Assembly (NCBI GenBank): GCA_963969365.1
Contig: OZ017748.1
Span: forward strand, 372,001 to 436,000
From: Asterochloris sp. CNOR1
Taxonomy: Eukaryota > Chlorophyta > Trebouxiophyceae > Trebouxiales > Trebouxiaceae
Direction: 5' to 3'
DNA: 64,000 nt
This document shows, piece after piece, positions 1 through 64,000 of this stretch; the stretch's first letter is position 1, and every line of letters starts with the position of its first letter. The notes below the pieces were generated by a model. The model was not told the DNA's origin and did no database searches. It worked only from the letters and a program-made list of their open reading frames with translations. A program made the position numbers and the translations under genes.

Positions 1-287
1 TTTGCAACCCGCAGCCTTGCACTCAGCTCCCAATCTTCTTGAGGTATGCGCCTGCCTAGATGTGCTGGGCAGGTGCTCTGAGCAAAACCTTGGAGCAAGG
101 GTAGGCAGGTTTCACGCCTTCAGCCCTGTGTGGTGGTGCTTGGGCGTGCAGCGTTGCCGTGCTGGACTGCAGTGCGCATCGGGCGTGCAAGTGTTGTGGA
201 CCTCTGCTGAGCATGCTGCCAGTGCCCCCCGTCTCCATCCTGCTGTAAGCCCTGGCAGTAGCTGATGCCCGCTTCTTGTCTGTGCAG

Positions 288-353
288 CGTGTCAAGAAGC
301 TGCCGCCCAACTGGAAGTACGAGTCTTCAACCGCCTCAGCCCTGGTCTCATAG
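288..353 (+). CDS. 3'-terminal exon of an unidentified gene
   Basis: A CAG acceptor at 285-287 is followed by an open frame that reads RVKKLPPNWKYESS and ends at a TAG at 351-353. The short exon has the Lys/Pro/Trp-rich look of a real protein tail, and the bases before it (1-287) look like intron. I do not recognise the protein. The gene runs in from the left edge, and the next gene on the right is convergent. Upstream exons lie outside the window or in intron-like sequence that I could not resolve. Confidence 0.4.
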   Translation, partial: RVKKLPPNWKYESSTASALVS

Positions 354-1894
354 GCAAGCTGATCCCTAGTCAACAGCAGCTGCATGCTGCGAGGGCGCTT
401 CTGCTGACCATCAGTGCTGTTTGTGTCTTCCATGGCTGTGCTTAACTTGTAAGCTGGTCGTGATGTGCTCATCCAGACTAGGCTGTAAGCATGAGAGATG
501 TGGGGCACACAGCTGACAACTTCTGGATTATTTCTGTAGACACCCACAGTAGCTGTAGTACAGGGCAGCCCCACCTCCAGGTGTACTGTCAGTAGTACCT
601 ATGTGCAACAGAGATAGCCTCCATCCTGTGTATGCAACCATTGCCTTCTTGATCAGCTGTTGATTGCACCAACTTGTAGGGCTTGGTGGCCATGTGGTCT
701 CGCAAGCTTTAGGGACAAAGGCGTACTGCTGAGGGATTGCCTACAGTGCGGATGTGGAGGAATCACTGGCTGGCTGTGGGACCAAGCACAGCCCGGGCGG
801 CCCATGTTTTAGCAGGATATGCAGGCCAGCACTGACCGTGAGTGGCTGATGTTTGCGCCAGGATGGGATGCCATAACCTGTAAGGATGCACCGTCATGTC
901 AGGCGCCCGTGAGGTGCCTTGCTCAGGCACTGCCATGCGTGCAGCAGATGCACATTTATGTTGGTGCTATTTGGCCATGACCCTGCCAAAGCACGGCCTG
1001 GCGAGGGTCAGCATGTTTACTGGCAAGAGAACAAGGCACTGTGCTGCTTCATGTGGCAATGCAGGCAGTTGCAGACTTCAGCAATATCACAGTGATGATT
1101 CTGATTCATCATTTGCAGCTGCAAGCAAGTGCTTGCAGCCCAATCACCTATCTGTGATGCCGCCCTGATGTGCTGCGACTGCAGTAACACCTCTGTGAAA
1201 GATTATCTCAAGGCAACCTGTCCATTGAGCGCTACTTGCTAGCATGTGGCAAGATGTCATGACCAGCACAAGCTGAGCTGATACTGCAGCCAGATGCCAC
1301 CAGTTGTTCAGCTCGTGAACAGATAACACAGCAGACACTGTTGAGCTCCTTGCACGAGTCTGGTGAGTGGCTTGCTATGCTTGTGCATGCGTCTAGCCTG
1401 GGTGCAGACTACTCGAGATTCTATTCCTCCTTGTTGTGCTCATCAATGAGGAGCCCCGCGTCATCAAGCTGCACAGGAACAGGGATGGTACCGTCACCAT
1501 GTCGCAACCCCACCAGGGCAAATGCCAGGGCAGAGCCTGCACAGAGCCCACTGCACAAGCAACTGGGCGGAGGCATCAGGCCGGGCAGATCAGCCAGGCA
1601 GCCCCCAAACACACCTCAGCCAGCATGTCTGCCAAGCCAGCAAGGGCTCCCAGCATGGGCAACTGCTGACCTGAACCCCCTCAGCAGGCACATCAGCCAG
1701 CAATATGGGCAGCACATTGCTGCCCTCAGGCAACACAAGTAGGTTGACTCACAAACAATCACAGAACCCAGTTGGTCGACCCACAAACAGTCACAGACAT
1801 TGCAGTCATGTCTGCACTGCTGACCTGAGAAACTGCAGCAGGCACAGCACCCAGATAACTGGCCACAAGAAGCAGCAATGTGACTTTGGGCACC
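354..1894. other. 3' flank / intergenic region between convergent genes
   Basis: No gene could be supported here. A TGTAA motif at 879-883, of the chlorophyte polyadenylation type, could end the transcript whose last exon stops at 353, although that makes a long 3' untranslated region. A short coding-like stretch at 1436-1530 on the plus strand has no convincing splice sites or relatives and is left uncalled. Confidence 0.4.
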
Positions 1895-4652
1895 TCAACA
1901 CACCTGCCACATGAAGGTAATGGAGCATGAACACAAACATTTGACAGCTTTGCTGACCTGAGGCACTCCAGCGGGCAGATCTGTTAGGTTCTTCAGCCCC
2001 GCTCTGCCAGCAGCCGTGGCACGCTTGCCACTAGCTGGTACCACTTCATCCCCAGCGAGCATCATGCCGATAGGCTGACACGTCAGGTAGATGGTCTCAT
2101 ACTGATCTGCCTTGACCCTGTAAGGCAGCAAACACAAGCAGCTGAATGCATGCAGTACTGACCAGAGATGCTCCCAACAGGCACACCTTTTAGGCTCTCT
2201 GGCCCTGCCCTGCCAGCAGCTGTGGTTGGCTTGCCACCGGCTGGCACCACCTTGTCCCCAACAAGCAACAGGCCAACAGGTGGCCCAGTCAGGCAGCAGG
2301 CGCAGCAAGAGAAGCAGCAAGCACAGGACACTTCCCATCAGCAGACACTGCACACTCTGAGGCAGCAGAAAGGCGCATAGCGCGTCTGCAAGGGGACGGC
2401 TGCAACCAAGGACAGGTCAGCGCTGCAAGTGCAGCAGCCAACGCAAAGCACAAGCTGTGAGTGCAGCGCAGCGTGATAGTCCAGCGCAGACATGCGGGGG
2501 GACAGCCAGCATTGGACTGGAGGAACTCGTGCAACGGTCGTGGCCAGGCTGGTGGCAGGGCAAACAGGGACGCTGCAGTGCAGCACTGCAGCAAGCTGCA
2601 GTGTCAAGCCAGTGCCAGTGCTGGTGATGCTGTGTTTTGCCCTGCTGCCAGTGAGTGCATGGCGGCACAGCACTGAGCGCTCACTGGTAACTCTCATGCC
2701 AGAGGCCGATGGTCTCGTCACGCGTGCGTGCCACCACCTTATTGTACTCAACCCAAGTAGGGAAGTGCAGGGCACTAGGTTTCCTGCACGTGAAGCGAGA
2801 GTGACTGACGAAGGAATGTCCACCTAACTGTGGGCAGAGAGATCATTGCTGCAATGAAGCTGGTTCTGCAGCCACACTGAAGACTGACCGTCAGTAGCTA
2901 CGTGAGCCGCTGTGCAGCCCAGCATCGTTCAGAAGTTGTTGAGTAGCAGCACCAACACAGGCAAGGATCTGACCTGTGGCTGTTGGACCCACGTGAGCAA
3001 CAAAGGGCCACTTTTGCAGCATGCAGCCTACACACCCTGACAGGGGACACACTGCTATACCTGCAGCATGTCATGCAGGGACACACGAGACGTCTCGGCT
3101 GCTCAAGCCCTCAAGGCGCCCATACAAAGGGCAGCTGCATGAGTGCAGCCTGCAGCATGAATGCTGGCAGACTCGCAGCAGTACAACGACTTGCAGTGGT
3201 TGAAGCTGCTACTGCAAGTGCATCATGCCAGTGAGTCAGCGCCAATGGCCATAAGCAGGTTTGCGAGGCTGCTGTTCCCGAGCTCAAAGAGTTGCAGCAG
3301 GCACACTGGCAATTAGATGCAGGGGGGCCATTGGCAGCGCCAGACAATGATGATCCTCACAGGAGGGAGACGAACGGCTTGGCAATGGTGGTCTACGGCA
3401 AGGGCATGCAGCCTCGCAGGGTCACAGTAGTGTTTCTGCCAGTCTGACAGCGGGGAGGCAGTACAGCCCAGTGAAGCTTACCTTGCCCATGCATTAAGGT
3501 GGTCTGCTGATCTCCAGTATTGCACGACGAGGCCTACAGTGCAGCCAGTGCGTCAGAACTTGCGGGGAGAGCATTGCTGAAGTGCTGCGCTGCCAGGGGA
3601 GCCTGCAATGCGCAGCAGCACGCGAGACAACAGGCAGGCGCAGAAAGAAAGCCTGGGCCCTCACCAAATTTCACCTGCCCTCCCAGAAACCCCACATCCT
3701 CTGGTGCCCTCTGCAGACCCTCAGCAGCAGTCAGGGCATCAGCTGCCAGCACACCATGAAGAGGCATTGCTTGGGCGACTGCCCAGCATTTGCTAGGCCT
3801 GCACATGTGCTCGATGCCAGTAATATGCTGGCGAGTCATGATTTGTTTGGGTCAGTTGCTTGTAACAGGTTCCAATCCAGTCATCTTGACTATGCCAGCT
3901 CAGCAGGCATTGCATGCATGCCCTGCAAGCCAATCTGACGGCCACATGCACCAAAATGCAACACTCCAGGCCTCACAGGCACACATGCAGAAGAGGGCAT
4001 GCACTGAATGTGCATCCAGGACAGCACTGCAGGCACCTCTGATGAACGTGCAGGGCACAAACTGAAACTTGGCAGTTCAGGGCAACAAGCGCCAGCTATG
4101 CTCCAGCACAACACCCCAGTCATGCCTTCCAGTCGATGCTGCATTGTCGGTGGTGCACACACCGCGAGCTCCCCCAGCATGCCCTGAAAAAGGTCGCCCA
4201 GCCTTTTGAAGCCAAAGAATCCTCTCGGCGAGTTCAGGTGGGCACCTATGATGAACACACAAAAGTCTCCACTGATGCGGCCACTCACACGGCCTGCAGT
4301 GCGCAAACACCAGTGTTCAGCATTCTATGATGTTTTGAGATGCATGCTCAAGCAGATCTGGGAAGAACCTGGCCTGAAGTGAATCAACCTGTGGCCGGGC
4401 CAAAGAGCAAAGGTTGTGCTGGAAGATTGCAGGCAAGGGTTTCAGGGGCTCTGAGGTGCACGATGCACCCTCTGCGGCAGCAGGGTCACCTGACGTCACC
4501 CCCTTCCTTGGCCCCAATCTTTCCTGCCTTGCTAAAGAACTGACTTGGTTGGTGTTCATTGCCTGCCGCAGCAGCGCCACAAAGAGGGTGGCGACGACAA
4601 CTACGGGAGTTGCCAAGACAGCCCCAAGGGCTGCCCATATAAAGGGGTGCAT
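1895..4652 (-). CDS. DUF4188 / af470-like monooxygenase family protein
   Basis: Six exons join with consistent phases: 4652-4490, 4293-4163, 3710-3665, 3533-3482, 2783-2685 and 2117-1895, giving 237 aa. The N-terminus has one membrane segment (Trp-Ala-Ala-Leu-Gly to Ala-Leu-Leu, residues about 5-28). The family body (PF13826) follows: a GDFCVFIIGAHLNSP strand, GFLGGQVKFG, VVQYWRSADHLNAWAR, then TIGLWHESY, then ADQYETIYLTCQPIG and a VVPASGKRATAAGR end. These match, in order, the blocks of DUF4188 proteins, a ferredoxin-like-fold family that includes fumagillin-pathway Af470. Substrate and true activity are unknown; the membrane anchor suggests an endomembrane or plastid-envelope site. The last 20 residues after the core are poorly conserved, and a further intron there cannot be excluded. 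It is divergent from the Dus gene. Confidence 0.85.
2169..2290 (-). repeat. Duplicate of the last DUF4188 exon inside the preceding intron
   Basis: This stretch reads, on the minus strand, PVGLLLVGDKVVPAGGK followed by TTAAGRAG. It is a clear relative of the true exon (PIGMMLAGDEVVPASGK, ATAAGRAG) that starts at 2117. The copy is open in frame and ends near a GTCAGT donor, but lacks the front of the exon (the YETIYLT part). It could be a decayed duplicate or an alternative exon. Confidence 0.8.
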
Positions 4653-4959
4653 GGCAAGCGTCCTTGCTGCTTTAACGTGGGGATGACAATAACAAGAGAG
4701 AAGGATTGCTTGAAAAAGAAGCCGAAGTCCTAGCTAGGACTTCAACTATAGCAGTGCCCACCCCTCCAAACGTTGACCTAACCGCCAAGAAGACACTCTC
4801 GCATCAGCCAACCATGGCATCTCTGCTCAATATGAAGGTCGGAGTGCGCCCCTGCACATTCCCAGGTGACTTGCATGTGCTTCAGCTGGGCCACAAGCAC
4901 ATCTGCATGTGGCAAGCCCATGAACAGATGCCTGATCAGATGACTGTCCTGCTGCAGCA
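4653..4959. promoter_or_regulatory. Divergent promoter region
   Basis: About 300 bp separate the ATG of the minus-strand DUF4188 gene (4652) from the first usable ATG of the plus-strand Dus gene (4960). Both genes are presumably driven from here. I see no canonical TATA box or other named element, and a 5' exon of the Dus gene could also lie inside it. Confidence 0.4.
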
Positions 4960-7900
4960 ATGAGATTTGCAGCCACTGCAGCAGTGACTGCTCCAAGAGT
5001 GGACAACCCTACCTCCCAGCAGCCAGATGCAGATCGTGATGCGCTGTTGATCCAGGACCCTGCCAGCGGGAAGAAGCTGTTTGTCCCTGAGCCGATCAAG
5101 CCAGAGCAACTGAAGCGCAACCATGCCCTCACGGAGCGCATCCGTGGCAAGCTGGTGCTGGCTCCTCTGACCAAGTGCGCTGTGGGTTTGGCTAGCGTGC
5201 CCTGCTCTCAGCAGGCTGCTGCACAGCCGTGCAAACACCTCGCAACATAAAACGCCCCTGATGAGCCTGAGTCTGCCTGGCAGCATGCTGCTGCGGCTGC
5301 TGCAGAAGCATCTCTCTGAGACGAACTGCCCACAGCCTGCCTCATTCTGCCTGGCAGCATGCTGCTGCGGCAGCTGTAGGTTGCTGCACCAGCTGCCTAC
5401 AACTTGTCAGGCCGGCCCTGGATGCACGGCCACAATCCGCTTTGGTGTGAGCATGTTGCACTGTGACAGCCAAGCTGCAGCAGTGGCCTGCCAGGGCTCA
5501 GGCCAACAGTGGCGCCTGTTGTGTGCTCACACTATATGCCATCTGGTGCCATGCAGACTGCATGGTCTGAAGGGAGGCACAACCATTCTGCCCTCTTGCA
5601 GGCTGGTGGTGGTGCTGGCCTGCTTCCAGTGGCACCTTTTGCAGCTGTACAATATTTAAAGTTCTAGAGCTGAGGCTGTCTGCGCTGAATGCCAGATGTG
5701 ACTGCAGGGGCGGCAACCTCCCCATCAGGCGATTGAGTGCTGTCAGTTGACTGTGCTGCTGGACTCTCCTCAGCGTCAGCGCTCAGACCCACAGTGGCAC
5801 CAGCAGCCACATCAGTGGCCACTGCTGACCAGCTGACTTGCCTGCAGGGGTGGTAATTTGCCTTTCCGGCGCCTCTGCGCAGACTACGGGGCTGAGGTCA
5901 CCATGTCTGAGATGAGCTACGCGCGCCAGCTGATCAGGGGGAACCCTGTCGACCGTGCCCACATGCGGCAGGCTGAGAACGAGCACTGCTACGGTGAGCA
6001 ACCCTCTGGGAGGTTTTGAGGGGTGCTGGACGCTGGGGCATCTGGATGATAACCTGGGCTTTGGCTATTCCCGCAACGTGGCAAGCCTTTGAGGAAGTCT
6101 AGGCATAGGTATGAGCCGAGCTCATGAGGGCATCTTTGAGCATCGCGCCACCGGCAGAAGCAATGGGGGCAGACATCCTGAGCGGTATGACCCACTGAGT
6201 ACTCTGCGGTGGACTCTGGAAGTACTGAGAGGCGCATGCTGATGCTGTGTAGGTGTCACAGCTGCCACTTAGCATGCTGCCTTCCAGATGTGATGAAGGG
6301 CGCAGCGAGTTGTATACAATGGCACAGCAGTGATTGGAGCTGCATGGCAAGTCCAGGCTTGGTGCTCTGACCACCCAATCTGGACAGTGTTGTCTGCTGT
6401 GTTGTCTTGGCTCTGGTGTAGCAATTGAATGCCCTGGTTGTGCATATGGGGAGCCAGCTGCGGCCAGATGTTGTCGATACAACAAATGGGCAAACCTAGC
6501 ATGTGCTTGCTTTGACGCACAGTATCAAGGTTAGCTGCAGCATGTGTTTGCAGGCTTCCAGATCGCGACCAACCAAATCAGCGAGGGAGTGGCGGCCGCG
6601 AAGATGGCAGCCGAGAATGGCGCCAGCTGGCTGGACCTTAACTGCGGGTGCCCCATTCATGGTGAGTACGCCAGGGTGCCTGCAGCTGGCAGTGGCCGGA
6701 TGCAGAGCAGTGCCAGGTACGAAATGCAGGGCCCCATTCATGGCAAGCATGGCAGTGTGCTGTAGGGTGACAGAGCAGAAGCTGCATGCATTTCTTTTGG
6801 CCCAACCTTATCCAGCCCAGCAAATAAGGATGTGGGCCAGTCCTCTGCCCACCTATTCAGATAAGAGCAGTGCAATGACTGCATTGCTGTCACTGCTGTC
6901 CAAGCGATGATGGTTGTAGAAGGTTCGGGTCTCCCTAAAGAAGGCAGTCACAGGCATCCCAGATGTGGCAAGCCAGCACGATTGCCAAAAGGTGTGCCAG
7001 GTCGCAATGCTGCATTTCAGCTAAGCCTGGAAGGGCCTGCAGAGTTGGCAGGCCACAGCAGGCTTTAGCCTTTGTCGATGATGGGACAGCACTGATGTCT
7101 GTGTGCTGTGCAAGGCAGGAGGTCTGTGCCCATAACGCAAAAGGCGGTGTAAGAGTGACCTGGTTGTGCAGTACAGTCACGCGAGCCTGTGCAATCTTAC
7201 AAGCTTCTCAGAGATGTGACGCATATTGTTGCTCAGCTGCCCAGTCTCACCCTCCTCTTACAGGTCCAGCGCTTGTGCTTTGCAGAAGCAACCACACAGA
7301 GTTCTGGCGCAATTTCTGCTGTGCAAGCTCTGTCTATACACCTCTCAAAGGTCTGACGCTCATGCAAACGATGGAGGTCTGGACAGATTGTCTGCTGCGC
7401 AAACACAGTCCACAGACATCTCACAGGTCTAGCACATGCGTGCTGCACGGGCAAGCAACGGGGTTTGGGCGCAGTCCTGCTGCGCAAATAAGCATATCCA
7501 GTCCACAAAGATCTCACAGGACGCTTGTGCTGTGTAGAGGCAACCAAACGGGGTCTGGGCGCAGTCCTGCTGCGCAAGCCCCAGAAGCTGGCCCGTCTAG
7601 TTGCCAGAATAGCTGCGGACAGCCCAATCCCCTTCACGGTCAAGCTGCGCATCGGCACCGGCGAGAAAGGGTCCGACATTAATATCCTAGAGGTGTGCTC
7701 AGTTCTTGGCCGCCATTGTAGCTGCTGCATATGATTCTCAGCGCTTGTGTATGGCTGGCGTGCTCAGATGGTGCAGCTAGGTGCCGCAACCCCTCGAGAA
7801 ATCCTCAGGTTGCAGATGGTTGGGGGATGTTGTGCTCAGCGCCCAGACGGCTCGACACACCCACGCCCAGGGTTTGCCCAGCAGCTGCCTTGTGATCAGG

Positions 7901-10303
7901 GATGGCTAGCAGCACTGAGACTGCCTGACATGAGGCCATGCTGCTGCAAGTCACAGCCGGGCCCCCTGCACAGCAATGCCTTCAATAGATGAAACCTGTG
8001 CATGGCCAACCTCATGCTCCTGCAGCCCATCTGGGTATTGTGGCACAGAAGTTGCGTGCTGATCCTCTATGTCCTGCTCAGATGGGCTCCTTCCATCTGG
8101 AGGCACCTCAGGGCCCTTCACGGCTACGTGGTGTAGCCGCAGGCAGCTGAGCAGCTCAGTTGCCAGACTGGCCAGCCTGAAGCTGAAGCTGATGCTGATG
8201 CTGAGCTGCTGCCCAGGCCATTCCCTGCAAACTTTCTGGTGCTCCACTGAGACATGTAGGCAATGCTGTTCTGACATTGTACTGCGCTGCTCCAGAAAGT
8301 CGATTGCAGGCCAGAAACAGTGCTGACCTTTGCACTGCGTTGCTGCAGGTAGCCAGCGTACTGCAGCAAACGCGGCTGTCCTCCCTAAATCGCTTAGCAC
8401 CAGAGTGCCGCTGCATTGTTGCAGGTGGTGGAAAGCTTGCAGCAGGCAAGCCCTGCATTTGGCCATCATTTACAGGTGCACCATACAAGAGTCATGTGCT
8501 GACCTTGTACTGTGCTGCTGCAAACAATGAAGGTGCTCCAGCACACAAGGGCTGCCCTTCATGAGCCGGTCCTTGACTGGCTCTGCTGATGCAGGTCGTC
8601 GAGGCATTGCAGCAGACGGGCGCTGCGCTGATCACCATTCATGGGCGCACCATGCAGCAGGGGTACAGGAAAACCGCAGACTGGGATCTGATTGAGCAGG
8701 CGGCTGCCGCCAGCACCATCCCCATTGTAGGCAACGGCGACGTGCTGACGTACTATGAGGTGGGGACTCCTGGGCGCATAGCCAAGAAGAGCATGTGTAG
8801 TGAGCAGCTGGGGGGCAACCACAAAGCTGCAGATGCATGCTGGCGGCGCAGGCTCCTAAGCTGTTGTTTCTGGTCCCAACAGGGGGGGCCAACAGCATCA
8901 CTAGGCAGAACAGCGCCTGAAATCTACAGGAGTGTTGATGCAATGCAGCAGCTGAGCAGCAGCCGTCACGCGGACTAGAGCCTGCTCCTGCATGTGTATC
9001 AGGGCCAAGCAGCTTCTGCAGATGGAATCAAAGTTGTTGTGATGTTTTTTGAGCGCACCACTGGGTCAGATCCGCAGCAGCCCACTACTGGGTCACGCCC
9101 TGCCCTCCCGTTCTATGACCTGGCAAAGCAGCACCTGAAGATGTCTGCCTGCAGAGCCTCTGAGAACTCCCTCATCACACAGGGTGCACCATCTGCAGCC
9201 GTACAGCAGCAGCCATGCAACTGCTGCTGCTCGGCCCCTGCCAGCTTTAATCTCTCTGCATGCCCGCCTGCAGGCACAGCGCCGGCTTGCAGGAGGCTGT
9301 TTGGCAGTCCTGGTGGGGCGGGGCGCCCTAATAAAACCCTGGATCTGGCAGGAGCTGAGGGAGGGGCGTGAACTGCTGCCCACTGCTGCTGACCGCGTGG
9401 GCATCTACCGCCAGCTGGTGGCAAATATGAGGGCAGGCTTCGGGGATGATGCCCTGGGTGAGCCAATTGCAGTCGCTGCGGGATATGGGGGCAGGCAGTG
9501 GCCTGCATGCTTGCAGGCACTGGCAGCAGCAAGTTGTGTGAGCTGGGTGCAGTTGCCTACAAGCCTGCAGACACCGACAGGAATGCCATCAGTCAGAGCC
9601 CTGACGGACAGAGTCCTGAGTCAGCTCAGCAGCTAGGGGCTGCTATCAGCAAGCATGACCAAGGCTGTGCTGCTTCACGTCAGAAAGGGAGGCCTGCAGA
9701 ACATGTTCTTTCAGCAGAAGCAACTGTGCTGCTGCAGCAAAACATGTCTCAGCTTGTGCCCTGCACCGGCAGCACGCAGTGCAGCTGCATGACAGACAGG
9801 CAGCCTTGGCTGTATTGGATCTGACAACATGATTAAGCCTGCTGGCCATGTGTCATGCACTCCCTGACCCTGGTACACCAAGCAGTCTCCGTAAGATGTC
9901 ATCTTGTGGCCATTCTGTGATATATATTTGCGCTGCAGGCAAGCGCAAGGCTTGGCACTTCCTCCCGTGGCACTTCAACTGGTTCACTCGCTACCGCCCT
10001 CTGCCAAAGGAGGTATTCGAGGCCAAGTCCCAGCAGCATCCCCTGATTGCAACCCGAGTTGGCATTGCAGAGCCTGAGATAGGGGAGGATCTAGACAGCC
10101 TTCCCTTGCTGGAGCGGTTGCTGAGATGCCCCTGTGAGGATGCCTACGAGCCCATGGCCGAGGTACTTTGGGAGTCCTCTACCGATGCAGAGGCAGTCCA
10201 AGCCTTGGAGCGCCTGGCAGACCAGAACTTGACAACTTGGGAGGGCCTTGTTCAAAGTGGCACCTCAAGAAGCAGCTCGTCTTCAACGCAAGGATGGGGG
10301 TAA
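4960..10303 (+). CDS. tRNA-dihydrouridine synthase, Dus3-like
   Basis: FMN-dependent reduction of uridine to dihydrouridine in tRNA is the family role. Seven exons join in phase: 4960-5174, 5848-5993, 6554-6661, 7538-7692, 8595-8759, 9274-9457 and 9939-10303 (445 aa). Visible landmarks of the TIM barrel are KLVLAPLTKGGNLPFRRLC, GAEVTMSEMSYA, the phosphate/uracil-side LDLNCGCPIHEATKRG, FTVKLRIGTGEKG, ITIHGRTMQQGY, PIVGNGDVLTYYE and VLVGRGALIKPWIW. A helical C-terminal tRNA-recruitment part follows (FLPWHFNWFTRYRPLP). The CCCH zinc fingers found before the barrel in animal and plant DUS3 are absent from this model; the start is the first ATG of an open exon, so an upstream exon remains possible. 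The position of the catalytic Cys seen in DusA and DUS3L (G-x-G-C) holds Ala here (GLGAVLL), as in some Dus subfamilies. It converges on UTP7, 122 bp away. Confidence 0.9.
5708..5740 (+). repeat. Echo of Dus exon 2 start
   Basis: A CAG at 5705-5707 is followed by bases reading GGNLPIRRL and then a stop. The real exon starts the same way at 5848 (GGNLPFRRL). The copy sits 140 bp upstream, keeps the acceptor and loses the frame after about ten codons. Confidence 0.8.
6722..6755 (+). repeat. Echo of Dus exon 3 end with donor
   Basis: The 13 bases gccccattcatgg at the exon 3 donor (6650-6662) recur exactly at 6731-6743, 81 bp into the intron. The flanks on both sides are also similar, so the copy spans the exon end and the first intron bases. 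The GT of the donor has changed to CA. Confidence 0.75.
7276..7490 (+). repeat. Two echoes of Dus exon 4 start
   Basis: The first bases of exon 4 (7538-7577) recur at about 7449-7487, offset 90 bp, with the 17 bases gcagtcctgctgcgcaa identical. A more decayed copy with its own TGCAG acceptor lies at about 7281-7326. Together with the true exon they form a three-step ladder in which decay increases with distance. Confidence 0.85.
8349..8486 (+). repeat. Two echoes of Dus exon 5 start
   Basis: The true exon 5 begins at 8595 with VVEALQQTGAALITIHGRT. A copy at 8424-8486 begins VVESLQQ after a TTGCAG and aligns for about 60 bp. A second at 8349-8400 begins VASVLQQT after a CTGCAG. Neither keeps an open frame long enough to act as the full exon. 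Confidence 0.8.
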
Positions 10304-10425
10304 AGAGCTTCTTTCATGCATTTGTGACTCCTGACGAGTGCATTTCATCATTTCGTGTATTCCAAACCACAAACGGTTTTACTTGATCAAATGACTGGAG
10401 GCGGGAAAGAGAAGTAGCGAATTGA
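10304..10425. other. Convergent intergenic gap between Dus and UTP7
   Basis: The two stop codons face each other across 122 bp, so their 3' untranslated regions probably overlap. I see no TGTAA in either orientation within the gap. Confidence 0.5.
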
Positions 10426-13400
10426 TCATCTGCGCACCCCCTTGTAGAACCTCTCCAGGGCCTTGGGGACGCCCTCTGGCACAGCGGCGGCTTCCCTCTC
10501 GGCCTTGGCTGCTCGCCGTTTTGCTTCTTCATCCATGCGCTGCTGAACCTGCCCCTTGCGCTCCTCAATGATATTTGTCTGCTTCTTACGATGCCGCTTG
10601 CTGGGCCTGTTCTTGCCCTGCAAATCAAACGTGAAGCAGATTGTGATGACAGTCTTCCAAGATGTTAAGTTTCCTAAAATTAGGACACATATGAGCTGCT
10701 TGACCCAGGGCAATGCCCAGATGACAAGGTCCTCAAATGAAGGGCGTTGCCGCATGCCAGCGGGCATCTTGTGTGTAAGTGGTCAAAGTGCTTGGAGATG
10801 AGAGCCACTCGGGACCTGTGTATTGCCCATCTGACAGATTCATGCTCAAAAAGAAGCATCTCAATCACCAAATCTTTTTAGGGCCTGCCCTTTCTCTGCT
10901 TGGTGAACACCCTATCTGGATGAAAGCCACATGCGTCAGCCAGCTATCCCTGAATCACTGCACAGCCAGCCTTGGCTGACAGGAAGGTGCAAACATGAGC
11001 CATCTCCGCTGAGACAAGTAGTAGCCCTGCCAGGATCTCTGTGGCTTGCAGCAGGCTGCATATCTTCCTTGACCACCCAACTTCAGGACGCCCTCAGCAG
11101 CAGCTTCTCTCACCTTCATCTTGGCCTTGGACTCGTTCTTGTCCCGCTGCTGCTTGCGCCGCGCCCTCTCAGCCTCCTCCTGCTGGGCGCGGCGCTCAGC
11201 CTGCACCTCCCGGGGCTCCTTCTGGACCTGCAGCACATCATAAAGCTTACGCCTAGAGTTGATAAAAGCTACAAATCTCCTGCTGGGCGCAGCACTCAGC
11301 CTGCACCTCCCAGGGCTCACACATGATCAGCCAGACAGGTCACTCCCAGAAGTTTACCCACCCAGTGACAGTCAGGTGCAGAATGGTCATAGCCAAGGCT
11401 GCCACCTCCCACACTCCGCTTGCCGCATCTCGCCAAGTGGACAGCTCCGTTGTGCTGAGTGACTTACCTGCCTCATGGTACTGGGGTCCAGAATGGTTAT
11501 CTCTGGCTTAAGGTAAAACTCACAGCTTTCTGCAAAGCCTTGAACCCTGTGCAAGCCAGACTCCTCCGCAGGTGACGAAGGTTGTGGCAGAAGTGCAATG
11601 CCAAAGCGCCAGCTGGGCGGCTCACCTGGCCGATGGTGGTGGGGTCCAGGACGATCATCTCGGGCTTCAGCTTGTCCAGCAGCTGGTGCACCTCCTGCTC
11701 CTGCCGGGCACGCTTGCCCTGGAAGGGGTCGGCCACGTAGCTGTCAAAGTTGGGCTCGCCGGCGCCGGGAACCAGCATGGTGCTGATGCCCCCGGTGTGG
11801 CCCACGGCCAACACGTCCTGCAGGGGATGGGAGTGCATTCGTTTCTTAATCTAACTACATTGAGTGGTGGTGGCATCTTAGTGGCTGGTTGGGTTTGTGC
11901 AGAAGTCTGCTGAGTAGACTGGGACCAGAGTGTTATTTGCGTCACCAGTCTGCTGGGCAGCCAGCACCAGACAGCCAGGGAGAGGTGCGTGCTGTAAAGC
12001 AGCACCAATGTGAAGGCTTGCCCTGGAAAAGGTTTACCACCTAGCTGCTGCAGTTGAGATCTCCTCTGTGCCACAGCACAAAGATGATACCACTACAGTA
12101 GCCAAAAGCCATGAAGTCCTGCACAAGCTGGGTGCAATGCAGAATCGGCGGCATCTCATGCAATACCGCGGCAGCGTGTCCTGCCTGGGCGCCTGCCACA
12201 GAGGGCCTGTTGCATGCGTGCTTGGCTACAGCATTTATGGAGCCCATTTTCAGCACACAGCGCTACCCAACTTGCTGCAGATAATTGATCCCACCTCGTA
12301 AGGGCAGAACTGAAAGTCTCGGAGGGCTCCGCCCAGCAGGGTGTGGCTCAGGTAGGGCGCTGCCTGCTTGCGCGCCAGGGCATCCCGCCACACCGACACC
12401 TTGCGCCCCCAGCCCACTGCCAGCATCCCCCGCTGGCTTATGTCGCACCACTCGGCCGGGGCGCGCGAGAAGTAGGAGTGCAAGGGCTTGAAGGTGCGCA
12501 GGTCCCACACGCAGACCTGGGAGTCGGTGCCGGTCGTCACCAGGTGGCGCCCTGTTACATCTGCTGCCAGGGACTTGACAGACCCCTGCACACGCAGAAA
12601 GAAAGGCACGTTGATATGTGAGGCGCCTATGCTTCGGCACATGAGCAAGTGCATAGAGTGCACTGGGCCATTTGCCACCGAAACTTTGACAGGCCCCTGC
12701 AGAGGCAGGACTGGGTGCAAATGTGGCATAGCACACAGCAGCCACTGGTATAGTCTCCAAAAGGTGGCGCACTGTTGTGTCAGCACTATTGTGTCAGATG
12801 CCGAAGACTGATGGGGCTCTGCAGGCAGACAGGCAAGACAAGTCAGGCTTCAAGTATAGGTAGGAGGAGTGCCCCATAACACATAGTATGGTACCCATAG
12901 ACTGATGTAAATGTGCCAAGGCCATGACCAAGGTCTGTAGAGGCTGGAAGGAAGGTAACCTCAGCAAAACAAGAGTCTGCGCTTGCAGCCACCAGGTGGT
13001 GCCCACAGCATCTGCTGACTTGATCCCGGGGACCTGCAAAAGGGCAGGTTTCTGCTCAGCCAATTGTGGAAGCGAGGGCCCTGCAGGAGAAGGGAGGGCT
13101 GCTCAGCTAGTGCAAGTGTCCAGCAGTGGTCCCCTGCTGCCAGGTGAGAGGCATTGGGCAGCCCGCCTATGGCGCAAGTTTCATGGCCCAAAGTTAGGTG
13201 CAATAGGATATGTCGCCCACTGTGATGGACTTTTGTGGCTAGGAGAACCCTGCAAGCTTCCTTGTCCACCTCAGGATGCAAGAGACTTCAGATCTACTCT
13301 TTGATGCCCATTTCATCGCTATGAGCAACACCCCCAGACGTGAACTGAGATCTCCTCAGACTTGATCGACTAACTGTCCAAATTTCCTGGCCTCACCCTG

Positions 13401-16400
13401 TGCACCAGCATCTTGACGAGGGGTGTTCCTGTGTTGGGCGCCCACATGGTGACGGTGCCATTGGCGTGCCCCAGCAGACTGACTCCGTTGTAGGGATTGT
13501 GCCGCAGCACGTCGCAGGGGCCCATCTTGGTCTTGTGCTGCGCCACAATGTGACCGGTGCTGGTGTCCTGCAGAGAGCAGGGGAGGACAGCAGTTATGGT
13601 TAGAGAAATGGTGTGGACACTTGCAGGCGGGCGGCTTGGCCTGCTTGTCTGTGCTGCGCCACAGTGTGTCCAGTGCAGGGGAGGGACATGTCTGTGCAGG
13701 GTGCAAGCACTCTGCAGGTGTGCAAAGCTGCCTGCATGTCTGCCCATCCTTGCTGGCAATGTGCACGCTGGTCTTCGAGCCTGACGAGGGGAGTGCAGCG
13801 AGGGGAGTGCAGCTTGTGTGCTGCCGCGCAATGTGGCCAATGCAGGGCAGGGCAGTGGCTCTGCAGGGGGATGGTGCAATCACTCTGCAGGTGCGCAGGC
13901 TGGCTGCAGCCCAAGCAGCTTCTGTGTTGTGCCGCAGTGTGGCCAGTGGGGGGCTGCAGGGTGCAGAGGATGAGGATTGCTGTGCATGGTGGTGGTGAAA
14001 GCACTCTGCAGCCCACAACCCACAAGCCGCCAGGAAGGGTCAGAAGCCAAGCGTCCTGAGACTAGTTGTTTCACTTGGAGGTGCGTGTTTGATCGGCACA
14101 CAGGGATCCCCCTCAAATGAGTTGGCGTCATCACACCCCTGCAATGCTCCTTGTGGATGCTAGGTGTGGCTATGAGGTTACCCACCTGAAGGCTACAAGC
14201 GAAATACATTGATGGCAGGGCAGGGCATTGATGATGACAACCCACAACCCACAAGCCACCAGGAAGGGTCAGATGCCAAGCGTCCTGAGACTGGTCATTT
14301 CACTCAGAGGTGCGTGTTTGATCGGCACGCAGGGTTCCCCCTCAATTGAGTTGGCGTCATCACACCCCATGCATGGCACTCTGTGCTTGCTGATGCGGCT
14401 TGACACATCTTGCGGGGACGGGCCAGCTGACCTGATACCTCAACACGCCCTGAGCACCAACTGAAGTCAGCAGGAAGTGATGGGGCAGGAAGTCGAGTCG
14501 CCGCGTGTCTGTATGGTCCTGCACACCCAGCGAGAAAGACTTTTTACATTCAATGAACAAAGCAGAGACTTTTAGGAAAGAAAAGAAAGTGCCCAGACAG
14601 CAGAGGACAGCCTTGTCAGTCTGCTCCTCCAGATGACTGGGCACTGCTGAGGAGCAGCTCTGTCAGCCAAGATTGCCCCCAGAAACAAAGGCAAGCAGGA
14701 GTCCAGCACCACAGCTGTGTCCCCACGGTGCAGGCCAGCTTCACGTGACAGTGCAGGGTGGCAGGCTCGACCACTCTACACAGGCCAGCACGAGCACTTG
14801 GGCAGGCTGCCAAAGCAGAGCAGTTGCATGAACTTTTGTCCCATGCAGAGCAGCTGCACGGACCCTTTGTCCTGCAGCACACTGTGTCCTCTTACAGCCC
14901 CTCATGACAGTGCAGGGTGGGCTGCCTATCCCTGCAGAGCTGCATCGGAGGCCAGCAGGGATATGGGGTTCAGGGTTTAGGGTGGGCACTGGGGAGGCAA
15001 GCAGGCTGTCAGTGTACCGACAGCCCTCAGCTCACAAGTTTGGGAACGCTGCTGTGAACGCAGCATGTACGAGGTTGCTTTTGTGGCTCAAGCAGCTAGA
15101 GGCAGCCATGCAATAAGCCTGTCTTTTACAGCTCACCCTAATCAGTGCACCTATAGCTTGCGCTTCATTGCAGTTGTTCATGCATCACTATTGCTCTCCA
15201 CTACAATGTAGGCCCTCCCTCCCCCCAGACAACCCACCCTGATCTTGTTTACATTACATCCATCATTCCAGCTCATGAACATCCGCCCCAATCTCACCCT
15301 TAAACAGTGGACCTCTAGCCCACGCTTGTCATAGATGTACACATATTTCTTCTGAGCAGCCGCAAAGAACTGCTCGTTGTGCAGGAACTGGACGTCCCTC
15401 ACTGTCTCCTTTACCTGCAGCAGGAGTTAGTGGGTGGGCTGGTGCAGCAGAGGCATGCAGTAAGTGGGCCTCCTGCATTGACTTCTTCTGCTGCAGCAGA
15501 TTGAACCTGCAGTTCCAGTCGCTCTACGCCTACACCATGCAGAAGGTATCATGCTGTGCCAGTTCACGAGCCACTGTCGCATCTTGTGGCCTCCCAAGCA
15601 GGCCAGAAAAAGTCACGCTCCAATCACTGCCGTTTCATGTAGTCAAGAGCTGCTGTTGCCCATGACTTGCAGAAGGTGTGCCTGTTCTGCCAGTCCATGA
15701 CTCCAGGTGCCCCTTGCGGGCAACATGCGCCAGTGCTGCTCCACGTCTTCAGCAGAAAACGCCTCTCAAGGCATCGGCGCTTTCCTGTAGCGCCCCTGAG
15801 CTCCTGTGCCCTCAATACTCTCACCTGAATTTCGCTGAAGGTCTGTTCGCTCTACCGCTCCTTTCCTCTCTCCCTTCTCTTGCTTCAGCCTGGGCACACT
15901 CTGGCCCACACACACCCTCAAGTCCTACTTGACGCTCAACACAAAGGGGTCCCACCTGAACTTCGCAGAAGGTGTGCCCGGTCTGCCACTCCATCAACCC
16001 CAGATGGCCCTTGCGCCCGCCGATGAGCAAATGGCGCCCGCTGCGGCTGAAGTCTAGGTTGTAGGGTCCCAAACCCTCGAGGCGCAGGTCAAAGGCCTTT
16101 CGTGCTGCGCCGGCCTCTGCCTCTTGCACCAGAGCTTCCTGCAGCAGGGTTCAGGGTTTCAGGTAGGGGCATCAGCTTGTGCACATGCGTGAATTCTGCA
16201 GGTGTGAGGCAGCGCCTGAGTTGCACCACTGCCTTGCTGGAGTCCAGAGAGGTGACATGCTGCTTGAGTGGGGCAGAGATGTGCCCGGCTGTCAGGCACA
16301 CAATTGTATCACGGCTCATGCAAGGTGCATGTTGGACACTGCACTGAAGATCGCCAATGACCTCTAACTTCAGATCCGCAGCCTCTGCTAGCAGCAGATC

Positions 16401-17610
16401 CCTGCCAACAGCTCAGACTGTGACATGGTGCCCTGCATAATCCCACATCACTAGGAAAGGTGAAAAGGTATGTCCTCTTATGCTGAGATGGCAGAACAGT
16501 GATAGCAAGTGTCCTTTTCCGCTGGACGCGCCAGGTCGGGTGCGCGCCCACTGCATCTAGAGCCCAAGCAGCAGCTCCTGGCAGGAGCAACATCCAAAGC
16601 GTCAGTACCCTTGTCCAACCCCGCTGGAAGTGGGGCAGATGCCCACCTGCTGGAAGCGCCACGTCTGCTCCATGCCCTCTGCCTCCAGGCCCCCGGCCTC
16701 TGCTGGCAGCAGCCACTCCTCAGCACGGGCTGCTGCCTCTGCAGCCTCCTGAGCCAAGCGCTCAACATGCTGCAGGCGCCCCTTGAGCTTCTTGTCAGCA
16801 ATCTGCAGCCAGGCACAGCCTTGCTGGGGACGCTCTGGGGCTGTTGGGGGCAGTCTGCAGGGCACCTGAGATGCGTAAGCGCGTTCAAGTTTCTTGTTGT
16901 CAAAAGTCAGGTACGTAAGCTGCAGAACGGGCGGCAGCTCGCAGGTCAAGCCCTCTGTTCGCAGGCCGCCAGCGGCGACCTGTCAACATCCTGTCAGCAG
17001 AGTTGCAGTGGCACCAGGCGGCTACTTTGCTGCATGCTTGCCACCAGCAGGGCCCCTTCAGTAGTCCTGATGCAGGGATGTGCCACATCTGCTGAGTTTC
17101 TGTGCACAGCAGCTGCAGGGCATGCCAGCAAACTCCACGTCTGCTGTCTGCACACAAGCAGCAGCTGCAGGGCTTGCAGACAGGTGCCATGAGAGCCATG
17201 CGTGCTGCTGCAAGTCGAAGCACAGACAGCTGTAGCAGGCAATGACCAAACTCCCTTGGCAGTGGTCACAGTTTCATTCTGACAGCCTGGTTTTACAAAT
17301 GGCGCACCTGCTTGGTGTGCACCCCATCCCCTCGCTTGAACTTGGCCACCTTCTGTGCCAGTGCCTTGCTCTGCCGTTTCCTGCATGCAGAGGGATTGGG
17401 GTGTTCTGCATGGTAGTGGCACCTCTTCCCGTCTGCATGTTGGGGAACACCTGATCACAGCATGTGAGCAGCCGCTGATCAGCACCTCTTTGAACCAGCT
17501 GCCGCCTCCTCAGTGGTGTCTGCTCCAGGTTGTGTCCTGAGTTGATCCACCTGGGCCGCCTCCTCATCAGTATCTGATCCTGAGAGGTCCTGTTGCTGTG
17601 GCCGCAGCAT
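10426..17610 (-). CDS. UTP7: UTP7/WDR46 WD40 protein of the small-subunit processome
   Basis: A U3 snoRNP component needed for 18S rRNA maturation in the nucleolus. Eleven exons join in phase: 17610-17486, 17380-17308, 16802-16647, 16138-15956, 15414-15298, 14518-14432, 13567-13397, 12585-12295, 11817-11626, 11227-11114 and 10617-10426 (566 aa). The N-terminus is acidic ([13 protein letters not shown]) then basic ([20 protein letters not shown]), a likely nuclear signal. Family blocks follow: ADKKLKGRL, a coiled segment, [87 protein letters not shown] repeats with [11 protein letters not shown], then [21 protein letters not shown] and [11 protein letters not shown]. The tail is charged ([21 protein letters not shown]), typical of the BING4/Utp7 C-terminal domain. 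The ATG is the only one that opens the acidic exon and has CACC before it. Confidence 0.95.
11278..11320. repeat. Echo of UTP7 exon 10 start
   Basis: About 40 bp of exon 10 (11178-11220) recur with only a few changes exactly 100 bp further upstream in transcript terms. This is one of the youngest echoes in the window. Confidence 0.9.
11365..11512. repeat. Two echoes of UTP7 exon 9 end with donor
   Basis: The last 45 or so bases of exon 9 plus its donor (11621-11670) recur at 11463-11512, offset 158 bp and roughly three quarters identical. On the minus strand this reads [15 protein letters not shown] then GTAAGT, an intact donor. The true exon reads [16 protein letters not shown] fainter copy lies at 11365-11400. 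Confidence 0.85.
12655..12705. repeat. Echo of UTP7 exon 8 start
   Basis: Minus strand: CTGCAG then bases reading [11 protein letters not shown]. The true exon (from 12585) starts [12 protein letters not shown]. The offset is about 111 bp and the acceptor is intact. Confidence 0.75.
13645..13944. repeat. Three-step echo ladder of UTP7 exon 7
   Basis: The segment coding GHIVAQHKT in exon 7 (13529-13555) recurs at 13645-13671, 13812-13838 and 13918-13944. Spacings are 116, 167 and 106 bp. The core tgtgctgcgccacaatgtg is kept with a few changes in each, while the frames differ. The copies make the intron look like a 220-codon open frame on the minus strand. Confidence 0.85.
14012..14378. repeat. 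Young direct repeat inside UTP7 intron 6
   Basis: About 130 bp at 14012-14140 recur at 14241-14369, offset 229 bp, with only scattered changes. Shared stretches include gtgcgtgtttgatcggcac and gagttggcgtcatcacaccc. No exon is included, so this shows that the same local duplication also acts on pure intron. Confidence 0.9.
15536..15855. repeat. Echoes of UTP7 exon 4 end
   Basis: The end of exon 4 (minus strand [18 protein letters not shown], to 15956) recurs downstream in transcript order. The copies are at 15828-15852 with an intact CAG/GTGAGA donor, at about 15665-15740, and more faintly at 15536-15580. The frame is lost in all copies. Confidence 0.75.
16877..16910. repeat. Echo of UTP7 exon 3 start
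   Basis: Minus strand reads [12 protein letters not shown] followed by a GTGCCC. The true exon 3 start reads [10 protein letters not shown]. The copy is about 100 bp upstream of it in transcript order. Confidence 0.6.
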
Positions 17611-17949
17611 GGTGGGTAATAGGCTGTGAATGCTCGAGATTGACCTAAAGCAAGCCAAGTAACACTGCTCAGTAACAAAGTTTGGTCACCAAACAATCTT
17701 CAGCTGTAGAGCGCAGTCACGCCCTGGCTGTGCGACAGGACTCCCTCAGCTGCTCGGTGCTCGCCATGCCATGCCTTGGCGGGCTGTCTCACCGCCTTCC
17801 TACCAGTCGTCTGCTGTGTGTTTCTCACAGGCTGTGTGGCAGACATGCATGCCCACCGCTGAGGTGAATGTCTCACAGCAAGCAAAGCCCTCCTGGATCA
17901 CACTGATGCCTTAGCATCCTGCCATGCAGGTCCAGGCGGCAGCCTCCTT
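17611..17949. promoter_or_regulatory. Divergent promoter region, UTP7 and ATPase
   Basis: About 340 bp between the UTP7 start (minus strand) and the ATPase gene (plus strand). No named element is visible. A first exon of the ATPase gene may lie within it, because no in-frame ATG precedes its P-loop exon. Confidence 0.35.
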
Positions 17950-20900
17950 GTGTTCAGTTGCAAGCCAAGACCGAGATCTGTGTATGTAGATCATGCACTG
18001 CTCGCTGCTCCTGCTGCATATGATGCTCATGCTGAAAAAAGTGGTGCTCTGCAGAGCAACTTTGACATCCCCCTCTTTGACAGGGAGAGCGAGCAGGAGC
18101 TCTTGCTGAAGCGGCTCATGGCCAGGCCAGACAACATCATGCTAATCCTGGGTCCTCAGAGTAGCGGCAAGACCCGGCTGCTGCGAGAACTACTTCTGGG
18201 GCTAAGCTAAATGCCCCCGTGTCGTGGATCAATGGACGCAGCCAGAAACTCTCAGATGGCCGCGTCATGTCCCAGGTGCTGAATGCGGAGCTCAATGTGC
18301 AGAAGCATGCCCTGAAGGAGTTCAAAAGAGGAAACAGCTATGCATCGCAAGGGCCTGCCAGAATATCGTTGGGCGCTCGTCAGCGGAAGCTGCAGATGTA
18401 CCGAGCCGAAGTGGTCAGCATCACTGTTTTGATTCTGGCTTACAATAAGCTGATCAACGACCAAGGGCCGCTTCAGGCTCCTGGCCTATGATCTGCATTG
18501 ATGAAGCAGATGTGCTCATGAGGTGGGTCAGAGGAGGGCCTGACATGGACGAGGACTTGAATGCACTCCTGCGCTTTTTTGTGCAGGTGAGCTGTCAAAC
18601 ACTTTGTACTGTGCTGCCTCCACTGTGCTTTGTGTTCCGTGTGCTGATCAAGGTGGCTGCTAGCTGGCCCTTGAGGGGCCTCCACTCTTGTGCAGATTAC
18701 AAAAGAGATGCCGAAAGCCTACGTCACACTGGCCACCTCAGACTTCAGCGTCCTCACATGGCTGCAAGCCAGTGAGCCCTTTGCGCCCTTTAGTCTGCAG
18801 CCATGGCCTCAAAGCAGCTCATCTCTGTCGCTGCATGCGGAGCTCCGGGATGACTTATTTAGATGTGAGGTAATTGGTGACTTTCCTGAGACAGAGGCCC
18901 GCACCTTCCTTCAGCATGTCGTGGGCAAGCTTCCTAGCGTAGAGAATGACTGGGAGTCAATGCACCCAGACGAGGACCAATACTGGTCATCGTGGTCGGA
19001 GTCAACCCCGCAGTGGGTCATGGGCGGACCTTTCGCTGATCAGGATTGGGCTCATATCAACGAGGTGCGTTCCAACTAAGCTTCCTTGTCACCCGCTACC
19101 AGAGACTCATGTGCAGGTGCCTGATGGCTTGCATCATATTTGTGGCAATGTTTCATGTTGGCTCCTACAGTAATCTAGTCCGATACATCTACAGGTGTGT
19201 GGTGGAAATGTTGGCTTCTTGATCAGCACTGCCTCTTTATTTGAGGGGGAGTGGGGCAAAGGTGGGTGATGCACCCAACGCCTGCTGGCGGCTGGCGCTG
19301 TTCTCCAGTCTGCATGCCTGGGCGGCTGTAGCGCCCAGTGTTGCTTCATGCTACACTGGACGCTACAACGGCTGCTGGCATTGCTGCCTCATTACATGTG
19401 CCATGCTGCAGCCTTGTGCAAGATCTGGGCGCTTCCCATGAACATTGTATCTTAGGGTCTTGCCGGCGGCCCTGGCTGGAGTAGAGGACAGTATGCATTG
19501 GTGGTGGACCGCCTGGCAAAGGCCCCCTTTGGTGCTGTCATTGCTGAGGACCTGTACGCAAAGCTGGAGTCTGCTTGGGAAGCTGCTGAGGAGGTTGTTG
19601 AGGCCATGGCGCAGGCTAGAGTGGTGGCCTACCGTCCAGCTTCAGGTGGGCACCAGTTTGTTGGGAGATGTTGCTTGCTGTGGGTGCAGTGGAGCACTGC
19701 ACTTCAACCTCAGGCACCCTGCTGTGCAGACTGGGCTAACGACATCCCAGTGGAGGCGTTTGGCCCCGTTCGGCAGGAAGTGGTTACTGCACCCACAGCC
19801 ACACACCTGTATTGCATGCGGCGCCTGCAGAAGCGCGGTCCCCTGAAGAAAGTTGCTGAGGTGAGCCAGTGATGACGGCCGTGGGAGAGGCAGGTACACC
19901 TGGAGGCCCGCACTTGAAGGACATTCCTGATGGAGGCGTTTGGCCCAAATCAGCAGGACGTGGTGACTGCACCCTCAGCCCCACACCTGTTTTGCATGTG
20001 TTGCTTGCAGGAGCAGGGTGCCTTGAAGAAGGCTGCGGAGGTAAGCCAGTAATGACAGGGGTGGGGGAAGGTGGCTGCACCTGGAGGCCCGCAGTCTCAG
20101 GGACATTGCAAAGGAGGCCTTGGGCCCAGAACAGGAAGATTTGGTGGCAGCTCCTTCAGCCACATGCTTGCACTTCACGTGAGTCTTGCCTGAGGATAGA
20201 TCCCGTTCGCATGGTCACGGGTCACGTCAAGCGGCCTTGCAAAGCAAGTGTTGTCATGTTCCTCAGCTGCTCACATAGGAAGCCAGTGCAAATGATAGAG
20301 GTGTAGCAGGCACGCTTGCACAGCATCGCTGCCCCTGAAGGCATGCTTCTGTCAGACTGATGGCTGAGGTGAACAGCCAGTGACATGTTGTGTATGGTTC
20401 TGTAGGTGAAGTCAGGCCAAGCCCGTGCCAATTGTTGCTGTATGGCTTCATGGCATCTGAGTTGTTGCAGCTGCTAGTGATGGTGCAGATCGACTACTGC
20501 AGGCAGCATTTCCTTGCATTCAGTGCTGCATGGTTTTGTGGAGGCCTTCGGCCCGAGGCAACAGGATGTTGTGACCAAGTGCAACCCTCAGCCACACACC
20601 TGTGCTGCATGCACATCACGCTTGAAGGTGGCAGGCACTGAGGTGCCCAGCTAGAGATGGTGGTATGCGAGGCTGCTGTCTGTTCTGAGACTCCATACAT
20701 TCATTGCTGAACTTTCAGGGTGCTGCTGATGGTGTCTGTGCTCTGTTGCAGGCAGTGTACATTACACCAGCTGCTGCTTCAGACCTCTCCCAGCTGGACC
20801 GGCAGATCATGGATTTGAACTGCCAGATCAGCTCGATGGTAGTTGACATCTCGTACCTGGACCAGCAGACTGATTATGTGGATAGCCAAATCAGCATGGT

Positions 20901-21111
20901 GATAAGAAAAGGCAAGGAGATGCACAGCACCAAGCCAGACGGCTGGGAGAATGAGATTGCGTACCTGCATGAGAAGGAAAGGCAGCTGCGTGAGAACAAG
21001 AAGCAGCTTTGTGAGGAGGGGCGGCAGCTGCGTGAGGAGGAGCAGCAGCTGTGTGAGGAGGAGCTGAAGCTGCGTGAGGAGCTCCTGCTGCTGCGCAAGT
21101 CAGACACTTGA
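17950..21111 (+). CDS. P-loop ATPase (archaeal-type ATPase-like) with coiled-coil tail, frame-broken
   Basis: A nucleotide-binding exon reads FDRESEQELLLKRL then the Walker A LILGPQSSGKTRLLREL. Walker B is MICIDEADVLMRW, followed by sensor-like TKEMPKAYVTLATSDFSVL, a GDFPETEARTFL block and VCGGNVGFL. This order resembles the PF01637-like STAND ATPases. Exon ends with good splice sites are at 18584, 18691, 19456-19647 and 19729-19860. The last exon (about 20753-21111) codes a Glu/Leu/Gln-rich coiled coil (QLREN, QLCEEG, QLREEE repeats) and ends in TGA. The frame shifts by one base at about 18200 (before AKLNAPVSWING) and again at about 18485 (before Walker B), and the join into 19456 is out of phase. 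It may be a pseudogene, or the sequence may contain errors. No in-frame ATG was found before the P-loop exon. Function is unknown. Confidence 0.6.
19729..20640 (+). repeat. Four-copy ladder of an ATPase exon
   Basis: The exon coding DIPVEAFGPVRQEVVTAPTA (19729-19860, donor GTGAGCCAG) recurs at 19916-20051 with an intact GTAAGCCAG donor. More decayed copies follow at 20098-20180 and 20526-20640. Spacings are about 185, 180 and 430 bp. The first copy covers the whole exon and shows the same codons in places, but has gained changes in acceptor and frame. Confidence 0.9.
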
Positions 21112-21129
21112 GTGCTGTCAGTGTGCTGG

Positions 21130-21134
21130 TGTAA
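21130..21134 (+). terminator. Putative polyadenylation signal TGTAA
   Basis: TGTAA lies 19 bases after the TGA of the ATPase coiled-coil exon, the usual place and form of the chlorophyte poly(A) signal. Confidence 0.45.
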
Positions 21135-21138
21135 CATC

Positions 21139-21205
21139 CATGCTGCCTGTGTCAGTCTTGTAGCCTCACAATCTGCGAGGCTACAAAACCTTCACAGGCA
21201 GCATG
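21139..21205. repeat. Two-stem perfect inverted repeat (hairpin)
   Basis: Outer arms of 13 bp, catgctgcctgtg (21139-21151) and cacaggcagcatg (21193-21205), are perfect complements. Inner arms of 10 bp, ttgtagcctc (21158-21167) and gaggctacaa (21177-21186), are also perfect. They are separated by symmetric 6-nt internal loops and a 9-nt terminal loop. It starts five bases after the TGTAA signal, so it spans the expected cleavage site. Confidence 0.85.
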
Positions 21206-22251
21206 AGTGTAGAATTCTTAGGCTCTGAGTGCCTGCCTGAAGACCTACTGCTCGTCAACTGCTGTCCAATTGGAGGTTGCAATATTCATCGCGCTTCATT
21301 GCATCACGGCATTGGGGTCTCAAAATCTACCGCTCACTGCCGGCGCGTTGGTCTTCTTCTAGTCCCAACATTACAGAGGACAGTACACTCAAGTCCAGCA
21401 GACACCGCCCTCGAGGCTTCAGCTCTCAGCAAATTATGGCAGCCGCTCTAGAAGCAGCTGTGTGAGGTGAAGCGATTGCTGCTTGGCCAGTCTAACAAAT
21501 GCAAGCTATCAAGGTGCAGGCTTGCCACTAGACATACCAAGTCAAGCTGGTAGCTAGTAGCCTGTAGCAGGCGGGTGAAATGGCAAGCTGACACCAACCT
21601 AAACTGCTCAAAGAGTTCTGCCGAGAAAGTCAGTGGTGCAGATGCTTTGCAGACCTTGGCCATCTTATGTTGTTGATCAGGACGCCGTCAGCTGCATCAG
21701 AACCAGTGTAACAAAAGGACATCCCAGCTTATGCTTTGGAGGCGGCAGTGGCATTTGTCAATCGAGCAGTTTGGTGCAGACCTACTGGCCCATGGGTTCA
21801 TTCCCCATGCTGGTGTGGAGCCTGTAAGCTGCCAAGCATGGTGGTGCGTGCACACGGTCAGGACATGGCACAGGGCCAGCACTACTTCTACTATGGAGCT
21901 GCAGCCGTCGCTCCTTCAGAAGAGCAAAGTGGGTGACACTGTGCTATCTGGCTCTGCCAGGTCTCCCCCCTAGACTCTTTGCCACTGTCCTGTGCTCTGA
22001 AATTACCTTCTGCAGCAGTGGCCCTGGAGATTTTGAACACTCCATGCTGATGTAATGTCTGTGTTGCTCTGAATGCGCTGAGATCTTTGCTGTCAACTGC
22101 GCACTGCAACATTCTGACCCCGCTGTGGTGACGTCAGTGCAGTATTGAGGCTTTCACTGGTATTGCCTGCCTCAAAGGACCAGCTCCAGGCACAGGCTTG
22201 CACTTTCCATCTCTCACTTATGTCTTCCTCTCGCTCATAGAGGGCATACAT
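21206..22251. other. Unresolved region with plus-strand coding-like fragments
   Basis: A plus-strand frame from 21277 to 21465 (GLKIYRSLPARWSSSS and a QQIMAAALEAAV end) and another around 21840-21930 (AQGQHYFYYGAAAV) look somewhat like exons, but I cannot join them or name them. They could be a small gene between the ATPase and the large minus-strand gene. Confidence 0.25.
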
Positions 22252-25200
22252 TCAAGGCACTGGCAGTGCAAATGGCACTGCTGGGAACAGCAACTGCTTC
22301 AGTTCTGAACAAAATTGTGTGGCCGGCAGCCTTGCAGAAACAAGGCCCTCCACGTCGCGGCAAAGTGGCAGACAAGCTGCAGGGTGTGGCACGGCGCTCT
22401 GGGTTGCTACCAAGAGTTGTAGAGTTTTGGGCTGTAGCCCATCCTGCAGCCACAGACTCCCATGAATGGCCGTGCAGGAAGACATCCCTGACTGCTGTAT
22501 GGTGCCATTCAGCACAGACTGCCAGGGATATGCTTACTTGAGAAAGGTGGCTCACGGACTGCAACACTGCAGTTTGAAAAGCTGCATCAGGCCGCAAAGC
22601 GCTCCTGGAGGTGATGTCAGCACCTGAGTCTGGCTGCGTTGCAGCTTCCCTGCCGCCAAGCTCCTGCAGCCAGATGCCGCAGGTCATTGCCATTTTGTTT
22701 TGACCACAGAGCAGTGACTCAAAGCCATCAGCAGCAGCTGCACACAGTGTCTTGTGCAGCTGCACCAGAGCGCAATGCAGGCAGCAGCAGGGGATGCCAG
22801 ACGTAACTCTAAACAGCTCGGACGCCAGAATGCACCCCAAGCTGCTGTATAGATGTCACAACCCTTAGACCCAAGACCCTGCAGGGTACATCAGCCGCAG
22901 CTGTGTAGACAAGGCTCATCTGGCTTGCATGATCTGAAGACAGGAGGCTCAAGCTGCTGTGTCATATTCTGCAATCCTTGCAGAGGTCATTGACCATAGG
23001 GTGCGTGGGCAAGGCTCACCTGCTTGCACAGTCCAAGCAGCGCAGGCTCAGGCTCATGGCCCTGCAGCTGTGGGCACAGCACTGTGCATATGTAGTCAGA
23101 CACAGCCAGCGCCGCCAGGCCCACCCTGAGCAGCACGTGCACTGCCTGTGCCCTGGCCTGGGCTGCCTCCTGCCTCTGGGCAGCGCTCCCCTGCAGGTCA
23201 CCACACACTATAGGCCACGTCCTTGCCTGGACCTGCCGCAGCTGACTTGCAGCAGAGCATGCATGAGCGTGAGCCTCTGGGCTCAGCCCCTCCTCAGGGG
23301 GCCTCCAGTGCCCATGGCAGTCAGCCAGTTCCCCGCCGGCGGGACCCGGCCTGCACATGACTCGCAAGGCCGCGGGGAGTGCGTGGCGGCAGCAGCAGCG
23401 TCACACAAAGCACCTGGAGTCTTACAGGCCACACCTCTTGGAACAGGCTCATTTGTGAGGATGACTGACCAACTCTGCAGCAGCAACTTGTTCACTGACC
23501 CTGCAGGCACCTCCTGGGCCATGCATGTTGCTGGGGTCACGCCGCTCGCACGGCGTTCTCCCTGCAGAATGCAACCGACCACCGCAGGCCCAAGAGTTGG
23601 TGACACCGTGCGCACCTCCTGGGGCATGCCCATCGCCCGCCGGATGTTGCCCGCCAGGCGATCTGCAAAGTGGCCGCCCCTGGTTCCGGCGCCGGGGCCC
23701 CTGTGCTGTCCATGTCCCTCCCCGACTCTGCCCTCTCCAGCGGGGTCATCAGCTATTGGCAGGGGGCCCGGACTGCCAGACATGCCTGGGCTGGCGCCCC
23801 CAGGCCCTGGCGGGGAGGCCCCCGGGCTGCGCTGGGACCCCCCGCTGAAGATCTTGGCCCGGAACCCTGCCAGGGTTTTCTGCCTGGGGGCGGTCGAGCT
23901 GTGGGCGCTCTCTCCGGCCGTGGAGGCTCCAGCTGCGGGCTGCTCCGTGCGAGGCCCCAGCATGCCCTTGAGGCCGCGGGACAGCTTGCCCATGGCCGTT
24001 CTGCCCTGCTCCTCCTGCAGGCGGCAGCTTCCTTTTGTCAGAGCCAAACACAGGAGCATTCTGCCTCACTTACACTCCAACTGGTATTGTATGTACCTTG
24101 GACGACTATGCCCTGCTCCTCCTGCTGGCAACTATTCACTGATGGTGCTCCGCAGCTAAGCGTGCAAGCAGCAGAGTCTTGCTATGGTGCTTCAAAATCT
24201 CCCAAAGATTGTCCTGCCTGTCCTCATGAGTCCCCATGCAAGATGACTGCATTTGTGTCATAAGCAAGAGCTGGCGGTCAGGCTGGGGCTGGACTGCCCT
24301 TCAGCTGCACAACAAATGGCAGCCTCTGATGAGCACATGCAGCAGCAGCTCAGTGCAGACCACCGTGATGAGCCAAACATAGCACATGGGCGCTGCAGAA
24401 GCAGCCTGCACACAGCTACAGCCCCGATCATGCGATCTTGCTTGCAGCACTGCCTTGTGTCGAGCCATGAAAGTGGGCAGCAGCACGATGTGCGTTGCCG
24501 CCACAATGAACGACAGCAGGGCCTCGGGGGCAGCACAGGCAACCTGCACATACCAAAAGCCTGTCCAGGCAATGCTGCCATGCTTCCTGTCCTGCTAGCA
24601 GCCGTGAAAGGCTGTGCAGCAGCTTCTTGTAAAGCCGTCAAACAACCAGCACCCTGAAGAGTAGTGCAGATCTCTTGAGATTGATGCTAGAGCTGAGCAG
24701 GCTTGCCCCTCACCTCAAGAGCAGCTGACAGTGCTGCCTGTGACATGCTCTGCCCTTCCTGCACTCCTAGGGCTGCCTGGGCAGTTGGGGTTGAGGATGG
24801 CGTCTTTGGCTGCAGCATGGCTCTGGCCGACCGCAGACGATCTGCTGCAGACGAGGCCAGGCTGCCTGCATCAGCGTTGCCAACATTTGCAGCTCACAGT
24901 CTGCCTCTTCCTGCTGTCATTCTGGGGTTCAACAGAGTCCAGCAGCTCAACAGCTGCTGCTCAAAGCCTGCCGGGGAACATGTTAAGTGCAGGGCTGTAT
25001 GCCACAGCTTGAGCAGAGCAGAACTGCTGGTAGCATTCCTGGCCAAGGTCGTGCCCTGGATGGTGGGCTGCAAGTGCTGAGCAGATGTGGCACCCAATTT
25101 GGTTGACTCTTCCTGACAATTATACAAAACAAAAGCTGCCATTGCGTGTTTCTGAGTATGCACCAGCAAAGCTGCTGCAGGCGCATGCTCACCCGTCTCC

Positions 25201-28200
25201 TCTGCAGGCGGGTGCCCAAACACCAGCTGCAGCAGGGCAGCGTAGCCATGCAGCCCTGCCAGGAGGCGGCTCAGCTGCTCCAGGGGCACTGCCTCCTGCA
25301 GCCCCCGCCAGCGAGCGTTCCCCACCCAGACCAGGGCGTGCAGCCAAACGGCTGCCACGTGCTCTGGGCAGCTGGGGTTCAATTGGGCCTGGCTGCAGAC
25401 CGCCAGCACCTCTGCAGCAGAGGAGGTGCCTTCATCAGTGGTGCTGCACAGGGAAGACAAGCTTCGAGGCTGCCCACAGCGCAGGGCGCGACTGCATGGG
25501 GTGCAGCAGCACCCTTCCGCAGCGGTACAGGGTCATGGAAGCCCAGGAGTCCAGTGGTAGCACAGCGCCCCAATGCATGTACAGCAAAGCCTTTGCATGC
25601 AGCTGGAAGCACCAGCAGGGACTCAAGAAAGGCTCCACACTGGTGGCAGCACCTGAGCACTGCCGAGCCCACTGCCAGGCCTCAGCCTGCTGCATCTGTC
25701 TGCTGAGCTGCCCCATGGCCAGCGCAGCTGTCAAGCTGTAGCCGCAAGCCAGCGCCCTGCGGCTGAGCTGCAGCAGATGCTCCTCTTGGAGCCCGGTGGG
25801 GCACTTTCTGAGCTGCGCCGCAATGTCTGAGGGGGAGTTGGCAGGCAGGGCGGCAGCATCTGCCACTATCATCAGAGGGGCGTTCTGCAGAAGGCAGCCG
25901 CTCTGATAGAACAGTCTTCAAACACAACCAGTCAGATATCCAAGTGAAGTGATCTTGGAGGCGGGCTTGCATCACCCAATATAGGTATGATTGCTTGGGC
26001 ACTTCATTTGCAATCTGTGCAGCATCTCATTGGTGCAGCTTACAGACAAAGTCCCTGAGGCCCCAGGAAGATACAGACAAATTGTGACACGCAAAAATTG
26101 TGGCTTGGCTGCACTGCAGCACTTATTGAGTCGTGCTTTGCTGCTGACAGCTGACCATTGCATGTACAGGAGCCCAGCACTGTGGGCAGGGATTGAGCAG
26201 AGACATGAAACCTCATGTCCAGGAGTACATACCTGAGAGGGCTGCCCAGGTTGTGAGTGCAGCTGCCAGGATGACAGAAGGGCAACGAGAGACTCCAGCA
26301 GGGCGGCCTGGTGGGGGCTGGAAGCCAGGGCCGGCTCGTGGAGCATGATGCGTACCAGGCACAGGGCCAACTTGGGGTGGCTGCTGGCACAGGACGCCTG
26401 CACATGCAGTCAGATGACAATTGACTGAGGCAGGGCTGAACCATACAGCAAGATAAGCAAAGCTGTCCTGGCTTCAGGCTGCGTGCAGGCTGCCTGCAGA
26501 ATGCAGTCAGGTTGGGTTTGAGACAGGGCTGCGTCACGCAGCATGATGGGCAGCAGGCACAGAGCTAGCTGGGGGTCGTTGATGGTGCAGGCTGCCTGCG
26601 CATGCAGCCAGGAGAGGACTGAGACAGGGGTGAGCCACACAGTGAGACGAGACAGGGCACAGGGGGTGCCTGCAGGCGCAGGCTGCCTGCACCTGCAGCA
26701 AGGTGACGGGCCGCAGTCGCGCAGCATGACGCTCAGAGCAGCCAGCATTCCCTTTTGGCGCTTCCCGCGCACAGACATCGTGACCCTCCTGAAGTGCGAC
26801 AGGCACAGGGCACATGTCTGGCTTCTGTTTGCAGGTAGATACTCGTTGCGCAAGCTGCCAAGGAAGGCTGACTGGCAGGGGGCCAGGAAGCAGATGCAGA
26901 CCTGCTGCCCAGCAGTGCCTTGATGCAAATCATAAGGCCAACCAATAGCTCTGCCCAAAGGGCCTTGCGAAGCCAGAAGGTTCATACGTGACGGAGCTCT
27001 AAGGTTCACATTTTACAAACCTCAGAGCTTTCCGTTTTGTCAATGCTGCCTTCATTCTGTGCTGGTGCTCACAGATGTAGCAGGTGCTGTCCAGGAGCCA
27101 AAGGGGCACCCACCCAGCTGCTGTCCGCGACAGGGGCAGCAGTGGCTGCAGTGGTGCATGCGGCACACAGGGGGTGCCCTCACCTCCACAGTCTGCGCCA
27201 TCCTGAGCTGCAGGTCAGCTGCCTGGAGCCCTGCAGGACCCTCCTCTCCAGCAGCAGCAGCATGGCTGCTGCCAGTGCCCCCCAGGTGTGTCTTGCCAAA
27301 CGCCGTCATGCGTGCCCGCAGGGACCCCAGACTGCTCTCCTTCCCTGGACACATGGGTGCAACATTGGGCTGTGGGTGTCTCCTGTTGGGGGAGTAACAC
27401 AACAGTCTTCAATTGCCAAGACAACCAGTTGGTATCACAGGTGACTGAAATGGCTGTTGGTGTCTGCCAAGGCAACCATGATTGGATGGGTCTGCATGCC
27501 CATGGCCAGAAGTCAACAGCTGCTTGCAGCTCCATTCCAGTGGGGTGAAGGGGCTGAGAGCTAGTGCGATGCAGACAGGCTCACTGCTTGCTCAAGGCCC
27601 GCACCTGAGCAGCTGCTGCCAATGTTGCACCCCTGCAAGTTTCCCTCCGGGGGGGCCTGCTGGCCTGGTGGGCACACAGTGCTACTCACAGATGCTAGAT
27701 ATGAGCCGCCATGCCAGCAAGCTGACACCAGGCCCTCTGTACCTGTTTGGATCATCTTTGCAACTGCCAAACAAGGCCAGCATGAACACCAGTAGATGGC
27801 AGATAGCTACTTCTTGTTAGTTCTCTCAGGACGCACCTGGGCTTCCATGATGCTGCTTGCCGGTCCCACTGGAGGTAGGAGGTGCCTGATGCTGCTGGTT
27901 GTCCAGCCACGTCGTGTGCGGCGTGCCCTGAATTGGGGCTGCAGCGTTGGCAAAGGGCAGCACCTCCAGAGTGAGTGCCATGTCTGCAGTCAGACCAAGG
28001 CACTCTGTGTCAGAAGGGGTGCCTGCTGCTGTGCAGTGACGCTGAGTTCCTTCAAGCATACTGCGGCATCATCGTACCATGTGTCCTCTACAAATGGTGA
28101 TGCAGAGAATTTATGAGGCTGGAATGCACAAAGCGATGTTGCTGTGCACAGCAGCTAAAGCTCTTGCTGCCACTGTCACTCCCCCTTACAAATTGAGGCT

Positions 28201-31200
28201 GCAGATGTGGCAGGCAGCCAGCAGCCAGCGTTTACTATCACGTCTGTGCATCAAGCCTGCAAGCAGCGCCCCAGCCTACCTCCCTGCTGTGCCAGACTCC
28301 CCAGCAGCGCCTGCAAAGGCCCTGCTGCAGCTGAGTAGATGGAAAGACCCCCTTCCAGACTGCCGGCAGCACCAGGTGCTTCCTGCCCCTCCGCTGACTG
28401 CTCGGCCTGGTCTGCATCCCCTGCAAGGCCTGCAGCCTGAAGGCTGCCAGGGCTCCTTGAGGGGCTGCCGTGGGGGGTGCTGAGACGCTGAGCCAGGCTG
28501 GAGAGCGCAGGAGCATGCCTGGTGCCTGAGCCTCCTGCGGTGAGACACTTTCTTGGTGAGTTACAGCTCTATCCCATTGTTGCAAGGGTAGATCGGTTCC
28601 CTGAAGTCAGGATTCAACAGCATTACCTGCTTTGGGGCTGTGCTCTGCAGTCTGCAGCACTCCCACAGCTGGAGGGGTAGTGGTGCTGTAAGAACCCTCT
28701 GGGGTCCACTCCTGTGCCAATTCGAGGCTGGCATGGGCAATAGCCAGGGGAAGCAGCGCTTGTCTGACCAGCTGCTCATGCTCCTCTGGGCTCAGGTGCC
28801 AGCACTGCAGCACCTCAAGCTGCTGGGCCTGTCCTGCCGGGTGCCCTGCAAGCAGCAGCAGGCGCCCACCATCACTGACCTGCCTGCCTGTTCACCTTCT
28901 TGGTTGCCTGCATGCTGTAGGCGACTCGTTGCAGTGTTTGTTCAGCCATCCTGTGCTGCTGTGTGGCCACCTGGCAGACATACTGGCCAATGGGCGCTAG
29001 CCAGTGAGCCACATGCAACTGTCAAGCGCTGCGCCTACACCGCTTTTCAAGCCAAGCTTCAGAATCGTGAACACAGGCTGACTGGTGTGGCTGTGCAAGC
29101 GCAGGCCCACCCACCTCCAGGGGGGGCGCTGGAGTGGAACCCCCGGCAGACAGACGCCAGCAGCACCTGCCGCACAGCGGCAGCTGCCAGGCTGGCGGCT
29201 CGGGGGCTGCCCTGCTTCAGGGCCCCCTGTGCCAGCAGCTGCGCGGTGTGCACCAGCCGAGGCCCAGGCTGGGGGTCCACGAATGCAGGGGCCGCTGCCA
29301 GCGGGTGCAGCAGGAAGGGGGTGCCTGCGCTGCTGCGGCTGCTGAGCTCCTGCAGCCCCGTCAGCGAAGCGGCGGCCACCAGGTCTGCCAGTATTTCACC
29401 GCCTGCAGCAGCAGATTGCAGAATTTGAGCATGGACTCATTCACAGCTGCTTGCTGCCACCAGATCTGCCGGTGCATCACCGTCTGCAGCAGCAACTCCC
29501 CACATGTATGCAGCAGGTGCAAGAGGCGTTGCAAGGTGAAGGGCCACAGCTGGTTACACCCTTGTGTGTCTGCCAGCTGGGCTGTCGGCAGAGCGCAGAG
29601 GATGAGCACTGCCCCGATCACAGCTGCTTGGAGCCACTGTGTCTGCCAGTATGTGACCAGTTGCACCAGATGAAGGGAGTGAGAAGCTGAGACAACTTGT
29701 GCAGGCTGAAAAAAGAGACGTTCTGCATGGCCAGGCCGCGTGTAGTAGCGGAGTGCAAAGGCTGAGCATGGGACTTTCTTACAGGTGTATGCTGCAGGAC
29801 AGTCAGCTTGGAGGCAGTGCTTTTCAAACACCAGGCCAGCGTCTCCTGCCAAACTCAGGCTGGCAAGCAAGAGGCCAGAGAGTCAGTCACAGCTCTGGCT
29901 AAACGTACCTCATACAATGGGCACTTCACCCAGCACTGCAACTTCAGGGAAAGATTCCACCGCCGTATGGGCCCACCTGTCTCAGAGACAAAGCCCTTCA
30001 TCCAGGACGGCAGGTTGCTGGCAGCCCGCATGACCGCCACTGGCACCACCAGCAGCAGAAGTTGCGTGGCCCAGGCCTGTCTGGCACCCTCCTGGCCACC
30101 GCAAGCCGCTGCCAAGTCCGGCCGGCTGACTGCTCTCTCGCTGATGTCCTGGTCCAACAGCACAGCTGTGGGCTGCTGGGTGGCACTGCCCATGCCCAGG
30201 TGCTGCAGCACTGGCTGCCAGTCCAGGGCGTACAGCAGCTTCAGCACGGCTCTGTCTGGCTCACAGAGGTGGGCCGTCAGGGAAGCGATGGCTTCTGCAG
30301 CCGGCAGCACACAGGCTTCGACACAATCAACACATACACCAGCGGTCTGCTGTGCAGACACGACGGGATGTGCCATTTGACTAGCAGACATAAGTGCAGC
30401 TTGCTGTGATCAGCGCTCTTCAGGTACTGGAACAGTATCCATCCCAGCCAGCCTAGTGCCTGACCACCATCATTCAAGTCCCACATGCTGGTCACCACTG
30501 GAGACCCAGGCTACACACACCCCTCTGATCAGCTGCAGCATCCCACCCAACCAGTGCCTGCCTGCCAGGGTAGCAGTCTGCACAGCATACTGAAGCATTG
30601 CACATCCTGTCTCTGAGACAATGTGGCCCTGCCAGGTGACCCACATGGTCATAGGTTTTACAGGCCACAAGGCTGTGGCATTGCCCCCAAGAATCACAAT
30701 ACAGGGTGGCAATTGCTTTCTTCATCTTGCTGCATGAATCCCATCGGGCAGGGGCAGCAAGACAGCAGCCTGGCAGGGTGGGCAGAACCACATGACCGCA
30801 GGCAGGTGGCACAGTGACGCACCTGGCGAGCGGCCCTGGAAGGTGGCAGCCTGCCAGGGCAGGGACTCCCAGAGCTCAATGAACCTCTGCACGGCCAGCC
30901 CACAGGAGGCAGGCCCCGCAAGGGCCAGGAAGGGCTGGAACACGCCCTCATACAGCAGCCAATAGAAGTCGACCATCCACGGGGCACCGGCGGCGGAGCT
31001 GAAGACAGCTGACAGGAGCTGCCCCAGCTCTTCCGCAAAGGTTGAGCCGTCGTGGCCACTGCCATAGCTGCACAGCGGGGTGAACATCCGTCAGCAAGAC
31101 AGCTGGCTGCAACTTTCAGGTGATTCTTTATTGTTCTGTAGATGTCATCACAGCACTGCAGGCATGCAGCCTTTGTTGCTTTGTGAGCATTGCAGGTTGC

Positions 31201-34200
31201 AGCCCATTGCAACAGTTGATCAAACTGCGCCCTGGAAGGAGCATCAGCACTGAATGTTGCAGAGGCCCTACATTTGTATTCAACTTGCAGGGCTTGCCTG
31301 CGCAGAATGGCCTGCAAGCTGCTGCCCACCAGCTGCTGCACCGCTGTGCTGCCCTCAGATGCCTGGCGCGCTGGCACTGGGAGCAGCAGAGGGGCGCGGG
31401 GCAGTGCAGCCCTGTCGCCCCCACTGCTGCTGGCCCGCACGTGCCCGATGCTGCTGCTGCTGCTCCCCTCTCCAGGAGCGCCATGCAGCTCCCCCACCTT
31501 GGCAGTCCAGCAGAGCTGTGGAGGAGGCAGCTCTGCACCCGAGAATACTCATTGTTGACTGCTACATTATAGAAGTGGGGACGGACAGAACTAGACATGC
31601 TGGAAAGCATACAAGCCAGACTTGTGGTGCATGCTTGTTGCATTTCACTACAGACTGCAGTGGACAGGGCAGCCCTTTTAGAAGTTGAGCGCCTGCTTGC
31701 AGATGCCATCTCACTGCCCAGACAGCCGCCTCCGCGAGCTGCACCAGGACCAGCTGCTGATGGGCAGATCAGTGGCCAGACACAGACACACCTTCAATTC
31801 TGTGCAGGACCTGCTGCAGCAGCTGCAGTAGGCAGGGGCTCTGCAGGATGGCCTCCAGCAGCTTGTAGGGCACATCAGGCGGCTTGACCTGATTGCAGTC
31901 TAGCGCCTCGCTCATCTGCAGAACACAGCATGGCAGGGGAGCTCAGCGTGCACAAGCAGGCAGGGACACTCAATCAAATTTATTCACGAGCCTCCCAGGG
32001 TCTGAGTGCTGCAGCACATGCAAGGCCAGGAGCAGGGGGCCGTGCGTCACGCGTAGACTCCCAAACATCAGCATGGGCATCAAGGCTGCGCAGAGCAACA
32101 AGAGGTTACACATAACAGCGACCAGGTGAAGATGGGTGTGACCAAGGTCCCCAGCAGCAGCCAGCATCATGCTTTGGGCATGCTACTGAAGCGCGGCACC
32201 AGCACAGTCGGGAAAGCCGGAGGGTCAAGGTACAGCCACAGAGGAAACCCATCTTGTTGTCAACCTCACCGGCAAGTTAGCCACAGACATCTGCCTCTTG
32301 CTGGCCACAGCCACCAGGCGGGCAGCAGCAGGTGCCAGGCAAATCTGGTCCACCTGCCGGCAGCTTTGCGGGAATAGCAGAGTCTGCCAAGATGCCTTGG
32401 GACCAAGGTGCATGGTGGCAGACGTGAGCTCACCTGGGAGCACACCTCCAGCAGGACTGCCACCGGCAGGTCTGCCACCGGAACCCGGCTCATGCTGGCC
32501 GTAGCCACCAGGCGGGCGGCAGCGTGCGGGGCTGCCAGAGCCACTGCCATGCAGGCAGCATAGTACTGGGCAGGTGCTGAGCAGACAAGGCCCTCCAGCA
32601 GAGCGGAGCCCACTGCCTCCCCCCCGGGAAGCCCTAGGGCTTCACAGGCCAGCTGCAGCAGCAGGTTGGCCTCTGGGGACCCCTGCAGGGCAGCGCAGGC
32701 ATACGTGAGAGTGGGTTCTGAGCTCAGCATCATGCAGGGACACCTGTTCCAGGCAGAAGCTGACTCCAGAGGAGGCCAAGCTGAAAGAGGCAGGCCAATG
32801 ACCCCAACTCTCTGGCCAAGCAATGGCAGTGGTACAAAAGCAACAGCAAGGTGCGTCCAGCCCATGGAACGCAATGAATGCGTCCTTGGTCTGATGCCAC
32901 ACGCGATGCACAGCATGCTGCCAATCTGAGCATGCCAGCAGGTGGCCCGCCAACCCAGCAGGTGATGGGCGACCCCACAGCAGCTGGGCGCACCTGATGC
33001 CGTGCTTCTCGCCCACTGGCCCCTGGCCCCGCCTGCTCTGCCCCGCCCGGCACCGCGTGGCCCATCACTGCCATGGCAAACTGCTCCGCAGGGAAGCAGC
33101 TGAGCAGCTCAGCCACCAGCGCTGGCTCCAGCCCCTGGCAGTGCTGGACCACCACCCGCAGGCAGGCCTGGAAGTCCTTCAGCCTGTCACTGTCCAGCAG
33201 GGCTTGCAGGCCCAGAGATGAGCTGAGCATGGCAGCTGCCTCCCTCGGGCGTGGGGCCGTCTGGTGTGCACTGCCCAGGGCAGACAGAATCCTTGCAGCC
33301 ATTGCGATCTGCAAGGAAAGGGGCTCGGAGTGGCTCCATGCTTCTTTTTCAGAGGGGCTGGCTGCACCCGCACGGCTGTGCTGCTGCTCAAGCGGTCCCG
33401 TCAGCCGCAAATGTCACAGGTCGTTGCATCGCCTTCACCAGGTGGGCAGTCCCAGGCAACTCAACCCCAGAACAGCACAAGTCCCCAGGGCAAGAGGCTT
33501 TAGGGTTAGGGCACAGCGACACCTTAGCGCCTGGCCGTAGAACGCCGTTGCCGGACACAGCCCGCTGGAAGAGGCCAGTGTAGAACGGCACGCTGGCTGA
33601 CTCGGTGGACCCAAGAACTGTTGCTTCTGCGACAACAATCAGCAGCTGGGACTTGGCCTCCAGCTCCAGGGCATTGGAGCCGCCATGTGCCTGCAGCGGC
33701 GTACAGAAGGGCGTCTGGTGACACCTGTAGCACCAGCTGCCCGCAGGGATGAGGAGGACGGCATGCACAAGAGGCTGGCTGATCAGATGCTTGTTCAGTG
33801 ATATGCACAGTGTCATGTGCAGATGAGGCACAGGAGCCTTCAGCAGCAAGCAGGAGCCCAGCAGGTTCCATGCTGGGTCAACAATGAAGCACACAAGGTG
33901 CAGCTGGGCTGCTCTCGTCTGCTGCAGTCTGCCAACCACAAGCACAAAGCACTCACAGAGGTGGCTCCAGGAGGCTGCAGGGTGGTGTGCAGCAGCAGGA
34001 CCTCCAGCTGGTACAGGCTGGCAGCTGCTGCAGCCAGCCCCTCCAAAGTCAGCAGCTGCTCCACCGCCGAGAGCGCCTGCTGCCTGGAGGAGATGACAGC
34101 TGTCACTTACAGGGTTGACTCTGTGTCTCAATTGGCAATGCAAACATGCATGCGGGTCGCTCAGGGCCTCACCAAAGCTGGCACAAAAAGGCAGCGGGCA

Positions 34201-37200
34201 GCAGCATTGACGGAACAAGCAGCTTGTTGCCGTGTTGACTCCAATCTACTTCCACAGCAAGCATGAAAGGCTGCTGAGCCCTGCTGAGACTGCTGAACTT
34301 CTTGAAACGTTCACTAGAGCATGCTGCGCTCCTTGAAGCGGGCAAAGAAGAAGAAGGGGGGGCCACAATTTGTGTAGAGTAGCAGGAACAGACATAAGCC
34401 GTCCACCTCCCTACAGACCTGTTCTCGCGCAGGCGCCGCTGGAAGGCAGGGTCCTCTTCAGCCGTGAGTTCCTCCTGTTCCCCAAAGTCCCCAGCTGCAA
34501 CCCTTACCAAGTCCACTTGCCTGTACCAGAATGAGCAAGGTCCTTGATCAGGTGTGCACAAGGCCTGTTGCATTGTTGACATCCAAGCGGCTGTAAGTGC
34601 AATGTTGTGCCTTGGTGTAATGGCAGCAGGCTGCACAAGCAAACAGGTTTCTGAGAGGGAAGCAACATAACTCTGCTTGAGCCAGCACACGGCAACAGTG
34701 AGCACATCCTTGTCCCATGGAGACACGGCAGCAGTTCCCTGGAAGCGGCCGCAGGCGCCCTGCCTGACACTAGCACGGACGGGAACCCACTTGAAGCGGC
34801 GGCACACCAGCTCCCTCAGCGCAGCGTTGGCCTCCTGCACCTGCTCAGCCCAGGTGCTGCAGACTTCTGACAGCCTGGCCTGCCCCTGCATGGCTCACAA
34901 AAAGAGTACTTGACACCATTCCTGGTATGTGCTTGTGACACCAGTGCAGTGAGCAGCAGCTGAGAGGGCGCTGTATGCAGAACGTGCACCGGCTGCAGAC
35001 AAGACTGCCTGCTGTCTGGAACCGTGCCAGATGAGGATGCCGGCCGGGCATCATGCTAAAGTCAGCTGTTGGCGGGCGGGGTGGCCCCTGGGTGTTGTGA
35101 CCCCAAGAATTCAACATATGCTGATGTGCACAGTTCGGCAGCAGTGCCTGCTGCATAATCTGTCGCCCACCTTGACCCAATCACCTGCTGCTCTTTGAAT
35201 GACTCAATGTTCTGTGCTCAGCAGTGCGGCCTCAGACGTGTACAGCCCAGCCCAATTCAGAGGTGAAATCCCACCTTACCTGAGCCATGCTCTCGGGTTG
35301 GTCTGCCGCCACATCGCTACTCTGCCTCAGGATGCGGCGCCCAGGGTCCATGTCAGGGTTTGCGGCCTGCTTCTCAGCCTTGAGAGCCCAGAAGCGCAGC
35401 AATGACTGAGCATCCTTCATGTCTGCCGCCATGGCAGCCTGCAGAGATGAAGTATAGATAATCCAGCTCAGATTGTGCAGCAGGCAGCCAAGGGAGCCCA
35501 GGAGGGACGCAAAGTCCTCCATGGCCAGGGCAGCCTGCAGAAATGAAGTCTTGCAAAGCAGGCAGCCTCTGCTTTGGGTCTGCAGCATTGATGGGTGTCC
35601 CCCATATCTGCTATTATGGCAGCCTGCAGGTAGTGGCGCACGAGATGTCCTAGCTTGGGGCAGGCTGCATGTCTCTGGCACATGAGGCAAGCAGAAGACA
35701 CTGCACTCTGCAGCATGGCACCATAGACCCATCTATCTGCCGAGCAGGTGATGCTGGAGACACACAGAGCACTGCATGGTCTCGATTACAAGGATGATGC
35801 AGCCGCCAGACCATGCAACGGCTGCTATGCTGGAGAAGGCAGCCGTACAGGCAGTGCAGATGATCTGCCGTGCTGCCTTGGCATGCTCCACCTCTGCTCA
35901 CCTGCTGGTCACGGGTGCCTACGCAGATCCTACTGGCAGATCTGCCTCCCACAGGATGTGAGCAGCAGCATTGGACGAGCTGTTGAGATGCACAGCTTGC
36001 TGCTTTGACGCTGAGAGAAGGCATGCTGGTGCACACAATTAGGCACCCCAGTCTGCACCTGCCGGTCAGCCAAGTCTGTTCAACATACCTGCTGCTCCCT
36101 GAGTGCCTCAGCACTCTCCGCAGGTGGCAGCCACTGCCAGGAGGTGTGCCCAGCAGCGCTTAGCGAGCTGTGGAGATGCAGAGGCTGCTGCTTCACACGA
36201 CTGAGTGTGTGTATGCTGGTGCGCATGAGCATCCTGCTGTGCAACTGCCCGCCGTCTGACTTCGACCTGTCCCTGGGCAGAGTAGATCATCACCTGCTGG
36301 TCCCTGAGTGCATCAGCAATCTCCACAGGCGGGGGCGCCTGCCACGGGATCTGAGCGGCGGCCTTGGGGGAGTTGGCAAACGGGGTCCTGCCCGCGCCCC
36401 GCCCAGACCTGGCACTGCTGTCTGGGGTGGACCCAGTGCCGGGAGTGCCGCCGGTGCCCAGCTGCCCGGAGTCTCGAGATCCCGTGTGCACATGGCGCAG
36501 CCCTGGGGGCCTGGCCTGGGCAGCCTCCCCAGCGCTGCTGGTGCGGCTGTGGGTGCCAGCTGCGCCCACCTGCATGCTGCTGCTGCGGCGCGGGACTGCA
36601 CGTGACTGGACTGTGCTGAGAAGGAGAGCAGGCCTGCTCAACAACCGTTCGTGCATGAGTGGATGTTGTTGCTGCAGGCACAGGCTTGCAAGGTGCAGGT
36701 CACAACTTCAGCAGGCTGTCTGCACTTGCCCGGCACAGGGGTCCGATGTGGCCCTGCATGCTTCTGCCTCAGGCTGGCGCTTCTAAGTGTCACCAGCTGC
36801 ATGCTGATGCTGCTGCAGTGCAGGGCAACCTACACAGTACGGCACAGGCATCTGTTGGAACAACAATACTTGCTGGACTCCCTGCCTACAGCACACCGCA
36901 CGGGCTTGCACAGGCTTCAGCGTCCCACTCGTGGAGACGACACTGAGCCTGCCTGATGCGGAAGCAGCATTCTTGCCAGAGTACAGACTGCAAAGAAAAC
37001 AGCCTCACCGGTTTCAGCCTGCCCAGAGCTCCCAGTGCGACTGTGAGCACCTGCAGTGCCCCCAGCAACAGCAGCAGCCTGGCCGTGGCTGCTCGTCCGG
37101 CTGTGCCCAGCGGTGGGACCGGCTGCAGCACCTGCAGCAAGCATGTGCCTCGGCCTGAGCTGCAGCAGGTGAGCCCAGCAGTGGGTGGTCACACTATCTT

Positions 37201-40200
37201 ACGGTACAGTTCTGGCTGCACAGAGTGCCTTGCTCTTTGTGGTCTGCACCTGACTCTCAGCCTGTTGACTTGAATCCAGCAGAGGACACCACAGCAACAT
37301 CACAACGTCATGGAGAAGTCTGGAACACATGCCCTGCTGCAGTGTCAATTGGCAGAGAGGTGTTTGTAGGGCAAGCACATCATGGCAACGACATGCGTTT
37401 AAACCCACAACCACCCAAGCCCCCATTTGCAGGGGCTTGTTCTGCTGCATAGGCTTGCCTGTAGAAATGTCCCCAGGACCGCCAGCCGCCAGGCTGCCAG
37501 CAGGGGCTGCGCCGCCAGCGGCCAGGCTGCCAGCAGAGGTGAGCGCTGAGAGGGGCACAGCGCCAAAGGGGTTGCTGTCCCTTATGGGGTTCCCTGCCCC
37601 CTCGGTCAGCGGCTTGCTCAGCGCCTTGGTGATGTTGAGGGGATGCAGCTGCATCAGGGCCCGCAGGGCCTCCTGATTCTCAGCCACAAAGCGAGGGGTG
37701 CTGCCTGCAGCAAGGGCCAGCTGTTGAGTGCAGGCAGGACATCGCGCTCACCACTTGTCAGCTGGGTGGGGGTTGCTGTCTGTGCGGCAAAGGTAACACC
37801 AGAAATGTACAGCTTTCAGGATGTTCCACGATGTGGGCAGAGCAAGGTATCACACCAGCGTGTGGGGCTGCTTCTGGCTTCATGCCAAGCCCTGGAGCAG
37901 GGGCATAGCAAAGACTGAGGATGAGTGCATGTCTTTAGGATGGTGTGGCGGCCTAGCCTCTTGCTGGCATAGAGATCTTTGGAGGAAGCCAGAGCTTGTG
38001 CTGAAGGGCTGCTGCCTGCCACTGACTGCTGTGAACGCAGCCAGATCAGCGAGGTAAAGTAGGTCTAGCATGCAGGCTGCATCAGAATGTGGCACATGTA
38101 AGTGATGCTGACAGGCAGGCACCTTGGCAGGTACCGTCAATGTACTTTTCACTGTGATGGCTTTGGGGCCAATGGCAGCTGCTTCATTGGCAATGATCCA
38201 CTAAGGCTCAAGTGCATCCTGTCCCCACACCTGATGGTTACAGCAGCTCAAATTGGGGATCACCTGCAACTGATGAGGATGACAAGCACAGCAGTGAACT
38301 GCCCCCAACAGCACACCTGGCAGGGACTCTGGACTCAGGGGCGCCAGCAGGGCATAGATGTTGGACAGCACAGGACTGCTGCCCTCGTACAGCTGTGCCA
38401 GCTTGGCCAGGTGCGCTGAGATGGCGTCCTTGGGCACGATGGGCCCCAGCTGGGTCTCGTGCTTGAAGAAGCGTAGGACAAACTCCTCCCACAGGGGCAG
38501 GGCTGCGGCACCATAGCCAATGGAGGTGGCGGCCTCCTGCAGGAAGCAGAGGAGCAACACAAAGTGCCTGACGGCCCCTTAAAAGGCTCTGTATGAGGTT
38601 TACAGGGGCAGTGGTGTCAAGGGTGGCCAACTGCAGCAATGAGCGGGCAGGAACTGCCAGCATCTGCCTGGAGCAGCTGCTAGAGGCTGCAGGTCAGCCA
38701 CACAAGCACACCACTGGATGCCAGCCAGTGAACAACTTGCAGCAAGCTGCAGACTTGACGAGCTGCCACAGAGCAGGCAGCACCCTGCCGGACTCGGCGC
38801 GGCGTGACATTGATGCTTGGCTCATGAGTCTCAAAAGCCCACCTGGATGGCCAGAATCTCCTCTGCACTGCGCCCCAGTGCGCCCCCATTGCCCCTGTGC
38901 TGCCCAGACGCAGCAGGTTGCAGCTGCATTGCCTGCTCATATGAGGGGGGGGCCCCCTCAGGCCTTGCAGCTGCTGCAGGCCTGAGGGGTGGCCTTGCAG
39001 GGATCTTGTCGGCTGCATTGGACAGCCTGCAGGCCAGCAGCAGTAACCTCGCCGTGTCATTATCTGGCGGGGCCACTGGAAGAGCGCTTGGGCCCAGGCT
39101 CAGGAAGATGAGCTGAAAACACAAATTTGGTGCACCGCCACCCTCAGCCCAAATGCTTTCTGGGCATGAACAAGGTGACCAGGGGCACCTCGGTGGAGCA
39201 ATGCATCACCCAGTTCCAGCTCACCAGCAAGCAAGCACTGCCAACCACTGCCACTCTCGTGGATTGCTGGTCTCCAGGTTCAGCAGTGGCACCCAGAGGG
39301 CTCGAGCACGATCGGGACCGATGGCTGCAATGACGCTGCGCAAGCACTCCTGCACGCCAAGTGGCAGGGTGAGCGGGGCTGGTGCAGAAGTCATAACTCC
39401 GGAAGCTAACCAGAGCACAGCTGCAGCATGAGGACCCCTTCAAGTCCCTGTACAATCAGGCAACAAGATGTAGAGTCATAAGATAGCAGACCCCAAGAAG
39501 CCACGGTACATGTCTTCTGTGAACCTGGAGCACACTGTACTCTCAAGCTGAGGTTGCAGGCCCCGCACTGTGATCCTGTGGACATATACAGGCAGCGCGC
39601 TCCTGATGTTGGCCTCACATGCAGACAACCTGAGACGGCTGCTGCATGTCCTGCCTGTCAGGAGTAGCCCCACGCTGGCTCTCACAAGGCATGCCCTGTC
39701 AGAGATGCACCTACACCTTACGGCGTCTGTTGTTGTCATGAGGAGCACAACTGCCTCACCTGGACAACATGGGACAGCAGCTGCATGTCCTGCCCATCTG
39801 CAGCAGCCCCCAGCTGAGCCACTCCACTACCATGGTAGTACAGCAGCTGCACCAGGTCGCTCATCAGGGAGAGAGCGCTGGGGGGCAGGCTGGCCACGGC
39901 CTGGCAGCAGACCAGGACCTCCAGCCACTGAGCGCTGGCTGTCAGGGCAGCCTCTCCCGGGCTGACCGTGCTGCCACGCTTGGCCTGGACGGCCGCCTTC
40001 GCCTGGCGGTCACGCGGGGAGGCTGGAGGTGTTGCGTCTGGCGTCTGCAGTGGGCACACACATTGCAATGGCATGTACAAGGAGAGCAGCAGTGCAGGCT
40101 TTCTGGTGGGGCGTTGCAGGAGGAGGGGCATCACTGGCTGGGTAAGCTACTTTCTCAGTGTGCTTTGGGGGCATGCCTCACAGCCAAGACTGCAAGATGC

Positions 40201-43200
40201 CAGCCCTAGCACCTAAGCTGCAGCAACAGGAACCCTCCACTGGTGGCAGTGATGGTGTGGTGTGCTCCTGTAGCACACAAAGGGGCATCATTCTTATTGC
40301 TGCCTCACAGCAGAGCTCAAGAGGCAGGCAGTGTCAAGCAGCACTTGTGAATGCTGGCATACCTGGTCATCTCAAGCAAAATTTGTGAGCCAGACCTCTC
40401 TGTTCATGTCAGACCTCACCTGAGAACCGGGCGTCTGTGTCGCCCTGTTTGCTGCAACCCCTCTGTTGATCAGCCGCAGCAGCGCTGCCCTGACGGGGGA
40501 GATGACTGCGTCTGCTGCCCCAGGGCTGGAGGACTGGAGGGCACTAGACAGAGTGGACGCGACAGCAGGAAGCCGTGACCTGCAGACAGGCCATGTCCAG
40601 TAGGTGCAAGTGCCACATGCGCTGGCCCAAGGATTGCAAGGCTGGATTGGAAGACTAGAGGGCCTTGGGCAGAGTGGATGCAAGGGCAGTGCGCCGTGAC
40701 CTGCAGATGGCACATGCCCTTAGGGCGCAAGTGCTGGATGTTGGGAGCTGAGTTTGGTGCTGCAGAACCTCACAGGTAGGGTGCCAGTGGTTGCAACACA
40801 AGCACTGTGTGTCCATGAGCTCTGGGTGACACCGCAACACATTGCAGGCAGGCTGCTGGTGAGTGCGGCAGCAGTCTGCCGCCCAGCTCAGCGGAATGCC
40901 GCAACTTATTGTCCTGGTTGGTCAGCTTGTGCTAACACAAGGCACACGGTGTGCCAGACGATGCCTGCATGATCTGTCCCCCTTCCTGCTGCTGTTTGTG
41001 TGAGGAATGCCATTCCCCTGCCCTTCTGTGCTCTTCTATGCAGAGCTCGTGATAGCAGCGGCTGCTGCAAACAATTTTCTGCAGGCGGGTTTCCACGTTG
41101 CAGAGCTAGACAGATCTGCCTCCGGTTCCACGAGCAGCCAACTCCAGAACAACTAGCCAGCGTGCATTTCTACATCTGCAGATCTCTCACCTCAAGGGCT
41201 TTGTCTGAGGGCCTCAGCTACAGGCCAGGCTGAGACACAGCAGCCTCACCTGAAGAGCCTTGCTTCAGCGCATAGCTGCAGCAGCCAAGCCTGGAAGACA
41301 CATCTGGGGAATCCTTTCCTTTGAAGCATGGCTCTGGCGCCGCAGCTGCAGCAGCCAAGGCCGAAGCACAGCAGCAGCAGACTCACCTCAGAAACTCGTG
41401 GTCCATTGCCACAGCTGCATCCACAAACCGCAGCATCACGCTGCCCGCTGCCTCTGGGTGATTGTGCTCTGTGAGGTGACGAGGGAGCTCAAAGAACGTC
41501 ATGTTTTCCAAGAGAGCTTTGGCTTTGCCCTCCTTCTGCAGCAGGCAGTCACAGACCTTGCATGAAGAATATGAATGGGCAACATCACATCACTCAATGA
41601 TGATGCCCATCCGGATACAGGTGCCATGTGGAGGGCATGACTGGGCACCACAACATCTGGCAGACAGATGGGGCGACCTCAGAGGCTCACAAAGCAACCC
41701 AGCAGATTGCTGGGGCCTGCTGCTCACCTCAGCAGAGTCGCTTGACCGGGCCCACAGCTCTAGAAGGCCCAGCCCCAGCTGCAGCTGAGCCCACGCCCAC
41801 AGAGCCTGCCCCACAGAGGACATGGGAGGCGCCTACAGGCAGCAGGGCACCTGGAGATGAGTGGCATAAGATGACAGAACCTGCCCCAAAGAGCAACAGA
41901 GTGGCATGGGCTGACAGAGGCTACCCCACGGAGGACATGGGAGGCCCCTGCAGGCAGCATGGCACATGGAGTTGCGTGATTGGTAGGTCTGCTTAGCTCT
42001 GGACCAATGCAGTTCCAACATGCAGGGCTGTCTTGCGTTCTTCTTGCAGTTGTTACTATGGTTGGCACAACCCTGCAAAATCTCAATTGCCAGCAATGCA
42101 GCATTGATAAAGGCTGGAGTTCTGAGTTCTGGCACATGAAGTGGCAGTTAGAGTCCTGACAGAGGTTGCAGTCATGGCGTGCCCCTCACTCAGGACTGCA
42201 GCACTAGCTGGCCACGCTGACCGTGCAGGGCAGAAGACACACAGTGGAGACCAGCAAGCAGACCGGCTCCTGGGAGGGCCACCAGTCCGCACAGAAGCAC
42301 CCACCTCAGCTGTACACAGCACATGAGCCTCCTCCGCGTTGACGTCGTCCACCCCACACAGGGCGCGCCCTGCTGGCTGCTGCAGCAGGCCCCAGATCCA
42401 GCGGCGAGCCTTCACATGCTGTGGGCCGGACGCCTCTGTGCCGCTCTGAGCAGCGCTGGCCGCAGCCAGCAGGGTGAGCAGTAGCCTGATGCGCATGGGG
42501 CCTGCGGGATCAGCAGCAGCAGCATGCGCACAGGGCCTGCCGGCAACCTGTTGGTAGTGCTCACCAGTGCAGCACATGACCTACGCGGCAATGGCTTCTG
42601 CTTACAACTGCTGACAAAGAGCGGTACAGGGCGTGAGCATGTTAGCTCTGCAACCACACAATGCTTTGCAACAAGGAACAACAAGAAACAACAAGAAACA
42701 GTTTGAGAATGGGGTTTCGCTCCTGCAGGACGACGACATGCTGCGCTGATGAATTTCTGAGCAGCTCCCTGCGCAAGTGCAGCTCACTTGGAAGCTGTGC
42801 AGCGAGCTGCTCCAGAGGCATCTGCTGCAGCATGTGCAGTGCCAGCGGGGCCCCAACATGAGGCCCTCTGCTCCAGATGAACTGAGCCCACGTTGTGGCC
42901 GGCACACTCCCCAAAGCTGAATGGCTGCTGCCATCTGGCAGGCCCAGCGTTTCACAGGTGACCTGCACCGCACACGCCACTTTGCTTCCTGAAGTTGCAA
43001 ACTTATGAAGTGTCCCTCAGCTTTGAAGATGCTACAGCAGTGCTTAAGACAGGATGCTCTCTGGCTGGCGGGCTGAGAGGCCGTGCTCCGAGGCAACAAA
43101 GTGAGGCAGCGCACCTCTTGTGTGACATCCTGAGCCACAGCCAGAACAGCCAACATCAGTTCCCAAGCCACTGCCTCACGCAGGCCTGGAAAGGCCTCAG

Positions 43201-45023
43201 CGATGGTCTGGCAAACCTGCAGCGCGAGAACAGACTTGGCCAAGGGTCATTGCACAGGGGGCCACAGGGCAAGGGCAGAAGCAAGTATGGGACACAGCAC
43301 TGTCTGACAGACATGCACACAGGTGCAGCTTCAGGGAGTGAGGTGATTCAGCGGCACCTGAAGGACCTCAGTCAAGCTGACATGCAAGTTTATGCAGTCT
43401 TAAGGAGTGAGATGGCACCTGGACAACCACAGTCATGCTGGCCTGGCTGTCGGCAGAGCTCACAGCGAGATGCCTGACAGCCAGGCGCAGCAAGCGGCTG
43501 ACAGGCACCAGAACTGCTGCCTTGCCCTGGTCTGCCCCCAGCTGTGGCAGGTGAGCCCAGGGCGGCTGGCACAGCAGCAGCGTGCAGGCTCTGAGCCAGG
43601 CAGCGGTGTCAGGCTGTCCTGCTGGCAGCCTGGCCGGCTCCTGCAGAGACAGGTGACAGCAGTTACAGTGGCAGTGCAGCCATGCGCTCAAAGCTCACAA
43701 GCTCCAAGACGGGGTCACGCACCCAAGGTGGGAATTTGCATGGCAGGGGCCTCAGTGGCCTCCGTGTTGTGTCAGGCTTCAGCAGGCCTGCGCTCGCTAC
43801 TTGCTGTCCCCCACATAATCAGGTTCAACAGCCCCACAATGCGCAGCATACTGTCGTCGTGCTTCCATTGCACAGCGGGATCAGCTTGGCAACGCCACAT
43901 ATGGAATGCTGTATGTCCGGGCTTGTTCCGGACACCAACCTCCACTGTGATTGCGACCAGGCTGAGTCTCTGGGAACTTGACCTCAGCTATCTTCACTAC
44001 CCTTGTTCACGCGTTGTGCTGGCAACCCACCTGTGCAGAGGCAGCCTCCACCAATGCTGCCAGCAGCTCCGGCACCTGCTCAATGCTGGGCTGCAGCAGG
44101 GCAGCCGCCCAGCCGGCAGCTGCCACATGGCTCAGCAGCACGGGCACCAGCGCCTCCAGCCCAGCCGGGCCACTGACTCCCCCCTTAGAGGATTGGGCCA
44201 CTGAGCCTTCCTGAGCAGAGGCGTCTGCTGCCTGGTGTCTGCTAGGTCCCCTCTCCCCTGCCTCTGCAGCTGCAGCTGCCTGCAGGTACTCCAGCCCCAC
44301 ATGCAGCGCGGCGTGCTGCACCAGCTGGGTGCTGCTGGGGCAGGCCTTGGCGGCCGCGGGGCCCAGCTCAGAGGCGGCCTGGAGGACCTGGTCCAGAACA
44401 CTGAGCACTGCAGGGGCGCTGCTGCCAGCGGCCTTCAGTGCCCTGCAGGAATGTTGGCACCAGTCAATGCAGGGGTGGTCAATGCAGCATCAGTCAATGG
44501 GGGCAGAAGGAGGCCTGCCGCCAACAGCGCAGGTCCCTGTACATTGCCGGCAGCTCAGCCCCTGCAGGCATGAGGTCACCAGTCCTACAGAAGCAGCATC
44601 TGCAGGGACATGCCCGTGGAGTCCACATCTCTCTGAGGAGGCACTGCAGCTCAGGGAGTCAGGCACTTCAGTCCTCACTTCTGGGCTCAGAGTTGTGGCT
44701 GCTGCTCCGCTGGCAGGGCAGCTTCCTGGCCGGGACCAACCTCACCCTTGAGCAGAGCGGTTTGTCTCACCAGGTCTGTTTTGCCACCTGCGATTGTCCA
44801 GGCTTCCATGCAGCAGCAGCCGCGCCCACCTGTCAACGGTGTGGAGCAGGCGGCGCTCGCCAACCTTCACCTCCAGAGCACTGGAGGCCAGGGCCCCCTC
44901 TGCAGCCCTGTGCCACTGAGAGATAGCTGCCCCCAGCAGCTGCTGCTCTGCCTCTGCCACAAACTGTGCCTGCACGACGCGCACCTGGCGGCTGCGGAAG
45001 CTGACAGGCAGGCGGGACTTTAT
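22252..45023 (-). CDS. Very large alpha-helical protein (or neighbouring proteins), unidentified
   Basis: For some 23 kb nearly all coding-like exons lie on the minus strand, 100-400 bp each, separated by introns of about 100-700 bp with CTGCAG-type acceptors and GTGAG-type donors. They code Leu/Ala/Gln-rich helical sequence like HEAT or ARM solenoids, with proline/serine linkers. Examples are 44442-44031, 43640-43419, 42962-about 42750, about 42505-42303, 41560-41385, 40579-40423, 40044-39760, 38540-38324, 37690-37472, 35440-35282, 33312-32995, 32690-32435, 31060-30815, 26397-26233. The pieces 'CEALGLP' (about 32640) and 'CETLGLP' (about 42950) recur, hinting at long repeats or two related genes. 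I recognise no family; scaffold proteins such as nucleoporins, Mediator or Integrator subunits are possible but unproven. The true start and the number of genes are open. No kinase, WD or other catalytic domain is visible. Confidence 0.5.
22538..25411 (-). CDS. C-terminal exon block of the large helical protein
   Basis: Five exons join in phase: 25411-25193, 24865-24714, 24014-23616, 23190-23020 and 22663-22538. They code LEQLSRLLAGLHGYAALL, then RLRSARAMLQPKTPSST, then a basic/Gly-Ser-Pro-rich linker (MGKLSRGLKGMLGPR, TLAGFRAKIFSGG), then VHVLLRVGLAALAVSDYI, then a short helical end. A final exon probably runs to a stop at 22252 (LKQLLFPAVPFALPVP). The phase agreement shows that this is one transcript. 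The linker with KLSRGLKGML could be an amphipathic membrane-binding or nuclear-targeting element, but this is inference. Confidence 0.7.
23503..23530. repeat. Echo of an exon end in the large minus-strand gene
   Basis: The exon end and donor at 23606-23632 (gcacctcctggggcatg) recurs at 23506-23530 as gcacctcctgggccatg, about 100 bp into the intron. Confidence 0.7.
26538..26850. repeat. Echo ladder of exon 26397-26233
   Basis: The front of the exon (minus strand ASCASSHPKLALCLVRIML, acceptor at 26398) recurs at 26538-26606, offset about 199 bp, reading AACTINDPQLALCLLPIML. More decayed copies lie at about 26648-26700 and 26722-26830. The first copy keeps its CTGCAG acceptor and an open frame and could still splice. 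Confidence 0.85.
29457..29665. repeat. Two echoes of the exon starting near 29405
   Basis: The true exon start codes GEILADLVAAASL on the minus strand. Copies with the shared core tactggcaga / ccggcagatctggtgg are at about 29457-29490 and 29637-29665, each after a short TGCAG-like stretch. Confidence 0.6.
32266..32345. repeat. Echo of exon end near 32457-32535
   Basis: Minus strand reads AAARLVAVASKRQMSVANLPV in two short pieces, against AAARLVATASMSRVPVADLPV in the true exon, offset about 190 bp. The frame is kept. Confidence 0.85.
35490..35640. repeat. Two echoes of the exon starting at 35440
   Basis: The true exon starts AAMAADMKDAQSLLRF after CTGCAG. Copies read AALAMEDFASLL (from about 35534) and AAIIADMGDTHQ (from about 35627), each right after a CTGCAG acceptor, at spacings close to 93 bp. 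Confidence 0.8.
35945..36190. repeat. Echoes of the exon end near 36295-36360
   Basis: The true exon ends VEIADALRDQQ then a GTGATG donor. A similar stretch, cctgctgctccctgagtgc, is at 36090-36110 with its following bases, about 205 bp away. A further copy of the next intron part lies at 35945-36005 against 36145-36200. Confidence 0.65.
36300..36606 (-). CDS. Ser/Gly-rich linker exon of the large helical protein
   Basis: This exon codes a low-complexity, disordered linker (HSRTSSAGEAAQ, TGGTPGTGSTPDSSARSG, GRTPFANSPKAAAQ) followed by a helical VEIADALRDQQ end. S/T-P and RxxS patterns make it a plausible phosphorylation platform. It joins in phase to the exon at 35440. A related stretch is repeated at 37010-37140. 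Confidence 0.5.
37010..37140. repeat. Echo of the Ser/Gly-rich linker exon
   Basis: Minus strand contains AGHSRTSSHGQAAA and AGAHSRTGSSGQAE, both close to AGTHSRTSSAGEAAQ in the exon near 36570. Two tandem copies about 50 bp apart sit about 500 bp from the exon. Confidence 0.7.
40645..40705. repeat. Echo of the exon starting at 40579
   Basis: Minus strand reads SRRTALASTLPKAL after CTGCAG; the true exon starts SRLPAVASTLSSAL after CTGCAG. The offset is about 121 bp and the frame is open. Confidence 0.85.
42508..42541. repeat. Short-range echo of the exon starting at 42505
   Basis: The exon start coding GPMRIRLLLTLL is preceded only 36 bp away by a copy coding GPVRMLLLLIP with its own acceptor-like bases. 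This is the tightest spacing seen. Confidence 0.65.
42665..42703. repeat. AACAACAAGA short tandem repeat
   Basis: Three near-perfect units of a 10-bp motif (aacaaggaac, aacaagaaac, aacaagaaac). It is a simple microsatellite-like tract in an intron. Confidence 0.8.
43419..45023 (-). CDS. N-terminal exon block of the large helical protein
   Basis: Three strong exons: 45023-44830 (IKSRLPVSFRSRQVRVVQ, AEQQLLGAAISQWHRAA), 44442-44031 (VLDQVLQAASELGPAAAK, ALVPVLLSHVAAAGWAAALL) and 43640-43419 (LVPVSRLLRLAVRHLAVSS). All are Leu/Ala-rich helices with clean CTGCAG acceptors and GT donors. Coding-like stretches at 45175-45501 and 45960-46090 may be further upstream exons. Whether this block belongs to the same transcript as the 22-26 kb block is not proven. 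Confidence 0.5.
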
Positions 45024-45029
45024 CTGCAG

Positions 45030-46700
45030 CAGCAAACTACGGCAGTGAGTCCAGAGCAGAGACTCTGCCTCCCAGCAGAAATGCCTGTGCAAGAGAACTT
45101 CATAATGTGGTGCCAGAGCTGCTCTGCTTGCTGCGCTGCGGCAGGGCATTGGCCAGGCTGAGCTATGCCAACATTTATAGGCAGACCCTGGCAGCAGATC
45201 TTGACACAGTGAAGCTGAGGGCCCAGTCCCCTGAGGATCCAGGCTGATCACGAATAGCACAGTCCCCAATGAGCAGCCATCTAGCTGCCCAGTCGGCTGC
45301 ATGCAGACGCAGCATGCCGTCCCTTACAGGACTGTATGGCAGCTGCACAGCCACAGAGCCCAGCTCCCAAAGCACGCAGCAGCAGGCAGCCTGGATGCAG
45401 TTGACCTGAATGATCTTCTCCTCCAGGCTCCAGCATGCTTGCAGCGCTTCGATGACATCAGACTCCAGTGGTCCTTGAAGTGTGGAGACTGCAGACAGCA
45501 AGCTTGTTCAGGACAGCTTGGACACAGACCTTGCTGCATCAGGGAGGAAGCAAAAACAAGTCAGTCACAGGGAACAGAACATGCTATGATTGCAGATGAC
45601 CAGTGGCTTCATTGCAGAGCGGCTCACATGCTGCATCATAGCCATGACAGGTCAACTTGAGAGCTTCCAATGCATCTCTCAGATCCAGGTCGGCTGACAT
45701 GGAGCTGCGTCAATCTCTTACAGACAACTACTGGAGCCGACAAGAAGAGCCTTGCTGCAGCTCAGTCCAGCAAAGCTTCGACATCAAAGTGGGCAACCGG
45801 TGCACACATCACATTTGCGGGTTGCTGCTCCAGACTCGTGTCTGACATGGAGTGCAACTGAGAGTCTGCAACTCGTCAGATGCGTGCCATCGGAACATGA
45901 ACTCGCATGAGGCCAGCTGGCAGGCGGATGTCAGACAGGATGAACGCCCACTTTACACTCCTTGTCCCCATGCAGGCCTCTCTCCACCTCTCTCTGTGGT
46001 TAGGACCGGCCTGATACACAGCTCCGTAGCAAGGGTCGTCGAAGGCCACCCTCCATCTGAAACAGGCCCACATCATCTCAAAGATGTCTTCCCTGGTGCA
46101 GCTGAACCCCCTGGAGCAGGCCTGACGTTCCTGAAACATTGGGCTGAGTGTGGCCGCCAACACTGGCACTCTCCTGCATAGCACCAGCAGCCAAGGCAGC
46201 AACTGTCAGCCATGAAGGCTGATATACCCCTTGTGTGCGCTAGGGTCAACTACCACTTGCATCTGCAACTCACAGTTGAGGCCTTGCCTGAATACGGAAA
46301 ATTATGTCACCTCTGACAGCGGCAGTCTGCTACATCTGTACACACTTGCCTGAAACTTTGTAGTAAGCCTCTACATGATCAAAGTGCCTGCAGTCACTCA
46401 GCAGGGTGTGGGCAACCGCAGACTGACCATGGTTGACATTGCCAAGGTCAAACTCTGACCATGCAACAGCAGGCTGCAAGGCCAACAGTGATCTGAAGTA
46501 TGGGAGGGCTGCACCTTGCAAAAGTATTGGTCACAGGCACAGGCTCAGCTGAGCTCAATTGGGCCCATTTGCAGTTTGTAGCCAACATGGCATGTAGGAA
46601 GGAAATGCACAGCATTGGCATCGTTACTCAAGCCACTGAACCTGGTTGGCTTGGCAATAAGCTCATGGAGGAGTTGGCCCACCTTTAGCTCCAGTTGCCA
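45030..46700. other. Weakly coding region upstream of the large gene
   Basis: Minus-strand stretches at 45960-46090 (EDIFEMMWACFRWRVAFDD) and 46340-46400 (HFDHVEAYYKVSGK) look like exons but could not be joined or named. They may be 5' exons of the large gene or remnants of something else. Confidence 0.25.
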
Positions 46701-46708
46701 CAATGTCT

Positions 46709-46990
46709 TTAAAGGGTACTCTGGGACTTGAGCCTCTCATTCTCAGCCGCCTCAATAGTTACACCTGCTCTGACAAGAGCAGTACTGGGCCCAGGGGCAG
46801 CTGCAAATTCAGGTGAAAGCTCAGCAGACAACTCACCAGTTGACAATGTCCTGATGGGCAGTGACAAGGAGGGCGGATCTGCCCTGTCACAGCTCTGAAC
46901 AAGTCCTTGACGAGTGCAACTGCAGTGGTACGTACTGTGGCTGGTGGTGGTGCCAATGCAGCAGGAGTTGGCACTGGCAGACATCACTAG
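46709..46990 (-). pseudogene. Decayed ORF end, unidentified
   Basis: Minus strand reads TPAALAPPPATVRTTAVALV in one frame. At about 46880 it shifts to a second frame, RTLSTGELSAELSPEFAAA, which ends in a stop at 46709. The abrupt handover between two coding-like frames suggests a one-base indel in a dead gene. No family is recognised. Confidence 0.35.
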
Positions 46991-47880
46991 TGATGTAGGC
47001 GGTAGTGCCTGGTGTACACATGAGTGGCTGAGTCAACAGAGTAGCTGGCAATGGCGATGATTGAGGCTCGGGTGCCGCCTTGTGCGGCTGCATTATCAGC
47101 AATGCTGCAAGCAATAGGGAGTGATAACATATATGATGCTGGTATATACCAGCATCATCAGTGGGGTTGCGGGGCCATGCGCATAGCCTTTAGGGCAGCC
47201 CAAAGCTTGTGTGACATTTGTCGAAGCTATGCTGCAGTTCAGCAATCACAGTCAGCACTAACAAAATGATGTCAGCTTGGTCAGAGAGGTCTTCTGCACT
47301 GTATGCACAGAGAGTGCACACTGGACCCAAGATGAAGGGCAGCATTCTCTGGGACCGCTTGTAGCACAAATAGGCAAAATGCTACAGAATGAGCGCAACG
47401 CTTGGGGCAGGTGTAAATCAATAACACCTACCTGAATCTCAGCTGGGAATAGGCTGGTGTGCCGCGCTAGCGCTGGTGTTAGCGCTGATATCTGTTGCCT
47501 CCTCATCAAGGGTAACATCCCAGTCATGACCGGGCTCCCAGACTCCTGCTTAGCTGGGGAACAAGTCATATGCCTTCATACGGAGCAAACATTGGCAGCA
47601 CCAAAACAGGCATCAGAGGCAATCTTCAGGATTGTATGAATGACTATAGTAAGCCATGTGACGCCCCGCAATAAGTCGTGAAAAGGCCTGCTGCGCGACA
47701 GAGCCTAGTCATGGTGTTCAAGCCCACTGGAAGACTTCTTGACAGTGTTTAAAGTTCATATCAATGATCTTAGGCCTGTGTGCCTACTTAGAGCTTGTCA
47801 ATCTCACTCCAGAGGAAAGCAGGCTATGATGAAGTCTAAGCCAGGCAGCGGCAAGAGGCAAGAGTGGAGATTGTTGTTGA

Positions 47881-48706
47881 CCACCTGCCCAAGCTGGGAC
47901 CCTGCAGGTCTTGCGGCAGAGCGTGGCGGCTCTGAAGGATGTCTTTGGACACAACATTCAGAAGTACTTGGGCACCATTCACCACAAGCTGGGCAATGAC
48001 CATGCACACATATGTACATTTTCTTGTGATGTCTGCCAGAGTCAGGCTGGAGCTCCCATGGGCTTGGCCAAGACCAACAGCGCTGTCAAAGCCTGGATTG
48101 CTGCCTCTTGGGCACTCATGTTTGGCACAGTGAAGTGGGTTGGTGGAGGTCAACATATCCAATGATTTGAAAGCAGATGCTGGACCAGCTCACAGCCTGA
48201 AGGGGCTTGGCAACTATGGCAAGGCCCAGTGCAAGTGGCCACAGCAGCTATCAAGGCAGGAACTCCAATGCAAGACATATGAGGAATGCCAAAGGCTGAT
48301 AGAAGCTGCCGCAGAGAGTGTAGCTTGCAGAAAGAGCGCCTTGCCGAGAGTGTTAGCCAAGAGCTCTTTTGGCACTGTGCCAAGGCGTACGAAAGGCGAC
48401 CTTATTTGCAACCCGGCCTGTGATGAGGAGTTCAAGGCCCTCCTATAAAAGCAGCAGACTGACCCGCGGGAGCGGTCCATTGAGTACCTGCAGAGGCCCA
48501 GCCGAAGCTGCCTGCAAGAGGAGCTAGTGGTGGCCCATGAATTTCTGAAGGGGCACCCTCCTGACATTGATCGATTCAGGGTCCTTGAGCCTGTCAGGAA
48601 GTTACAATCTGGACCTTGCAACATTTCGGTCGCCAAGCTGAGGCAGCACTATGAGGAGGCATTCATCAATCTGTTTGGGGTTCACCCACCTATAGGTAGT
48701 GGATAA
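47881..48706 (+). pseudogene. Broken plus-strand ORF, unidentified
   Basis: A continuous protein-like sequence runs through three blocks. VAALKDVFGHNIQKYLGTIH up to about 48140 is followed by a one-base shift into VEVNISNDLKADAGPAHSLK. This runs to a TAA at 48446, after which the same frame continues (RERSIEYLQRPSRSCLQEEL, KLRQHYEEAFINLFGVHPP) to a stop at 48704. Introns are not evident. A retro-copied gene or a piece of a mobile element is the likeliest source; the CDVCQS pair hints at a metal-binding site. I recognise no family. Confidence 0.45.
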
Positions 48707-48709
48707 TTT

Positions 48710-49243
48710 GTTGGTCACGCGCCAGCATAGGCAGGAGTCAGCTGCAATTGTTGCAACCTGCCAGCAGCTATCATTGCCGACGTGATGAAGCCTAGAGGAA
48801 GCAAGCTAGCTTGTCTCAGGGATGTGAAACTATCCAACAGATGTGTATTCCGCGTCACATGTGCTGTACAGGTGTGAACACCGCATCTGCATGGCCACAT
48901 TGCATGACTTTGTGACCATCAAGACCATATGATTGAACAGGTTGCAGGGAATTGCATGCATTAACTTGCAAGCAGGACGTGACGATATCAATGTCGGCAT
49001 TGGCAGCGTTGGCAAGATTGAGTATCGAGAATGCTGTCAATGTGCACGTTCTGTGCAGATGCTGTGCAGATAGATTGCATGGAACAAGTGCTTATGAACA
49101 GCAGACACTGACGATGGCACCACATGCATGGCAGATATGACAATTTACTCTTCGAAGAAGCTTTAAGATTGAGGCACTCTTCAAGGGTGGCTGGGTTTTC
49201 TCGATTCTTTGCTTGGCAACAATGCTGCAAAACATTGCCAGCA
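48710..49243. other. No gene seen
   Basis: Only short open frames without splice sites or recognisable protein sequence. The flanks are a decayed ORF and the end of the secreted-protein gene. Confidence 0.4.
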
Positions 49244-50870
49244 TCACGGTGGGAGCAGGACTTGGCCAGCATTTTCGAGAACTGGCAGAATTACATTTGA
49301 TGCTGAGCTGAGCCCATCCATTGATGACTCTGCTGCATTATTGCCTGTGACGTTTTGGCTACCTGCTGCATCACAGGTAACAGTGATAGAGGCTATATAG
49401 CCTACCATTGCCGCCTGTTGAGGAGTTATCAGGGTACCGTTTTGGCCAAAAAAGTGGGTATAGTTGGCGCAACTAGGTAGCACGATATTGGCAGGTTGAA
49501 CAACGGTTGCTGAAGCGTAGGAACCTTGGAGCAGCTGTCTCCTCTTCGCTGACAGCATCGTTGATGAAGATGCCGGCTGGAAGCCCGTGGCGGGTGCCAT
49601 GGATCTACTGATCTGTGATACAGACGCTTGCGATGCCCAGAGGAGCGTCGCATTAGAACTGGCGCCCGTGATGTCGGCAAGCGCTTCCTGGACAAAGTCC
49701 CCTGAGAGACAGGAGAAACGGTTTGTCAGTAGATGGGATTCGAGTGATAAGTTGGATCATGTATGGTAGCACACTCACTGATGTCGGCGCTGCAGATGAC
49801 CGTTGCGCATGTGAGTGCATGGGCACCACCGATGACAGCGCCATCTGTGAAATCAGTAGAGAGCGCCCCTATCTCGACAGCAGCCGGCTGAACAGCGTCT
49901 GAGATGTTGTTAGCCAACTGCCTGGCGACAAGAGCAACTGCTTCCCCATCCTGGATCTGCACAAGGGTTCGCCGCATGTTTATCACTTCTTGTGAGCATG
50001 CGAGGTCAGACACAACGCTCACCAAGTCCACAGCAATCGACACAGAGCTGGTGATTGCGTCCAAGACAGCAGTGCGTGCGGCGCTCGAAGAATTTCTGGC
50101 ATTGTCCAGAGCTTGCACGATGCTTTCAAGTATGGTGGGGATGATGAGTATCGTGTCGTTGGTGAGTAGCTGCAGCACAGACATGTAATCAAATGGGGCA
50201 TCGAGAAGCTGAACAACAAGAGAGCACAAACCAGGAACTCACATCGTTCAAAGTGATGTCGGCTCCCTGCAAGCGACAAACATTGGAGTAAGTGATTGAG
50301 TCTGGCTGACACAGCCATCGAATGGCATGTCTTGAAGAGAGACGCTCACCTCGACTTCTGACAAAGCCGTTGCGATCAAGGCACCTGCACGACTGTCAGC
50401 AGAGGCTGCTGCAACCTGAACTGCCGCGATATCTTGAAGAGGCACGTAATATGGGATGGCAGCCCACAGCAATGAGGCTTGAAGACAGCTGGTCGCTGTG
50501 CCGTTGGGGTCGAGACTGGTCATCAGTGTCCCGTAGCCCGTGGAGTTTCCTGAAAAGTCAGGGGGTCAGTACAGCCAAGTCTCTGTGCACGTGCTTGTGG
50601 GACATCTTGCATACCGCTGCGGATCTCCCTTGCCAAGAGATCGACACAAGGAGGCTGACCAGGCCAGGGGTTGTAAAATGCTGGCGCTGGTGCTGGGGCT
50701 GATACTGTTGCGTGAAGAACACGCCCAGTGGCTGCAGCTTGAGGAAGTTGTCAGGGGCACCAGGATGGGGCATCACGCACAGCATTGAGTCTTACCCTCA
50801 GCCCCCAGCCAGATAGTGCTGCAGATGACCACCACCAGATGAGAGAATGCCTGCGCGTGACACGCAGCAC
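49244..50870 (-). CDS. Secreted protein of unknown function, multi-exon
   Basis: Exons join in phase: about 50870-50796, 50731-50615, 50549-50350, 50266-50243, 50208-49779 and 49701-49244, roughly 430 aa. The first exon codes a hydrophobic segment ending VVVICSTIWLGAEA, a good signal peptide; its ATG was not found, so a 5' exon may be missing. After a Pro/Ala stretch (APAPAPAFYNPWPGQPP) the mature part is rich in Ala, Ser, Thr and Val, with N-glycosylation sequons (GNSTG, NGTAT, NNIS, SNAT, NYTH, QNVTGN). It is probably an extracellular or cell-wall protein. The 24-base microexon (GADITLND) and introns of only 35-80 bp set it apart from the long, echo-filled introns of its neighbours, which suggests a different history. 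No family is recognised. Confidence 0.7.
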
Positions 50871-51239
50871 CGCTTGCAGCGAGAGTGGTATGCAGAGTAG
50901 ACCATGGTCACTTTCCCATCTTCCCCCTCACCTTCATCGAGGTAGAAACGGTCTGGGGCAGGGAACGGCTGGTTGGTGGCCGTGACTTACGGTGCTGCAA
51001 TGCCACCACAGAACGACGAGAAGGATTGAGAATGCTTTATCTCCACAGCTGTGGCAGACCTAGTAAGTTTTGCTTGAGATCTTGTGCTTCGGGGTCCTTT
51101 TTTATCTATAATTCACACTTGCACAATGCAGACTGATGCTGTCACCAGAATGACAGAGCTGCTGGTTTGCAAAGGAAGGATCTGAAGGCAGCTGGATGGT
51201 GGGCTCGTCTTCATTGAAATGACTGCATCACCCCTGTAA

Positions 51240-52816
51240 GCCTCTGTCAAAAGGTCTGCAAGCTTTCCTCAAGGATGAGAGGGGGGTGGGCTTCAATGAC
51301 CCTGTGTATGACTGCTTCCATGCAGCTTAGCTTCAAGGAGTTGCTCAAGGCAACAGCTTGGTGTGCATCTTGCCCTTGCTCATTGCAGACAATCTCTGTT
51401 GTTTGAGCTCAGGGTGCTCCTTCATAAGTTTCTTTATCTGCCTGTTGTTGCTTTCTGAGAACACTCGCTGCAGTATGCAACTCTTTTTTGTGTTCACTGA
51501 CCCTCTCCCTGAAGGTATCTGATTTACAAAGGCAGTGCCATCATGTGTGCGTACATCTCCAATTTAGACTACAGGCATGCCGTCATATGCCGCAATCAAG
51601 CCACGATCATTGTTTAGCAGCTTGCCTGTCTGCTTCATGCAGGAGTGTGTACTGGCGCAGCTGTGCTGCCTAGCAACGCAGTCGCGCCCAAAAGCACCTC
51701 TGCGTGTGGTGCCGCCTGCCTGAGGTGTGGAGCATATTGTGGTGCACGACATTGTCAGAGCCAGCCCCCATCACTTGCAGTGTGTCCTGAGGGTCTGTCC
51801 AGAGGTGTGCTGGCATCTCTGAGCTGCTCATGAGGCACCTGGGCTTGTAGTGCAACGATGCTTTTGATGTGATGGCGTTCTGTGATAAGCTGCATCAAAG
51901 CTTGGTGTGTCCTGGCGTACTAAGTCTAAAAATCGAAATGGATGCCGCCTGCCAGCAGCACCATGGTTTGCAGCATAGGCAGCAGCAAAGCCTTCAATGA
52001 TGTGTCGGACTGTGCTGCAGGGGTTGCTCATGCTGATCAAGGTGAAGGCTGGCCTGGAGCCGCTCTCCTCAAGGTGTCTGTATATGTTGTGCATGCACTG
52101 CTCAGCTGTTACCGCAGCAGTGATGCTCTTCTGATGTGATGCTCCAGGTCGTAGACTCAAGACCTTATGAGCTTTCTGATTCCTCCGCTGTCATCGGCCT
52201 GCCTACTCAGGCCCTTGCTACAAAGGGATTTGGCTTTGAACAGCTTAACTCTGACGGCCATGCCCCAGACAGAGCAGGCGTCAAGTGCAGGGTGCTCCAT
52301 GTCTGGGGTGAGAGGGCCAGCTGCCTTCTGCTCTTCCAACTTTTCAACCACAAAGCCACAGAACCATTGCACCTTGATGCGACTTGTCAGATACAAGTGG
52401 TAGTCCAGCCTGTCGTGTTGCATGAACTCTGTCTGCCCTGCAACAGTCCTGGGTTTCAGTGCCTCTGCAATCAATGTTCAGGACCTGGCGCATTTGCTAC
52501 ATCTCTCACCGTAAGACATCTTCACCACAGCACCTGGGTCCCTCGTTGTCCTCCAATACACTGATGCAAAGCGAGGCTGCTTGGGGTTCTGCCACATGAG
52601 CTTGGCATATCGCTTATCAAGACCGCAGTACCCACGGCTAGTTGGGTCCACTGCCCAGCTCTCCCAGGCAATATGCATGAGGTCTATCTCTGCATCGCTG
52701 CCGCAGGCCTGCAGGCCACAAGTGAGGTGGTGTGAGGGTGGAGAAGCCAGAATCAAGTGAGGCAGTCCACACGAAGCCTGGTTTTCCAGCAGGCCACACA
52801 AATGCATGGTGCTCAC
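51240..52816 (-). pseudogene. Fragmented coding relic, unidentified (mobile-element-like)
   Basis: Minus strand shows a chain of protein-like blocks in changing frames with stops between them. They are LDKRYAKLMWQNPKQPRF (about 52600), TEFMQHDRLDYHLYLTSR and VQWFCGFVVEKLEEQ (about 52400), FTLISMSNPCSTVRHIIEG (about 52040), GKLLNNDRGLIAAYDG (about 51600) and NRQIKKLMKEHPELKQQRL (about 51430). The order and spacing fit one gene of more than 400 codons that is now broken, or one with short introns that I could not place. A transposase or replicase of a DNA element is possible; I cannot name the family. Confidence 0.4.
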
Positions 52817-52859
52817 CTTAAAGTTTTCGAAGCATTGTAGCGTAGGGTGCTGTCAAAGA

Positions 52860-53970
52860 GACCTCCATGCCCAGCGATGTCTGCAGCAACAGCAACTGTA
52901 GTCTCCACAGCACTTGCATGGTAAGATTTGTCACATCAAAAGACATGTCACTGTCTGCATGGTTGTGTGCAGAGGAGGGCTGTGTAACTTTTACACTCCA
53001 TCATGCGCCACCTGATTGATGGATTGACACAGCTGGACCTGATTGCTGTGCCTGACTGGACAGCTGTTCATCTTGGATGAACATTGCATGCAACAGGCAG
53101 GGCTGCTTACTTGTCTTAACTAGGACAGGCACAACTATCTGAAACTGTGCAGAGTGTGCACCTTATGTGCTGGCTTGGGCCCGCTCCTGTTCAGATTCAT
53201 GAACCTGCATGATAACGACAGCTTTTGCACTGCCACACAGTCTACACAGAGAGGAACGGCAAGCAACTCAGCAACCCCTAAGTGATCCATCTAAAAAGCT
53301 GCACTAAGACCTGCCCTTGCCTTGCACCACCACCTGCAGAAGCAACAGAGCAGTGCTCACCTAAAGCACTTGTGAGGAGGCGTGGTCATGCTATTCACTG
53401 ACTGGTTCCCTCAGTGGAATCACAGGCCAGCCCCACCACCACCACCAAGACCTGCAATGTTGAGTATACAAGCACTTCAGCAACCTCTGGCGGCTCCATG
53501 TAAATAGCACTTATATAAGCACATATATGAGCAGGGCTGGCTTTGCCTATCACTGACTGGTCCCCTTGGTCGGTTCATGGGCCAGCACCACCACCACCAC
53601 AGCCATCATCTGCCAGGGGACAGACATACAGTTGAGTGGTTGCAGAACTCCACCTTTGTACTGTGTACCAACAAGCCAGCCCTCAAGACAAGCACTGGCT
53701 TCTGTTTGGATCCTGCACCTCAAATGAAGAAGAGAGCCACTGAGTCAGCAGGTGCCTTTTGAGAGACCAGTCCAATTTTAAAGGCCTCAGGCAATGCACA
53801 GGGCCAGCACCAGCAACACCGCCTGTAGCGAGCGGGACAATGAGACTTGAGCAGGCTCAGACAGGCATGCTGCTCCACTAGATTGGCCTCTGTTGCTCTG
53901 TACTGCCGCCATCAACACCACCTGCAAGGCGCATGGGGACAGAACACCCGCAGTCTTTAAGAAGTCCACA
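52860..53970. repeat. Region with repeated CAC-rich segments, no gene seen
   Basis: Two related segments of about 55 bp at 53397-53450 and 53551-53604 share ctgactggt, ggccagc and a run of CAC triplets, 154 bp apart. Weaker relatives with caccagcaacacc and caacaccacctgc lie near 53800 and 53910. They look like another decaying duplication ladder. No open frame of note. Confidence 0.5.
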
Positions 53971-53972
53971 TC

Positions 53973-54443
53973 TTACAATCTGAAGTGAAGCTCTGCTGCA
54001 CATGCAGCCGCCACCAGCATGACTATCACTGCCACACACGGAAGAGGGGGTGCATGGTGTTCAGACTGTTCGTCAGCAGTGCTGTCACCACCACCTGCCA
54101 ACAAGGGAGGGCAAGCCACCAACATGGCCTTTACAGTGAAACAGCAAGCACTCAACTCTTCTACATGCAACACCTCCCAGCAACCACCAGGGGCCTTTTT
54201 CCCTTCCCTTTCCACAATAAATGCACCCTGAGCCAAGCCTACCTTGCACCCCTGCGCTTCTGCCTCCTGTTGCAGTGCAGCATTGAAGTCCTCCTTGCTG
54301 ATGGGCTGGGGCTGCATCTGATCCTCTGTCAAGCATGCTGCCTGGAGGCCTGCACATGGCTTCTTGCGGCGGATGTGCTTCTTCAGGAGATCTGTCCGAA
54401 TCGAAACATATGTACAGCCAGAACACCTCCAGCAAGTGGCCAT
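53973..54443 (-). CDS. C2HC zinc-finger ORF
   Basis: From an ATG at 54443-54441 the first exon (to 54243, then a GTAGGC donor) codes 67 aa. It carries a single finger, CSGCTYVSIRTDLLKKHIRR then KKPC, that is C-x2-C-x12-H-x6-C. An acidic/Gln tail follows (ISKEDFNAALQQEAEAQG). One-finger proteins of this kind are common in algal, fungal and giant-virus families and often accompany mobile genes. The continuation below 54243 was not resolved (a hydrophobic frame reaches 53973). It sits just downstream of the recombinase fragment on the same strand. Confidence 0.45.
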   Translation of the reverse strand: MATCWRCSGCTYVSIRTDLLKKHIRRKKPCAGLQAACLTEDQMQPQPISKEDFNAALQQEAEAQGCKVGLAQGAFIVEREGKKAPGGCWEVLHVEELSACCFTVKAMLVACPPLLAGGGDSTADEQSEHHAPPLPCVAVIVMLVAAACAAELHFRL

Positions 54444-54592
54444 GCTGATCTGCTTGGACGAGCACAAGCTGAGGAGGAAAGGAGGGAAATACGCCTAGGT
54501 CGGCAAGCGCTGCCTGAGGACAGATGCGATGGTCTCGGTACCCGTGGCAGAGGAGGCATATTGACTCTGAACGCAATGCAGCACACTGCCCA

Positions 54593-55058
54593 ACTGCGTC
54601 TGACAGCATGAATGCGTATACCTGACGACACCAGGAATCTCCACCTGTCCAGGTTTGACAGTCTTTCCCTGCATGCTACCAAATAGGATTGCCGCAGAGG
54701 GCACTGGGCCCACATTATCCTGCGTCCTCAGTGCCAGACAGCTCCAGGGAAGCTTGCGCAGGTCATCAGAGCGGCCCAGTGTGGCTGGCATGAACGTCAT
54801 TGCCATCCTCAGCAGATAGGCCCACTGCCACTGTTTCTGCTGGAAAGCTGTTTGCAGGGACTGGCGAAGCTGCCCTGCGCTCAGTGCGGCATCCACCTGC
54901 AGATGCAAGCAACAGGCTGGGGTCAGACACGCCATCATTTCATTTGCACAAGACGCTCTGACCAGGCCGATACCCACCTGAGCTGCCACTTGCGCATTAA
55001 GATTCTCAGCCTGCATCTCCCTGCCACATGCACTGAGCATGACCGCAGCAGTTTTCAA
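54593..55058 (-). CDS. Truncated tyrosine-recombinase-like (Ndc10/Crypton-type) protein
   Basis: Two exons join in phase, 55058-54978 and 54896-54622, with the ATG probably at 55040. The second codes LLRMAMTFMPATLGRSDDLR, then SCLALRTQDN and FGSMQGKTVKPGQVEIPGVV. This matches the layout of the recombinase box I region (Arg in a helix, then a beta hairpin with KTG-like turn) as seen in Crypton-type and Ndc10-domain proteins. Box II (H-x-x-R) and the catalytic Tyr are not found downstream. A likely third exon after a CTCAG at about 54518 ends at once (QRLPT, stop). So the protein is a stub of about 120 aa, a remnant or a co-opted DNA-binding piece. It is divergent from the BTB gene 63 bp away. 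Confidence 0.5.
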
Positions 55059-55103
55059 GCACAGCTTTGGGTTTCTTCGAGCCTAGCACGCGTTATCTTG
55101 GCC

Positions 55104-56197
55104 ATGGAGGAGGAGGCCACCCAAGACAGGTTAGCCAAATGGCTGGCTGGCAGTTACATCCCAATGCACGCTTGTGGCTTATATGCCGCTTCTATAATGC
55201 CGAGCAGGCCAAATTTGACATATTTTGGCACTGTGCCAGAGGCTTTTGTTAAGCTGGCAGATGTACTCCTGGTCGTCGAGGGATCCAGCTTTCCAGCTCA
55301 CAGTCAGTATATGGCGGCACACAGCAATATCATGCAGCAGTTGCTTACAGACACGCAGCACAGGATCAGTGCAGCCGTCCCGCTTCGCCTGGAGGCAGAA
55401 ATGGCGCGATATACCAAAACAGATGTCACAGCATTCTTGACACACGCATGTGGACCCAGGTCTGATGCAGCGTGCTATCGCTATCATTGAGGAAGGCAAG
55501 CATTTGCATAGCCATCCTGCCTGCTGCTTTGAGCAGTGATCAAAGATGTTTGCAATGAAAAGACTTTGCACGTGGTCATCATGCAGGTGGCAGCATCTCA
55601 AAAGCCTCCACAGAGGACGATGGGGCAGTGCACTACCTGCAGATGGCAGAGCGCCTTCACCTCAAGGCCTTCAGGCAGCGGTGCCTGCAATTTGTTCAGG
55701 TCAGAATGGAGCAGTCCATTGCTACCAGACTGCAAGCGCCATTTAGCTTGAATAGCTTTGAATTGCAGTGGCCGCACTGCAGGTACTTTGAGTCCATTCA
55801 GCAAGATGCAAGGATTGGGCAGCTCCAAGCAGCAACTCTGGTGGAGCTGTTGAAGACTGTGCAAGGGCTTCTGACAGCAAAGCTGGAGCCCAGAACAACT
55901 ATTGATGAAGGCCGGGGGTCGGGGCGGTATGTGTCAGACATGGAAGATGGAGAATGTTATCATGTCAAGCAGCAGTATTGGTGTCACAATGCCTGTGCCG
56001 GTCATGCTCTGGATTGGCGCATCACTGGACGTAGATATGCTGGACGCGGGGAAGCTACACCCAACGTGTCTGCACGCTCTTCATACATATGTGGCAGAGC
56101 TGGGGTGCCCAAGCTGTCCCGCATGTCAGGATCACGGTTGAATGAGATACACCAATCAAGAACTGCCCTGTTGCAGTATTTAGAAGAGGCCTTCTAG
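55104..56197 (+). CDS. BTB/POZ-BACK domain protein
   Basis: The ATG at 55104 has a strong context (TTGGCCATGG). The first part codes a BTB domain: FVKLADVLLVVEGSSFPAHSQYM, then AHSNIMQQLLTD and KTDVTAFLTHAC. After an intron around 55475-55570 the frame continues with a BACK-like region, AERLHLKAFRQRCLQFVQ, YFESIQQDARIGQLQAATL and VELLKTVQGLL, and stays open to 56197. BTB proteins act as adaptors for Cullin-3 ubiquitin ligases or as oligomerisation modules; a partner cannot be read here. The splice join between the two parts is out of phase in my model, so either a junction is mis-placed or the gene is damaged. Similar BTB families are expanded in green algae. Confidence 0.65.
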
Positions 56198-57171
56198 GTT
56201 GCCTGGATCATGTTTGTCAAGACGATGCATTGTCTGACCCTCAAGAATGCGTTCAATGCAGCTGCTGCGATCAGCCAAAGCGACCACAGAGATCGGTATG
56301 AGGCAAGGGGTCATTTTGCCTGTAAAGTGGTGACATGTCACAGGGTGTCACATGGCCTGTGATATCACGACCTAAATAGAATTCACATAACTAAGTAGCT
56401 ATACTAACATGTCTACCATAAAGAGGTGGATCTCAGAGGGGTGTCAGGACAAGGCCTTAGTTGCATGCCACAAGTGAGTCGCAAAAGTAACACTGCAGCA
56501 TGTGGGGTCCTGGTTGATGGCTGGCATGATGTTGCAAGCAGGCCTCCACTTGCCCAGCAGTAGTATACTGAAAGACTTTGCTGCCCCAGGAACTGCACAA
56601 CACCTTGCAGGGCTGTATGCCACCTGCAACCTGACGACCTACATTTGTGCTTTGCACTGGCATCGGACTTGCAGAGCAATCATGAGCTCTCTTTTGCACC
56701 TCCCACATGCTCCAATCAGCTGATGTTTGTCTGACTTTGCTTCTCAGATCCTAGCCAGCAGCAAGCTGCCCCTCTGTGATCATGATCTCAACAAGCTGCC
56801 ACCCAAAGCAGAATTCATCTGATCATGCATGGTAGCAAGTTTGCATGCCTAGGCCTACCAGGGCGTCTCAGAGTCAGCGTTAGCCAAGATGGGCGAGCAA
56901 GCTCATCATTGAACATCACAGAGATCAGCTTATGTCTGGGCTTGTGCCTGCTGACACTGAAAGAACTGCACCTGTGTGTCCTTCACCAAAGCTATAACCT
57001 GCCAGAGTAACATTCTATTGATGTCAGGCATGCAATGGCTGCGCCTGGAATATCTTCACAGCATGCATATTGCCTCCACTTCGGCAAAAGTGCCTTTAAG
57101 GCAACATCAATGGGCCTCCAAGTGTTGATTCACGAGGCACTGTATTCTTGTGCAACTAAGCAGAGAATGCG
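56198..57171. other. No supported gene
   Basis: Between the convergent BTB and kinesin genes. It contains the perfect 12-base palindrome gtgacatgtcac near 56330. A plus-strand frame at about 56830-57010 (LPGRLRVSVSQ, LTLKELHLCVLH) has a faint leucine-rich-repeat look without splice support. Confidence 0.35.
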
Positions 57172-60100
57172 CTATGTTCCAGATCTTGCGAGGTTACTGC
57201 AGCTGCCGCTGGCTGCACTGACCCCAGAGTTGCGCCTAGGGGTGAGGCCCAGGGCACCCATGAAGCTACGGCGTCGCCCGGGTCCGCCCGTGGCAGAGGG
57301 TCGAGATGGGGAGGGTGCAACTGCCCCCATTTTGGTCAGCACCGGGCCCAGCACGCTGCTGCTCAGCATGTTGCGCATCCAGCCCTGATCTGCAGTTTGG
57401 GGAGACACACTTCACAGAGGTGCTCCTGAGGGGAGGGACTGCCGAGCTTAGCCACAGGACAAATACTTCCTGAAGGCCTCGTGACATTGCTCACACAAAG
57501 CAGCCAGCGCTGCTGGGCACTGCCGATAAGTAGTCCTCAGACTCAGGCAGGGTCATCAGGCAATGCAGGCAGGAGTCTGCAGCCCGGCCACGACCATGCA
57601 GCACTGAGCCGAACCACTTCAGCGTGCGCTGGCGCTTCCTCTGCACGGCGGGCGGCGCAGCAGCGAGAGCTCACCCTCTGACCGCCCAAAGACAAGGTCA
57701 AACTCGGTGCCATCTGACGCCTCGCTGCCATTCAGACGCATCACCAGCTCACTGCTCCGGGTCATGCCATCAGGGTCCCTGCAGGCAGCCGTTATCATTT
57801 ATACGCCGTAATATCTTATCTGCAAAGTACTCAGGCTGCCTCAGGTGTGCATTGCTGGTCCAGGAGGGGAGCAGGAGGCCTGAGACTCAGGGTGCCAGGC
57901 ATGCATGCCCGATCATGCATGCCCCATCATGCATGCCCCATCATCAACAGGTGCAGCTGCAGACCGGTGCACCGCCAGGTGAAGCCAACGTGTCAAGGCC
58001 AGCAGCCAGCTGACATCAAGACTACCATTCAGAGACCTGGAGCAAGCACTGCTGCCTGAGTCTGACATGGTGCTGCTTGCGGCTTCAACGGGGCACAGTT
58101 CCTTGCTCACCGCAGGTGTGGGCAACCACAGCTGTGGTCTGCCTGGCTGAGCAACAGCACCCACCTGATGGTGGTGGGCGCCCACAGCTGGCGCGTGAGC
58201 TGCAGCTTGCGCTCCCGGCTGTCGCGGTGCACGTTCCAGCTGACAAACAGGTCCGCCCGCTCCTCGGGGGTGAACTCGTACTTCATCTGCTGGGCCAGCC
58301 ACCGCCGCTCCCACTGCATATGGTGCACACTGCTCCTGAGGCCCTGTGAGGCATCTGTGGCGGCAGAGCTTTCAGTGGCCCGGGGCCTTGTTGTGGCACG
58401 TTCAGTGCAACTGAACGCCGCTCTTGCAGCGCAGGCTGCTTGTCAACTGAGCTGGTGGGCAGAAGGCGCACCGAACAATGTCACCATGCATGCAGAACTC
58501 TCAGTGCAGCCTTGCTATCTGAGTCTGGCTGCCATATGCATTCTGGCAGCTTCAGAGTTCTAGAGGGTGCAAGGTTGGGCCTACAGCTGCAAAGCCTCAC
58601 CTCAAGTTTGCGGGCAGCCTTGCTCAGCCTGGCTGCTGCGGCTGTCTTCGAATTTGGCGACAGCAGCGCTCCCTGCCCCTCTGCAAATGGCAGGCACAGG
58701 ATGAACCACCATGGCTTGTGCATGCAGCAGCAGCAGCAGAAACAACCAGCCAGACACTCAGCATCCTCCATTGCAAGCTCAGAGTAGACAAAGGAGTCCT
58801 AGGTATTGCTGAGGGGGATGGCTGCTGGCATCAAGCTCTGCAAGGAGCCCAGCCAGCTCTGGGCTGTAAGGCATCCCAGGCTTTCGAGTTGCATGGTCAC
58901 ATGCAAGGGCGTGCCTGGGTCGACGCTGGACTGCCCCGCCAGGTATACCAGGCGCCGGTGCTCGGACTCGAAGTAGAAAGCTTCCCTGCCCTGGAAGGCC
59001 AGGTAAAAACGGCTGCGATGCACCAGAGGCACATGCAGTGCATGCCACAGGGCCACAATGCGCGGCAGCAGCTCCTGCAGCACGCATAGCAGCTGGCTGG
59101 GCCTTGTGGTGCCTGTTTGAGTTGACTGCTGCCGGGCCTGCTGACTTGCTATGAGCTGGTACCTGCTGCAGGTGCATGTGGAGCGTTCAAGCCCGAAGTC
59201 CAACGCCCGCTTGGGAGCAGCAGCAGGACCAGACACACCATGCTTTGCAGCCGCAGAATGGCCACAAGTGCATTGAAGGAGGTCAAGCCAATGGAGGGGT
59301 CCCCGCAGCACATGATCTGTGGCCTGGTGGCCATTAGGGACACGCAATATCAGCAACGCATGGGAGCTTGGAGCCTGTTCAGAGCGGCGCTGAACACACC
59401 AAAGTTGTGGGTGCGCCATGGACAACACTGGCCAACAGTCTCCCCAGCTATTTGTTTGAGCAGAGCTTCCTGCAGATTCCGCCCAGGCAGTCTGCACCAG
59501 ACACGATGCGGAGGCTAACCTGGGCTGCCTGAAGGGCTGCTGCTACATCAATACTGTCCTTGATGCCTACACGCCTGGGCAGATTGAGCAGTGGCACCCT
59601 GCAGCACGTGGCAATCAGGTGGAAGAGTCAGTCAGCAGAGCATCTGAGCCTGCCTTGCTAACATGCTCCATGCAGAAGCAGTTGAGACTGCATTGTCAAT
59701 GGGTTGAGCATCCCGCACTGGCGCAGCAAACGAACATGCACTGCGCAGAGGCAGATCGTGTGTGGCAGCAATGCAAGGAGTGGCTCTGGCAGGCACAAAG
59801 CAGCCCTGCGGAGTAGCGCAGCCAGGCAGATAGCAGCCCAGAGGGGTGTCATAGACAGGCGCAGTGTAACCCCAAGTAGTGACAGGGCACTAGCCTGGCT
59901 GGTACAGGAACCTGGCAGGTGCACCAACAGACACTGCACAGAGCAGGGGCTCACGTACAGCGCACCTGCGTGGAGGCAGAGCGCCAGAGCCAACATCAGG
60001 GCTGACAGCTGCAGGAGGCCCGCCGTCTCCCGCAGCATCAGCAGCAGGCGTGGCAAGCTGCTGCTGATGGCTGGGGCCAGTAGTGGGCCTCTTGGGGGTT

Positions 60101-63100
60101 TCCGACTTGCCCGCTGCGGCTGCATCCAGCTGTGCCTGCACCGGCAGTGGCACCTGGGTAGGGCTGTGCCAGATGCACCACTTGGAGGCACTGGTGCAGG
60201 CGCTGGCTGTTTGATTATATCCCATTTTCAGGACCCAGTCACTAATTGATCTGGCCGGGCTGTCGTGTGTGTGTGTTGGCTTGCAAATGCATGCAATGTG
60301 GGGCTGAATTGGCTGCAGGGAGAGCCCCACGCAGCTTGCTGCTCGCAGGACACAGCGGAGAGGCGAGGAAGCACCTGCAGCACGCAGTAATCAATGGCTG
60401 GCTGCGTCTCAATTGCAGCTGCTAACTGTCTTCCTGCAGCCTCACTTGCAGCTGGCTGACAGTCTTCCTGGCTTGGCGCCCCTCAGTGAACGCCCTGGCC
60501 AGGTCAGCATGCAGCTCAGACTCTGTGTGCTGCAGCTCCTCAACAGTCAGCTCCAGCTTCAGCACCTGCAGGATCGATGATTGTGTTACACAAGGAGATG
60601 CAGCTTGTGGATGATGAGTTCATAGCCTGACGACCTGCTGAGAGCGTCGCTGAGAGGGAGCAGGTCGTCCCTCAGGTGGCATGCAGCATCAGGTACACAG
60701 GAACAGCATTAACTCATGCCGTCACTAACACAACACAAAGTAGCACACATTGCAAGCTGGGCCATATGCCAAGGTGACCATTCTGGAATCCGCCAAACGA
60801 TGATGGGTGGTACGAGCAGGCCACCGTGCCGGGGTTGGCCAGAGATTCACCTGCTTGATGAGTAGCTGCTTCTGGCACTCCAGGCGCTCCGTCTGCTCCC
60901 TGTAGTGGGTCAGCGCCTGCTGCAGCTGCTGCACGTCCTTCTGCAGGGAGGACTGCAGCTGCTGCAGCTCCCGCTGTTGCCTGCACAGTCACCACACCCC
61001 ACCAGAGTCAGCTGCTGCACATACTCAGGGGCCATTCTGCAGCAACTTCAGCTGCTGCCTACACCACAGCCATGCCATGAAGAGCACACAAGACTCACAA
61101 CCCAACCATGCAGTTTGATTGGGCAGCTGCTACGGAGCTTCTGCAGAGATGGCGACACCTGCTGCGCACCAGCAGCACTGGATTGCAAGCAACCAACAGT
61201 GATTGCTCAAGCCTTCAGCAAGCTTCGAAAGCACATATGGATGCAACTGAGCAGCAAGCAGAAATGGCATGACTTTTGCATGCCTGTTCTTTCCAGGACC
61301 AAGTTCAAGCAGCCACACTGCTCCTGAGCGCAATTCGCCTGCGGCATGCCGTCAAAAAGCTGCACCCATCTTCTCAAATGCTGCACCCCAGAAGTCCGCC
61401 TCGCCTGCTGCCCCTGCAGCGCCTGCGTAAGGGCACTTCTCAGACATCTAGAGACATTCACCTGGCCTGCAGCTCCCTCACCGCCTGCGCATGGGCACCC
61501 CTCAGAGATTTCTGACACCCACCTAGCCTGCAGCTCCCTCAGCGCCTGTGCATGGGCATTCCTCAGCACCTCGACCTGACATTCGCCTGCTTCCTCAGCT
61601 GCCCACTGCCCAACCTCTGGACTCCTCCCCGCTGACAAGGCACGTCGGCTGCTGCTGGCAGTGTCTGCAGGGCTGGTGCCCATAAACTCAGGTGGCCTGG
61701 CATAGGCAGCCGCCGCCCTGTCGGCAGCCCGCCCTGCTGAGCCAGCAGACTGGGCAGGCCCAGCTGTTGTCGTGCCAGCGCTCGCCAGAGTCCCCTCCGC
61801 ATGCAGGCCTGCCTTGTCCAGCAGGGCGGCAGGAGCATCTGCCAATCGCTGGGACCTGTTGTGTGCTGAGGAGCGACGCAGGGGCCCATTGAGGCTGCAG
61901 CGCTGCTGGCGGCCCCTACCCCTGATGGGGCTGCTCTGCCGCTGGGGGCTGTTCTCCTTCTCCCCTGAGTCCAGGATGACTGTGGAGGCAAGGCTGCAGC
62001 CAGAAAGACCAGACGCTGAGGTAGACAAGGAAGTGATTGGGTTTGCTGCTGAGGGCTGCCCCTCAAGTGCCGGAGAACTTTGCAGGAAGACTCATACATA
62101 CACAACAGACACTGGGATGTGCTGTAGGGGTCTGTTGTCACTGTGTCCCAGGTCAAGGTTGACTGTAGAGGCGCGGCTGCAGTCAGACAAGACAGAAACT
62201 GAGGAAGGCAGGGCTGTCAATTCAAGACTAGCCACTGGCAGCTCTTTTGCATGTTGCCCGCGTGCAGAATGGATCTGGAGGCAGGGCTGCAGCCATACAG
62301 CAGGGACTGAGCTTTTGGCTGCAAGCAGGGCTGCAGCTACGACGCCAAAACAAAGCCCTGCAAGGAAACAGGGCTGGAGCCACACGACGAAAAATTGAAC
62401 ATTTTCTGAAGGTATGACTGCAGCTGCACAACAAACTCGAAGCCCTGCATGCAGGCATCCAAACATGCAAGCCTTGCTGGCAGCAGCCCCGACAGAGTCA
62501 TGACTTAGTGCAACAGTTAGCTCAAACGGGCACATTGTGCTTACTCATCACTGCCATGACAAGCAGGCTTAGCGCATGTTGAGCACGCCCAACTCAATTT
62601 ATATCAGTGCAAAGCATTTGCAGCAGATCTCTCACCTGCTGGGAGCAGGGCTGCCGGGCTCAGTCCCTTCAGCGCTGCCTTCATCAACGTCACCCGCCTG
62701 GCTCTCATCAGGCTTGGAGGACTTCTCAGCCCCAGGGTTCTGCTCGTCGGCAGGCGGCGAGGCCAGGAGCAGGCTGCTGCAGCACCCCTCGTGGTCAGGC
62801 GTGCCCATCAACACCACATCATCTGGGTCCCCTTCTGGCCCCAAGCTGACATCTAGCTGCACAGGCTGCAGCCTGGGCGGTAGGGGTGCACTGGCTTGCG
62901 GCCGCGGCTCTGCAGCTGCAGACGGCGTCGTGAGCCTGTCGACTGCGGCCGGACGCTGCTGGCCAGAGCTGGGCTGAGGGGAGGAATCTGACCAGGGACT
63001 GCCAGGCTGGGCCAGGTCGCCCCTCAGGGCAAAGGGCTCGCTGAGGCTGCTCAGCGCAAGCTGGTGCGGGCCAGGCCGCTCTGCTGTGTCCTGCAGGTAC

Positions 63101-64000
63101 GGCAGGGATGGGACCAGACATGATGTCTGCGACAGATCTCACGAAGTGTCTTAAAGCGGCAGCACAAAGGTGCTCAATAGATGGCACGTGCATACTGACA
63201 GAGGAAGGCAGCTGCTGGTGCAGTAAGAGGCAGCAGCGCAGCTCAGCACTCCTTCAGGTTTCATTGAGGCATGCACAGCAACCCTTGAGCATGGACAGCA
63301 CAGGTGTTGTCATGGCACAGTCATGTCCAAAACTGTGGCAAAGACCCCTAGTTCACCTGTAGAGCTGCCACAGTCGCCTGCAATGACGACAGAGCATTCT
63401 GCGCTGACGCCTGAGCCCTGTGCGCCTGCTCCAAGCGCTGGAGTTCCAGCCTCAGGGAGGCTGCCACCTCGCTGTCTGAGCTGGCCTCGCTGTGCTCACC
63501 AGATGGCTGCAGACAAGCATGTGTCTCTTTGGCAATGGTGCTTTGAGGTCCCCCTCAATGGGACAGCCCATGCAGCCCTGCATATGGACTGTTTCAAGTA
63601 GACAGCTTTTGGTGCTACAAGCTGCAAAGCACAGGCTGTGCAACACAGGCCGCACAGCAGGCCTGAGGGTCAAGCACCATCAGACTTCTCTGACGCCTTG
63701 AAGTGCTGACGAGCCATTTTGGCAGTTTACCACGGCACCTTCTATATACAGCCTGCGATGCAATTGTGGAGGTTACAGGAAACACAACCAGCCCTCACAT
63801 GGTTGTCTTGTGCCAGCTGTGCCTGCAGGCCCTCCCTGCAGGCAGCCAGGGAGGCTGCCAGCCCGCGGCCCATGCTGGCCCTCACGCTGCTGTGCCTTAT
63901 GCAGCGCACTTCGGCCTTAAGCGCTGCTACTGCGGCGTCGGCAGCTGGACCAGAGGGCCCCTGCAGCAGGCCACCTTGGTCGGGTGCAGTTGCGTGCTGA
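57172..64000 (-). CDS. NACK-type kinesin (kinesin-7), C-terminal part; motor off-window
   Basis: The C-terminal domain DUF3490 of plant NACK/HINKEL kinesins is seen in order. LPRIVALWHALHVPLVHRSR and FYFESEHRRLVYL lie near 59060-58960. Next come KAARKLE (exon 58680-58601), then WERRWLAQQMKYEF, ADLFVSWNVHRDSRERKLQL and TRQLWAPTTIR (58313-58165). DGMTRSSELVMRLNG follows (57778-57675), and the last exon 57389-57172 has a Ser/Arg-rich tail with GRRRSFMGALGL. Upstream exons code coiled coils (60990-60850 LQQALTHYREQTERLECQKQ; 60570-60480; 61580-61510) and acidic Ser/Pro linkers at 62862-62632 and 63090-62870. A helical exon is at 63990-63800. The motor domain lies beyond 64000. NACK kinesins activate a MAPK cascade at the division plane in land plants; in algae the role is probably cytokinesis too, but this is inference. 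Confidence 0.85.
57897..57944. repeat. Short tandem repeat atcatgcatgcccc
   Basis: Three units of a 14-bp motif, atgcatgcccgatc then atgcatgccccatc twice, in a kinesin intron. The motif contains the palindrome atgcat. Confidence 0.85.
61413..61575. repeat. Echo ladder of a kinesin coiled-coil exon end
   Basis: The exon end coding NAHAQALRELQAR (minus strand, about 61527-61575, with a GTGGGT donor) recurs at about 61470-61520 and, more decayed, at 61413-61465. The spacing is close to 57 bp. The second copy keeps CCTGCAGCTCCCTCA almost unchanged and also ends at a GTGGGT-like donor. Confidence 0.8.
61960..62310. repeat. Echoes of a kinesin exon start near 62000
   Basis: The stretch gtggaggcaaggctgcagcc (61982-62001) at the exon edge recurs as gtagaggcgcggctgcagtc (about 62164-62183) and ggaggcagggctgcagcc (about 62277-62294). 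The context before the second copy (ccaggtcaaggttgact) also matches ccaggatgact of the first. Confidence 0.7.

Follow-up and report, generated by a model that had tools for sequence, protein, structure and literature searches.

Worn copies of exon edges in Asterochloris introns, probably left by mostly old, local duplications of non-coding DNA

The window, the whole 64,000-nucleotide stretch of Asterochloris sp. CNOR1 DNA analysed here (contig OZ017748.1, positions 372,001 to 436,000), belongs to an assembly of 56.4 Mb in 21 contigs (GCA_963969365.1) and was sampled together with 18 other 10-kb regions, one each on 18 contigs. It carries a gene with PF13826, which we take to be the former DUF4188, a gene with a Dus domain, a UTP7 gene, an ATPase-like open reading frame with sub-threshold ATPase_2/AAA_16 matches, a large gene with no Pfam match in the 725 residues scanned and a gene carrying PF11995/DUF3490, presumably a kinesin-associated label, with no PF00225 motor match within the window. 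The best match of the UTP7 protein is jgi/Astpho2/3549, with differences at 3 of 529 residues, and its spliced alignment to the window gave eleven exons, the first of which (14 bases, GC donor) is doubtful. By this protein the alga is near A. glomerata. A 21-bp periodic repeat at 20965-21095, Glu-rich and coiled-coil-like, lies within a predicted coding exon.

A sequence-only reading of the window had described degraded copies of exon edges in the flanking introns under six gene labels. Pairs at or near exon edges are indeed present under all six, although the pair near the ATPase-like open reading frame (19751-20068) sits in the separately predicted next gene and its exon assignment is uncertain. 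The features are as follows.

2174-2296, minus strand: copy of the PF13826 exon region 1968-2090 (73%, offset 206; exon read by eye)
5684-5731, plus strand: weak copy of the Dus acceptor edge 5824-5871 (67%, score 16)
6731-6760, plus strand: copy of the Dus donor edge 6650-6679
7270-7311, plus strand: Dus acceptor edge, copy 3 (79%, offset 252)
7345-7402, plus strand: Dus acceptor edge, copy 2 (sequence alignment, ends approximate)
7457-7487, plus strand: Dus acceptor edge, copy 1 (97% over 31 bp, offset 90)
7538-7692, plus strand: Dus exon, preceded by three copies of its acceptor edge (gene finder, Dus domain)
8417-8456, plus strand: copy of the Dus acceptor edge 8587-8626
11277-11318, minus strand: copy of the UTP7 exon part 11177-11218, from 9 bp inside the exon (93%)
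11454-11512, minus strand: donor-side copy of the UTP7 exon end 11612-11670
12016-12064, minus strand: copy of the UTP7 exon part 11712-11760, off the very edge (offset 304)
12686-12708, minus strand: acceptor-side copy of the UTP7 exon start 12575-12597
13397-13567, minus strand: UTP7 exon whose start is copied three times upstream (spliced protein alignment)
13650-13679, minus strand: copy of the UTP7 acceptor edge at 13567 (offset 116)
13817-13846, minus strand: copy of the same edge (offset 283)
13921-13953, minus strand: further copy of the same edge (matches the 13650 copy at offset 273; aligned with the exon)
14238-14400, minus strand: partner of 14009-14171 in an intron-intron pair (core 131 bp at 92%; unrelated spacer)
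15136-15165, minus strand: donor-side copy of the UTP7 exon end 15298-15327 (score 16)
15456-15499, minus strand: acceptor-side copy of the UTP7 exon start 15380-15423
15819-15861, minus strand: donor-side copy of the UTP7 exon end 15950-15992, with CAG/GTGAGA
15669-15698, minus strand: another donor-side copy from that exon end (offset 296)
16521-16576, minus strand: donor-side copy of the UTP7 exon end 16649-16704
16357-16397, minus strand: second donor-side copy, of the UTP7 exon part 16672-16712
19931-20068, plus strand: copy of 19751-19888, with a weaker third at 20102-20177 (80%, offset 180; exon assignment uncertain)
26521-26622, minus strand: copy of the large-gene acceptor edge 26323-26424, with a further one at 26663-26707 (exon 26397-26233, gene finder)
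29453-29494, minus strand: copy of the large-gene acceptor edge 29372-29413, with a second at 29633-29669
32267-32329, minus strand: copy of a large-gene exon segment, 32461-32523, that stops 27 bp short of the donor border (exon 32682-32434)
36087-36170, minus strand: donor-side copy of the large-gene exon end 36292-36375, with a second at 35915-35982 (exon 36595-36294, gene finder)
39624-39677, minus strand: donor-side copy of the large-gene exon end 39763-39816
40648-40734, minus strand: copy of the large-gene acceptor edge 40527-40613 (exon 40579-40420, gene finder)
41914-41978, minus strand: copy of the large-gene acceptor edge 41799-41863 (86%; exon 41832-41728, gene finder)
62120-62213, minus strand: copy of the DUF3490-gene acceptor edge 61937-62030, with a second at 62231-62300

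The clearest ladder is that of the Dus gene, in which the three copies and the exon start at 7538 form a four-unit array with units of roughly 90 bp. In the UTP7 copy at 11277-11318, each of the three differences from the exon is a C-to-T change at a CpG, the T being that of the copy. The strongest repeat of the window (131 bp, 92%, the 14009/14238 pair), which is the sole one searched genome-wide, occurs at two places only in the 56 Mb, both local, and with just two genomic copies and an unrelated spacer it does not make a repeat family, nor is it a simple tandem duplication. Hence, as far as this repeat goes, there is no sign of a dispersed family, in agreement with the earlier distinction of these copies from introners.

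Two sets of exons were used. The homology-defined exons are those of 20 kinesin genes (Pfam PF00225 exon matches) and of UTP7, and 63 kinesin introns, less 2 with a weak splice score, together with 9 from UTP7 gave 70 introns and 140 borders. All other exon models are predictions of a small gene finder trained on the kinesin and UTP7 genes and re-trained on its own calls; its accuracy is known from its training genes alone, before re-training (56/59 kinesin introns and 9/11 UTP7 exons exact), and it still yields some 2-bp exons, the adjoining introns of which are lost from the counts. From the 337 introns predicted in the window and the 18 regions, 198 were set aside because the flanking exons were weak or the gene score was low, and 139 were kept, with enough intron for testing at 264 of 278 borders. 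The combined set holds 200 introns, 139 predicted and 61 homology-defined. GC donors were assigned, by score and not by RNA, in 6 of the 63 kinesin introns (L024, L025, L029, L030, L035 and L036); their usual frequency is roughly one percent. For the published Asterochloris genome, 9 introns per gene are given, with genes of 4240 bp and mRNAs of 1400 bp (PMC6652019).

Local same-orientation similarity was scanned without annotation, pairs being scored +1/-1 with a threshold of at least 17. The window displays 74 pairs at offsets of 15-315 bp and 11 at 315-615 bp, against 1, 0 and 2 in the far-offset controls (615-915, 1500-1800 and 3000-3300 bp), while the 18 other regions display 146 and 29 pairs in the same two near ranges against 3, 3 and 1 at far offsets. 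When the 20 kinesin regions are added, direct pairs amount to 264 at 15-315 bp compared to 4 at 1.5-1.8 kb, the kinesin regions being only 2.0-4.5 kb long and hence offering fewer far positions for the control; in the same material inverted pairs show no excess (6 near, 4 far). A local, direct-only excess is therefore present in every part of the genome sampled, and the copies lie close together in the same orientation, as is expected of local tandem duplication.

At each exon border, the match to its own intron was compared with 200 length-matched intron pieces from other genes or loci. In the homology set 31 of 140 borders beat all 200 pieces from other genes (0.7 expected), 13/70 on the donor and 18/70 on the acceptor side, and in the predicted set, where the pieces came from other loci, the own intron matched better than every one of the 200 at 49 of 264 borders (1.3 expected), with 14 of 62 in the window alone. 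About one exon border in five thus has a decayed duplicate in the intron beside it, and the copies seen by the sequence-only reading are real, since exon-edge matches exceed these non-adjacent intron controls. At least one copied border was found in 43 of the 139 predicted introns, and these come from 14 of the 18 sources that contributed introns to the kept set. Moreover, the copies are specific to their own intron: at z of at least 4, the own intron matches at 42/264 borders and the far-side intron of the same exon at 2/184. In the combined set, direct copies beating 100 controls occur at 73/386 borders, inverted ones at 4/386 (3.8 expected), and copies of exon interiors at 6/156 (1.5 expected). 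Using length-matched controls, copied borders make up 0/12 in introns below 150 bp, 1/38 at 150-250 bp, 4/66 at 250-350 bp, 12/60 at 350-500 bp, 19/56 at 500-800 bp and 13/32 above 800 bp, a rise with intron length that agrees with intron growth.

The 200 introns contain 76 pairs between an exon edge and the intron, 34 intron-intron pairs and 14 others. Copies exist on both sides, as had been claimed, with 33 donor and 43 acceptor pairs, and the spacing, which had been put mostly at 80-230 bp, was about right, the 76 border pairs having a median offset of 137 bp and a 5-95% range of 80-470 bp. The match crosses the border or comes within 3 bp of it in 36/43 acceptor and 22/33 donor pairs, as would be expected of duplication running from exon into intron. 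The splice-site bases were said to be usually included, and indeed the splice dinucleotide is spanned by 46 of the 76 pairs and kept in 33 of these 46 (AG in 24/32 acceptor copies, GT in 9/14 donor copies). At a score of at least 17, one copy is found at 44 borders, two at 13 and three at 2. Border pairs show a mean identity of 0.80 and a mean length of 43 bp, and intron-intron pairs are the same in both respects. A change was observed at 81 of 231 CpG sites and at 491 of 2364 other sites, and this higher change at CpG agrees with free decay of the intron copy. The claim that decay grows with distance did not hold, given a Spearman coefficient of -0.10 (P = 0.39) and a nearest copy that is the best one in 10 of 15 ladders. 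For the genes used in training (the UTP7 gene of the window and L020-L039), introns have a CpG observed/expected ratio of 0.31 and exons one of 0.54; these values suggest CpG decay, with methylation as perhaps its cause.

The window and the 18 other regions contain 4 pairs of at least 90% identity over at least 40 bp, 13 at 85-90% over at least 40 bp and 109 at 75-85% over at least 30 bp. This age comparison excludes pairs with an offset below 30 bp and arrays of more than 1.8 units (the young L013 68-bp array and a few short tandem pairs, such as those of L018 and L006). A simulation with a constant rate gives 441 pairs of the most similar class per 620 in the two less similar classes; the 4 observed, beside 168 less similar pairs, are to be compared with about 119 predicted, a figure that counts one pair per simulated event, where a real one sometimes gives several, and that could be halved for this reason. 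Loss of young duplicates is ruled out as the cause, since under a constant birth rate numbers only fall with age. The shortage of young pairs may come either from a falling rate or from collapse of young tandem copies in the assembly. Steady growth of introns is not supported, long young pairs being almost absent, and the duplication events appear to be mostly old. Among the few young tandem arrays is the one at L013 545-744, with 68-bp units that are 97% identical.

A fit of event ages serves as an illustration only. Indeed, the simulated detection of intron-intron pairs at K>0.3 is 0.00-0.02 and yet 34 such pairs were observed, so that the age model is wrong in detail, and these pairs argue against every event being as old as the fit would have it. 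It is possible, and we put it forward tentatively, that a genome-wide pulse of local duplication, now nearly at an end, once produced much of the length of the introns; the recognised pairs would then be what survives of about four times more events, an estimate that depends on the model.

We then have to ask why exon borders stand out. Pairs per million position pairs amount to 1.83 for intron-intron, 1.56 for intergenic or unannotated, 2.56 for exon-intron and 2.30 for intron-exon positions. If splicing- or transcription-linked breaks duplicated DNA specifically across exon-intron borders, one would expect what is seen in the 73/386 borders against 6/156 exon interiors and in the 76 border against 34 intron-intron pairs. 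However, random placement alone gives as much: 0.63 of the tolerated duplications in a simulation of random tandem events span a border, and the border share among the detectable, neutral ones is 0.76-0.79. The observed share, 76/110 = 0.69 (95% CI 0.60-0.78), is not above the simulated one, hence a border-directed process is unnecessary. Furthermore, pairs in intergenic or unannotated DNA have much the same frequency as those in introns, and selection would purge duplications inside exons, so that we find border-directed breaks very improbable. Placement independent of exon borders is what local tandem duplication leads one to expect, and exon edges are conspicuous because one of the two copies is held by selection. 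Of the growth of introns by duplication at their borders, as first proposed, the local and direct copies on both sides and the length trend stand, but a mode specific to borders or introns does not, given the similar rate in intergenic or unannotated DNA and a border share no higher than under random placement.

A head-to-tail arrangement is clear in the Dus gene and in the near-intact tandem pairs of L008 (6918-7038/7037-7157) and L003 (7127-7186/7192-7253). At 75-85% identity, the match fills a median of 0.26-0.34 of the offset, and simulated tandems of neutral age K 0.2-0.4 have an identity of 0.79-0.80, a length of 43-60 bp and a fill of 0.31-0.43; at 85-90% identity the observed median is 0.23 versus 0.63-0.90 for simulated tandems. 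Similarity over the rest of the unit was detected in 38 of 118 pairs (119 entered, one without a testable side), about a tenth being expected by chance, and simulation gives 0.43-0.45 at K 0.2-0.4 and 49/96, 51/84 and 87/122 over all ages. For pairs of at least 85% identity it was detected in 10/24, versus 0.53 simulated. The match depth into the exon has a median of 34 bp on the acceptor and 37 bp on the donor side, compared to 49-56 bp in the simulations. Age accounts for most of the missing unit similarity, yet it does not cover several pairs of high identity whose spacers are unrelated (11177/11277, 41799/41914 and 14009/14238 among them). The low fill and the unrelated spacers of such pairs, below what simulated tandem units show, would suit templated insertions or spaced partial duplications, in which nearby DNA, exon edges included, is copied into intron breaks in an arrangement other than head to tail, and non-tandem duplications from within 200 bp have been reported in rice (PMC7407515). 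Yet for copies templated during repair either orientation, direct or inverted, is described (PMC7407515), with an inverted exon copy as an instance (PMC2671141), whereas inverted copies are at chance here (6 versus 4 in the scan, 4/386 at borders), and most matches include the border. The unrelated spacers were dropped as a sign of templated insertion, given that the lack of inverted copies and the simulations favour old tandem duplication, though imperfectly, and we regard templated insertion as unlikely. The copies might also be functional, as decoy or alternative exon edges under selection or as alternative-splicing relics of whole-exon duplication, which would be in line with the AG kept in 24/32 and the GT in 9/14 and with identities that pile up at 0.75-0.85. 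However, the neutral expectation at 0.78-0.82 identity per base is about 19-20/32 for AG and 9/14 for GT, hence AG retention is just slightly above neutral; moreover, the copies are incomplete, their identity and length are matched by those of intron-intron pairs, and they display CpG decay, which leaves hardly any credence for a function.

The exon-edge copies are thus probably explained by short in-place duplications throughout non-coding DNA, mainly head to tail and mostly old. Short stretches would be duplicated in place, mainly head to tail, with offsets mostly of about 95-260 bp. A duplication within an intron or across a single splice site would not alter the protein, provided that splicing takes place at the exon-proximal site, while it would lengthen the intron and turn one copy of the exon edge into intron sequence. 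The intron copy would decay freely, fastest at CpG, whereas selection would hold the exon copy, and it is for this reason that, in simulation, pairs at exon edges can be recognised for about twice as long as those lying wholly within introns. A machinery directed to borders would be dispensable. We infer a tandem origin in most cases, as well as neutrality; the molecular cause may be duplication while staggered breaks are joined, or replication slippage.

On close direct repeats and short paired duplications in eukaryotes, Thomas et al. 2004, Achaz et al. 2001 and Messer and Arndt 2007 are said to describe an excess of short same-strand close pairs, reportedly with no framing as exon-edge ladders and no algal introns, and the pairs described here are likewise short, same-strand and in excess at short distance. 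Patch-mediated double-strand break repair is reportedly the subject of Vaughn and Bennetzen 2014, from recent differences between rice genomes. Natural rice insertions of 10-1000 bp are described as tandem or partly tandem, or as non-tandem from within 200 bp of the break (PMC7407515). The copies of Asterochloris resemble them as local tandem or partly tandem duplications, but are mostly decayed, were counted at exon edges and include hardly any long young ones. In primates, the repair-mediated proximal duplications of Pace et al. 2009 are local duplicates of up to 619 bp, with splice sites among the copied sequence, an activity that falls with time, a mean spacing of 1.2 kb and at least one inverted exon copy, tandem cases (within 50 bp) being excluded (PMC2671141), whereas the copies here are direct only, with their median offset of 137 bp. 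Intron gain by tandem genomic duplication, where a duplicated AGGT in an exon gives a new intron (PMC3443670, PMC2891723), likewise involves an in-gene tandem duplication with a splice site in the unit, but here existing introns lengthen, and pairs joining a donor border to an acceptor border are 0 of the 14 left-over pairs (200 introns, offsets up to 600 bp).

Tandem exon duplication also leaves exon-like copies within introns; it concerns whole exons, some of them expressed, with copies found by aligning exons to their own gene, and exonic nucleotides with a copy of at least 80% make up 0.08% in fly, 0.06% in worm and about 2% in human (PMC9013439). Here the share is 1.5% by another method (963/62554, up to 300 bp from a border, an exon flanked by two introns being counted for each) and the copies are mostly partial edges rather than whole exons. 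At L012 6198-6987, pairs at offsets of 387-401 bp over predicted exon sequence (86-91%) probably represent a whole-exon tandem duplication, a likely exception. Unlike introners, which form a dispersed near-identical family, the copied borders match their own intron better than all sampled introns of other genes or loci (31/140 and 49/264 borders), and unlike templated insertion, theta-mediated or by strand annealing, which gives inverted as well as direct copies, they show inverted ones at chance. In the literature covered, with most subscription papers outside its scope, we found no account of introns growing through copies of exon edges, whether in Asterochloris or another alga, and such copies go unmentioned where the Asterochloris genome paper (PMC6652019) deals with introns, exons, tandem arrangement or duplication and where a Trebouxia genome paper deals with the first three. 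The process itself is known; its density at algal exon edges and the age skew were not found described.

Given that AG or GT is kept in many copies, these findings are a warning for gene predictors. Furthermore, exon edges act as preserved reference copies, each border being a small clock for the local duplication adjoining it, and with sister genomes the timing and the speed of intron lengthening would become measurable in a lineage in which introns make up most of the length of a gene.
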